In this document: piece after piece, positions 1-42,381 of the stretch
Layout: each line of letters opens with the position of its first letter
Numbering within the stretch: position 1 is the first letter of the stretch
From: Gammaproteobacteria bacterium
GTDB lineage: Bacteria; Pseudomonadota; Gammaproteobacteria; Thiotrichales; Thiotrichaceae
DNA length: 42,381 nucleotides
NCBI GenBank assembly: GCA_018822845.1
Contig: JAHJJD010000055.1
Location: 1 to 42,381, forward strand
Reading direction: 5' to 3'
The notes under the pieces: model-generated
Databases searched by the model: none
Told to the model about the DNA's origin: nothing
What the model saw: only the letters and a program-made list of their open reading frames with translations
Program-made: the position numbers and the translations under genes

Positions 1-111
1 CAGACAGGACGCAAGTACGCTGACAGTTTCAAGGCAAACATCCCCATCATCTTTGACTGCCATCTACCCAAATGGAACTACACCGCTGTTCCTTCCTCTG
101 CAATCGCTTAA
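1..111 (+). CDS. 3' end of an unidentified gene (partial)
   Basis: Frame 1 is open from the first base to a TAA at 109-111 and gives 36 residues ending in FDCHLPKWNYTAVPSSAIA. The start lies outside the window. The stop falls just before an abrupt change to recombinase-like sequence on the other strand. The ending loosely resembles transposase C-termini, but I cannot assign a family, so the function is unknown. Codon use looks normal, which is the main support for calling it coding. Confidence 0.35.
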   Translation, partial: QTGRKYADSFKANIPIIFDCHLPKWNYTAVPSSAIA

Positions 112-285
112 CCTAGGGAAGTTGTTTCGTGCACGTTCCTTGGCAAGTTTTGAAGCAAACGTATGCCGGAAGCGGTGCGCATTGATGTCAATGCCCGTTT
201 GCTCGCGGATCCTGCGGAACGCAGCAGAGGCATGCCCTGCTGTCATGGATCGGCCCTTATAGCGGGGATGATGGTGTGGCCCCAA
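64..285 (-). pseudogene. Truncated tyrosine recombinase / phage integrase fragment
   Basis: The minus strand encodes about 50 residues typical of the catalytic domain of tyrosine recombinases, including the HxxR box in INAHRFRHTFASKLAKE. The N-terminal domains and the first catalytic Arg are missing. After LAKERARN the similarity stops, so the downstream LGH box and the nucleophilic tyrosine are also absent. It is therefore an internal scrap, not a working enzyme. The breaks near 115 and 285 coincide with the ends of the flanking gene fragments, as expected for a recombination scar left by a mobile element. The family call rests on the HxxR motif and its surroundings. Confidence 0.6.
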
Positions 286-475
286 ACAACCTCGGGAGCC
301 GATACGAACTTGGTCAGGGCGTAGAGCAAAACTATGCTGAAGCCATCAAGTGGTACCAGAAGGCAATTACGCAAGGTGATAAGTCTGCCCAGGTTGGCCT
401 TGATACCCGCCTCACCCAGCTCAACCCAGTCTTGTTATCGTTGCCAACCGCATCCGGCAAGGAAAGGGATTTGTT
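285..475 (+). pseudogene. Sel1-repeat protein fragment
   Basis: The plus strand encodes one Sel1-like (TPR-type) repeat, NNLGSRYELGQGVEQNYAEA followed by IKWYQKAITQGDKSAQ, matching the family pattern of a G-x-G turn and a WYxKA helix. There is no plausible start or signal sequence, and the frame runs on without a stop through a 12-G tract (476-487) into the end of norD. It is best read as the broken 3' part of a Sel1 gene joined to unrelated DNA. Sel1 repeats mediate protein contacts; no function can be claimed for this remnant. Confidence 0.5.
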
Positions 476-487
476 GGGGGGGGGGGG
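476..487. repeat. Homopolymer tract of 12 G
   Basis: Twelve consecutive G residues lie between the Sel1 remnant and the end of norD. Such tracts are prone to slippage and to sequencing error, so any reading frame across it is unreliable. Confidence 0.9.
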
Positions 488-522
488 CAGAATACGTGGT
501 TTCGTCGAGAAAGCACGGCAAC

Positions 523-2232
523 TTAACGCCCGGTCAATAGCGCATACAACTGCGGCAGTTTCTGCGGCAATTCTTCCGCCTTGCGCACCAGCGCCCAGCC
601 CTGATGGCCGAACAGGCGCGGCAAATAGTCTTCAGCCTTGTCATCGATGGTGACGCAGAACGGTTTCAGCCCCTGCTGGCGGGCTTCCTGCAAGGCCATG
701 CGGGTGTCTTCCAGCCCGTAACGGCCTTCGTAAATATCGAGGTCGTTGGGTTTGCCGTCCGTCAATAACAACAGCAGTTTTTGCTGCGAAGCTTCCTTCG
801 CCAGTAGCTGGCTGGCATAACGGATGGCAGCCCCCATGCGAGTGTAATACCCCGGTTTGGTCGCCACGATGCGCCCGCGCGCCCGGTTATCGAAACGTTC
901 CGCAAAGCTTTTCAACTGGTAGAAACGCACCTGCTGGCGGTTGAGGGAGGAAAATCCGTACAGGGCGAAACGGTCGCGGGTCGCACCCAGTGCTTCCGCA
1001 AACAGCAGCAACGAATCCTGCACAATGTCCACCACCCGTGCCTCATTGCTCACCCAACTATCGGTGGACATGGAAAAATCCGCCAGCAACAGGCAGGACA
1101 GGTCGCGCCCTCGTTCGCGGTATTCGCGGTAGACGGCGGGAATATCCGCCCGCCCGCGCCGCCGGTCAGCCAGATGCAGAATGTAGCTGTCGGTGTCGAG
1201 TTCGGAGCCTTCCTGCTGGTGGCTGAGCCATTCGCGGCGCGGCTGTAATGCCTCGAAACGGCGGCGCAGCTTGCGGGCAGCAGGCTGCAAGCGGGTGGGC
1301 AGCGCCAGTTCTTCCGCCCCGCGCGGCAGCATTACCTGCAAGCGGCAATGATCCGGCAGCAGGTGCTGCTTGCGGAAATCCCACTCGGGCAGCGGAATGC
1401 CTTCACCCTGCGGAATGTCGTCGTATTCGGCGGCGGGCAAATCCAGATCCAGTTTGATCTTGTGGGAGCTGGCCTTGCGGTCGCGGGCGACGGTGATCAC
1501 GTCCATATCGTCGGCGGAACGGGCGGCATCATTGTCCGGCTCATCGTCGCTGGTGCGGTCAACGGGGATGTATTCCGTCCACGAAAACAGGCTTTCCAGC
1601 CGGAACATCATCAGGCCACTTTTGCCATCGGGCATGTCGGTGCGCTCGGCGCGGTGGCGCTTTTTACTGGCGGCGGAGGGCTGGCTGTCGGGGGATTCAT
1701 CGGGTGGGGCGGGTTCCGCAAACGGAGCCGCAACCGGTTCCTGCCTGCCTTCGGGTGGTGGCGTGAGCTGCAAGGGCAGGGGTTCATCGTCAGGGTATAG
1801 CGCTTGCCAGTTGTCCAGCAGGCGTTGGTAGCGGGGTTGCAGGTGGGGGTAGCGTTGCAGGATGATTTGGATAGGATGGGTTGTGTCGGGAGGGGTGCTC
1901 CCCAACGCCGCCAGCCACAAATACAAATCCCGGTTGAGTTCGCGCTGCGGGAAAACGGCAATGCTGTCCGGCAGGTTCAAAGCTTCTGCGTCACGCCACA
2001 CCGGGCTGGTTTTCAGGCCGGTTCCGGCGAGGCGCTGTAACAGGTTACGGCGAGCATGGCTGCTGACTTCGGCGCTGCGGCGGATTTCCAGGCTGGCGTC
2101 TCCGCCCAGCGCGCGCAACAGGATGCCCAGCTTCTTGCGCATCCCGTCCAGATGCACGCGCGCCTGCGGGTATTCGCGGCTGGCGCTGCGAGTAACCAGT
2201 TTGTGCCAGACTTTACCGACAAATTCTTCCAT
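523..2232 (-). CDS. norD: NorD, VWA-domain accessory protein for nitric oxide reductase
   Basis: The product (569 residues) is soluble. It has a long helical N-terminal part, an acidic Pro/Ser-rich middle, and a C-terminal von Willebrand A domain. The MIDAS motif is visible as DFSMSTDS, with the later T (YYTRMG) and D (LTDGKPND) also present. NorD works with the AAA+ protein NorQ in maturation of the c-type NO reductase NorCB. The ATG at 2232 is preferred over an in-frame GTG at 2238 because AGGTG lies five bases upstream of it. norQ is on the same strand but separated by the opposing dnr gene. The family call is firm, although norCB itself is not in view. Confidence 0.9.
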   Translation of the reverse strand: MEEFVGKVWHKLVTRSASREYPQARVHLDGMRKKLGILLRALGGDASLEIRRSAEVSSHARRNLLQRLAGTGLKTSPVWRDAEALNLPDSIAVFPQRELNRDLYLWLAALGSTPPDTTHPIQIILQRYPHLQPRYQRLLDNWQALYPDDEPLPLQLTPPPEGRQEPVAAPFAEPAPPDESPDSQPSAASKKRHRAERTDMPDGKSGLMMFRLESLFSWTEYIPVDRTSDDEPDNDAARSADDMDVITVARDRKASSHKIKLDLDLPAAEYDDIPQGEGIPLPEWDFRKQHLLPDHCRLQVMLPRGAEELALPTRLQPAARKLRRRFEALQPRREWLSHQQEGSELDTDSYILHLADRRRGRADIPAVYREYRERGRDLSCLLLADFSMSTDSWVSNEARVVDIVQDSLLLFAEALGATRDRFALYGFSSLNRQQVRFYQLKSFAERFDNRARGRIVATKPGYYTRMGAAIRYASQLLAKEASQQKLLLLLTDGKPNDLDIYEGRYGLEDTRMALQEARQQGLKPFCVTIDDKAEDYLPRLFGHQGWALVRKAEELPQKLPQLYALLTGR

Positions 2233-2249
2233 CCGCACACCTGTTCAGA

Positions 2250-2267
2250 TTGTCGTTTACGCGACAA
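2250..2267. promoter_or_regulatory. 18-bp inverted repeat between norD and dnr (candidate operator)
   Basis: TTGTCG-TTTACG-CGACAA is a perfect 6+6 inverted repeat about 20 bases upstream of the norD start and 65-80 bases upstream of dnr, in the only gap between these divergent genes. Its spacing does not fit the FNR/Dnr box (5+4+5) used elsewhere in the window, so a different regulator, or a Dnr variant site, is possible. Confidence 0.45.
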
Positions 2268-2332
2268 TTGTTGTGGAATAAACTCAGGAATCTTGCGATG
2301 ACGCACCACAAAAGAGCATGACATCAGCCGCT

Positions 2333-3025
2333 ATGAAACTGGATAACAAGACCCTGACCCTGTTACACCGTTCGCCATTGTTCCGCGCCATTGCGCCTTC
2401 CCAGTTCAATGAGCTGATCGACAGTTCCAAACCGCATTTTCTGGATGAGGGCGAATTCCTGTTCCGGCAAAGCGATCCGCTGGAAGAAGTGTATTTTTGC
2501 GTCGAAGGCAGCATCAAGCTGTTCCGTCTGACGCCCAATGGCGACGAAAAAATCATCGACATCATTCCCCCAGGTAACAGTTTTGCCGAAGCCGTCATGT
2601 TCATGGGTGGGCAGCGTTACCCGGTGTATGCTGTCGCCTTGCGCCCCACCTTTGTGGTGGGTATCAATGCAGCCCAGTATCTGGACATGTTGCGCTCCTC
2701 TTCTGAGCTGTGCATCAACATGATGGGGCTGATGAGCCGCCGGATGCACTGGCTGCTTAACGAAGTTGACCGCCTGACCCTGCACAACGCCACCTTCCGG
2801 CTGGCTTCCTATCTGCTGGAAATGCGCGACTGCAACAAAGATGAGCATCGCGTCTGCCTGAATGCACCCAAGCATGTCATCGCTTCGCGCCTGTCGATCA
2901 AGCCGGAAACCTTTTCCCGCATCCTCAAGCGCCTGAGCGACCAGAAACTGATTTCCGTCCACGACCAGTATATCGAGTTGCTGGACGAGGCCGGGCTGGA
3001 AACCATTGTCCGCACCGAGATTTAA
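2333..3025 (+). CDS. dnr: Crp/Fnr-family regulator, Dnr-like
   Basis: The protein (230 residues) has an N-terminal cyclic-nucleotide-binding-type beta barrel (about residues 15-125), a long dimerisation helix, and a C-terminal winged helix whose recognition helix reads RLSIKPETFSRILKRLS. It lacks the N-terminal cysteine cluster of Fnr/Anr, so it should not carry an Fe-S cluster. In denitrifiers this subgroup (Dnr/Nnr) senses NO, probably through heme, and activates nir, nor and nos genes. That matches the ten FNR-type boxes in the window. The start could also be the ATG at 2318; neither has a clear ribosome binding site. The gene converges on norQ with a four-base overlap. Confidence 0.85.
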   Translation: MKLDNKTLTLLHRSPLFRAIAPSQFNELIDSSKPHFLDEGEFLFRQSDPLEEVYFCVEGSIKLFRLTPNGDEKIIDIIPPGNSFAEAVMFMGGQRYPVYAVALRPTFVVGINAAQYLDMLRSSSELCINMMGLMSRRMHWLLNEVDRLTLHNATFRLASYLLEMRDCNKDEHRVCLNAPKHVIASRLSIKPETFSRILKRLSDQKLISVHDQYIELLDEAGLETIVRTEI

Positions 3026-3807
3026 TGCCCGAAGAATGTTCCCGCCACCTCCATCAAGGCATCCACCGTCTCCGGGTCGTCCGTTAGCGGCTCAGCCAGG
3101 GCGGCACGGCAGGCTGCCAGCGGGTTGAAACCGTCCTGGATCAGGGTGGCGGTGTAAACCAACAGGCGGGTGGAGGCGGATTCTTCCAGATCGTGTTCCT
3201 TCAGGGCGCGCAGGGCTGTCGCCAGTTTCACCAGCTGGCTCGCCAAGGCAGTATCAACGCCGGTTTCCTGCGCCAGGATGCGGGTTTCCAGTTCCGGTTC
3301 GGGGTAGTCGAAGCGCATGGCGACGAAGCGCTGGCGGGTCGACGGTTTCATGCCCTTGAGGATGTTCTGGTAGCCGGGGTTGTAGGAAACCACCAGCATG
3401 AATTCGGACGGAGCGTGCAGGATTTCGCCAGTGCGCTCAATCGGCAGGATGCGGCGGTTATCGGACAGCGGGTGCAGGATCACGGTGGTGTCCTTGCGCG
3501 CTTCCACCACTTCGTCCAGATAGCAGATTGCGCCTTCGCGCACGGCACGGGTTAGCGGGCCATCATTCCAGTAGGTTTCGCCATCGCCGATCAGGTGCCG
3601 CCCGACCAGATCGGCAGCACTCAGGTCATCATGACAGGCGACTGTGTAAAGCGGTCTCCCCAGCTTGGCCGCCATGTGTTCGACGAAGCGGGTCTTGCCG
3701 CAACCGGTTGGCCCTTTCAGCAACACCGGCAACTGACGGCGGAAGGCGTGCTCAAACAGGATGGTTTCCTGCCCCTGCGCCTGGTAGTGGGGAATGCCTG
3801 CGCTCAA
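3022..3807 (-). CDS. norQ: NorQ, MoxR-type AAA+ ATPase for NO reductase maturation
   Basis: The product (261 residues) is an AAA+ ATPase of the CbbQ/NirQ/NorQ group. It has Walker A GPTGCGKT (residues 32-39), Walker B ICYLDEV, and a C-terminal lid. With NorD it forms a chaperone pair thought to insert the non-heme iron of NorB. The start is a TTG at 3807, which overlaps the hemerythrin stop codon (TTGA) and follows GAGGTGGAG, so translation is probably coupled. Gene order hemerythrin-norQ and the norD gene beyond dnr support the NorQ name over CbbQ. Confidence 0.9.
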   Translation of the reverse strand: MSAGIPHYQAQGQETILFEHAFRRQLPVLLKGPTGCGKTRFVEHMAAKLGRPLYTVACHDDLSAADLVGRHLIGDGETYWNDGPLTRAVREGAICYLDEVVEARKDTTVILHPLSDNRRILPIERTGEILHAPSEFMLVVSYNPGYQNILKGMKPSTRQRFVAMRFDYPEPELETRILAQETGVDTALASQLVKLATALRALKEHDLEESASTRLLVYTATLIQDGFNPLAACRAALAEPLTDDPETVDALMEVAGTFFGH

Positions 3808-4238
3808 AGCTCCACCTCAATCTTGAACTGGCTGAGGAATTGCGCCGTAACGAAATCCATGCTGCTGATGTGCTGTTGCAGCCACTCACGCCAGTGCTGG
3901 ATGTAGGCAGGCAGCAGAGTGTAATCGCGTTCGCGCAGCCATTGCTGTTGCACACCCAACAACTCCAGCAGCGCCCGCTCGTGTTCCCCCTGGTGGCAGG
4001 GGGTGGCAAAAAAGTTGTATTCCGTCATCAGGCGTTCTTCGCGGGCAAAGTGCGCCCTGGTGTGCTCCACCCATGCTGCCAGCAACTTGTCGATGGCGTC
4101 AGGGGCGGCGTGATTTTCTACCTGGGTGAGCAAATCCGTCACCAACGCTACTTCTGCCTGATGCACAGTATTCATGAAGGGCATTGCCACTTCAGGCAAG
4201 GCCAGATAATCAGCGAAAGTTTCTTTAAGGACTGTCAT
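3804..4238 (-). CDS. Hemerythrin-domain protein in the nor cluster
   Basis: This 144-residue soluble protein carries the hemerythrin pattern on a four-helix bundle: an N-terminal His (TVHQAE), an H-x3-H-x3-E-like stretch (EHTRAHFAREE), HQGEH, and a final HWREWLQQHISSMD. These residues normally hold a di-iron centre that binds O2, and some hemerythrins also react with NO. It is one base after norF and overlaps norQ by four bases, so it is part of the nor transcription unit. A role in supplying iron to NorB or in handling NO is inference from position. A second, membrane-bound hemerythrin lies at 17096-17665. Confidence 0.85.
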   Translation of the reverse strand: MTVLKETFADYLALPEVAMPFMNTVHQAEVALVTDLLTQVENHAAPDAIDKLLAAWVEHTRAHFAREERLMTEYNFFATPCHQGEHERALLELLGVQQQWLRERDYTLLPAYIQHWREWLQQHISSMDFVTAQFLSQFKIEVEL

Positions 4239-4239
4239 G

Positions 4240-4488
4240 TTACATCCCTACCCAATAAGCCAGAAAAATCAGGCACGATACCAGTATCAGCCAGCCATGC
4301 ACCAGCACCCGCCACAAAAATGCCACGTCACGCAGCACCATGAAATCGGCAATCACAAAATGTCCCTTGATAAAAATCGAAGCCAGCAGCGCGGCTACCA
4401 ACCCTTCACCGCTGAAACCTGCCTTGCCCGCCCACCAGGTCAACAGGGTGAGCATAACGAGCAGCAGCCAGACCAGATACACCCTCAT
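4240..4488 (-). CDS. norF: NorF, small membrane subunit accessory to NO reductase
   Basis: The product (82 residues) is almost entirely membrane-embedded, with three predicted hydrophobic helices and the sequence IKGHFVIADFMVLRD, typical of the NorF / cytochrome-oxidase-subunit-IV-like family. It supports NO reductase activity together with NorE. The start at 4488 (MRVYLVW) is chosen because the upstream norE stop is at 4494-4496, and a longer start would overlap it heavily. It sits directly between norE and the hemerythrin gene. Confidence 0.8.
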   Translation of the reverse strand: MRVYLVWLLLVMLTLLTWWAGKAGFSGEGLVAALLASIFIKGHFVIADFMVLRDVAFLWRVLVHGWLILVSCLIFLAYWVGM

Positions 4489-4493
4489 CGTTG

Positions 4494-5093
4494 TCACCGT
4501 ATCACGTAGACCAGCGGAAACAGTACGATCCACACCAGGTCAACCATGTGCCAGTAGGATGCGCCGGTTTCCACGCCAGTGTAATTGATCATGCAATAAG
4601 CCCCCTGTTGGGCTTTCCACGCCACTGCCGCCAGTATCACCATGCCGAGGATGACATGCATGAAATGGAAAAATGTCAGCGACAGGTAAAACATGTAGAA
4701 GCTATTGGTGCTGAGGCTGATGCCCTGCCCGAACTTGTCGGCAAACTCGATGATTTTCAGGGTCAGGAACAGTGACCCCATCCCTAACGCCGCCAGTAGC
4801 CAGTTGCGGCACAGCATGACCTTGCCGTCGCGGATGGCGCGCACCGCCAGCACCACGAACAGGCTGCCGGTAATCAGGATGACGGTGTTGGCCGCGCCAA
4901 TGTCGCGGTTGAGGGTTTGCTGGTATTCGTTGAACAGCTCGACGTTATAGCTGCGGGCAAACGCATAGGAGGCAAAGAAAATGGCGAACACCAGCAGTTC
5001 CGCCAGGATAAAGATCCACATCGCCAAGTCCCCCGGCAAGGGATCATGGCGACGGGATTCGGAGGTAAGCGGTGTAAGGCTTGCAGCTTTCAT
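4494..5093 (-). CDS. norE: NorE, cytochrome oxidase subunit III-like NO reductase accessory protein
   Basis: The product (199 residues) has five hydrophobic helices and the subunit III-like signature GDLAMWIFILAELLVF near the N-terminus and FHFMHVILGM in the middle. NorE is an accessory membrane protein of NO reductase clusters and probably influences activity, not catalysis. The start is uncertain: the ATG at 5093 has no clear ribosome binding site. An excellent AAGGAGG-CC-ATG lies at 5130-5119 but in another frame, and removing one base of the five-C run before the 5093 ATG would join the two frames. The FNR-type box at 5129-5142 overlaps that better ribosome binding site. Confidence 0.85.
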   Translation of the reverse strand: MKAASLTPLTSESRRHDPLPGDLAMWIFILAELLVFAIFFASYAFARSYNVELFNEYQQTLNRDIGAANTVILITGSLFVVLAVRAIRDGKVMLCRNWLLAALGMGSLFLTLKIIEFADKFGQGISLSTNSFYMFYLSLTFFHFMHVILGMVILAAVAWKAQQGAYCMINYTGVETGASYWHMVDLVWIVLFPLVYVIR

Positions 5094-5128
5094 GGGGGTA
5101 GGCTACGTGAACTGCGGTCATGGCCTCC

Positions 5129-5142
5129 TTGATGCAGGTCAA
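5129..5142 (-). promoter_or_regulatory. FNR/Dnr-type box upstream of norE
   Basis: On the minus strand this reads TTGAC-CTGC-ATCAA, a full match to the FNR/Dnr palindrome. Its centre is only 42 bases from the annotated norE ATG. A class II promoter would then start almost at that ATG, so either the true start is further downstream or the box acts otherwise. Confidence 0.7.
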
Positions 5143-5188
5143 GCATGTATGATGGTGTCTTCGTCGATGCCGCAAATTTTGGATGCTG

Positions 5189-5278
5189 TCACCGGGTGGT
5201 GTTGCCATCGTAGTTTTTGGTGCCGATCAGACCACGGGTGAACTTGCCCAGTGCCGTATCCCAGTGGCTGCGCATCAT
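5189..5278 (-). CDS. Possible 29-codon small ORF coupled to the V4R gene
   Basis: An ATGATG overlaps the V4R stop codon and opens a 29-residue frame, MMRSHWDTALGKFTRGLIG continuing to NYDGNTTR, ending at 5189-5191. The overlap is of the type used for translational coupling, and the peptide could form an amphipathic helix. There is no homology I recognise. Alternatively it is the displaced C-terminus of the V4R protein after a frameshift. Confidence 0.35.
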   Translation of the reverse strand: MMRSHWDTALGKFTRGLIGTKNYDGNTTR

Positions 5279-5748
5279 CGGCATGAGGCCGCGCCCGAAT
5301 GAATTTCCAGGTCGAAACCACAGGCTTCATGCCCAAGGCCACCGATGCAGGTGATTTCCCTGGCCTGCACCCTCTTGCCGAGAATATTTTCCACCACCCC
5401 GGCAATCAGCCCGCCCTCGAAATGGCACAGGGTACGCCCCACTGGCGACAGGCCAGAGCAGGTCACGCATTCGCATACGTCGACATGGATACGGTGGTTG
5501 GTCATGACGGGGACGCTGACCTTGCCGATCTTCATTTGCTCACATAACGCCAGAAAATCATCAAGCTGTTTGATCTGCAAGCCTTTGCCCAGCTTCTTGC
5601 CCGCATAGTAGCTGACGGCGGAAGCGCCCGTGCCGAGGATGTCCTCCATTGCTACTAACCGCAGCAGGCGATACAGGCCAACGCCGACAAATTCGCCTTC
5701 TTCCGGGCGGTGGATTTGCAGTACGTTGGCAATTTCGATCGGCTTCAT
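5275..5748 (-). CDS. V4R-domain (4-vinyl reductase-like) protein
   Basis: The 157-residue product matches the small-molecule-binding V4R domain. It has GASAVSYYAGKKLGKGL in the first half, a Cys-rich stretch (CECVTCSG), CHFEGGLIAGVVENILGKRV, and the closing CIGGLGHEACGFDLE. It has no signal peptide or membrane segment. V4R domains bind small ligands or metal in sensors such as the XylR N-terminus and occur in bacteriochlorophyll-type reductases; there is no chlorophyll pathway here. It begins with GGAG eight bases before the ATG and has an FNR-type box about 120 bases upstream, between it and nirE. The function is unknown; a sensor or assembly factor for nor/nir is inference from position. 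Confidence 0.75.
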   Translation of the reverse strand: MKPIEIANVLQIHRPEEGEFVGVGLYRLLRLVAMEDILGTGASAVSYYAGKKLGKGLQIKQLDDFLALCEQMKIGKVSVPVMTNHRIHVDVCECVTCSGLSPVGRTLCHFEGGLIAGVVENILGKRVQAREITCIGGLGHEACGFDLEIHSGAASCR

Positions 5749-5861
5749 GCGCTTTCTCCATTATGGTGGGGGCAACGGACGTGCCCTGTTTATTGTTTTT
5801 GATCAGTTGATCATCAAGGTAGTCCATCCGGCAATTTACTGCCGCCTTGCCAGCCTGTTCG

Positions 5862-5875
5862 TTGACCTACATCAA
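5862..5875 (-). promoter_or_regulatory. FNR/Dnr-type box, probably for the V4R gene
   Basis: TTGAC-CTAC-ATCAA in the divergent region between the V4R gene and nirE. As a class II site for the minus strand it would place transcription start near 5827, giving a leader of about 80 bases. Confidence 0.75.
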
Positions 5876-5900
5876 GTAGGGGTATGCGCGGCAGGCGTCC

Positions 5901-5914
5901 TTAACCTAAGTCAA
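5901..5914 (+). promoter_or_regulatory. FNR/Dnr-type box, probably for nirE
   Basis: TTAAC-CTAA-GTCAA has one mismatch in the left half. As a class II site it would place the nirE transcription start near 5949, about 64 bases before the ATG at 6013. Confidence 0.65.
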
Positions 5915-6012
5915 GGCAAAGGGCGTTCCATCCTTGTTTTACTGCCAGCATGGCATTCCCGCCCAAAAGGCAGGGTATGTGTTTTAGATACCCATAAACA
6001 GTGAGAGACTTT

Positions 6013-6825
6013 ATGACTGCATGTGTCTATCTCGTCGGCGCAGGGCCTGGCGACCCTGAACTGTTGACCATCAGGGCGTTACGGCTGATCCAGCAAGCCG
6101 ATGCGGTTGTTTATGACCGGTTGGTTTCAGATGAAATCCTTGCCTTGATCCCCAAGGGGGTGGCCAGGGTTTACGTCGGCAAGGAAGCCGGGATGCATTC
6201 CCTGCCACAGGATCAGACCAACCAGCTTCTCGTCAATCTGGCAAGAAAGGGGCATCGGGTGGTGCGCCTGAAAGGTGGCGACCCTTTCTTGTATGGGCGC
6301 GGCGGGGAGGAAGCGCTGTTCCTCGCCCGGCACGGCATACGCTTTGAAATCGTCCCCGGCATCACCTCAGCCTCGGCCTGCGCCACCTATGCCGGGATTC
6401 CGCTGATCCACCGGGGGGTAGCCAACCGGGTGCAGTTCATCACAGGGCATTGCCAGGCAGACCAGCCGCTGGAACTGGACTGGCAGGGGCTGGCTGACCC
6501 CAACCTGACCATTGCGGTCTACATGGGGCTGGCGAACCTGCCGCAGATTGTCGCCGGACTGATCGCAGCAGGCCGCCATGCCGATACGCCCATCGCCATC
6601 ATTGAAAACGGCACAACCAGCAGGCAGCGGCAGCTTGTCACCACCCTTGCACAGGCCACCCAGGCTGCCGTACAGGGAGGCTTTCAATCCCCGGTCATGA
6701 TCGTGATTGGTGAGGTTGCCACCCTGGCCAACGAACTGCATTGGTTCAATACGGAAACAACACAGCAACAGCAAACTGCAACAGAAACCCTGCCCCTAGC
6801 CAAAGCGGCAGGAAGCGGACATTAA
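6013..6825 (+). CDS. nirE: NirE, uroporphyrinogen-III C-methyltransferase for heme d1 synthesis
   Basis: The product (270 residues) is a SAM-dependent uroporphyrinogen-III C-methyltransferase that makes precorrin-2. Family motifs are YLVGAGPGDPELLT (glycine-rich SAM site), VVYDRLVS, VVRLKGGDPFLYGRGGEE and the PGITSA region. Siroheme (CysG/CobA) enzymes share the reaction, but the neighbours nirN and nirJ-H-G-DL-F-C identify it as the heme d1 enzyme. The ATG at 6013 is preferred to a GTG at 6001 because GAGAG lies six bases before it. It is first in a plus-strand unit with the nuclease-like gene, the triheme cytochrome gene and nirN. The last 25 residues are Gln/Thr-rich and look unstructured. 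Confidence 0.9.
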   Translation: MTACVYLVGAGPGDPELLTIRALRLIQQADAVVYDRLVSDEILALIPKGVARVYVGKEAGMHSLPQDQTNQLLVNLARKGHRVVRLKGGDPFLYGRGGEEALFLARHGIRFEIVPGITSASACATYAGIPLIHRGVANRVQFITGHCQADQPLELDWQGLADPNLTIAVYMGLANLPQIVAGLIAAGRHADTPIAIIENGTTSRQRQLVTTLAQATQAAVQGGFQSPVMIVIGEVATLANELHWFNTETTQQQQTATETLPLAKAAGSGH

Positions 6826-6841
6826 TTTCCAGGTCGGAACC

Positions 6842-7411
6842 ATGAACAAAACCAGCCATTTAGCTACACTCGCCTTGTCCTGCGCCATGCTGCTGACCCC
6901 ATACGCAGCAGCAGAAACCGTGGCTGCTCCCCAACCCGTTGCCTTCGTGGTGGAGGCCATTGAGGATGGCGACACCTTTAGCGTCAACACGCAAGAGGGT
7001 GTCAAGCGCATCCAGCTAGCCGCCATTGACGCCCCGGAAGACACCGAAAACGCCAAACTGCAACTGGACATGAAAAAAAGCGGTCTGGACAAGCAAACCC
7101 TGACCGGCATGGGCAAGGCCGCCACCGGGCACTTGCAAACGCTGCTGCCGGTTGGCGGGGAAATCCTCCTGCTGGCAGACATGACTGTAACCGACAAATA
7201 TGGCCGCATCAGCGCCGAAGCATTTGACCAGAATGGGCAATCCATCAATGCCGCCATGATCGCCGACGGTTACGCCATCGTCCTCACCAAACAGCCTATG
7301 GACGATGCCCGCAAGGAAGCCCTCCTACAACACCAGCAGGCTGCGCAAGAAGCCCAAAAAGGCTTGTGGGGCAGCCACCCGGAAACTGTCGCCATCTGGA
7401 GCAAACTGTGA
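6842..7411 (+). CDS. Secreted staphylococcal-nuclease-like (SNase) protein
   Basis: The 189-residue product has a Sec signal peptide (cleavage near YAAA-ET) followed by one SNase/OB-fold domain. Compared with staphylococcal nuclease, D21 (D44 here, in DGDTF), D40 (D63), E43 (E66, in IDAPE) and R87 (R122, in DKYGR) are present. The position matching R35, five before the second Asp, is Gln58. Loss of this arginine normally cripples catalysis, so it may be a weak nuclease or a binding protein. The gene is 16 bases after nirE and overlaps the next gene by four bases (GTGA), so it is firmly inside the nirE-nirN unit. No role in heme d1 synthesis is known for this family. Confidence 0.85.
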   Translation: MNKTSHLATLALSCAMLLTPYAAAETVAAPQPVAFVVEAIEDGDTFSVNTQEGVKRIQLAAIDAPEDTENAKLQLDMKKSGLDKQTLTGMGKAATGHLQTLLPVGGEILLLADMTVTDKYGRISAEAFDQNGQSINAAMIADGYAIVLTKQPMDDARKEALLQHQQAAQEAQKGLWGSHPETVAIWSKL

Positions 7412-8238
7412 AAGCCGCAAAGTTGGGCGCAATGTTCCTTGCGTTATGGTTGGCGGCAACACTGTCTCATGCCGACGGCGGGATTACCCTTAAACAGCCA
7501 CCCGAATCCCTGGCGCAATGGTACAAGCCCGCCAACAAACGCAATGTCTGGCAGCACAATATGTTCAGCCTGCGCCGGGAAACCCAGGCCGTTGAAGAGT
7601 ACCTCGAAGCGGGTGACACAGCCCGCGCCGGAAAGTGGGCAGCCGAGCTGAGCGCGCATTACCGGAAAATTGCCGAAATGGTCCCCGAATGGGAACCGGA
7701 ACTCGATCTGGAAGCCGCCACACGGCTGGAACAAGCCAGCACCGACGGCAAACAGCCGGAGATGCAACAGGCGCTGGATAAACTGAAAGAAACCTGCAAA
7801 TCCTGCCATACCGATTACCGTGCCGTGAGCGCGGCCTTGTACCGCGCCCCCGATTTTTCGGAACTGGAAATCCTGGATGAACAAGGCAAGCAATACAGCT
7901 ACCACGACTTCATGCAGAAACTGATGCACAGCATGAACCGGATCAAAATAGCTGCCGACGACGAACGCTTTCCCGAGGCACTGGATGCGCTTGCCGATCT
8001 GGAAACCGGTATCGGCCAGATGGGGGAAAGCTGTTCCGGCTGCCACAAGGAGCCGGAGGCGCAGGAATACTATCTGGGTAAAAAGTCCCAGGCACTGCTG
8101 GAAAACCTGCGACAAAGCCTGCAAGACCGGCAACCCGACAAGATCGGGGAAAATCTGGGGGCTGTCGCTGTCCACAATTGTGCGCGCTGCCACGGAACCC
8201 ACCGCATCGCTTATGACCTGAGCCAGGAGTTGCAATGA
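7408..8238 (+). CDS. Periplasmic triheme c-type cytochrome with cytochrome c'-like domains
   Basis: The product (276 residues from the GTG at 7408) has a signal peptide (ending near SHADG) and three CxxCH sites at C130, C209 and C258. The first, KETCKSCHTDYRA, closes a helical region and looks like the C-terminal heme site of cytochrome c'. The second half is also helical and ends its bundle with CSGCH. Cytochromes c' bind NO and CO. The gene overlaps both neighbours by four bases, so it is co-translated with nirN. I do not recognise a named family. An NO-binding or electron-transfer role next to NirN is inference. Confidence 0.75.
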   Translation: MKAAKLGAMFLALWLAATLSHADGGITLKQPPESLAQWYKPANKRNVWQHNMFSLRRETQAVEEYLEAGDTARAGKWAAELSAHYRKIAEMVPEWEPELDLEAATRLEQASTDGKQPEMQQALDKLKETCKSCHTDYRAVSAALYRAPDFSELEILDEQGKQYSYHDFMQKLMHSMNRIKIAADDERFPEALDALADLETGIGQMGESCSGCHKEPEAQEYYLGKKSQALLENLRQSLQDRQPDKIGENLGAVAVHNCARCHGTHRIAYDLSQELQ

Positions 8239-9734
8239 TGCTGAAAAAAATCATGCCGGTATCCATCCTGCTGGCAGCTTGTTACACCACTGCCATGGCG
8301 GCTGACGCCTCCCTTCCCGAATCCCTGTACCAGACCCATTGCGCAAGCTGTCACGGCCAGGAACGCCTGGGCCTCACCGGCCCCGCCCTGTTGCCCGACA
8401 ATCTGGGCAAACTGAAAAAGGAAGAGGCTTTCAAGCTTATCCGCAACGGCAGGGTCGCCACCCAGATGCAGGGCTTCGCGGGCAAGCTGGATGATGCGCA
8501 GATACAAAGCCTGGCCGATTATGTATTCACCCAGCCAGACAAACAGCCGGACTGGGGTGAAGCCGACATCCGTGCCAGCCGCATTACCTACCCCTCCCAG
8601 CATCCCGGCCAGGACACGCCTGTGTTCAAGGCTGACCCGCTGAACCTGTTCCTGGTTGTTGAGGCAGGCGACCACCACGTATCGGTGCTGGATGGCGACA
8701 GTTTTGCCGTCATCCATCGTTTCCCTTCCCGTTTCAGCTTGCATGGCGGCCCCAAGTATGACTCCACCGGGCGCTTCGTCTATTTCACCTCCCGCGATGG
8801 CTGGATCAGCAAGTTCGACCTGTACCGGCTGGAAACGGTCGCCGAAGTCCGCGCCGGTATTAACGCCCGTAACGCCGCCATTTCCAGCGACGGCAAATAC
8901 CTCATGGTTGGCAATTACCTGCCCAATAATCTGGTCGTGCTGGATGCGCAGGATTTGAGTCTGGTCAAGATTATTGACGCCACTGATGGGCTGGGTAAAA
9001 GCTCCCGCATTTCCGCCGTGTATGATGCACAACCCCGCAAGAGCTTCATTGCTGCCTTGAAGGACTCGCCTGAAGTCTGGGAAATCAGCTATGGGGATAC
9101 CGCTTCTGCTGGCTTCCCGATACGCCGTATCAGGCTCGAAACCGTGCTGGATGACTTTTTCTTTGACCAGGATTATGCGCTCCTGCTGGGCGCATCGCGC
9201 AAGGGCCAGGCGCAGGTCATCGACCTCAATCAGGGGAAGGTGGTGGCGAAACCGGAACTCTCCGGTATGCCGCACCTGAGTTCCGGCATTATCTGGAAGT
9301 ACCGGGACACCAACGTGCTGGCGACTCCCGACCTCAAGGAAGGCGTCATCAACATCCTGGACATGTCCACCTGGGCCATCATCAAAAAGATCAAAACCGA
9401 CGGCCCCGGCTTTTTCATGCGTAGCCATGAAAATACCCCTTACGCCTGGACGGATGTCTTCTTCGGCGAACACAAGGATGTCATGCACGTCATCGACAAA
9501 CAATCCCTGGAAATCGTCAAAAGCCTGCGCCCCGCGCCCGGCAAAACCTCATCCCATGTGGAATTCACCCGTGACGGCAGCCATGCGCTGGTCAGTATCT
9601 GGGAAATGGATGGTGCCATCGTGGTCTATGACAGCAAGACCCTGGAAGAAGTCAAACGCATCCCGATGAAAAAGCCGGTCGGGAAATACAATGTTTACAA
9701 CAAGATCAACCGTTCCAGCGGCACCAGCCATTAG
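8235..9734 (+). CDS. nirN: NirN, cytochrome cd1-type dihydro-heme d1 dehydrogenase
   Basis: The 499-residue product has a signal peptide, an N-terminal cytochrome c domain (C36-x-x-C-H40 in CASCHG) and an eight-bladed propeller like that of NirS. It has the NirN-type stretch LHGGPKYDSTGRFVYFTSRD and the common end PVGKYNVYNK. NirN binds heme d1 and carries out the last oxidation in its synthesis before transfer to NirS. It is clearly distinct from the real nitrite reductase at 19722-21440. The ATG at 8235 overlaps the stop of the triheme cytochrome gene; a second ATG follows at once. Its stop overlaps that of nirJ on the opposite strand. Confidence 0.9.
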   Translation: MMLKKIMPVSILLAACYTTAMAADASLPESLYQTHCASCHGQERLGLTGPALLPDNLGKLKKEEAFKLIRNGRVATQMQGFAGKLDDAQIQSLADYVFTQPDKQPDWGEADIRASRITYPSQHPGQDTPVFKADPLNLFLVVEAGDHHVSVLDGDSFAVIHRFPSRFSLHGGPKYDSTGRFVYFTSRDGWISKFDLYRLETVAEVRAGINARNAAISSDGKYLMVGNYLPNNLVVLDAQDLSLVKIIDATDGLGKSSRISAVYDAQPRKSFIAALKDSPEVWEISYGDTASAGFPIRRIRLETVLDDFFFDQDYALLLGASRKGQAQVIDLNQGKVVAKPELSGMPHLSSGIIWKYRDTNVLATPDLKEGVINILDMSTWAIIKKIKTDGPGFFMRSHENTPYAWTDVFFGEHKDVMHVIDKQSLEIVKSLRPAPGKTSSHVEFTRDGSHALVSIWEMDGAIVVYDSKTLEEVKRIPMKKPVGKYNVYNKINRSSGTSH

Positions 9735-10873
9735 CTGAGGCCAATCTCGCGGTCGTCCAGATAGCAACCGGGGTCTTCCGCCCAGAAGTCGTTGCTGACC
9801 CGGTGGGCGCGGGTGCGGGTGTTGCCACCGCAGATTTTCAGGTAAGCGCAGACGGCGCAACGCCCCTTGACCGGGCGGGGAAAGGTTTTCAGGCCAGCCA
9901 TCAGCGGGTCTGAGGTATCCTGCCAGATGGCTGAAAACGGGCGGTCTTTCACATTGCCGAGGGTGTAATCCCACCACATGGTGTCGGGGTGTACATTGCC
10001 CTGGTTGTCGATATTGGCAATATTCACGCCGGAACTGTTGCCCCCCCACTGTTCCAGCCGCTGGCGCATCTTTTCCGCCTGCTCGGGGAAATGCTGGCGT
10101 ACCCAATGCAGCAGGTAAACGCCATCGGCGTCGTTGTTACCGGTGACGAATTCCTTGTCCTTGCCCCGTGTGAGCGAATCCCAACAGGTGTCAAACAGCA
10201 AGTCCATCGCCATGCGGGTGCGATTGAAGCTGGCGTCTTGCAGGCGGTTCTTGTTGCCACGCCCGGCATAGTTCAGGTGGGAAAAGTAGAACTTGCTAAT
10301 GTCCTCATCATCCATCAGTTTCAGCAGGTCGGGCAATTCGGCGGCATTGCCTTCGGTCATGGTGAAACGCAGCCCAACCTTGATGCCATGCTCACGGCAC
10401 AGGCGGATGCCGTTGAGGGCGGCATCGTAGGAACCTTGCTGACGGCGGAACTGGTCATGGGTAGCCCGCATCCCGTCGATGCTGATGCCGACATAGTTGT
10501 AATGGGCATCAGCAATCTGCCCAATATTTTCCTGAGTAATTTTCGTCCCGTTGGTGGACAGGCCGACATAAAAACCCTTGGTCTTGGCTTCACGGGAAAT
10601 GGCAAAAATATCCGGGTGCAACAGGGGTTCCCCGCCCGACAATATCAGCACCGGCACACCGAACTGGCGCAGGTCTTCCATGACAGTGGAGATTTGTTCC
10701 CGACCCAGCTCGTTGGGGAAATCGGTATCGGCAGAAATCGAATAGCAATGCTTGCACAGCAGGTTGCAGCGCCGGATCAGGTTCCAGATCACCACCGGGC
10801 CAGAGGGTTCGCGCCGGGGTGTGAGCGGGGTATCTTCATGCAAAGCTTTCAGGTATTGGCTGATACGGAACAT
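9731..10873 (-). CDS. nirJ: NirJ, radical SAM enzyme of heme d1 synthesis
   Basis: The product (380 residues) is a radical SAM protein with the cluster motif CNLLCKHC near residue 37, SGGEP for SAM binding, and a C-terminal SPASM-like Cys set (GRCAVCAYLKICGG ... DPGC) for a second Fe-S cluster. NirJ removes two propionate side chains of 12,18-didecarboxysiroheme to give the keto groups of heme d1. It is the last gene of the minus-strand nirC-F-DL-G-H-J unit and starts three bases after the nirH stop. Confidence 0.93.
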   Translation of the reverse strand: MFRISQYLKALHEDTPLTPRREPSGPVVIWNLIRRCNLLCKHCYSISADTDFPNELGREQISTVMEDLRQFGVPVLILSGGEPLLHPDIFAISREAKTKGFYVGLSTNGTKITQENIGQIADAHYNYVGISIDGMRATHDQFRRQQGSYDAALNGIRLCREHGIKVGLRFTMTEGNAAELPDLLKLMDDEDISKFYFSHLNYAGRGNKNRLQDASFNRTRMAMDLLFDTCWDSLTRGKDKEFVTGNNDADGVYLLHWVRQHFPEQAEKMRQRLEQWGGNSSGVNIANIDNQGNVHPDTMWWDYTLGNVKDRPFSAIWQDTSDPLMAGLKTFPRPVKGRCAVCAYLKICGGNTRTRAHRVSNDFWAEDPGCYLDDREIGLS

Positions 10874-10876
10874 GCT

Positions 10877-11377
10877 TTATTCCTTGGGGCTGAAGCGCAT
10901 CCCGGTTTTTTTCAGGATGCGGGTGCTGAACAGGACTTCGTGCCCACGGCTGGCATCACCGAGCAGGGCGGCAATCTGTGCGACCAGCGCCTCCACCTCT
11001 TCCCGGCTGCGCCCATGCACCATGGCGAAGAAGTTGTAGGGCCATTCCGGCAGGTAACGCGGGCGGCGGTAACAATGACTGACGAAATCCAGCCCACCGA
11101 CCTGTTCCCCGATGCTGTCCACCACCTCGTCCGGGATGTCCCATACCGACATACCATTGGCGGTATAGCCCAGCCGGTAATGGTTGGGGACTGCGGCGAT
11201 ACGGCGCAGCCGCCCATCCGCCAGCATTTGCCCCAGCCGCGCCTGTATTAGCCCGGTGGGGACGCCCAGTTTGTCGGCAATGCGCTGGTAAGGCTGCGGA
11301 TCCAGCGGCAGCCCCTCCTGGGTCGCCAGGATAATGCGGCGGTCAAGCCCGTCAAGGGTTTCACTGGCTTCACACAT
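10877..11377 (-). CDS. nirH: NirH, siroheme decarboxylase subunit
   Basis: The protein (166 residues) is an Lrp/AsnC-like two-domain protein of the siroheme decarboxylase family. It has an N-terminal helix-turn-helix-like part and an alpha/beta part with CYRRPRYLPEWPYNFFAMVHG, which carries the conserved heme-pocket residues. NirD, L, G and H together decarboxylate siroheme to didecarboxysiroheme. The ATG at 11377 overlaps the nirG stop by eight bases. The name follows gene order (after nirG, before nirJ, as in Pseudomonas) and its likeness to the C-terminal half of NirDL. Confidence 0.85.
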   Translation of the reverse strand: MCEASETLDGLDRRIILATQEGLPLDPQPYQRIADKLGVPTGLIQARLGQMLADGRLRRIAAVPNHYRLGYTANGMSVWDIPDEVVDSIGEQVGGLDFVSHCYRRPRYLPEWPYNFFAMVHGRSREEVEALVAQIAALLGDASRGHEVLFSTRILKKTGMRFSPKE

Positions 11378-11813
11378 TGAGGTATAGCCCCACGTAATAT
11401 TCTTTTTCCTTGGGCATGTCGTACACCCGGCAACCTGTGGTCTGGGCAATGTGTTGCAGTACCTGCTGCTGTTCGGCTGGCGTTTCAGTCGCCAGCACAA
11501 ACCACATGTTCAGCGCATGGCTGCGCTGGTAATTGTGCGCCACCTGTGGCAGGGCATTGACCTGTTCCGCCACGGTTTCAAAGCAGTCTTCCGGGACTTG
11601 CATGGCACACAGCGACAGGCTGCCACCCATGCGCCCGGCATCGTACAGCGGGCCGAAGCGGGTCAGGAGGCCGTTGTCCAGCAAGCGTTGCAGGCGTTGC
11701 AGCAGGATTTCCTCGGTCGTCCCCAGCCCCGCCGCTGCTTCGGCATACGGGCGGTCGCTGAGCGGGAAGCCGCGTTGCAGGGTGTTGATGATGTCCCGGT
11801 CTAACGTATCCAT
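11370..11813 (-). CDS. nirG: NirG, siroheme decarboxylase subunit
   Basis: The product (147 residues from MDTLDRD) is a second AsnC-like siroheme decarboxylase subunit, with RFGPLYDAGRMGG and the HNYQRSHALNMWFVLATET stretch that parallels the N-terminal half of NirDL. In this family the YxR/HxxNxWFV-type motif lies at the substrate pocket. It starts two bases after the nirDL stop and overlaps nirH. An upstream in-frame ATG at 11843 lies inside nirDL and is less likely. Assignment as G rests on position and domain type. Confidence 0.85.
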   Translation of the reverse strand: MDTLDRDIINTLQRGFPLSDRPYAEAAAGLGTTEEILLQRLQRLLDNGLLTRFGPLYDAGRMGGSLSLCAMQVPEDCFETVAEQVNALPQVAHNYQRSHALNMWFVLATETPAEQQQVLQHIAQTTGCRVYDMPKEKEYYVGLYLNV

Positions 11814-11815
11814 GT

Positions 11816-12820
11816 TCAATCTCCCCGGTATCTTGCGCCGCATTGCTTGAAACGGCGGGTGGAAAACAGCACATGGCGGGGAATGTCGCCAAGCTCCAGT
11901 TTTGCGGCGATGTCGTCGATGCAGGCCAGCACCTCATGGCGGTCTTTGCCGTGGATCATGGTGAACAGGTTATAAGGCCATACCGGCAATACGCGCGGGC
12001 GCTGGTAACAGAGGGTGACGCAATCCACGCCAGACAGCCGTTGCCCCACCTCATCCACCAACGCATCCGGCACATCCCACACCAGCATGGCGTTGGCGCG
12101 GTAGCCCAGTTCGTGGTGGCGCACCACCACCCCCAGACGTTTGATGACGCCTGCCGCCTGCATCTCGGCAATGCACTGGATCACTTCCTGTTCCGCCATC
12201 CCCACCTGTTTGCCGATTTCCAGGTAGGGGCGCTCAACTAGGGGCAGGCCAGACTGGATGGCTTCGATTAGGGGGTCATCCAAAGAGGGCGTATGCAATA
12301 CGCCCCTACCTGAAATATCTGACGTAGGGGCGTATTGCATACGCCCTCTTCCGGCATTCCCCCCCAGCCCAAACCCCAGATCAATGTGGTATTCCTTCAC
12401 CAGCGGCAATGAAATGGGCTTGTAGCCTGTGTCGCGCCCGATGCTGTCCAGCACCGCCTGCAAGCGTTCCTGATCCTCCGCCGTGACCACGAACCACAGG
12501 TTAAAGGTGTGTTCGCGCTCGTAATTGTGGTTGACTTCCGGGCGGGCGCTGACGATCCCCGCCACCCGTTCCAGTTCTGCGCCAGGCGCTGACAGCGCCG
12601 CCAGGGTGCTGGCCCCGATCCGGTTGGGGCGGAACACCGGCCCCACGCGGCTGACCGCCCCCTGTTGCTGGAGTTTTTGCAGGCAGGTGATGACCGTGGC
12701 CGCCTGGGTTTCCAGTTGCTCTGCAATACGGGCGAACGGTTGCGGGGTGAGGGGGAAATCCCGCTGGTAATCGTTGAGCAGGCGCGCTTCCAGTGGGCTG
12801 ATGTTCCGTTCCGTGTTCAT
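11816..12820 (-). CDS. nirDL: NirDL fusion, siroheme decarboxylase with a repeat-derived linker
   Basis: The 334-residue protein joins two AsnC-like siroheme decarboxylase units: a NirD-type half (HNYEREHTFNLWFVVTAED) and a NirL-type half (CYQRPRVLPVWPYNLFTMIHG). Fused NirDL occurs in other denitrifiers. Unusual here is the linker: residues 158-179 (around RMQYAPTSDISGRGVLHTP) are encoded by a 64-bp palindromic repeat that recurs in menF and nosL. The frame is kept through it, so the protein is probably functional with a longer linker. It starts three bases after the nirF stop. Confidence 0.9.
   Translation of the reverse strand: MNTERNISPLEARLLNDYQRDFPLTPQPFARIAEQLETQAATVITCLQKLQQQGAVSRVGPVFRPNRIGASTLAALSAPGAELERVAGIVSARPEVNHNYEREHTFNLWFVVTAEDQERLQAVLDSIGRDTGYKPISLPLVKEYHIDLGFGLGGNAGRGRMQYAPTSDISGRGVLHTPSLDDPLIEAIQSGLPLVERPYLEIGKQVGMAEQEVIQCIAEMQAAGVIKRLGVVVRHHELGYRANAMLVWDVPDALVDEVGQRLSGVDCVTLCYQRPRVLPVWPYNLFTMIHGKDRHEVLACIDDIAAKLELGDIPRHVLFSTRRFKQCGARYRGD
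12285..12348. repeat. Palindromic repeat, family 1 (full copy, inside nirDL)
   Basis: Two perfectly inverted 25-base arms (12285-12309 and 12324-12348; core GGGCGTATGCAATACGCCC plus CTAC) flank a 14-base spacer. The transcript would form a long hairpin. It lies entirely within the interdomain linker of nirDL and keeps the reading frame. Related copies are at 30232-30256 and 31704-31764. Confidence 0.95.
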
Positions 12821-12823
12821 GTT

Positions 12824-14008
12824 TCACAACCCCGTCTGATGCGCCCGTGAGGTGAAGAAGATTCCGCTGGGCTTCTTGACTGGCAGTTCCGTGAGCGGCT
12901 CCAGGGTTTCGGTATCGTAGACCAGCACCTTGTCCTCATCCCTGACGGACACCCACACATGCTCGCCCCGTGGGGTGAATTCCATGTGCAACGCGCCTTT
13001 GCCCGGTTTGAGCGTCTTGATGATTTGCAGGGTTTCAGCGTCAATGACCTGGATGGCGTCATTGTCCGGGAAGGCAAAATTGACCCATAGCTGCCGACCG
13101 TCAGGCCTGGCCATCACGAACACCGGCTGCCCGTGAACCTTGATTTTAGCCTGTTGCTGCCAATCCCTGGCGTCGGCGACCAGCACCTCATGGTGGCCAA
13201 CGGCTGGCAGGAAAGCGCGCCCTCCCGCCACGGCCCAGCCTTCCAGATGGGGCATTTTGTAGACGGGCAAAGCTTCCTCACCTTTGCCGTAATGGTCAAG
13301 GATGCGTTGCGGTTTGTTGTCCGTATGCCACAGATCAAGCAGCGCCAGACCGTCTTCCCCGAACAACCCGGCGATATAATAACGCCCATCCGGGGTAATC
13401 AGCGCATCGTAAGGCTGCACCCCAATGTCGGTGAATTTCTGGATGGCGGGCTTGTCCGGCTGACGCAGGTCAGCCAGCCATATTTCACCCGTGTCGTACA
13501 GGCTGAACACGAAACGCTGCCCCGGCGCATCCACCAGCCCGACCGTCTTGGAATTCTTGCCCTCCGCTATCGGGGTGGCGGGGATGTCGGCAACCAGGCT
13601 CAAATCTTCAGCAGAAAAGATTTTCACCCCGCCCGGTTCATAGTTGGAAACGGCAATCAAACTGCCATCCTGTGAAATCGCCCCGCCGATGCTGTTGCCG
13701 CCCTGCATGATGCGCTTGACCAGCTTGCCGCACAGCACGTCCACCTTGGTAAGTCCGCCATCCCTGCCAAAAATGTAGGCATGGCGGGCATCGCGGGAAA
13801 ATACCGCAGAGGCATGGGACAGGTCGCCCAGCCCTTCCAGCCGCGCCAGGGACTTGCGCTGGGTAGTGTTCACCACTTGCAGGCTGCCAGTTTCACGTTC
13901 GATGATGATGCCAAGGTCGCCCGTCCCGCGTGGCTGGCAGGCTTCTTCGGCGTGGATGGGCAAGGCCAGCAGCAGGAGCAACGGCAGCAGCAGTTTGCGT
14001 ATGTTCAT
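12824..14008 (-). CDS. nirF: NirF, periplasmic heme d1 biosynthesis protein
   Basis: The product (394 residues) has a Sec signal peptide (ending in PIHA-EEA) and a beta-propeller related to the d1 domain of NirS but without a cytochrome c domain. Family features include GTGDLGIIIERETGSLQVV, LSHASAVFSRDARHAYIFGR and HMEFTPRGEHVWVSVRDED. NirF acts late in heme d1 synthesis and interacts with NirN and NirS. The ATG at 14008 follows GGAGGAAACACC and overlaps the nirC stop, supporting this start over one 17 codons upstream. Confidence 0.92.
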   Translation of the reverse strand: MNIRKLLLPLLLLLALPIHAEEACQPRGTGDLGIIIERETGSLQVVNTTQRKSLARLEGLGDLSHASAVFSRDARHAYIFGRDGGLTKVDVLCGKLVKRIMQGGNSIGGAISQDGSLIAVSNYEPGGVKIFSAEDLSLVADIPATPIAEGKNSKTVGLVDAPGQRFVFSLYDTGEIWLADLRQPDKPAIQKFTDIGVQPYDALITPDGRYYIAGLFGEDGLALLDLWHTDNKPQRILDHYGKGEEALPVYKMPHLEGWAVAGGRAFLPAVGHHEVLVADARDWQQQAKIKVHGQPVFVMARPDGRQLWVNFAFPDNDAIQVIDAETLQIIKTLKPGKGALHMEFTPRGEHVWVSVRDEDKVLVYDTETLEPLTELPVKKPSGIFFTSRAHQTGL

Positions 14009-14355
14009 GGTGTTTCCTCCTGCAAGGCTGTCCCCGCCCGCAGTTGTTGCGCCAGCCATGTGGCTTCCACTTCACTCAGGAAGGTTTCCCAGGGGGGCAT
14101 CGGCGTACCGGCGCGACCTTTGAGGATGGTTGCCGTTAGCAGGGATTCGGGCAGTGGTTTGAGGCGTTCAGCGGTGAGTGCAGGCCCCAAGCCACCTGTC
14201 AGTTGCATGCCGTGGCAGGAACCACAGTCCTGTTTGAGCAGATAGCGGATTTCCGCCTGCCTGGAGAGGGGGATGTCCGCCACCGCGCCGGTTTCAGCCT
14301 TGGCTGGCAGCGCCATACACAGCAACACGGTCGTTACCGTTAACAGGCTTTTCAT
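14005..14355 (-). CDS. nirC: NirC, small periplasmic cytochrome c
   Basis: The product (116 residues) has a signal peptide (cleavage near PAKA-ET) and a single class I heme site C44-GSC-H48 in QDCGSCHGMQLTGGLGPAL, with a later Met ligand in GTPMPPW. NirC is a small cytochrome of nir operons that can donate electrons to NirS or serve in heme d1 synthesis. It is first in the nirC-F-DL-G-H-J unit, with an FNR-type box centred 67 bases upstream of its start codon. Confidence 0.88.
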   Translation of the reverse strand: MKSLLTVTTVLLCMALPAKAETGAVADIPLSRQAEIRYLLKQDCGSCHGMQLTGGLGPALTAERLKPLPESLLTATILKGRAGTPMPPWETFLSEVEATWLAQQLRAGTALQEETP

Positions 14356-14415
14356 GCTGTCATCTCTTGGTTATGGGAACAAGACCATGCTAGGGAACAA
14401 GGCATGATGGCAGCC

Positions 14416-14429
14416 TTGACCTGCGTCAA
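14416..14429 (-). promoter_or_regulatory. FNR/Dnr-type box for the nirCFDLGHJ unit
   Basis: TTGAC-CTGC-GTCAA lies just past the stop of the next cytochrome gene. A class II promoter here would start near 14381 and give nirC a 26-base leader. Confidence 0.8.
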
Positions 14430-14435
14430 GGGGAG

Positions 14436-14927
14436 CTAGGGCAGTTCAGGTGGTTCGGTGTTGAACTTCATGATGTACGCCAGCAGGTTGGCGCGGATCT
14501 CATCTTCAGGAATGCCACGGAAATTCATGATACGCCCCGGTACTGCCCGGTCAGTGCGGGTCAGGTAATAGTTCAGGGTGGCAAAATCCCAGCTATGCCC
14601 GGAATTTTTCATCGCTTCAGAATATTCAAAGCCTTCGGCAGTGCCTGCCTTGCGCCCGAACACATTCCACAGCAATGGCCCTTTCTGGTTGATGCCATCT
14701 TCTGCAATGTCGTGGCAGGTGGAGCACTTCTTGTCAAAGAATGCAGCGCCCGCTTCCATATCGGCATTGCGCAGCAGTTCCTTGAATTCTTCCGTCAGGG
14801 TGGGGGTGAAATGTTGCAGGGATTGGGATTCCTTGTCGTCTTCCTTACTGGCATCTTCCGCCAAACTGCTGGCAGGAAGCAGCGTGAGCAACAGGATACT
14901 GCGGAGTAACAAACCTTGTGTTGTCAT
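14436..14927 (-). CDS. Periplasmic class I cytochrome c (c2/c550-like)
   Basis: The product (163 residues) has a signal peptide (SSLA-ED), a charged linker, and a cytochrome c2-like domain: CSTCHDI (C68 to H72), GPLLWNVFGRKAG, and the Met-ligand loop GRIMNFRGI. Mitochondrial-type cytochromes of this kind carry electrons between a quinol oxidase complex and terminal reductases. The ATG at 14927 has AAGGAGACGAC upstream. It lies between the nirC promoter and hppA and is separated from hppA by a terminator-like hairpin, so it probably has its own promoter. Donation to NirS is plausible but is inferred from position only. Confidence 0.85.
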   Translation of the reverse strand: MTTQGLLLRSILLLTLLPASSLAEDASKEDDKESQSLQHFTPTLTEEFKELLRNADMEAGAAFFDKKCSTCHDIAEDGINQKGPLLWNVFGRKAGTAEGFEYSEAMKNSGHSWDFATLNYYLTRTDRAVPGRIMNFRGIPEDEIRANLLAYIMKFNTEPPELP

Positions 14928-14953
14928 GGTGTCGTCTCCTTCTCTATCTCTGT

Positions 14954-14982
14954 AAAAACGAGGGTGAGGACAACCCCACCCT
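14954..14982 (-). terminator. Rho-independent terminator after hppA
   Basis: On the minus strand the stem AGGGTG/CACCCT with a 10-base loop is followed by CG and five T. It sits between the hppA stop and the start of the cytochrome gene. Confidence 0.65.
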
Positions 14983-15010
14983 AATATTCCTACAGGAGAT
15001 GTCAAGCGGA

Positions 15011-17029
15011 TTAAGCCAGTAATGGCACGATCAACAAAGCCACAATATTGATGATCTTGATCAGAGGGTTGACCGCCGGGCCTGCCGTATCCTTGTACGG
15101 GTCGCCTACGGTGTCGCCGGTGACTGCTGCCTTGTGCGCTTCAGAACCCTTGCCGCCAAAATTGCCTTCCTCAATATATTTCTTGGCGTTATCCCAGGCA
15201 CCACCGCCAGTGGTCATGGAAATGGCGACGAAAATACCGGTCACAATCGTGCCAACCAACACCCCACCCAGTGCTTGCGCGCCCAGCGTCAAACCGACAA
15301 TCACCGGAACCGCAACTGGCAGCAGCGAGGGCAGGATCATTTCCTTGATCGCCGCTTTGGTCAGCATATCCACACAAGTGCCGTATTCGGGCTTGGCAGT
15401 GCCTTCCATAATACCGGGAATGTCACGGAACTGGCGGCGCACTTCGATAACCACGGAACCCGCTGCCCGCCCGACCGCTTCCATGCCCATCGCTGCGAAC
15501 AGGTAGGGAACCATGCCGCCGATGAACAGGCCGATGATGACCATGTGGTTGGAAAGGTCAAAGGTAATGCCCGCCTGATGGGCAGACAGGGCATGGGTGT
15601 AATCGGCGAACAACACCAACGCCGCCAGCCCTGCCGAGCCGATCGCATAGCCTTTGGTGACTGCTTTGGTGGTGTTGCCCACTGCATCCAGCGGGTCGGT
15701 GATATTGCGGATTTCTTCCGGCAATTCCGCCATTTCCGCGATGCCGCCTGCGTTATCGGTGATCGGGCCGTAGGCGTCCAGCGCCACGATGATCCCCGCC
15801 ATCGACAGCATGGAGGTGGCCGCCACCGCAATCCCGTACAGGCCAGCCAGCGAATATGCGCCCCAGATGGCCAGGCACACGGCCAGTACCGGCGCGGCGG
15901 TGGATTTCATCGAAACACCCAGCCCGGCAATCACATTGGTGCCATGCCCGGTGGTGGATGCTTCGGCAATATGCCGCACCGGCTTGAATTCAGTCGCGGT
16001 ATAATATTCGGTGATCCATACCATTGCAGCGGTCATCAGCAGGCCGATCACGGCAGAACCGTATAATGCGCCCACCGAATATTGCCCGTTATCCCCCATC
16101 ATGATGTAGGTGATCGGCAGGAACAGCACCAGCGCCGCGCCACCCGCCACTGCCAAACCCCGGTACAGCGCATTCATGATCTTGCCGCCTTCCCGCGCCT
16201 TGACAAACAGCGTTCCCAGGATGGAAGCCAGGATGGAGAAACCACCCAGTACCAGCGGATACACCACGGCGTTGCTATCCCCGCCCATCATCAGGCCGCC
16301 CAGCAGCATGGTGGCGATGATGGTGACGGCGTAGGTTTCAAACAGGTCTGCCGCCATCCCGGCGCAGTCGCCGACGTTATCACCCACGTTGTCGGCGATC
16401 ACCGCCGGGTTGCGCGGGTCGTCTTCCGGGATACCCGCTTCCACCTTGCCGACCAGATCAGCGCCGACATCTGCACCCTTGGTGAAGATACCACCACCCA
16501 GACGCGCGAAAATGGAAATCAGCGAGCCACCAAACGCCAGACCGACCAGCGCATGGGTGGCCTCCCCGACCGGTGTCCCCAGCATCAGCAGGAAGGCAAA
16601 ATAGCCTGCCACACCCAGCAGCCCTAGACCCACCACCAGCATCCCAGTGATTGCACCGCCCTTGAAGGCCACTTCCAGCGCCGCATTCAGGCCGTTTTTA
16701 GCGGCTTCGGCAGTGCGCACGTTGGAACGCACCGATACATTCATGCCGATATAGCCGGTCGCGCCCGACAACACCGCACCCAAGGCAAAACCGATGGCTG
16801 TTTCCCAGCCGAGGGCAATGAACATGACCGCGAACAGCAAAATACCAACCACCGCAATGGTGGTGTATTGCCGGTTCAGGTAGGCTTGCGCCCCTTCCTG
16901 CACCGCTTGCGCAATGCTGCGCATCCTCTCATCGCCTTCTGGGCGCGCCAACACCCAGCGGATACTGATAAAACCGTAAGCCAGTGCGGCAAACGCGCAT
17001 AAAATGGCTATCGCCAAGCCTGTTGACAT
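15011..17029 (-). CDS. hppA: Membrane-bound H+-translocating pyrophosphatase, K+-independent type
   Basis: The product (672 residues) is an ion-pumping pyrophosphatase with about 16 membrane helices and the catalytic stretch [20 protein letters not shown] plus [12 protein letters not shown]. It couples pyrophosphate hydrolysis (or its synthesis in reverse) to ion transport. The GNTTKA motif has Lys455 where K+-dependent enzymes have Ala, which marks the K+-independent proton-pumping class. The start at 17029 follows AGAGGTGTCCTG. It has no known direct link to denitrification, yet it lies between nir genes. It could save energy during respiration on low-yield substrates. Confidence 0.95.
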
Positions 17030-17095
17030 CAGGACACCTCTCGTTAACTGTGGTTCAAAAAACGTGCGGGGTGGTTAGTTATATTGTCGGTTGTA

Positions 17096-17665
17096 TTATC
17101 GGTTGCTTTTCTGCTGGATGAACGCCCCGTATTCCTTGTCGGTGCCGTTGATGTGGTTTACCAGCCAGTTTTTCAGGAAATCGGCGACACCAGCCAATGC
17201 CTTGTGGCCTTTATTGCGGTAATCCTCCACAAAGGCTTCAGCATCGGCGACCATTTCGCGATGCAGTTTCTGGTGGGCCGCCAGACCGGGGTAGCCGTAT
17301 TGCTGCATCAGTTCCTCTTCATGCTGGAAGTGGTAGCGGGTGTAATCCATCAGCTCGTTCAGGGCTTCCTGTTCAAAGTTGCCGCCGGTCTGGTAATGGA
17401 TGGCGGTCTGCAAGTGGTTGATCAGGGTCAGCAACTTGCGGTGCTCATTGTCCATTGCTTCCACACCGACGCTGTATTCATCCTTCCAGGCCACGAAATG
17501 GTGCTGTTCCCGCCAGCGGCTGTAGAATGGTAAACCCACCAAAGTGATGGTGAACAGCCACGGCACCGGGTTCAGCGGCCCCAGCGCCACGAAGGTCAGG
17601 ATGGCCGCCACCAGCAGGATACCCAGTAGCAGGACAGTCCCCAGCATTTTCATTTCTTTAAGCAT
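17096..17665 (-). CDS. Membrane-anchored bacteriohemerythrin
   Basis: The 189-residue product has two hydrophobic helices at the N-terminus (about residues 6-45) and a cytoplasmic hemerythrin domain. The domain shows all the di-iron ligands expected: H in DNEHRKLL, H-x3-E in YHFQHEEELM, HQKLH, and H-x4-D in NHINGTDKEYG. Such proteins bind O2, and some also NO. AAGGAG lies eight bases before the ATG. Its neighbours are the NirT-like fusion gene upstream and hppA downstream. It could deliver O2 or NO to membrane enzymes, or trap them near those enzymes. That role is inference. Confidence 0.88.
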   Translation of the reverse strand: MLKEMKMLGTVLLLGILLVAAILTFVALGPLNPVPWLFTITLVGLPFYSRWREQHHFVAWKDEYSVGVEAMDNEHRKLLTLINHLQTAIHYQTGGNFEQEALNELMDYTRYHFQHEEELMQQYGYPGLAAHQKLHREMVADAEAFVEDYRNKGHKALAGVADFLKNWLVNHINGTDKEYGAFIQQKSNR

Positions 17666-17693
17666 GAGTTGGACTCCTTGCGTTATCAGTAAG

Positions 17694-17756
17694 GGCGGAA
17701 ACAGCCGCCTGAAGAAGTTCCCCTCCCCAGAGTGGAGAGAGCGAAGAGAGGGGAAC
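17694..17756. repeat. Two inverted repeats between the nirT-like and hemerythrin genes
   Basis: GGCGG-N6-CCGCC at 17694-17709 and GTTCCCCTC...GAGGGGAAC at 17717-17756 form hairpins in the intergenic gap. Neither is followed by a T run on the minus strand. The second resembles the CCCCTC/GAGGGG repeats found inside menD, menF and nosD. They may weaken read-through or be another repeat copy. Confidence 0.55.
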
Positions 17757-17786
17757 CCAGGAGGAAACGTTTACCGGAAATAGCCA

Positions 17787-19634
17787 TCAGCGTTTCACCG
17801 CGTTGATTTCGATGCCTTCCTCTTCCTTGTCGAAGCCCAGCTTGTAGCCGAGGGAGACATGGTGGAAGCGTCCGCTGGTGTGGTCGTCATGGATGGCGAA
17901 ACCGAAGTTGTAAACCTGATCCGCCGCCAGGCTGACATCACCGGGCAGGTCGGATTGCAGCTTGCGGCGCACTTGCACCACCCACTTGCCACCATCCAGT
18001 TTGGCGTCAAAATCAGCACCCTGCCCGCCTTCCATGATGCGGTCAGCGAGGATGTGGCCGTCTTCGGCAGCATTCGCGCCGGACTTGAAGCGCACAATGT
18101 CCATGTAGTGCCTGGCATCCATTTCGGCTTGCAGGTCGCCTTCCGGCTTGGTTTTGTCCCAGCCGCCGCGCTTTTTGCCACCCTTGCCCTCGATCTCGAT
18201 TTCGCTGCGGCTTTCCGTGATGTATTTGTGGACTTCCTGGCCTTCTGGCGCATCCGGCATACCGTTGGCGTCGTGGTGGCAGGTTCCCCAGCATCCGGCT
18301 TGCCCGGCGTATTGCACGTCGTCGGTGGCGAACATCATCGCCAGTTTCATCGGGTTGTCGGCGTCCATCTTGCCGCCGTCCACGAATGGAACCGGGGTAT
18401 GTTCAGTGTCGTCCCACTCGAAGCGCATATACAGGTAGTCATCGTCGTGGCTGGCCTGCACCTTGACCGGGATGCTGCCGCGCTTGCCGGGAATCAGGGT
18501 GGCTTCAGGTTCCAGTTTTTCGCCGGAAACGATTCTGGAACCCATGTCAGATGCCTCTTGGTCGTGGCAGTCGAAACAACGGTCGCCTTTCTTGACCGGG
18601 CGTGCGCCACCGTGATCCTTGCCGGTCAGCACCCACTCAAGGGAGGACTGGCCAGGGTAGAACAGGGTGATTTCACGTTCCGGGGCGCTGCCCCAGTCCC
18701 AGCCTGCCCAGGCATTGTCAGTGCTGCCTGCGTTATCCGCCAGTTGTTCGGCTTTGGCGGCCTGGTTGGCTTCAGCGGCAGCTTCCGTGACCGGGTCGCA
18801 GTCCACGCAGGGGCCGCTGCTCTTGGCTGCATCGTCGGCAGCGGGGGCAGCAGCAACAACGGGGGCAGCTTTGGCGGCCTTGGCCAGAGCATCTGCCACC
18901 GCTTTGTCAGTAGCAGCCTTGGCGGACTTGTCGGCTTCAGCCTTTTTGGCTTTTTCCTCAGCTTCTGCTGTTTCGGCGGCTTTCATGCCGTCTGCGTACA
19001 TCTGTGGAACCGGGCGGATGAAAGCCGGGTTGGGTTTTTCCAGCGCCTCAATTTCTTCTTCCGACAACTGCTCGCGGACATCCTTGTGGGCGATGCCCTT
19101 GTGGCAGTCGATGCAGGTTTGCCCGGTCTCGAAAGCGTTCAGGTGTTGTTTACGGGCGCGGGGTTTCTGGTAAGCAGGGTTCATGGATTCAAAGTTGTGG
19201 CAGTTGCGGCATTCCCTTGAATCGGTTTCCTTCATCGTCGTCCATACCCGTTTGGCCATGGTCAGACGATGTTCGTCGAATTTTTCCGGGGTATCCACAG
19301 TTCCCAGCGCCTTGTGCAACAGTTCATTGCTGGCCTGGATCTTGCGGATCATCTTGTGCGTCCAGTCCTTCGGCACATGGCAGTCGGGGCAGGTGGCGCG
19401 CACACCAGTACGGTTGGAATAATGAATGGTGGGCTGGTATTCCTTGTAGACGTTTTCTTCCATCTCATGGCAGGAAATACAGAAATCCAGGGTGTTGGTG
19501 GCTTCCATGCCGGTATTGAAACCACCCCAGAACAGGATACCGACGATGAAAAAGGCCAGTGCGGAACCGATAGTTGCACCCAGCACGGTGCGCCGTTTCC
19601 AGAATGGGGGTTTTTGGGGTTGAGCCGTTGCCAT
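17787..19634 (-). CDS. NapC/NirT-type multiheme cytochrome fused to a heme-binding (ethylbenzene dehydrogenase-like) domain
   Basis: The 615-residue protein begins with one membrane anchor (residues 18-38) and a NapC/NirT quinol-oxidising domain with four CxxCH sites (C52, C82, C142, C174). An Ala/Lys/Glu-rich linker (about 215-300) follows and contains a degenerate site, CVDCD at 276-280. The C-terminal part has CFDCH at 353 and a CxxxCH (448-453, CWGTCH), within a domain resembling the heme-binding subunit of ethylbenzene dehydrogenase/DMSO-reductase relatives (VQASHDDDYLYMRFEWDD, FGFAIHDDHTSGRFHHVSLG). The anchor and hemes imply quinol oxidation on the periplasmic face. NirS next door is the likely partner, by position only. 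GAGGA precedes the ATG. Confidence 0.82.
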   Translation of the reverse strand: MATAQPQKPPFWKRRTVLGATIGSALAFFIVGILFWGGFNTGMEATNTLDFCISCHEMEENVYKEYQPTIHYSNRTGVRATCPDCHVPKDWTHKMIRKIQASNELLHKALGTVDTPEKFDEHRLTMAKRVWTTMKETDSRECRNCHNFESMNPAYQKPRARKQHLNAFETGQTCIDCHKGIAHKDVREQLSEEEIEALEKPNPAFIRPVPQMYADGMKAAETAEAEEKAKKAEADKSAKAATDKAVADALAKAAKAAPVVAAAPAADDAAKSSGPCVDCDPVTEAAAEANQAAKAEQLADNAGSTDNAWAGWDWGSAPEREITLFYPGQSSLEWVLTGKDHGGARPVKKGDRCFDCHDQEASDMGSRIVSGEKLEPEATLIPGKRGSIPVKVQASHDDDYLYMRFEWDDTEHTPVPFVDGGKMDADNPMKLAMMFATDDVQYAGQAGCWGTCHHDANGMPDAPEGQEVHKYITESRSEIEIEGKGGKKRGGWDKTKPEGDLQAEMDARHYMDIVRFKSGANAAEDGHILADRIMEGGQGADFDAKLDGGKWVVQVRRKLQSDLPGDVSLAADQVYNFGFAIHDDHTSGRFHHVSLGYKLGFDKEEEGIEINAVKR

Positions 19635-19667
19635 GTAATGTCCTCACGCTACAGGTGTGTATCGGGG

Positions 19668-19701
19668 TAAAAAGGGCGGCAGGCCGAAACCCGCCGCCTT
19701 G
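19668..19701 (-). terminator. Rho-independent terminator after nirS
   Basis: On the minus strand GGCGGCGGG/CCTGCCGCC (one G-T pair, six-base loop) is followed by C and five T. It separates nirS from the downstream nirT-like gene. Confidence 0.85.
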
Positions 19702-19721
19702 CCCGGAGGAGGCTTTCGAGA

Positions 19722-21440
19722 TCAGGTTATATGGTTGCTACGGTTAAAGACGTTGAACTTGCCGGTGGGGGCGTAAAGGCCCTTGATGCGGGTCTTTTCC
19801 TCCAGCGTGTCGGCGTCGAACACCACGATTTCACCGTTGGCTTCCTTGCTGTCCTTGCTGTTCCAGACGGATGCCCAGACTTCGGTGCCATCCTTGTTGA
19901 ATTCAAAGTGCACCGCCAGTTGCCCCGGCTTGTCGGTCAGGCGGATAGTCTTGACCACTTCGCGGGTTTCCTTGTCGATGACCTTGATGGATTGCTGGAT
20001 TTCAGGCTCGGGATGCTTGGTCTGGTCAGCCCATACGTACTTGCTGTTCGGATGGGTGCGGATGAACAGGCCAGGGCCGTCGGTTTCCACGGTGTAACAG
20101 GTCTTCCATGCCTGGTCGGCATGACCAGCAGGGTCATTGCCCCAGACGGTGACGATGCCTTCACCGATGTGGGTAGTGCCTGCAACCGGGCCGCATTCCT
20201 TGTCTTCCCAGTTGGCACCGGGGCCAGGGTGAGGCATTTTGGCTACGTCAATGATGGCTTCCTTTTTCTCCTCTTCAGTATCCACCACCACCATCTTGTC
20301 GGAAGCGTTGGCGGCAATCTGGAAGTAGCGCCCGGTCGGGTCAAAGAAACCGTCATGCAGGAACTTGGCGGTGTCCATCTTGCTGATTTGCAGGTTGTCC
20401 AGGTCGCTATAGTCTACCTGCCACATCTGCCCCAGTTCCTTGGCCGCGACCAGGAAGTTGGGCTTGTTGGGGGTGGTGTAAATGGCGGCGACGCGGGATT
20501 CGTTGACGTAATCGCCATCGATGTTCACGCCACGGGTGGAAACGACTTTCAGCGGCTCCATGGTCTTGGCGTCGGCGATGACGAAATGCGGTGGCCAGTA
20601 GCCACCACCGATGACGTATTTGCCGTCACCGGAAATGGCCACGTCACGCGCGTCATAGGCGATCTTGGTTTCCGCCACCAGCATCTTGTCGGGGGTCTGC
20701 CACAGGTCGATCTTGTTCATCTTGCCGTCACGGCCCATGGTGTACCAGAAGCGGCCCGGTACAGCGTTGGGGTCTTCCGGCTTGTCCGTATGGTGGTTTT
20801 CCTGCGCCTTGATGACGTGTACAGCGTAGCCGGTGTCGATGTGGGTCACGACTTCATGCTTGTCACCGTCGATGATGGCGACCTTGCCCACATCGCGTTC
20901 AATGGCGACGAAGAAGTTTTCCCAGTTGCGCTCATGTAGCGGCTTGACAGGGTAATCCTTGGGGTCGACGTAAACCTTGGTGTTTTCCTTCATCTGCGCC
21001 AGACTCATTTCCGGCGGGATCGGTGGGTCCATCTGGATGTAGGTGGCCAACAGGGAGATTTCATCCTTGGCGAGGATGTCGCTGAAGTTGTTCATCCCGC
21101 CTTCGGTGCCTTCGGTGATGATCTTTTCCAGACGTTTCTGGCCGAGCTTGAGGGTACCGATTTTTTCTTCCTTGCCATCCTTGTTTTTCTTGGTAGCTAT
21201 CGGCTCCAGGTTTTTACCGGTAGCACCTTTGCGCAGTACACCGTGGCAGCCTGCGCAGTGCTGGAAATAGATGGTCTTGGCTTTTTCAAAGTCCGCTTCT
21301 GACAGGGTTGGCTTCTCTGCCTTTGCATCTGTCTTGTCCTCCTTTTTGGCCTCATCCGCCAGCCCTGCCAGACTGGTGAAGGAAAGCGCCAAACCAACTG
21401 CCAGACTCAGGGCGGTTGCCTTGATGGGTCTGTATTTCAT
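19722..21440 (-). CDS. nirS: NirS, cytochrome cd1 nitrite reductase
   Basis: The product (572 residues) is the NO-forming nitrite reductase. It has a signal peptide (SLAGLA-DE), a Lys/Glu-rich spacer, a cytochrome c domain (C62-AGC-H66 in HCAGCHGVLRKGATGKNL), and the heme d1 propeller with WENFFVAIERDVGKVAIIDG, HVIKAQENHHTD, RFWYTMGRDGKMNKIDLW and the end APTGKFNVFNR. It reduces nitrite to NO in the periplasm. The ATG at 21440 is chosen because AGGAGA lies six bases upstream; an ATG seven codons earlier has no such site. An FNR-type box lies 128 bases upstream and a strong terminator follows. Confidence 0.97.
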   Translation of the reverse strand: MKYRPIKATALSLAVGLALSFTSLAGLADEAKKEDKTDAKAEKPTLSEADFEKAKTIYFQHCAGCHGVLRKGATGKNLEPIATKKNKDGKEEKIGTLKLGQKRLEKIITEGTEGGMNNFSDILAKDEISLLATYIQMDPPIPPEMSLAQMKENTKVYVDPKDYPVKPLHERNWENFFVAIERDVGKVAIIDGDKHEVVTHIDTGYAVHVIKAQENHHTDKPEDPNAVPGRFWYTMGRDGKMNKIDLWQTPDKMLVAETKIAYDARDVAISGDGKYVIGGGYWPPHFVIADAKTMEPLKVVSTRGVNIDGDYVNESRVAAIYTTPNKPNFLVAAKELGQMWQVDYSDLDNLQISKMDTAKFLHDGFFDPTGRYFQIAANASDKMVVVDTEEEKKEAIIDVAKMPHPGPGANWEDKECGPVAGTTHIGEGIVTVWGNDPAGHADQAWKTCYTVETDGPGLFIRTHPNSKYVWADQTKHPEPEIQQSIKVIDKETREVVKTIRLTDKPGQLAVHFEFNKDGTEVWASVWNSKDSKEANGEIVVFDADTLEEKTRIKGLYAPTGKFNVFNRSNHIT

Positions 21441-21561
21441 GCCATGTCTCCTCGATTCCACGGAATCCGTTGTTTGTTCAATCCGATCCTGCTGCTCCTG
21501 CCTAAAACCATATGTAAGGCAAGGATTTAGGCCGAGGTTAGAGAAATCGCAAAGTGCCCAC

Positions 21562-21575
21562 CTTGACTTGAGTCA
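21562..21575 (-). promoter_or_regulatory. FNR/Dnr-type box for nirS
   Basis: TTGAC-TTGA-GTCAA is a perfect palindrome. A class II start near 21527 would give nirS a leader of about 87 bases. Confidence 0.85.
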
Positions 21576-21602
21576 AGCGCAAAAATCAGTCAGACACTGG
21601 GG

Positions 21603-21616
21603 TTGACCTCGGTCAA
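21603..21616 (+). promoter_or_regulatory. FNR/Dnr-type box for the secreted protein-menG-menE unit
   Basis: TTGAC-CTCG-GTCAA is full consensus. A class II start near 21651 would leave about 25-31 bases before the start codon of the plus-strand gene. Confidence 0.8.
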
Positions 21617-21681
21617 GGCAACCTGGTAAGGCGCATGTTTCCATGCCCGGAGTGGCAACAAAGTAACTTGAGGTTATGGCT

Positions 21682-22152
21682 ATGAGCGGAATTTCATCAC
21701 GGTGGGTTTACAGCATAATAATGGCGGGCAGTTTCCTGCTGGTGGTGGCAGGACACTGGCTGTCCGGGCGCTTGCAAGCAGAAACCATCCTCGAACTGCC
21801 GCATGACCCCGATTGTGATTTGCGTCAGGGCAGTTGCACCAGCATCCTGCCGCAAGGCGGCAAGGTCACATTCGGCATCGAACCCCGCACCCTGCCAGTA
21901 CTGAAACCCCTTGCCCTCAGCGTCAACGTCAAAGGGATCAAAACCCGCCGGGTTGAAGCCAGTTTCAATGGTGTGGACATGAACATGGGTCAGAACCATG
22001 CCGACCTGCCAGCAGCAGGTGAAGGCAAGTTCAACGGCATGGTCACCATCCCGGTCTGCATCCGCAACGGCATGGAGTGGGAAGCCAAAGTGCTGCTGCA
22101 TACGCCTGACGGCATCATTGTCGCCCCTTACCGCTTCTGGGCCAGCAAATGA
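21682..22152 (+). CDS. Small exported protein of unknown function, possibly FixH/YtkA-like
   Basis: The product (156 residues) has one N-terminal hydrophobic segment (signal or anchor) and a beta-rich periplasmic part with a Cys pair (CDLRQGSC). It also has the stretch FNGVDMNMGQN, then PVCIRNGMEWEAKVLL and PYRFW. The Met-rich turn recalls FixH/YtkA-type domains that bind copper or assist oxidase assembly, but I am not sure of the family. An ATG at 21676 is possible; 21682 has GAGG nine bases upstream. The gene overlaps menG by four bases and has its own FNR-type box, so it is expected to be made under denitrifying conditions. Confidence 0.6.
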   Translation: MSGISSRWVYSIIMAGSFLLVVAGHWLSGRLQAETILELPHDPDCDLRQGSCTSILPQGGKVTFGIEPRTLPVLKPLALSVNVKGIKTRRVEASFNGVDMNMGQNHADLPAAGEGKFNGMVTIPVCIRNGMEWEAKVLLHTPDGIIVAPYRFWASK

Positions 22153-22913
22153 GCAAACCATCCCGGCTGGAGAACTCCTTCGGCTACCAGCAGGTGGACA
22201 ATCAGGAGCGGGAACGGCGTATCCGTGACGTGTTCAACCGGGTGGCATCACGTTACGACCTGATGAATGATGTGATGAGTTTCGGCATCCACCGCTTGTG
22301 GAAACACACCTTCGCCAGCATGGTTACTGAGCGGAGCCGAAGCATGGCAAAACCGCAGGCCGGGCAGGTGCTGGTCGATCTCGCGGGTGGCACGGGCGAC
22401 ATTGCCCGCCAACTGGCTGGTGACGGGCATCATACCCTGCTGGTAGACCCCAGCCTGCCGATGATGCAGGCAGGTCATGCCGCCAAACCCGCCGCCAATA
22501 TCCGCTACCTTGCCGCTACGGGTGAAAACCTGCCCTTGCGGGACAATTCCGTAGACGTGCTGACCATTGCCTTCGGCATCCGCAACATGACGCGCATGGA
22601 AACGGCGCTGTCTGAAATCGTGCGGGTACTGAAACCGGGTGGATACTATTTCTGCCTGGAATTTTCCCGCCCGCACTGGCTGCTCAAACCATTCTACGAC
22701 TTCCATTCCTTCCACATCATCCCGCGCCTGGGAGCCTGGATCAGCCACCAGCCTGCCGCTTACACCTATCTGGTGGAATCCATCCGCCGTTTCCCCGACC
22801 AGCAGGAATTGTGCCGCATCATGCAGCAGGCGGGGCTGGAACAGGTCAGTTACCGCAACCTGAGTTTCGGCATTGCCTGCATCCACAGCGGAGTAAAGCC
22901 GGGTAAGGCGTGA
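22149..22913 (+). CDS. menG: MenG/UbiE, demethylmenaquinone (and ubiquinone) C-methyltransferase
   Basis: The product (254 residues) is a class I SAM methyltransferase of the UbiE/MenG family. It has VFNRVASRYDLMNDVMSFGIHRLWK, the SAM motif DLAGGTGDIA, TIAFGIRNM, and LKPGGYYFCLEFS. It methylates demethylmenaquinone and often also the ubiquinone precursor. Linkage to menE and to the other men genes favours menG. Residues about 57-66 (VTERSRSMAK) are extra compared with the usual spacing between HRLWK and DLAGG, and derive from a TGAGCGGAGCCGAAGC sequence that looks like a small inserted repeat. Confidence 0.88.
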   Translation: MSKPSRLENSFGYQQVDNQERERRIRDVFNRVASRYDLMNDVMSFGIHRLWKHTFASMVTERSRSMAKPQAGQVLVDLAGGTGDIARQLAGDGHHTLLVDPSLPMMQAGHAAKPAANIRYLAATGENLPLRDNSVDVLTIAFGIRNMTRMETALSEIVRVLKPGGYYFCLEFSRPHWLLKPFYDFHSFHIIPRLGAWISHQPAAYTYLVESIRRFPDQQELCRIMQQAGLEQVSYRNLSFGIACIHSGVKPGKA

Positions 22914-24169
22914 TGGGTATCCACCACCGCACCATCTACCGACATGTATCCTTAAGCCCTACCTGGCTGGAACGGCGGGTGGATACACTCTGCGTGGATT
23001 TGCAACAGGACGGGATCAAGCCGGGGGATACCCTGATTACGGATGGTTCGCCCCTGCCTGCACTGCTGCTGACCCACGCTGCCGAACGGCTGGGTTGCCG
23101 CCTCACCAGTTTCGACCCCACCTGGCCTGAGACACTACGGGAAGGTTTTATCCGTGCTGCCCGCACCCGTAGCCCACAGATTCCCCCTGACACCCGGCTG
23201 GTGCTGGCAACCAGCGGCAGCAGCGGGCAACCCAAGGCCGTATTGCTGACGGCTGGCAACCTGCATAGCAATGCCGTTGCGGTTTGCCAGCAACTGGAAG
23301 TGTCAGCCCGCGACGTATGGCTATGTTGCCTGCCGCTGACCCACAGCGGCGGGCTGGCCATCCTGCACCGTTGCGCGGTCAGCGGGGCTGCCCTGCTGTT
23401 GCATGACTGGTTCGACCCTGAACAGGTATTGCGGGAAATCCAGCATTACCGTGTCAGCGGCATCTCCCTGGTCCCCAGTATGTTGCAGCGTTTGCTGGCA
23501 GGACAGGATGCTTTCCCTCCGCCCAAATCCTTGCGCTTTGCCCTGATAGGCGGAGCACCCTTGTCAGCCAGGCTGGCGGAACAGGCCATCCAGTCCGGTT
23601 GGCCTATCTGCCCCACTTACGGCATGACCGAAACCTGTTCCATGGTATCCGTTTGCTACCCTCCTCCGGCAAGCTGGCAGCCCGGTCAGGCCGGGCAAGT
23701 GCTGGGGCATCTGGAGGTCGGTTTCGGGGAAGGGCAACGCATCCGGGTACGTGGCAGCAGTATCATGGTAGGGTATGCTTACCCGGAACAACCCTTCACC
23801 CCCCACCCCTCAGGCGTATGGCTGGAAACCGGGGATGCTGGTCATCTGGATGCCAGCGGGCAACTGGTAGTGGAAGGCAGGCTGGATGACGTCATTATCA
23901 GCGGTGGGGAAAACGTCCACCCCCGGCAAGTGGAAGAATGCCTATTGCAACATCCCGCTGTCACGGGCGTCATGGTGGGTGGCAAGCCAGATGAGCAGTG
24001 GGGGAATGTACTGGTGGCTGCCTTCACCGGGGAGGTGGGGGAAGTCGAACTGGAAAGCTGGTGCAGGCAACACCTGCATGGCGCATTCCGCCCGCGTCAT
24101 TTCATCAAGCTGGACAGGCTACCCCTTACTGCCAACCACAAGCCGGATTATCGCTTGCTGTTTTCCTGA
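22913..24169 (+). CDS. menE: MenE, o-succinylbenzoate-CoA ligase
   Basis: The product (418 residues) is an acyl-CoA synthetase of the ANL superfamily. The P-loop is LATSGSSGQPKAVLLT, the adenylate motif is PTYGMTETCSM, the hinge is ETGDAGH with GRLDDVIISGGENVHP, and the C-terminal Lys is in PLTANHKPDYR. MenE activates o-succinylbenzoate for ring closure by MenB. The ATG overlaps the menG stop (TGATG). The 3' end overlaps the thioesterase gene on the other strand by 44 bases. At about 420 residues it is slightly shorter than most MenE proteins, mainly at the N-terminus. Confidence 0.88.
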   Translation: MGIHHRTIYRHVSLSPTWLERRVDTLCVDLQQDGIKPGDTLITDGSPLPALLLTHAAERLGCRLTSFDPTWPETLREGFIRAARTRSPQIPPDTRLVLATSGSSGQPKAVLLTAGNLHSNAVAVCQQLEVSARDVWLCCLPLTHSGGLAILHRCAVSGAALLLHDWFDPEQVLREIQHYRVSGISLVPSMLQRLLAGQDAFPPPKSLRFALIGGAPLSARLAEQAIQSGWPICPTYGMTETCSMVSVCYPPPASWQPGQAGQVLGHLEVGFGEGQRIRVRGSSIMVGYAYPEQPFTPHPSGVWLETGDAGHLDASGQLVVEGRLDDVIISGGENVHPRQVEECLLQHPAVTGVMVGGKPDEQWGNVLVAAFTGEVGEVELESWCRQHLHGAFRPRHFIKLDRLPLTANHKPDYRLLFS

Positions 24170-24512
24170 CAAACACATGCACGGTGTTGACGGTGACACA
24201 ATGAGTCTCTGCCGTATTGAAAAACCGGTATTCCAGCGTCATGGAAGACCGCCCGGTTGCCTTGACTGCCAGTTCCACCCTGACCTCATCCCCATGCTGC
24301 AGGGGATGGTGGTAGTCCGCTTCCGCATGTACCAGCGGAATACGCTCCCCCACTTCAACTATCCCGCCAAGTTCCAGCCCCTTTTCCTGCATAAACATTT
24401 CATAGGCATCGTGGGCATGGGTGAACACATGGGCAAAAAACAGGATGCCCGCCCGGTCAACCTGATGGAACGGGACGCGGAAACAATAAATGAAAGGTTT
24501 AGCCTGCATCAT
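24126..24512 (-). CDS. menI: Hotdog thioesterase, probable 1,4-dihydroxy-2-naphthoyl-CoA hydrolase
   Basis: The product (128 residues) has the 4-hydroxybenzoyl-CoA thioesterase-type signature VDRAGILFFAHVFTHAHDAYE, with the catalytic Asp, and the usual beta-strand ending. Members next to men genes hydrolyse DHNA-CoA, the step between MenB and MenA. It is the last gene of the long minus-strand run and overlaps menC by 14 bases. Two ATGs are possible (24512 and 24509). The family is sure; the substrate is inferred from context. Confidence 0.78.
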   Translation of the reverse strand: MMQAKPFIYCFRVPFHQVDRAGILFFAHVFTHAHDAYEMFMQEKGLELGGIVEVGERIPLVHAEADYHHPLQHGDEVRVELAVKATGRSSMTLEYRFFNTAETHCVTVNTVHVFVRKTASDNPACGWQ

Positions 24513-25485
24513 GGTTTAACTGTAGCATCCCGCCTACAATCCGGGGAGCTTCGGTCACATCCTTGGCCAGCCAGACGGAGGTCGCCAACCCGTGCGTCAA
24601 ACCGTTCCCCAACACTGCTGCCAGATGCGCGGTTGCCCGCACCCCCACAGCACTTTCCACCACTGTCGTCACCACGCATTCTTTGCCTGCTGCCATCGCC
24701 CGCTGTGCCAGCCGCAAAGTAGGGACAAACCCGCCCAGCACTGCCGGTTTCAGTACCAGCCGCTGTGCCGGATGGGCGGCAATGCCATGCCGCCAGTGGG
24801 GCAGGGATTCATCCAGCGCCAACGGGAACGGGACTAGCGCCTGCAAAGCCAGCCATTCGTCTGCCCCGGCCTGTTGCAAGGGTTCCTCCACGGATTCGAT
24901 GGGCAGGTCAGCCACTTCCCGCAGGAACTGGCGAGCCAGCGGGAAAGGCCATGCCCGGTTGGCATCCAGCCGCAGGCGTACACCAGCAGGCAGGGAATCC
25001 ACCAACAGGTGCAGCTTGCCCAGTTCCTGCCGCACACTACGCAAACCGACCTTGAGCTTGAGGATGCTGAATCCTTCTGCAACCGCTTGGGCTACCTGCT
25101 GTGCATCGGTTTGCATCAGGTTGCCCAGCATGGCGTTGACCGGAATAGCATTCAGGGCGGGCGGATGGCGGGGACACAGTGCCAGCAGTGCCGTTTCAAA
25201 AGCGTAACGGGCCGCAGGCGTGACATGCCCCAGAGCTTCCAACGCCGTCACTATCGGCAAGCCCCGCGTGTGCCGTTGTAAGTGTTGCAGGCTTACCCAC
25301 GCCTGTGTGGCTGTTTCTGTCCCCGCCTCTGGCATGGGTGGGCAATCGCCGTAAGCTACATTGCCATCCGCTGTTTTCAGGCACACCAACCAGCCCCGGC
25401 GGCAAGCCATGCTGCCTTGGCTGCTGCGCCACGGCATCCGTAATGGCAGGGCGTAAGGGCGTAGCATGATGCGTTTCAGCGTCAT
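24499..25485 (-). CDS. menC: MenC, o-succinylbenzoate synthase
   Basis: The product (328 residues) is an enolase-superfamily enzyme with the catalytic pair in LKLKVG, metal ligands in RLDANRAW, VEEPL and ALDESL, and the second Lys in LVLKPAVLGG. It dehydrates SHCHC to o-succinylbenzoate. It overlaps menA by four bases at its start and the thioesterase gene at its end. Confidence 0.88.
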   Translation of the reverse strand: MTLKRIMLRPYALPLRMPWRSSQGSMACRRGWLVCLKTADGNVAYGDCPPMPEAGTETATQAWVSLQHLQRHTRGLPIVTALEALGHVTPAARYAFETALLALCPRHPPALNAIPVNAMLGNLMQTDAQQVAQAVAEGFSILKLKVGLRSVRQELGKLHLLVDSLPAGVRLRLDANRAWPFPLARQFLREVADLPIESVEEPLQQAGADEWLALQALVPFPLALDESLPHWRHGIAAHPAQRLVLKPAVLGGFVPTLRLAQRAMAAGKECVVTTVVESAVGVRATAHLAAVLGNGLTHGLATSVWLAKDVTEAPRIVGGMLQLNHDAG

Positions 25486-26351
25486 TGGCAGCAGACCTCC
25501 CCAATGGCGAGCAACAGCCCCAGCACCAACTGGAACTGCGCCGTCAGTGGCAATAAGGGATTAAATTCCCCCGGCTGTTGCACCCGGCAAAAAGCCCTGA
25601 GCAGAAACACAACCCACGGTAAAGCCAGCAAGGGTAAATATTTCCCCAGCCCGCTAGCCGCAACGATGAGGAACGGCAACAGCAGCAACCCGGCATATTC
25701 CGCACGGGAAAAGCCTTCGCCCAGCAGCACTGCCAGCGTGCGCCGCCCTGCCAGCCGGTCGGATTCCCGGTCGCGGGTATTATTGACCACCAGCACCGCC
25801 GCTGCGGGCAAACCCATAACACAGCCCGCCAGCAATGCCGAGGCATCCACCCGCAAGGTTTGCAAGTAATAACTGCCCGCCACTGCCACCACGCCAAAAA
25901 ATACCAGCACAAAAACTTCCCCGAACGGTGAATGGGAAATGGGGTATTTTCCACCTGAATAAGCAGCCCCAGCCGCCAGTGACAGCAAGCCCGCTACCAG
26001 TATCACCCAGCCGCCCACCGCCACCAGATAAACGCCAAGGCAAAAAGCCAGCAGAAAACAAAGTTTCACCCCCTGCATCACCTGTGCCGCTGTCAACAGC
26101 CCCGCAGCCGTCACCCGTAATGGCCCCAGCCGATTGGCTGTATCCACCCCATTGGCATGATCGGCGGCATCATTGTGCAGGTTAGTCCCTATCTGGATCA
26201 GCATCGCTGCCAGCAAAGCCGCCAGCGCAGGCAGGACATGCAACACATGAGTCTGGGCAAACGCCAACGCGCTCCCTACCACCACCGGGATCACCGCCAT
26301 CCCCAGAGTCTTGGGGCGCACTGCCAGCAACCACGCCTGTAACTGCGGCAT
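25482..26351 (-). CDS. menA: MenA, 1,4-dihydroxy-2-naphthoate prenyltransferase
   Basis: The product (289 residues) is a UbiA-superfamily membrane prenyltransferase with eight to nine helices. The first Asp-rich motif is NLHNDAADHANGVDT and the second is NNTRDRESDRLAGRRTLAV. VRPKTLGMAVIPVVVG at the N-terminus is typical of MenA. It attaches the isoprenoid tail to DHNA in the inner membrane. The ATG shares a base with the menB stop (TGATG). Confidence 0.92.
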   Translation of the reverse strand: MPQLQAWLLAVRPKTLGMAVIPVVVGSALAFAQTHVLHVLPALAALLAAMLIQIGTNLHNDAADHANGVDTANRLGPLRVTAAGLLTAAQVMQGVKLCFLLAFCLGVYLVAVGGWVILVAGLLSLAAGAAYSGGKYPISHSPFGEVFVLVFFGVVAVAGSYYLQTLRVDASALLAGCVMGLPAAAVLVVNNTRDRESDRLAGRRTLAVLLGEGFSRAEYAGLLLLPFLIVAASGLGKYLPLLALPWVVFLLRAFCRVQQPGEFNPLLPLTAQFQLVLGLLLAIGEVCCQ

Positions 26352-27175
26352 CAGGGACGGCGCGGGAAAGTTGAAAAATCCGGCGGACGCTTTTCCACAA
26401 AGGCATTACGCCCTTCCTGCGCCTCCGCCGACATATAAAACAGCGCAGTGGCATTGCCCGCCAGTTCCTGGATTCCAGATAGCCCATCAGTGTCGGCGTT
26501 GAAACCGGCTTTCAGCATCCGCAAGGCCGTCGGCGAATGCTGCAATATCTGCCTGCACCAGCGCACGGTTTCCGCCTCCAGTTCCGCCAGTGGCACGACT
26601 GTGTTCACCAGCCCCATCTGCAACGCTTCCTCCGCACCGTATTGGCGGCACAGGAACCAGATTTCCTTGGCCTTTTTCATGCCGACGGTACGCGCCAGCA
26701 AACCTGCCCCCAATCCGGCGTCGAAACTGCCGACCTTGGGGCCAGTTTGCCCGAAACGGGCATTATCCGCAGCAAGGCTCAGGTCGCAGACCAGATGCAG
26801 CACATGCCCGCCACCGATGGCGTAGCCTGCCACCATTGCCACCACCGGCTTGGGTAGGGTGCGTATCTGGCGCTGCAAATCCAGCACATTCAGGCTTTGC
26901 ACCCCCTGCCCATCGCAGTAGCCACCGTGTTCGCCGCGCACTTTCTGGTCGCCGCCGGAACAGAACGCCTCATTGCCCTGCCCGGTGAGGATGATGACGC
27001 CAATCTCCGGCGACACATGCGCATGGTGGAACGCCCGCATCAGTTCCTGCACGGTTTCCGGGCGGAAGGCATTGCGCACCTGCGGGCGGTTGATGGTGAT
27101 TTTGGCGATGCCATCGCCACTGTGATGGTAGAGGATGTCCTCGAATGCCTGACCTGTAACGGGTGTCCAGTCCAT
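26351..27175 (-). CDS. menB: MenB, 1,4-dihydroxy-2-naphthoyl-CoA synthase
   Basis: The product (274 residues) is a crotonase-fold enzyme with the MenB signatures [36 protein letters not shown] and [13 protein letters not shown]. It closes the second ring of the naphthoquinone. The start at 27175 is preferred to the ATG two codons earlier, because AAAGGA, which overlaps the menD stop, is then seven bases away. It is the third gene of the menF-D-B-A-C run. Confidence 0.95.
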
Positions 27176-27186
27176 AACCATTTCCT

Positions 27187-28875
27187 TTAAAGCATGACTT
27201 CAATCACACACGTCCGCTCTTGCTCCAGCGCATGGTCGAATGCCGCCGCAAAACCGTCCGCGCCATGGATGCGCTCAAACCCCAGCCCGTACAGTTGCGC
27301 CACCAGCGAAAAATCCAGCCCGGTCGGGGTCAGCCAATAACGTTCAAATTGCGCATGCTCCAGCCTGGCCTGCGAAAGCTGGCGGAATATCCCGCCACCC
27401 GCATTGTTCAGCAACACAATGACCGCATTGGCCTGTTTTGCCAGCAGCAAGCCATTCATGTCGTGGAAAAAGGTCAAATCACCGAGCAAGGCCACGGTTT
27501 TGCCGGGATGTACCGCCGCCATTCCCAGCAGGGTCGAGATATTGCCGTCAATCCCGCTCGCCCCACGGTTGGCAGCAATCTTCAAGCCCTTCATCCCATT
27601 GCCGGAATAATGGTCGAGGTGACGGATGGGCATGGAGTTACCGGAAAACAGCAGTGAACCCTCCGGCAAAATGCTGAGCATCTGGCGGATAATGAGCGCT
27701 TCGGCTCGCGGGTCAGCATCCAGTACTGCCCCGTTTTCCCGTTCCGCCTGCATGAAATTTTCCAGCCACGACCGTGCGGCAGGTTGCGGATTGAGTGTGG
27801 CAAGCTGTTGGCAAAAAGCCTCCGGGGAAGCCCTGACCATCAGTGCCTGTTGGAAAAGCGGGTCAGACCAGCCCCCCTGCATATCCACCACAATATGCAA
27901 AGGAGACTGGCTGCCCGACAAGTATTGCTGCAAGGCACGGGATACGGGCATCGTGCCAAAACGCAGCACCCATTGCGGGGTGTGGCTACCTGTAAAGGTG
28001 ACATCCCGCAGGAAAGCATCGTAACGGGACAGCAGGTGTCCACTGACATGCTCCCCGAAACGCAGGTTGGACAGGGGGTCAGCAAACACCGGGGCAGCCA
28101 GTGTTTGCGCCAAGGCCATCAGGGCGGATGGGAAAGCGTCGGCGTAATCGCCTTCGCCGCACACGATCAGTCCCGGTTTGCCGCTGATGGCATCACATAT
28201 CTGGGCTAGTTGGGCGGGTGGGGGGAAAGAAACCCCTCCTAACCTCCCCTTGTCAGGGGAGGGACAAGAATGTGCCGCACCTCTTCGCTCCTCCCCTGAT
28301 AAGGGGAGGCTGGGAGGGGTTTCTTCAGGCAGCAACGGTTCGCGCAACGGCACATTCACTTGCACCGGCCCCGGCTTCAGCCACAGGCTTTCCTGCGCCA
28401 CTTGCACTGCCAGTTGGTGCACACGCCGCAATGCATTGTCCGCACCGTCAGCCTCGGAAAGTTGGTGGAATGCCCGCACCTGCGACCCGAACAGCTTGAT
28501 CTGGTCAATGGTCTGGTTTGCGCCGCATTGCTGCAATTCCCACGGGCGGTCAGCCGTCAGCAGGATCAGCGGAATGCCGGTCTGGCTGGCTTCGACCACG
28601 GCAGGAAACCAGTTGGCGGCAGCCGTGCCGGAGGTACATTGCAAAGCGACAGGTTTCCCACTGGCTTTTGCCATGCCAAGGGCGAAGAAGGCGGCACTGC
28701 GTTCATCAATCTGTACCCAGCAACGCAAGTCGGGGTTGAGGTCGGCTGCCAGTGTCAGCGGGGTATTGCGCGAACCGGGCGAAATGACGATTTCTTCCAC
28801 CCCTGCCTCCACTAGCCCTGCCAGCAAGGCGGCGCACCAGCGCAGGTTGACGGTTCCGGTATCAATTGCCTGCAT
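27187..28875 (-). CDS. menD: MenD, SEPHCHC synthase, with an inserted repeat-encoded loop
   Basis: The product (562 residues) is a thiamine diphosphate enzyme that joins 2-oxoglutarate and isochorismate. It shows [14 protein letters not shown], the catalytic Glu region [33 protein letters not shown], and the ThDP/Mg motif [13 protein letters not shown]. Residues about 183-216 ([15 protein letters not shown] and [10 protein letters not shown]) are encoded by a CCCCTC/GAGGGG inverted repeat inserted in frame between the PP and middle domains, where a loop could tolerate it. The start overlaps the end of menF by 14 bases. Confidence 0.93.
28228..28325. repeat. GC-rich inverted repeat, family 2 (inside menD)
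   Basis: Imperfectly inverted arms (GAAACCCCTCCTAACCTCCC at the left and GGGAGGCTGGGAGGGGTTTC-type sequence at the right, allowing for mismatches) each carry an inner hairpin (CTCCCCT...AGGGGAG). The reading frame of menD continues through it. Confidence 0.85.
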
Positions 28876-30319
28876 CCAGCAGCCTCCGCAGTGTATCCAG
28901 TTTCAGTTCGGTTTCATCCCATTCCTGCTGGGGGTCGGAATCCGCCACGATACCCGCCCCGGCAAACAGGTGGGCTTCCCCGTCGTGCAGCAGGGCGCAA
29001 CGCAATAGCACCGAGAGTTCGCCCTCCCCGTCATGGCGTAACCAGCCGACCCCGCCGCTGTACCAGCCACGCCGATGGTTGCCATGTGTGCGCAGCCATT
29101 GCCGCGCCGGGGTGGCGGGGAAACCGTTGATGGCGGGGGTGGGGTGCAGGCATTCCAGCAAGTCCAGTACGTGGATGTTGGGCAGTGCCTTGCCGCTGAC
29201 TTGCGTCCACAAATGTTGCAAATGTGGCAGGGAAAGGGTCAGCATCTGCTGGCCGACGCTGACTTCGCTACACACCTTGGTGAGTGCCTGACGGATAGCT
29301 GCGACCACGGGCGGGTGTTCCGCTTCGCGCATCCGGGCGGGGAAATTCGCCCTACCGTGCTTGCGGGCAATGGTTCCAGCCAGCGCATCGCAGCTCACCC
29401 TGCCATCACGCAGCGATACCAGCCGTTCGGGAGTAGCTGCCAGTAACCAGCCGCTGCCAAAGGAAACTGCCAGCAGGGTACAGGAACGGTAATGCTGCTG
29501 CATCCGGCGCATCAGCAGGGCGGCGTCAACACCGGGGGTAAGCGGCTGGCAGGTGCTGCGGGCGACTACCAGCTTGCGCAGTTCACCGTGGTGGAGGGTG
29601 GCTTTGGCCTGGTTGACCAGGGTTGACCACGGGGGGAACCCCTCACCCCCCAACCCCCTCTCCCTCAAGGGGAGAGGGGGCGCAAGAGGTTCTTCATCTT
29701 TAGCCCCTCTCCCCTTGAGGGACGACGCTGAAAGCGGCTGGGTGCGGGGTTGGGGTGAGGGGTAAGAACCGCTAGGTTCCGCTACCAACCCCACCGCCAA
29801 TTCCTGCCACCGTACCCACACCTCCTGCCATGCCTTGCCGCCAAGCCGCGCCGTCAATGTCAGTGTTGTGCGCTGCTCCCGCTGCTCCAGCACCAGTTCC
29901 GGCACGGTCAGCAGGGCATTGGGAAAACCCTGCCATTCACTTGCCTCATCCCCATCCGTGGCATCAAACGCATAGCCCGTCATGGCAGCAATGGGCATGG
30001 CTTCCCCGACCTTGTGCCAGTTGCCATCCAGTTGGGCAAGCTGCTGTTTCAGCTCGGCAAAGCGGTTTTCCCCTGTCGCCACACAGCGGGCAGCTTCACC
30101 CAAGCCTACCACCCGATGCTGTTGCTCAGGCCGATGCCAATAAAAACAGGGTTGGGGGAAATCGGTACGCAAGACAGGCAGTGGACACAATCCCTGCGGC
30201 ACCACCAGCGTAACACTGAACAGCCCCTCCCGTAGGGGCGTATTGCATACGCCCTCTTCAACACCTTCGTCAACCAACCGCCGCCGCAACCACGCCAGCA
30301 ACGGCATTTCCGGCAGCAT
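28862..30319 (-). CDS. menF: MenF, isochorismate synthase, with two inserted repeats
   Basis: The product (485 residues) is a chorismate-utilising enzyme with a good C-terminal catalytic domain: LRKLVVARS, LLAATPERLVSL, DALAGTIARK, LHPTPAINGFP and GAGIVADSDPQQEWDETELK. It turns chorismate into isochorismate, the first step to menaquinone. Two repeats enter its poorly conserved N-terminal half in frame: a 25-base half palindrome (residues about 22-30) and a 130-base GC-rich repeat (about 184-228). The ATG at 30319 lies two bases after the nosY stop, so it may be translated from the nos transcript. Another ATG at 30307 is possible. Confidence 0.9.
   Translation of the reverse strand: MLPEMPLLAWLRRRLVDEGVEEGVCNTPLREGLFSVTLVVPQGLCPLPVLRTDFPQPCFYWHRPEQQHRVVGLGEAARCVATGENRFAELKQQLAQLDGNWHKVGEAMPIAAMTGYAFDATDGDEASEWQGFPNALLTVPELVLEQREQRTTLTLTARLGGKAWQEVWVRWQELAVGLVAEPSGSYPSPQPRTQPLSASSLKGRGAKDEEPLAPPLPLRERGLGGEGFPPWSTLVNQAKATLHHGELRKLVVARSTCQPLTPGVDAALLMRRMQQHYRSCTLLAVSFGSGWLLAATPERLVSLRDGRVSCDALAGTIARKHGRANFPARMREAEHPPVVAAIRQALTKVCSEVSVGQQMLTLSLPHLQHLWTQVSGKALPNIHVLDLLECLHPTPAINGFPATPARQWLRTHGNHRRGWYSGGVGWLRHDGEGELSVLLRCALLHDGEAHLFAGAGIVADSDPQQEWDETELKLDTLRRLLDAGN
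29637..29768. repeat. GC-rich inverted repeat, family 2 (inside menF)
   Basis: AACCCCTCACC at the left and GGTGAGGGGT at the right bound the element, with inner copies of CTCTCCC(CT)CAAGGGGAGAG. It encodes PSPQPRTQPLSASSLKGRGA and LAPPLPLRERGLGGEG, peptides of the type also seen at the start of NosD. Confidence 0.88.
30232..30256. repeat. Palindromic repeat, family 1 (single arm, inside menF)
   Basis: One 25-base arm identical to the right arm of the nirDL copy (GTAGGGGCGTATTGCATACG and CCCTC). It is read in a different frame here (EEGVCNTPLR). Confidence 0.92.
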
Positions 30320-30321
30320 CT

Positions 30322-31230
30322 TCAAGGCAAATCCCCACGCTGGAACAGGAAATACCCCAGACCCGCACACCCCATCCCCAACACAACCGGGTATAACAGT
30401 GCCCACAGCAAATAAGCGGTATTACCAAAAATATCCAGGATCAGGTAAGCCGAAGGCCCCAGCATCACCAGTTGCGGGTCAAACAACATCATTGACGCAG
30501 TACGGAACACTTGCAGCGGGTTCGCCAGCGCAAGCGCAATCACGTTATCAGGTTCCATCCCACCATTGACCAATGCCCCCAGCAGGATCAAATCCAGGAA
30601 CAGCAACAACACCAGCCACAGGATAAAAGCCACACCCTGCGCCACATCCGCCGCCCGCACCAGGGTAGAAATCAACATGCCGATGCCCAGAAAACACCAC
30701 GCCAGCGACAGCAAAAACCCGGTATAGAACAACACTTGCGTCCACGGAATATCAGCCCCCTTGAGTGCTGCCCAGACAACCGCCACCAGCATCGCCAACA
30801 CCACCGGCAGGAACACCACCAAAAAACGCCCCGCCATCTTGCCCCAATACCACGCAGACAAGGACACGGGCAGCGACAGCAGGTATTCAAAAATCCCCGC
30901 TTCCCGGTCGCCCGCCACCGAACGCACCGTGGTCAGCAACACAAAAATCGGCAAAATCGCCATCGTGATTTGCAGGTAAGTCACCAACAGACGTGACAAC
31001 CCGGTGAAACCCATCACCCGCGATTCCGTCAGCCCCGTCATGAACAGCGCCACCACAATGCCACCAAAGATCAGGCTGTAAACAATGAACCAGCGCGAAC
31101 GCAGCGATTCATTAATGTCCGCCATCGCCGTCAACCGCAGATGATGCAACTGCCCACTGTCCGGCCATTTAGGGAAACGCAGGTTCAGCGCAGTCAGCGA
31201 GGGACGCGCAGGAAGGTTTAAGGCTTTCAT
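30322..31230 (-). CDS. nosY: NosY, ABC transporter permease for N2O reductase maturation
   Basis: The product (302 residues) is an ABC-2-type permease with six membrane helices and the NosY-like segment SVAGDREAGIFEYLLSLPVS. With the ATPase NosF it acts with periplasmic NosD in assembling the CuZ sulfur-copper centre of NosZ. Its start overlaps the nosL stop by four bases, and menF begins two bases after its stop. Confidence 0.9.
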   Translation of the reverse strand: MKALNLPARPSLTALNLRFPKWPDSGQLHHLRLTAMADINESLRSRWFIVYSLIFGGIVVALFMTGLTESRVMGFTGLSRLLVTYLQITMAILPIFVLLTTVRSVAGDREAGIFEYLLSLPVSLSAWYWGKMAGRFLVVFLPVVLAMLVAVVWAALKGADIPWTQVLFYTGFLLSLAWCFLGIGMLISTLVRAADVAQGVAFILWLVLLLFLDLILLGALVNGGMEPDNVIALALANPLQVFRTASMMLFDPQLVMLGPSAYLILDIFGNTAYLLWALLYPVVLGMGCAGLGYFLFQRGDLP

Positions 31231-31778
31231 CGGGCGGGTTCCTCAGCGGGTGGAGGGTGCGCAGCCCCTCCGTGGATATTGTATTTTTCTTCAACTTTAT
31301 AGACGTGTGCCTTGGCTTGGGTGAAATCCAGCGTACCCGGCTGTTGCTCAACTTGCGCACCCAGCCCGTAGGCCATCGGGGTAATCTTGTTCGGGGCATA
31401 CCACGCTTTGCGGGCATCAATCCACTCACCGCTGTTGAAATCTGTCACCCAGATTTCCACCGCCGGGTTATCCTTCCACGGCTGCTCATCCAGCCAGATG
31501 ACGGCGCAACCAATGTCGTCAAATTTATAAACCTTGGTCTTTTCCCCCGGCACACCGCCGCGTATTTGCGCCGAATAATGCCGGTCACTGACCGCCATGG
31601 CACAACGCACACAGGTATCGCTATCCCAACGGACTTTCTCTGGCCCCGTGTCGGGTTTGCCGGAACAGGCGGTGAGGAATAGCAGCAACACCAATAGAAG
31701 AATGGGCGTATGCAATACGCCCCTACCGTTGTCATCTTCGTAGGGGCGTATTGCATACGCCCTCTTTTCTTTATTCAT
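31227..31778 (-). CDS. nosL: NosL, outer-membrane copper chaperone lipoprotein with repeat-derived N-terminus
   Basis: The product (183 residues) is a lipoprotein with lipobox LTAC-SG and the copper-binding CVRCAMAV motif of NosL, which delivers Cu(I) to NosZ. Residues about 5-25 (RAYAIRPYEDDNGRGVLHTP) are encoded by a family 1 palindrome lying between the start codon and the hydrophobic core of the signal peptide. The start at 31778 has GGAGGAGAT just upstream and overlaps the nosF stop, so the repeat really lies within the translated gene. The long, charged n-region is unusual but should still be exported. Confidence 0.88.
   Translation of the reverse strand: MNKEKRAYAIRPYEDDNGRGVLHTPILLLVLLLFLTACSGKPDTGPEKVRWDSDTCVRCAMAVSDRHYSAQIRGGVPGEKTKVYKFDDIGCAVIWLDEQPWKDNPAVEIWVTDFNSGEWIDARKAWYAPNKITPMAYGLGAQVEQQPGTLDFTQAKAHVYKVEEKYNIHGGAAHPPPAEEPAR
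31704..31764. repeat. Palindromic repeat, family 1 (full copy, inside nosL)
   Basis: Arms at 31704-31726 and 31740-31764 are inverted copies of the nirDL element, with a different 13-base spacer. It encodes the n-region of the NosL signal peptide and is in frame. Confidence 0.95.
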
Positions 31779-32644
31779 ATCTCCTCCTCCATGCTGATCC
31801 CTTTCAATAGCCCCGCATAACGTGACAGCACCCCCAAAAACCGCAGCCGGTCTGGCCCTGCCACCTTGCCTGTCCACACACTGCCCTTTGGCGATGCCTG
31901 GAAACCCCATTCGCGCACAGTTTCGGCAAAAGCACTGTCTGCCCGGCTTAAGGTAATGCGGCAATCCAGCAAGCTGTCCATCGCCACTTGGTCGGCAACG
32001 TGGTCATCCAGCACAATGCGCCCCTGATCCAGTTCCACCACCCGGTTCACCAGCGCGGCAACCTCATCCAGACGGTGGCTGGAAATGATCATCGCCACCT
32101 CGCGCTGCTTTTGCGCCAACAACTGGAAAAAGATATGGCGTGCGGCGGGGTCAAGGTTGGCGGCGGGTTCGTCCAGTACCAGCAAATCAGCGTCACGCCC
32201 CAGTGCAATGCTGATCAGCAATTTCTGTTTTTGCCCACCGGACAATTTGACGAAAGGTTGGCGGCGGATCGCGTGGGCATCCAGCCCCAGTTGGGTGGCA
32301 ACCGCAAACATGCGTTCGGCATCGCTGTCACACACCCCGGCGGCAAACTGGATCAACTGCCCGACTGGCATTTTCAGCGGTGGCGGCAATTGCGGCACGA
32401 AACCGATCTGTTTCAGCACTTCCTGACGGTGATTGCGCGGTGCTTTGCCGTTGACGCTGACCGTGCCGCCATGCAGGTATTCGCCCAGCAAGCAGCGGAA
32501 CAAGGTAGTCTTGCCAGCGCCATTGGAGCCGACAAAGGCCACCCGGTCGCCCTGCTGGATGCCAAGGCTGATGTCGTCCAGCACTTTATTGCCCCGGAAG
32601 GTTTTCGACACCTTGTCAAACTGGATGGAAATTGGGTTCATCAT
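31775..32644 (-). CDS. nosF: NosF, ABC transporter ATPase for N2O reductase maturation
   Basis: The product (289 residues) has Walker A GSNGAGKTT, the signature LSGGQKQKL, Walker B DLLVLDEPAANLDP and the switch His in ISSHRLDE. It is the ATPase partner of NosY. The start is ATGATG overlapping the nosH stop; either Met may be used. The gene order nosF-nosL-nosY differs from the more usual F-Y-L. Confidence 0.92.
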   Translation of the reverse strand: MMNPISIQFDKVSKTFRGNKVLDDISLGIQQGDRVAFVGSNGAGKTTLFRCLLGEYLHGGTVSVNGKAPRNHRQEVLKQIGFVPQLPPPLKMPVGQLIQFAAGVCDSDAERMFAVATQLGLDAHAIRRQPFVKLSGGQKQKLLISIALGRDADLLVLDEPAANLDPAARHIFFQLLAQKQREVAMIISSHRLDEVAALVNRVVELDQGRIVLDDHVADQVAMDSLLDCRITLSRADSAFAETVREWGFQASPKGSVWTGKVAGPDRLRFLGVLSRYAGLLKGISMEEEI

Positions 32645-33615
32645 AAGTGTTTCCCGATACCCTTGAATTTGAAGGTCAGTGAGTGGGTGGGGCAAGCGTC
32701 CACGCAACGCCCGCAGCGGGTGCAATCCGCGCCGATTTCAACCTGCACATCTTTCGCCCGCCCCTTGATTACCGTATCCAGCACATGCGGGACGAGGCAA
32801 ACCTTGCGGCACTCACCTTCGTGAAAGCACTTGTCCAGCTTGTAGGTGACCACCAGCGGTGAGGTAGCGCCGACCAGCCCGTAAGTCAGCCCAATCGGGC
32901 AGGCGTAACGGCACCATGCACGGCGCGAATAGAAAATCTCAAACAGCAGTAGCGTGACCACCCATGCCAGCGCCACGCCGGGGCCATAAATCAGCGCCCG
33001 GCTCAAAATGCCCACAGGTGAAATGGTTTCAAACACGGTATAGCCCGTAACCAGCGCCAGCAGCGCAAACACCAGCCAGAAAGCTGTGCGGGTACGGCGG
33101 TCGAAGGGGTGGTCTTTGACCAGCTTTTTATCCGCCAGCTTCAGATGCAGGATTTCCGCCCATTCCGCCAGCAGGTGGTAAGGGCAAACCCACGAACAGA
33201 AAGTACGCCCCCCCAGCAACCACCACATCAGTGCCACGGTGACAATGCCGATCAGCAGGTTGATGACCACCTCCTTGAACGCCAGCATCACTTGCAGGGC
33301 AGAATTCAAGTCCGCCATGTGGAAACCGACGAAGCGCGAAGCGGTCAATGCGCCTTCCAGCATCTGGATGTCCAGCCAGTAGGACAGCACGAACAGCAGG
33401 TTGACTACGATCAGCACTGCCCAGCGCCGCCGCCGCCATTTCTGGGGCGCATCATGTATGGCTTTGTGTTCCAGTTCGGCACGGAGTTGGGTGATGCGGC
33501 TTTTGTCCTCACGTTGCAGCTTGTGGATCACTTGCGCGGGCGGGGAAATGTCCGCCGGGGCAGGCTTTAGCGGGTTACGCCCTAGCAGTTCCAGTAATGA
33601 GTCTTTCAGTTTCAT
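32641..33615 (-). CDS. nosH: NosH, NapH-type membrane iron-sulfur protein
   Basis: The product (324 residues) has four or five membrane helices, the NapH signatures FCSWVCPY and CRYACPIG, and a C-terminal ferredoxin part (CFHEGECRKVC and CTRCGRCVDACP). In clade II nos systems NosH and NosG are thought to take electrons from menaquinol for NosZ. It overlaps nosG by four bases (ATGA). A cytoplasmic N-terminal segment of about 80 residues precedes the first helix. Confidence 0.88.
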   Translation of the reverse strand: MKLKDSLLELLGRNPLKPAPADISPPAQVIHKLQREDKSRITQLRAELEHKAIHDAPQKWRRRRWAVLIVVNLLFVLSYWLDIQMLEGALTASRFVGFHMADLNSALQVMLAFKEVVINLLIGIVTVALMWWLLGGRTFCSWVCPYHLLAEWAEILHLKLADKKLVKDHPFDRRTRTAFWLVFALLALVTGYTVFETISPVGILSRALIYGPGVALAWVVTLLLFEIFYSRRAWCRYACPIGLTYGLVGATSPLVVTYKLDKCFHEGECRKVCLVPHVLDTVIKGRAKDVQVEIGADCTRCGRCVDACPTHSLTFKFKGIGKHL

Positions 33616-34421
33616 ACGGATACCCCCCGGCTGGCAGTACTGTCCATCACAATGACGGCGGGTTCTGCCGGGCAAACCATTTCGCATACCCCGCAGCCGA
33701 CACAACCGTCGAGTATTTCGGGACGCATCTTTTGGGTGTTGCCATCGCTGCCGATTTCCACCAAGCGGATGGCGCGATTTGGCGGGCATTGACCGGGGTC
33801 GCCGGAAGGTGGCTTGCCTGCGTCACACTGGCTAGCGCGGATTTCAATCGGGCATAGGCGCACACACAGGTCACAGATTTCAAGGTCGAACGGGTGTTCT
33901 GCCAGCGGGATGGGGTTCCAGCGGTCGATTTCCTCAAAGCGCAGTTTCCCCGTGTACTCCGCACCCCGCGCCAGCCCTTTGAAGCCTTTGCCCTGCATTG
34001 CAAGGCAGGTTTGCGGGGATACGACCTTGGCAACCGCCATTTCGGCTTCGTGCGGGTAATTGATGTGGTGGGTCAATGCCCCCGCCGGGCAGGCCAACAC
34101 ACATTGCAAGCCGTCACAGGAAAAATCGCAGGCTTGAGCGCGGGCATCAATGTACGGCGAACCGACTCCGAAGCCCTCATCCAGTTCTGCCAGTTTGATG
34201 GCATTCACCGGGCACACTTGTACGCATTGCCCGCACTTGATGCAGGAGGCCAGGAATTCCTGCTCCTTCAATGCACCGGGCGGACGCAGGCGTTTGACCC
34301 ATTGCCCCAGCACGGGTATTGCCCCCAGCAGGGACACTCCCACTACGCCTGCCATCAGCAAGGCAGAACGCAGGAACTGGCGGCGTTGCTTTTGCTTGAT
34401 CAGCGGATTCAGGACACTCAT
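33612..34421 (-). CDS. nosG: NosG, NapG-type periplasmic ferredoxin
   Basis: The product (269 residues) begins with a twin-arginine-type signal (RRQFLRSALLMAG) and holds several 4Fe-4S motifs: CIKCGQCVQVCP, CDLCVRLCP and CVGCGVCEMVCP, plus CDFSCDGLQCVLACP. It matches NapG/NosG, which works with NosH as a quinol dehydrogenase. It overlaps nosD and nosH at either end. Confidence 0.9.
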   Translation of the reverse strand: MSVLNPLIKQKQRRQFLRSALLMAGVVGVSLLGAIPVLGQWVKRLRPPGALKEQEFLASCIKCGQCVQVCPVNAIKLAELDEGFGVGSPYIDARAQACDFSCDGLQCVLACPAGALTHHINYPHEAEMAVAKVVSPQTCLAMQGKGFKGLARGAEYTGKLRFEEIDRWNPIPLAEHPFDLEICDLCVRLCPIEIRASQCDAGKPPSGDPGQCPPNRAIRLVEIGSDGNTQKMRPEILDGCVGCGVCEMVCPAEPAVIVMDSTASRGVSV

Positions 34422-35803
34422 TGTTGCGCCTCCAGTAACATTTCCAGTGCATCTTTTTTCTGCGGTTTGGCGGCTGCCTCAGGCATCGCTTGCAGCATCG
34501 CCATGCGTGGGGTTTGGTCGCGGATCAGCAGGGTAGGTTTGGAAAACGGTGCGAGGCGTTCCAGAAAATCCAGCGTTTCCAGCAGGGGCGAGCCTTTGAA
34601 AAACTGCGCATCCGCCACGTTCTGCCACAGCCGGTCGGCATAGGCGTAGATTTCATGCGGGGTATCGCCGACCCCATTGGCATCACGGTCAAAGCCTTGG
34701 TAGTCGCTCCAGTAATTGCCATCCCAGACATTGTTGTTGGCCGTGCCGCGCCCGGACACCACCACCGGGGTCATATTGTCTACAAACTGGTTTTGCTGGA
34801 AGTTATTGCCGCGCCAGTCATTCAGGAAGCGCACCCCGATGTCGTTATACGCCAGCAGGTTGTTCCTGAACTGGTTGGTGGTGTCTGGCTGGAACGGCGA
34901 CATGTCAACATACAATCCGCTGGCGCAATACAACACCTTGTTGTTTTCGATGGTCAGGTCGGAGGTTTCCTTGAAACCAATCCCTACCCCCGTTGGCCCT
35001 GCCGCATGGGTGATCGAATTGTTACGCACCACCACCCCGTCGCTGTACATCAGGAAAATGCCGACCGCATTGTTGTAGTACTCGTTATCCTCCACCAGAT
35101 TGGTTTTGGAGTACATGAAATGCAGCGAATAGCGGCTGTCTGTCACCTTGTTGTGTTTGATTTCATTATTGGCGGAATACCACACCACCATGTCGCGGCT
35201 GTCATCCACAATATTATCGGTGACCTTGTTGTAGAAACTGTACCAGAGGCGCACCGAATCGCCGCGCAAACCCAGTTCAAACGGCTTGGAGCTGATCCGG
35301 TTACGGCGCACCACATTGCTTTCCGACTGCTGCAAGTCCACCCCGAACAGGCAATCGTCGATCACATTGTCCTTGACCACATTGTTTTTGCCGCGCACTT
35401 GCACGCCCGAATCAATGTCATTGTGGGAAACACCGGAGTTGGTCAGGTGCAGGTTTTTCAGGGTGGCATTGTCGGTGTCCAGCACCACCACCGTGCCTTT
35501 GCCGCCGCCGTCAATGGTGACTTCATTGCGCCCGTCGATTTGTAGGGGTTTGTTGATGATTACTGGGCCTGCATACGTTCCGGCGGGGGGGAATAAAGTG
35601 CTGCCTTCCTTGGCGGCATCGACTAAGGGTTGGAGGGGGGGGAAGGCTGCCAGTGCGGGCAGGGGGGAGAGTAGCAGCAGGAGCAAGAAGAACCCCTCAC
35701 CCCAACCCCTCTCCCTCAAGGGGAGAGGGGCTAAGAGGTTCTTTTCTTGCTCCCCCTCGCCCCTTGAGGGAGAGGGGGCTGGGGGGTGAGGGGTATTCTT
35801 CAT
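34418..35803 (-). CDS. nosD: NosD, periplasmic CuZ assembly protein with repeat-derived N-terminus
   Basis: The product (461 residues) is a right-handed beta-helix protein built of parallel repeats (ENNKVLYCASGLYV, FRNNLLAYNDIGVRF and others) and is needed for CuZ assembly with NosFY. Residues about 4-38 (HPPAPSPSRGEGEQ and LAPLPLRERGWGEG) come from a GC-rich repeat between the start codon and the signal peptide core FFLLLLLLSPLPALA. The ATG at 35803 overlaps the nosB stop (TGATG). No other in-frame ATG lies before the hydrophobic core, so the repeat seems to be translated. Confidence 0.9.
   Translation of the reverse strand: MKNTPHPPAPSPSRGEGEQEKNLLAPLPLRERGWGEGFFLLLLLLSPLPALAAFPPLQPLVDAAKEGSTLFPPAGTYAGPVIINKPLQIDGRNEVTIDGGGKGTVVVLDTDNATLKNLHLTNSGVSHNDIDSGVQVRGKNNVVKDNVIDDCLFGVDLQQSESNVVRRNRISSKPFELGLRGDSVRLWYSFYNKVTDNIVDDSRDMVVWYSANNEIKHNKVTDSRYSLHFMYSKTNLVEDNEYYNNAVGIFLMYSDGVVVRNNSITHAAGPTGVGIGFKETSDLTIENNKVLYCASGLYVDMSPFQPDTTNQFRNNLLAYNDIGVRFLNDWRGNNFQQNQFVDNMTPVVVSGRGTANNNVWDGNYWSDYQGFDRDANGVGDTPHEIYAYADRLWQNVADAQFFKGSPLLETLDFLERLAPFSKPTLLIRDQTPRMAMLQAMPEAAAKPQKKDALEMLLEAQQ
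35691..35794. repeat. GC-rich inverted repeat, family 2 (at the start of nosD)
   Basis: AACCCCTCACCCC at the left and GGGGTGAGGGGT at the right, with inner CTCTCCCTCAAGGGGAGAGG copies. It is in frame and encodes the n-region of the NosD signal peptide. It closely matches the element in menF. Confidence 0.92.
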
Positions 35804-36993
35804 CACTCCCCCGCTTGCAGTTGCTTGCGCCGCAGCAAGGCCGCCAAGCTCAGCATCCCCGTCGATAACAGCATCAGGAAGAAGCCGATGTAGGGGTAGG
35901 AATGGGTGGTGAATTGCGCCACCTTGCCCTGCCCAAACACCGTCGGCATGAACGGCTTGACCGTAAACGCACCCATTGCATTCAGGCTATGCCCGTACCA
36001 CCACAACCAGCCGGAATACTCGATGATGAAAAACAGCGGCAATGCCAACGGCACCAGAATCAGCAACCAGTACAGTGGGCGGATACTTTTCCAGGCCCCC
36101 CACAGCAACAGCAGCATGGCCAGCGGGATGCCCCAGAATACCACCTGGGCAGCAAACGACATATTGCGCACCATCGGCAGGATTTCCGCCGGGTTGTTGA
36201 AGTAACGCCCCAGACTCTGCCCGTAATGCCACGACATCACCTGTGAACCACTGCCATTCCACGTCTGGCGCTCAGCGGCTGGCTTGCGTTCCTGCGCCTT
36301 CTCGAACATCACCTGCAAATGCTGGATGTAACCATCCTTTTCTGCCCCTTTCGCCGGGGTTGCCGGGGGTGCGGCGGCAGCATCCGGGGCAGCAGTTCCG
36401 GTACTTTTTGCCATCGAAGCCTTGAGGCGGGCCACGATGCCTGAATCCGATTCCGCATCCGCCGCACCTTCATCCCTGGAGGTGTCCTGATCCAGCGAGG
36501 TGACGAGGGCGTAGACATAGGCCGTGCTTTGGTATTTCAAGCCATCTGCCCCGTACCATGTCATCGCCATCCACACCACAATGCCGCCAAAGCCGAGCGC
36601 CATGACTCCCGCCCGTGCTTTCGGGTTGGAGAACAAAAAGCCCAGCAACATCACGATCAGCAAGCCAGTCAGGAACGGGGAAAAGGCTTTTTCCACCACC
36701 CCGCCTGCGGCAATCGGGTACATGCCCACATAGTGGTTGATGGTATCCATCTCATGCACACAATCCAGTGCCTCGCCTTCACTGATCTCGGCCTTTTCCA
36801 CCTTTTGGCAGCCGTTGGTCACGCCGCTCATGCCGAAGTGGATGCGCACCCCGTCAGGGAATGCCTCTTCCGGGTAATTGGGCGCAGTCAGCGATACCCA
36901 CCACACCGGGGTGAAATAGATTGCCACCAGCGTGACAATCGCTCCGATGATCAACAGGTTGGCGAACAGCGCCCGGTTTTTGCCAATGTTCAT
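35803..36993 (-). CDS. nosB: NosB, membrane protein of clade II nos operons
   Basis: The product (396 residues) has one N-terminal helix, a periplasmic loop (WWVSLTAPNYPEEAFPDGVR, FGMSGVTNGC), several central and C-terminal helices, and an Ala/Pro-rich insert near residues 190-220. Position directly between nosZ and nosD and the general layout match NosB, a protein of unknown biochemical role specific to clade II (Wolinella-type) N2O reduction systems. It follows the triheme cytochrome gene by 12 bases. Confidence 0.8.
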   Translation of the reverse strand: MNIGKNRALFANLLIIGAIVTLVAIYFTPVWWVSLTAPNYPEEAFPDGVRIHFGMSGVTNGCQKVEKAEISEGEALDCVHEMDTINHYVGMYPIAAGGVVEKAFSPFLTGLLIVMLLGFLFSNPKARAGVMALGFGGIVVWMAMTWYGADGLKYQSTAYVYALVTSLDQDTSRDEGAADAESDSGIVARLKASMAKSTGTAAPDAAAAPPATPAKGAEKDGYIQHLQVMFEKAQERKPAAERQTWNGSGSQVMSWHYGQSLGRYFNNPAEILPMVRNMSFAAQVVFWGIPLAMLLLLWGAWKSIRPLYWLLILVPLALPLFFIIEYSGWLWWYGHSLNAMGAFTVKPFMPTVFGQGKVAQFTTHSYPYIGFFLMLLSTGMLSLAALLRRKQLQAGE

Positions 36994-37005
36994 GATGTTC
37001 CATCC

Positions 37006-38244
37006 CTACTCAAAATCGGGGTTTTTCCAGTCCTTCGAGGGGGCTACGTCTTCCTTGGGAACTGGCAGGCGCGAGGCATAGTTGACCACCATCTTCATGT
37101 CCATGTCAGTGAACACTTTGATCTGATCCACCATTTCCGGGTTGGCGTTGCGGCGTTTGCCGTCACGGATCCATTCAAACTGGCGCAGCATGTAGTTGTA
37201 ATGTTGCCCGTCAATGCGCGGGTAGAACTTGTCGGCTTTGCCCATGCCGTCTTCGCCGTGGCACTTCACACAGTTGTCGGCGTAGAGTTGCTTGCCCTTT
37301 TCAAATTCTGGTGTACCTTCCGCCCATTCACCTTTGCCATTGTCGGGGTTCATGGGCAGGCTTTCGATGTAACCGACCACATCCGCCAATGCCTGTTCAT
37401 CGCCAATGGCTTCAGGCAGGGCAAACGGGTACATGGTTGGGTTGTCACGGTTTTTGGCGCGGATATCCGCCAGTTGCTTGATCAGCACTTCCTTGTGTTG
37501 CCCGGACAGTTGCGGGAAAGTGCCGTCCGGTTTGCCCCAGCCTTCGCCCAGATGGCAGCCGGAACACACTTCGTAGACTTCAAGGCCATTTTCAAGGTTG
37601 GGTTTCAAGTCCATGACCGCTTCGCGCTCAGAGCCTTCCGCCATCCACACGTTTTTGCCTTCACCGCTTTTGCCGGTCATGGCAGCGGCGGGTTTTTCAC
37701 CCGTGGCGGGGGCTGCTGCCGGAGTGGTGGTTGCCGCCGCAGGCAGTACGGCGGCTACAGGTGCCGCCACAGACGCATCGGTTTTGCCCGCTGCGGCAAT
37801 CTTTCTCAATTGCTCTTCCATGCTGTCGACGGGTTTGGCTTCTGCCATGGGTGCGTCGGTGGCGGCAGGTTCGGCGTCGGTTTTATCCAGCCTGGAAACC
37901 GCCATCCCCGGCTTGTATTCCAGGGTGGAAACGTATGTCGCCAAGGCTGCCATTTCCTCGTCACTGACCAGTTGCATGACCACTTTCATGGCTTCGGCCT
38001 GACCGTTGTTACGCGCCCCGCTTTTGATGTCCTTCATTTGCTGGAGGGCGTATTCGGCGCTTTGCCCGCCAATCGCAGGGTAGCCTGCCATGATCGGGGT
38101 GTTGGCATCCTTGCCGTGGCAAGTGGCGCAAGTCTTGTCGGCAAACAGTTTTGCGCCATCCAGATCGGCGGCAAGTGCATGGCTGCCCGCTGTGCTGGCA
38201 AACATGGCCAACAGTGCGAGGGTGATTTTATTAATTCCTGACAT
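37006..38244 (-). CDS. Triheme c-type cytochrome of the nos operon
   Basis: The product (412 residues) has a signal peptide and three CxxCH sites (C39, C227, C325). The first domain (residues 28-108) is very similar to the next gene upstream, sharing KSGARN and SDEEMAALATYV. An Ala/Pro-rich linker (about 120-195) joins it to two further cytochrome c4-like domains. In clade II operons two cytochromes (NosC1/C2) carry electrons to NosZ; this protein may fill that role as a fusion. It lies 14 bases after the monoheme gene. Confidence 0.85.
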   Translation of the reverse strand: MSGINKITLALLAMFASTAGSHALAADLDGAKLFADKTCATCHGKDANTPIMAGYPAIGGQSAEYALQQMKDIKSGARNNGQAEAMKVVMQLVSDEEMAALATYVSTLEYKPGMAVSRLDKTDAEPAATDAPMAEAKPVDSMEEQLRKIAAAGKTDASVAAPVAAVLPAAATTTPAAAPATGEKPAAAMTGKSGEGKNVWMAEGSEREAVMDLKPNLENGLEVYEVCSGCHLGEGWGKPDGTFPQLSGQHKEVLIKQLADIRAKNRDNPTMYPFALPEAIGDEQALADVVGYIESLPMNPDNGKGEWAEGTPEFEKGKQLYADNCVKCHGEDGMGKADKFYPRIDGQHYNYMLRQFEWIRDGKRRNANPEMVDQIKVFTDMDMKMVVNYASRLPVPKEDVAPSKDWKNPDFE

Positions 38245-38258
38245 GGTATTCTCCTGTA

Positions 38259-38582
38259 TTACTTCAGGCCAGCGACGTAAGTGGCCAGTGCTGCCATTTC
38301 CTCATCGGAAACGCTGGTCATGACCGCTTTCATCACGGCTGACATAGCGTTGCTGCGCGCCCCGGACTTGATGTCTTGCAACTGTTGCAGGAGGTAAGTT
38401 TCATTCTGCCCGGCAATTTTGGGATAAGCAGGCAGGATGGGCGTTTTGGCATCAGCACCGTGGCAGGCCACGCAGGTTTTGGCGGTGTACAGCGCCGCGC
38501 CATCGGCTGCATGAGCAGCACCGACAGAAAGGGCTGCCAGTGTTACGGCTGCAAACAAACCGGCTTTTGGAAACTTGAACAT
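38259..38582 (-). CDS. Monoheme c-type cytochrome of the nos operon
   Basis: The product (107 residues) has a signal peptide (GAAHA-AD) and a single heme site C37-VAC-H41, followed by IKSGARSNAM and SDEEMAALATYVAGL. It is a class I cytochrome of the c4/c553 type. Likeness to the first domain of the downstream triheme protein suggests duplication. It follows an FNR-type box, so it heads a second nos transcription unit after nosZ. Confidence 0.85.
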   Translation of the reverse strand: MFKFPKAGLFAAVTLAALSVGAAHAADGAALYTAKTCVACHGADAKTPILPAYPKIAGQNETYLLQQLQDIKSGARSNAMSAVMKAVMTSVSDEEMAALATYVAGLK

Positions 38583-38610
38583 GAAGGGTTCTCCTCGAAT
38601 TGGGTTAGCC

Positions 38611-38638
38611 CAAAAATAAGGGGCAGGTTGACTGCCCC
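38611..38638 (-). terminator. Rho-independent terminator after nosZ
   Basis: On the minus strand GGGGCAG-TCAAC-CTGCCCC is followed by TTATTTTT. It lies just downstream of the FNR-type box, so the hairpin would end nosZ transcripts while the downstream genes start again from the promoter at the same place. Confidence 0.75.
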
Positions 38639-38667
38639 CTTTATCACTTATGCCTTATATTCCCGCC

Positions 38668-38681
38668 TTGACTCACATCAA
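38668..38681 (-). promoter_or_regulatory. FNR/Dnr-type box for the cytochrome-nosBDGHFLY unit
   Basis: TTGAC-TCAC-ATCAA lies between nosZ and the monoheme cytochrome gene. A class II start near 38633 would give a leader of about 50 bases. Confidence 0.8.
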
Positions 38682-38693
38682 GGGGGGATTTCC

Positions 38694-41042
38694 CTACTTG
38701 GCTGCCGGTGCAGGCTCTGCTGCTGGAGCAGGTGCCGCCGCCGGGTCAACGACTTTCGCGCCATGTTCCTCAAGGAAAGTCTTGGCACGTAACCCAAGGT
38801 CAGCGGTCTTCACCTGATACTGCCACCACTGGTTGGCCCAACCCATTGCCTTGTTCCAGTCGCCTTTTGCCGCGAACTCTTCGCCCTTGGCTTTGGCATC
38901 CTTGGCGAACCCTAACTGGTCGGTAGCGTCTTCAACCAGTGCCACCACTTCAGGGAAGTCCTTGTAGTTGCGGCTGGTAATGAAGCCCACCACCGAGTCG
39001 ATGACCGCCTGGGTTTCGACGTTGGTCTTGGTTTGCTTGTCGTAGTCGGCCTGGGTGTACTGGGTCCCTTCAACCACTTCACCTTCACCCGCAGGAGCGA
39101 CGTAACCCTTGGGCTGGACTAACAGGTAGCCCTGCATTTCCAGGTGCAGTGCAGAACAGAACTCGGTGCAGTAGTAAGGGTAAACGCCCGCCTTTTCAGC
39201 CGTGAACGTAACAGAGGAGGTTTTGCCCGGTTCGATGGAAAGCTGGACGTTCTGCCCATACATGGCAAAACCGTGGGTTTCGTCTTCCGCCCGCTCCAGG
39301 TTGGTCAGGTGGATATGCACGGTGTCGCCTTCCTGCACCTCAATGGTCTCAGGGGTGATGTGGGAGCGGATGGTGGTACCGTAAACATGCACATCATTAC
39401 CTTCACGCACGGTCTTTTCCTGACCAGCGCGGGTCTTGTAGGGTGATTCCGCATCCTGACGCGAGTTCCAGCCGGACTTGTAACGGATTTCAGGCTTGAG
39501 CTTGTCGGCCTTGATCGCAGCCACGTAGTGCGGTTCACCCAAAGGCAGCGGCATGTCGTACAGCAGTTGCATCTTGTCGCCGCTGATGTCGATCAACTGG
39601 TGGTTTTGCGGGTGCAGCGGCCCGACCGGGTTGAAGCGGTCAATCGCCAGTTTGTTCATGGCAACCAGGTACTTGCCATCCGGTGAAACAGAATCGCCTT
39701 CCATGGTCATCAAGTGACCGACGTTGTAGTGGATGGCCAATTGATCCAGCACCTTGCCTTCACAGTAGTCCCATTTGGTGATCATGGAATCGACGTAGAT
39801 GGAGGTGTAGGCGACGCAATCCTTGGAATCGAACTGGGTATGCAATGGCCCCAAACCTACAGGTACGGACTTGTGCAGCGTGTCTTGCAGGGAAATGATC
39901 GGCACGCCGTACTCGTCCTTGCCTTCAAATTTCTTGTTGGCGATGGCATCCTGAATTTTTGCCCAGTCATACACCCAGGTGTTGCTGTCGAGTTTGCCGC
40001 CGACCACAATTTTGTCCCCTTTGGGGGTCACATCCACCCCGTGCGGGCTTTTGGGTTCGGGGATCAGGTACAGCAAGCCTTCCTCAATCGCCTGCGTCAT
40101 GGTGATCAGGTAAGCACCGTTGACTTTGGGGACTTTGCCCGCAGCTACCAGTTCCTCAGCTTTTTTCCAGTTGGTGACGTGCAGGAAGTCGGTGTCCTTG
40201 GCGGAGCAACCCGCTTCATACGGCGGACGGCCTTTCTCGATACCGCCGACATAGCGCTCGGAACAGAACGAGTTGGTGAAGCCCCAGCCTTCCGATGGGC
40301 CTTTACCCGCGTCGGACAAATCCTGGCTGTAAGGGGCAAGTTCAAATGTAAATGATTTCTCTTGGTCGATCCGCCCCTTTTCCTTGTCGAATTTCCAGTA
40401 GGTCAATGCCCCCCGGTATTCGTCGTTAAACTTGCTTAAGGGGACGAAATCCTTACTGTAGGGTGCGGCATACTGGCTGGCTTCCATCACGTATTCGGTG
40501 TTGGTGGTGACGAATGCGCCACCGTGTGCCGATTTCATGAAGGGGTTGACCACAATCTGCTTGGTCTCGAAGTCTTTCAGGTCAATGACGGCAATGCGTG
40601 GGTTGGCCTTGTCATTGATGAACAGGTAACGCCCGTCGTAATCGCCGTTGGTTTCGGAAAAGGCCGGGTGGTGGGTGTCGCCGTAGGTGATGTCCTTGCC
40701 ATTGATCTTGCCCTGGGCAAGGATTTCCTTGGATTCGTCATCGAAACCGTAGCCTTGCCACGGTTCGGGGGTGAATACCCCGATGTACTTGAGGATGCGC
40801 ATGGAGGGGATGCCGTACACAATCACCTGCCCGCTTTGCCCACCGGAACTGAACGCCAGGTATTCGTCACGCCCGCCTGTCGGGGTATAGGTCTTGGCTG
40901 CGGCGAGAATATCTTTCTCAGTCAGACCACGTGCTTTCATGACATCCTGCAAATTGCCTTCTGCCCATGCTTGCTGTAGGGGAGCAAGCACGGCCAGCGA
41001 GGCAACGCAGGAAGCCAGCATGGTTTTACGTATGATTTTCAT
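38694..41042 (-). CDS. nosZ: NosZ, nitrous oxide reductase (clade II, Sec-exported)
   Basis: The product (782 residues) reduces N2O to N2. It starts with a Sec signal peptide (MKIIRKTMLASCVASLAVLA, cleavage near QQAWA), not the twin-arginine signal of clade I. The CuZ propeller shows DTHHPAFSETNGDYDGRYLF at 122, and the CuA site reads CTEFCSALHLEM (C625, C629, H633, M636). About 135 residues follow the CuA domain, helical and ending in an Ala/Pro tail, with no heme motif. AAGGAG lies six bases before the ATG. A perfect FNR-type box is 107 bases upstream. Confidence 0.96.
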   Translation of the reverse strand: MKIIRKTMLASCVASLAVLAPLQQAWAEGNLQDVMKARGLTEKDILAAAKTYTPTGGRDEYLAFSSGGQSGQVIVYGIPSMRILKYIGVFTPEPWQGYGFDDESKEILAQGKINGKDITYGDTHHPAFSETNGDYDGRYLFINDKANPRIAVIDLKDFETKQIVVNPFMKSAHGGAFVTTNTEYVMEASQYAAPYSKDFVPLSKFNDEYRGALTYWKFDKEKGRIDQEKSFTFELAPYSQDLSDAGKGPSEGWGFTNSFCSERYVGGIEKGRPPYEAGCSAKDTDFLHVTNWKKAEELVAAGKVPKVNGAYLITMTQAIEEGLLYLIPEPKSPHGVDVTPKGDKIVVGGKLDSNTWVYDWAKIQDAIANKKFEGKDEYGVPIISLQDTLHKSVPVGLGPLHTQFDSKDCVAYTSIYVDSMITKWDYCEGKVLDQLAIHYNVGHLMTMEGDSVSPDGKYLVAMNKLAIDRFNPVGPLHPQNHQLIDISGDKMQLLYDMPLPLGEPHYVAAIKADKLKPEIRYKSGWNSRQDAESPYKTRAGQEKTVREGNDVHVYGTTIRSHITPETIEVQEGDTVHIHLTNLERAEDETHGFAMYGQNVQLSIEPGKTSSVTFTAEKAGVYPYYCTEFCSALHLEMQGYLLVQPKGYVAPAGEGEVVEGTQYTQADYDKQTKTNVETQAVIDSVVGFITSRNYKDFPEVVALVEDATDQLGFAKDAKAKGEEFAAKGDWNKAMGWANQWWQYQVKTADLGLRAKTFLEEHGAKVVDPAAAPAPAAEPAPAAK

Positions 41043-41124
41043 GGAAACTCCTTGGAACCTGCCTGGATATTGATGTGCCATTTCACACGTGGTGGTGTGT
41101 GATTTCACGCAATATGCTGCTGGT

Positions 41125-42063
41125 TCAGGAGGGTTGGTCGCCTTGACTTGAGTCAAGCAGCCGGGGCGGTTGGCCTGCGCCTTTTGCCACCGCTTTGGCT
41201 TGCTCCCCTTGCACCCAATGCAGCAGGGAGACCCCACTGGCGTGTTCCTGCACTTTCCCGCAGGCGTCGATGCAGCTATGGCACTGGGTACAGGTGAACA
41301 TCTTGCGCTTGATGGTGCGTGGTTTCAGGCGCATCGGACAGGCATGCTCGCAGGAGGCGTCGCAATCCGCACACAGTTTGGCGCGTGGGCTGTCAAAACC
41401 GACCACCAGCGCTTCACGGTTACCCATCCAGATGACACTTTGCATGACCCCCAGGGCACAACCGAAGCGGCAGAACAGGTGGCGCGCCAGGGTGAATTCA
41501 ATGATAAGCAGCAAGGTTCCCACGCCGATGAACAGCGCCTGATTGCGGGTCAGGGAAAATGTCAGCAGATTGGTGTAGATGTCTTTGGGCGGCAGCAGGT
41601 AGGTCAGCAGCACCACCGCCCATAGCAAGGAAACCATGACCACTACCACTGCTGTCACTAACCAGTACCAACGGTTGTGCGGAATATGTCTACCATCAGA
41701 TTGATGTTCCGGCAGGCGCTGCTTTTCCCACAGGCTGGGTTTGCCGGAGCTGCGCCGCATCAGGGCGTTGATGATTTCCACCACCGCGAAGTGTGGGCAC
41801 AACCAGCCGCAATACAGGCGGCCATATTTCCACGCCACCCAGCCACCCACGCTGATCACCAGAAAGATGGGCAGGAAAATGCGATAGAAAATGCTGCTGA
41901 CCATTTCCAGACTGCCGCTTTGCGCCGTGAACCCCAGCCGCCATGGTTCACCGAGGAAAAACAAGTGGTTGACGGTCAGGTCAAAGCGGAACAAATCCAG
42001 CGGCGGAGCCAGCATGAACAGCAGGAAAAAAGCCAGCCGCGCCAGCGTGCGATAATGTTGCAT
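41125..42063 (-). CDS. NapH/CcoG-like membrane polyferredoxin upstream of nosZ
   Basis: The product (312 residues) has about four membrane helices, the signatures YCGWLCPH and CRFGCALG, and a cytoplasmic ferredoxin part (CADCDASCEHACP and CTQCHSCIDAC). It resembles NapH/NosH and the C-terminal half of NosR but lacks the NosR flavin domain; it also lacks the C-terminal domain of CcoG. It may pass electrons or reduce copper for NosZ. GGGAGC precedes the ATG at 42063. Its 3' end contains the nosZ FNR-type box. The exact family is uncertain. Confidence 0.75.
   Translation of the reverse strand: MQHYRTLARLAFFLLFMLAPPLDLFRFDLTVNHLFFLGEPWRLGFTAQSGSLEMVSSIFYRIFLPIFLVISVGGWVAWKYGRLYCGWLCPHFAVVEIINALMRRSSGKPSLWEKQRLPEHQSDGRHIPHNRWYWLVTAVVVVMVSLLWAVVLLTYLLPPKDIYTNLLTFSLTRNQALFIGVGTLLLIIEFTLARHLFCRFGCALGVMQSVIWMGNREALVVGFDSPRAKLCADCDASCEHACPMRLKPRTIKRKMFTCTQCHSCIDACGKVQEHASGVSLLHWVQGEQAKAVAKGAGQPPRLLDSSQGDQPS
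41143..41156 (-). promoter_or_regulatory. FNR/Dnr-type box for nosZ
   Basis: TTGAC-TTGA-GTCAA is identical to the nirS box. It lies within the last codons of the polyferredoxin gene. A class II start near 41108 gives nosZ a leader of about 66 bases. Confidence 0.85.
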
Positions 42064-42132
42064 GGTGTTGCTCCCATGATTGCTCGTGTACATACCTGAG
42101 CAAAACAATAGGGAAAAGATGTGCAGGCCGCT

Positions 42133-42146
42133 TTGACCTGGATCAA
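42133..42146 (-). promoter_or_regulatory. FNR/Dnr-type box for the polyferredoxin gene
   Basis: TTGAC-CTGG-ATCAA in the divergent gap. A class II start near 42098 gives a 35-base leader to the minus-strand gene. Confidence 0.8.
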
Positions 42147-42154
42147 GACAATAG

Positions 42155-42168
42155 TTGACATAGGTCAA
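42155..42168 (+). promoter_or_regulatory. FNR/Dnr-type box for ubiU
   Basis: TTGAC-ATAG-GTCAA in the same gap. A class II start near 42203 gives a 26-base leader to the plus-strand gene at 42229. Confidence 0.8.
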
Positions 42169-42228
42169 TGTGGGCAGGTTGCCAGCAGCGTATGAAGATA
42201 CCCTGCCAACCGCAACAGGTATCTGCCC

Positions 42229-42381
42229 ATGCCCAAACCCTTGCTCGAACTGATCTGCCCCGCAGGCAGCCTGCCCGCCCTCAAGGCTGCGGTAGACCAC
42301 GGCGCGGACGGGGTTTACCTCGGCCTCAGGGACAACACCAACGCACGTAATTTCAGCGGCCTGAATTTCGACGCCAAGGCG
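42229..42381 (+). CDS. ubiU: UbiU (U32 peptidase family), oxygen-independent ubiquinone synthesis (partial, 3' end outside)
   Basis: The 51 residues present begin MPKPLLELICPAGSLPALKA and continue with VDHGADGVYLGLRDNTNARNFSGLNF, which matches the N-terminus of UbiU (YhbU). UbiU and UbiV form an Fe-S complex that hydroxylates ubiquinone precursors without O2, using prephenate as the oxygen donor. That permits ubiquinone synthesis under denitrifying conditions. An FNR-type box sits just upstream. The ribosome binding site is weak (ACAGGT). The gene runs off the window, and ubiV/ubiT are expected nearby but not visible. Confidence 0.85.
   Translation, partial: MPKPLLELICPAGSLPALKAAVDHGADGVYLGLRDNTNARNFSGLNFDAKA

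Follow-up and report, generated by a model that had tools for sequence, protein, structure and literature searches.

Copies of one short inverted repeat lie inside nirDL, menF and nosL and are read there as protein: how did they come to be there? The window, the whole 42,381-nucleotide stretch of DNA that was analysed, comes from a draft genome of 130 contigs (hereafter G000) whose genus is very probably Thiothrix. We consider it highly likely that the copies are REPs and REPINs of the RAYT subclass 2.4 type, which insert widely, cause damage that is purged by selection and survive in tolerant linkers and N-termini.

Palindromes in genes of the window

The genes that carry inserts, and the inserts themselves, are as follows.

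11816..12820, minus strand: nirDL, a siroheme decarboxylase fusion of 334 aa, open through its insert
12283..12350: F1 REPIN in nirDL, two inverted GTAG-REPs with GTAG inside (arms 12283-12316 and 12317-12350; cores 12287-12305 and 12328-12346), forming the interdomain linker in frame
27187..28875, minus strand: gene of a menD-type TPP enzyme of 562 aa, open through its insert
28227..28325: F5 palindrome (GAAACCCCTCC..CTCCCCTGATAAGGGGAGG) in menD, in frame, aa 184-217
28862..30406, minus strand: menF, a chorismate-binding enzyme, 514 aa as listed, with a putative GTG start
29661..29722: F6 palindrome (CCCCTCTCCCTCAAGGGG type), menF site 2, in frame, aa 229-249
30232..30258: single F1 REP arm (core 30236-30254), menF site 1, in frame in the N-terminal part
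31227..31778, minus strand: nosL-like gene with an ATG start taken from the sequence (31227-31964 in the ORF list, from an upstream TTG)
31696..31770: F1 REPIN in nosL (arms 31696-31726 and 31740-31770), between the start codon and the hydrophobic core of the lipoprotein signal
34418..35806, minus strand: nosD, 462 aa as listed, open through its insert
35706..35777: F6 palindrome in nosD, in the signal-peptide n-region

The two inverted pairs and the single arm given in a preliminary description were recovered on re-scanning, and the frames of nirDL, menF and nosL do stay open through them; the three palindromes in menD, menF and nosD belong to two other families. The arm, GTAG-GGGCGTATTGCATACGCCC, belongs to a GTAG-type REP that is dispersed and usually occurs in pairs, as a REPIN. 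F1 is laid out as a GTAG foot, an 8-bp stem and a 3-nt loop, and GTAG with GGGCGTAT-TGC-ATACGCCC was seen in most of the copies listed, the foot being one of the two (GTAG or GTGG) that mark GTAG-type REPs. With up to three mismatches the core has 10 matches in the window, namely five places on both strands, against a chance mean of 0.02 in 100 shuffles of the window.

The peptides read from these copies contain GRGRMQYAPTSDISGRGVLHTPSL in NirDL, EEGVCNTPLR in MenF and KRAYAIRPYEDDNGRGVLHTPIL in NosL. As they come from one repeat, the AAGAGGGCG.. arm is translated in each of the three frames, in line with the earlier statement that more than one frame is used. Each in-frame palindrome lengthens a flexible part of its protein by roughly 10 to 35 residues. 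NirDL matched AsnC_trans_reg2 (144.8 bits) and NirdL-like_HTH, and the Pfam borders place the insert between domains, as had been proposed; a PDB search found the NirD-like structure 4ch7, to which the linker region aligns poorly. MenF matched Chorismate_bind, and NosL scored 20.5 bits, below its Pfam cut-off of 24.

Alignment with relatives, suggested at the outset as a way to find insert-free versions, gave these for two of the three proteins. Outside the genus, three genera of the family supply four genomes whose NirDL lacks these linker residues, and the sister species G011 has NosL without the insert; its NosD also lacks the palindrome. MenF of G011 carries a different REP: at site 1 the surroundings are near-identical to those in G000 and the stem at the same place is changed. 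At site 2 G011 has a different long GTAG..CTAC palindrome, and in menD another one, F9-like by eye. The same residues in unrelated lineages, named beforehand as evidence against insertion, were not seen.

Dispersal and copies in coding sequence

The whole-genome arm search that had been advised reveals a dispersed repeat. With up to two mismatches the core has 39 forward and 42 reverse matches in G000 (81 together), counted from the match list as 67 distinct places, and a reversed-pattern control has 0. Two inverted arms with a short spacer, as in a REPIN, are present at 30 of 34 G000 loci, one arm at three and four arms at one. An exact 23-mer search across genome contigs returned at least 117 stretches, in records from many phyla.

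REP loci were then scored strictly as in frame in coding sequence or not, with random 66-bp segments as control. By this rough test, which missed three (MenF, NosL and Mfd) of the eight G000 copies that orthologues show to be genic and so overstates depletion from coding sequence by some amount, 5/34 loci in G000 (1165/2000 random segments) and 11/33 in G006 (1108/1872) are in frame in coding sequence; 29/34 and 22/33 lie outside that class, and the copies are mainly extragenic. REP copies are under-represented in coding sequence. Four loci were classed as frame-shifted. One, G000 L037, appears from its sequence to be a gene boundary; G006 L070, L356 and L359 remain in the class, so broken genes may exist. 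A stop was scored at one locus (G006 L064 2782, minus strand), and a 984-aa plus-strand ORF passes through this copy. Genic copies compared with orthologues are located in linkers, N-termini and length-variable loops. Separately, a reading of the ORFs of G006 suggests a larger genic share than the strict test.

Mobility and known systems

What would move such a repeat? A cognate RAYT/TnpAREP of subclass 2.4 would mobilise copies as single-stranded hairpins, by predicted cutting; insertion would be spread widely over the genome, and selection would eliminate most insertions that break a frame or a domain. Survivors would be near-neutral peptides, decaying by substitution, loss of an arm or in-place inversion. 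In the window, F1 inserts would have supplied the linker of NirDL, a portion of the N-terminus in MenF and the n-region of the NosL signal, and two other families would have taken the same route in menD, menF and nosD.

Subclass 2.4 of RAYT/TnpAREP equals RAYT group 4, and its REPtrons are like the present system in having three G-C pairs at the stem base, single- and double-foot REPs, REPs that flank the RAYT gene and in-frame REPs between the HuH and Y motifs (PMC6006769). They differ in that here 15 of the 16 genomes of the genus match the REP, some through one imperfect match only, whereas the RAYT flanked by it, at L061, is found only in G005. No RAYT flanked by the F1 REP was found in G000, nor any F1 REP at the other RAYT-type loci of the genus (L071-L100, L336-L344). 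With such a RAYT in one of the 16 genomes, mobility in G000 today is something that we infer, and the many copies in genomes that lack it (such as G006, G008 and G014) call for RAYT loss or for another mover.

A RAYT search at phylum level gave hits in 9/398 genomes, G000 among them, with nine new loci. Inside the RAYT itself, after the HuH motif, an in-frame REP-like stretch is present at 8/9 genus loci examined, several with mismatches and two (L081 and L092) degenerate. In a set of 41 loci that takes in the nine phylum-level ones, and of which 32 were scored, this internal REP matches its own flank (650 vs 342, sd 22; 0/20000 permutations). A RAYT with its cognate REP in frame was dropped as a novel finding, being already published (PMC6006769). 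Neither family profile searched represents subclass 2.4: matches to NF047646 in G000 and G005 fall below the curated cut-off, PF01797 has no match in G000, and no Pfam match was obtained for the G005 RAYT.

GTAG-tagged REPs share with the present repeat the GTAG foot, the stem-loop, TT-type inverted dimers with GTAG inside and association with RAYTs; some copies lie within ORFs, where more than half of the inserts code for 20-30 aa, and in recB two Xanthomonas species carry different REPs at nearly the same position (Di Nocera et al., 2013; PMC3733652). A difference is that five sites here hold two to six families each, partly palindromes without a GTAG foot. The name Thiothrix does not occur in the text of PMC3733652. 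As in Pseudomonas, the dispersed unit is an inverted REP doublet, but the Pseudomonas REPINs are almost wholly extragenic (14 of 1,067 16-mers overlap genes), in contrast to the visible coding share here (PMC3116915).

The Rickettsia palindromic elements, to which the repeat was initially likened, also lie in frame in many proteins; they carry a CGTC tag, where GTAG and a RAYT are found here (PMC3733652). As the foot is GTAG and not CGTC, membership was rejected, and the likeness stands as one of behaviour, namely in-frame entry into genes. To our knowledge, the Rickettsia elements have no dedicated transposase.

Different palindromes in the same loops

In CobB, NuoG, Mfd, GH2 and one unnamed protein, the same loop holds two to six palindrome families, depending on the species. 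The last is a 732-aa protein (L031) with no Pfam match, which we take to resemble NorD/CbbO. Orthologue sets were built from the matches listed, so that a genome missing from a set does not mean that the gene is absent; stop codons number 0 in their 65 rows (13+15+9+15+13, own rows included). The CobB and NuoG inserts, like that of NirDL, fall between domains by Pfam borders. A scan of 59 orthologous loci for perfect stems of at least 9 found hairpins in 20 loci, 21 in all; 20 of these lie where the insertion is, in a region covering 6,447 of the 86,859 bases. Insert-free versions exist for Mfd (G005, G009, G010) and GH2 (G004, G007, G011, G015). That loops hold other palindromes or none in sister species, together with the dispersal of the repeat, upholds the original proposal of DNA spreading through tolerant spots of genes.

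Could the DNA rather than the protein determine these sites? Insertion in or beside earlier palindromes, or conversion by recombination through shared ends, would produce hot sites, and F1 to F4 do have a common outer stem, GGGCG..CGCCC, with different inner stems; the changed stem at menF site 1 fits as well. The distribution of F1 over the flank tree is patchy, yet some spacers are common (GH2 in G000, G001, G005 and G006), so recombination may carry alleles from one species to another, or repeated loss may be at work. We nevertheless judge this account unlikely. F5 to F9 are unlike F1 in sequence and use the same loops, each classified loop holds one family with no nesting and, by eye, the points of insertion within a loop lie several bases apart and native empty loops contain no palindrome. 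Fitch counts for the five sets (5, 9, 4, 9 and 5) are allele changes, not insertions. Gene transfer was considered for mfd of G000, G014 and G002; flank identity does not set these three apart.

Domestication, in which mRNA hairpins or added peptides are kept for tuning expression or protein function, seems more doubtful still. F1 inserts in CobB and GH2 are common to distant lineages, inserts replace native loop residues in GH2 and Mfd, and a role of REPs in transcripts has been suggested (PMC3733652). Against this, in sister species the place is empty or taken by another palindrome, the arm is read in a different frame from gene to gene, and arms decay, as in NuoG of G004. The least credible account by far is an assembly or binning artefact: the window's genome is a draft, but the same arrangement recurs in the single-contig genome G006 and in other assemblies, and copies vary in spacers and flanks. 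These independent assemblies speak strongly against the artefact that the preliminary description had allowed for.

Insertion followed by selection thus stays our preferred reading. Beyond it, particular protein loops are probably recurrent landing sites in this genus, the same few having been entered in frame across species by at least nine palindrome families (F1-F9), and hence the amino-acid sequence newly gained there would come chiefly from mobile palindromes, of nearly whatever kind, which turn over as they are replaced, lose an arm or are inverted in place (the CobB REPIN spacers of the sisters G005 and G006 are exact reverse complements). In-frame REPs are already known in genes (PMC3733652) and in RAYTs (PMC6006769). 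The striking part is that sister species carry palindromes of different families at corresponding positions of a protein; no literature that deals with Thiothrix palindromes or with landing sites used by several families was found, judged mostly by titles and the beginnings of abstracts.

For annotation, REP-coded residues should not be equated with conserved function and can mislead homology searches; NirDL as a query matched many REPs. Short mobile palindromes here contribute protein sequence outside Rickettsia, in a very probably free-living sulfur bacterium, to enzymes that serve respiration, the synthesis of cofactors and DNA repair. Several families per site, together with empty sites, are natural replicates, from which insertion-tolerant protein positions and the speed of insert gain and decay become measurable.

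Coding palindromes of the window

The preliminary description placed one palindromic repeat in nirDL, menF and nosL, and its coordinates were borne out. An inverted-repeat scan added three more palindromes, which come from two different families (F5 and F6) and likewise lie in frame within genes.

Palindromes within genes of the window
12283-12350: F1 (GTAG-tagged REP), inverted pair, in NirDL
30232-30258: F1, single arm, in MenF
31696-31770: F1, inverted pair, in NosL
28227-28325: F5, in menD, aa 184-217 (scan)
29661-29722: F6, in menF, aa 229-249 (scan)
35706-35777: F6, in nosD, signal-peptide n-region (scan)

Reading frames are uninterrupted across the F1 element in NirDL, MenF and NosL and, as had been proposed, more than one frame is used: the AAGAGGGCG arm is translated in all three (RMQYAPT, VCNTPL and RAYAIRP). 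Relatives differ at these places. Orthologue alignment with the sister species G011 shows NosL without the insert and MenF with a different REP stem at the F1 position. Three other genera, sampled in four genomes, have NirDL homologues of 47-53% identity whose linker at the F1 position is unrelated. Full NirDL was seen in none of the 12 other genus genomes searched, a set drawn from outside G001, G010 and G011. Also in G011, the nosD site is empty, an F9-like palindrome occupies the menD site and a long GTAG..CTAC palindrome lies at the second menF site. Five of the six sites are therefore comparable, two being empty in G011 and three occupied by a different palindrome.

The repeat is dispersed. 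The window holds 10 matches to the core GGGCGTATGCAATACGCCC (up to three mismatches), where shuffled sequence gives a mean of 0.02, and the assembly of its own genome (G000; 4.0 Mb, 130 contigs) has 81 matches at up to two mismatches, in 67 distinct places, and none to the reversed core pattern. The GTAG-extended form (up to three mismatches) occurs in 15 of the 16 genus genomes, own included, with a single match each in G007 and G010. REP positions in sister species G005 coincide with those on Thiothrix lacustris DSM 21227 contigs, which suggests that the host genus is Thiothrix.

The complete element reads AAGA-GGGCGTATGCAATACGCCC-CTAC, a variable spacer, then GTAG-GGGCGTATTGCATACGCCC-TCTT, each arm consisting of a GTAG foot, an 8-bp stem and a 3-nt loop; GTAG lies on the inner side in most pairs and on the outer side at loci L037, L038 and L041. 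This anatomy matches GTAG REPs and REP dimers (PMC3733652) and REPINs (PMC3116915), and the arm has the layout of the Stenotrophomonas maltophilia REP, a 16-nt palindrome with a 3-nt interruption directly preceded by GTAG (PMC8266576). The elements are REPs and REPINs of this known superfamily.

At L035, L050, L055, L058, L059 and L060 the REPIN lies within or adjoins a larger repeat whose ends resemble GTGCACGAAACAAC..GTTGTTTCGTGCAC, incomplete at some loci, and several carry the variant stem GGGCGTATGCCATACGCCC; the larger repeat is perhaps a composite MITE taking the REPIN along. An exact copy of the 23-mer GTAGGGGCGTATTGCATACGCCC is present in records (L161-L240) whose titles name many phyla, including cyanobacteria, Bacteroidales and Chloroflexi.

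Candidate mobiliser

A PF01797 profile search of G000 gave no match, and no RAYT (REP-associated transposase) flanked by F1 was found in its assembly. NF047646 matched in 13 of 16 genomes, three above cut-off; with the G005 RAYT as query, seven of 16 genomes matched (E <= 1e-5). Thirteen equal-scoring RAYT profile matches in G010, each within a 145-aa open frame, probably represent a multicopy IS200-type element. Among nine RAYT loci examined, F1 flanks only that of G005 and other stems the rest; F1 was not found at the remaining RAYT-type loci fetched. In eight of the nine, a REP-like stretch that matches the flanks of the same locus lies in frame directly after the HuH motif, with mismatches in several.

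RAYT genes that contain an in-frame copy of their own REP following the HuH motif
L061 3434-4045
L080 1471-2040
L087 1111-1758

The same arrangement was seen in part of other Gammaproteobacteria RAYT loci (L299-L324), and no REP was seen in several loops, e.g., L301 and L321. For 32 RAYTs (of 41 loci, nine being dropped without the motif; a few scored pairs near-identical), loops scored 650 against their own flanks vs. 342 (sd 22) when permuted (0 of 20,000 permutations). Individually, half of the loops (16 of 32) give their own flank a score at least equal to that of every other, ties counted; one of them, L300, is tied at chance level. The literature already reports a REP in frame within the gene for TnpAREP subclass 2.4 (PMC6006769), and most of the genus RAYTs examined share it, which helps to place this system there. 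A RAYT of this type would mobilize F1.

Genic copies, shared landing sites and turnover

Within 30 G000 stretches, orthologue alignment across the genus placed five copies in genes besides the window's three: CobB, NuoG, Mfd, a GH2 enzyme and an unnamed 732-aa protein. Judged by ORF reading, two more are inside long Pfam-bearing ORFs (L032, TIR/NB-ARC-like; L057, AAA) and the L033 copy lengthens a Dus ORF. F1 copies are depleted from genes, since under a strict codon-based rule, which missed three of eight orthologue-checked G000 copies, 5/34 loci in G000 and 11/33 in sister species G006 are in coding frame vs. 58-59% of random segments (1165/2000; 1108/1872). The rule put one G000 and three G006 loci in a frame-shift class and one G006 locus in a stop class; L037 (frame-shift) reads as a gene boundary and L064 (stop) is open on the opposite strand. 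The G006 set comprises 30 stretches picked among the matches listed, leaving out 3676041, and includes a further in-frame copy in a TmcA-like ORF (Pfam). Other G006 ORFs with in-frame copies look, from sequence, like NadE, ArgS and Maf.

Orthologous segments of five genes were aligned in up to 15 genomes, own included, among the matches listed.

Palindrome families at five protein sites, counted by sequence pattern
Unnamed protein: F1, F5; other/none rows, 3
CobB: F1, F4, F5, F6, F9; other/none rows, 3
GH2: F1, F5; other/none rows, 4
Mfd: F1, F2, F3, F5, F6, F7; other/none rows, 3
NuoG: F1, F5, F6, F8; other/none rows, 1

No stop codon occurs in the 65 rows. Decayed or additional palindromes may be present in some other/none rows, e.g., those of CobB in G014 and G004. 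A search for perfect stems of at least 9 in 59 orthologous loci turned up 21 hairpins, spread over 20 loci. All but one of them (L102 1102-1126) fall at the insertion site, which covers 6,447 of 86,859 bases. F5 is itself dispersed, in all 16 genomes (control 0), genome-wide counts covering this one family among F2-F9. By Pfam borders, the NirDL, CobB and NuoG inserts fall between domains.

Sites turn over. The CobB REPIN of G005 has the spacer GATCAGAGG; that of the close sister G006 has CCTCTGATC, the element being exactly inverted in place with its frame preserved. At the TmcA site G006 has one arm (VGAYCIRP) and G005 the opposite (EEGVCNTPL), as if each had dropped a different arm of one pair. 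A flank tree with Fitch counts gives four to nine changes per site, of state rather than numbers of insertions. Because F1 is patchy on this tree while some spacers are shared (that of GH2 by G000, G001, G005 and G006), its distribution must owe something to exchange between species or to repeated loss.

In-frame intragenic REPs are already known, including a single instance in which different REPs occupy nearly the same position in recB (PMC3733652); our literature search found no description of this host genus or of protein loops that gather different palindromes so densely. The initial idea of DNA spreading into tolerant spots of genes stands, and its plain reading is selection: a few loops tolerate 20-45 added residues, and any arrival there can persist.
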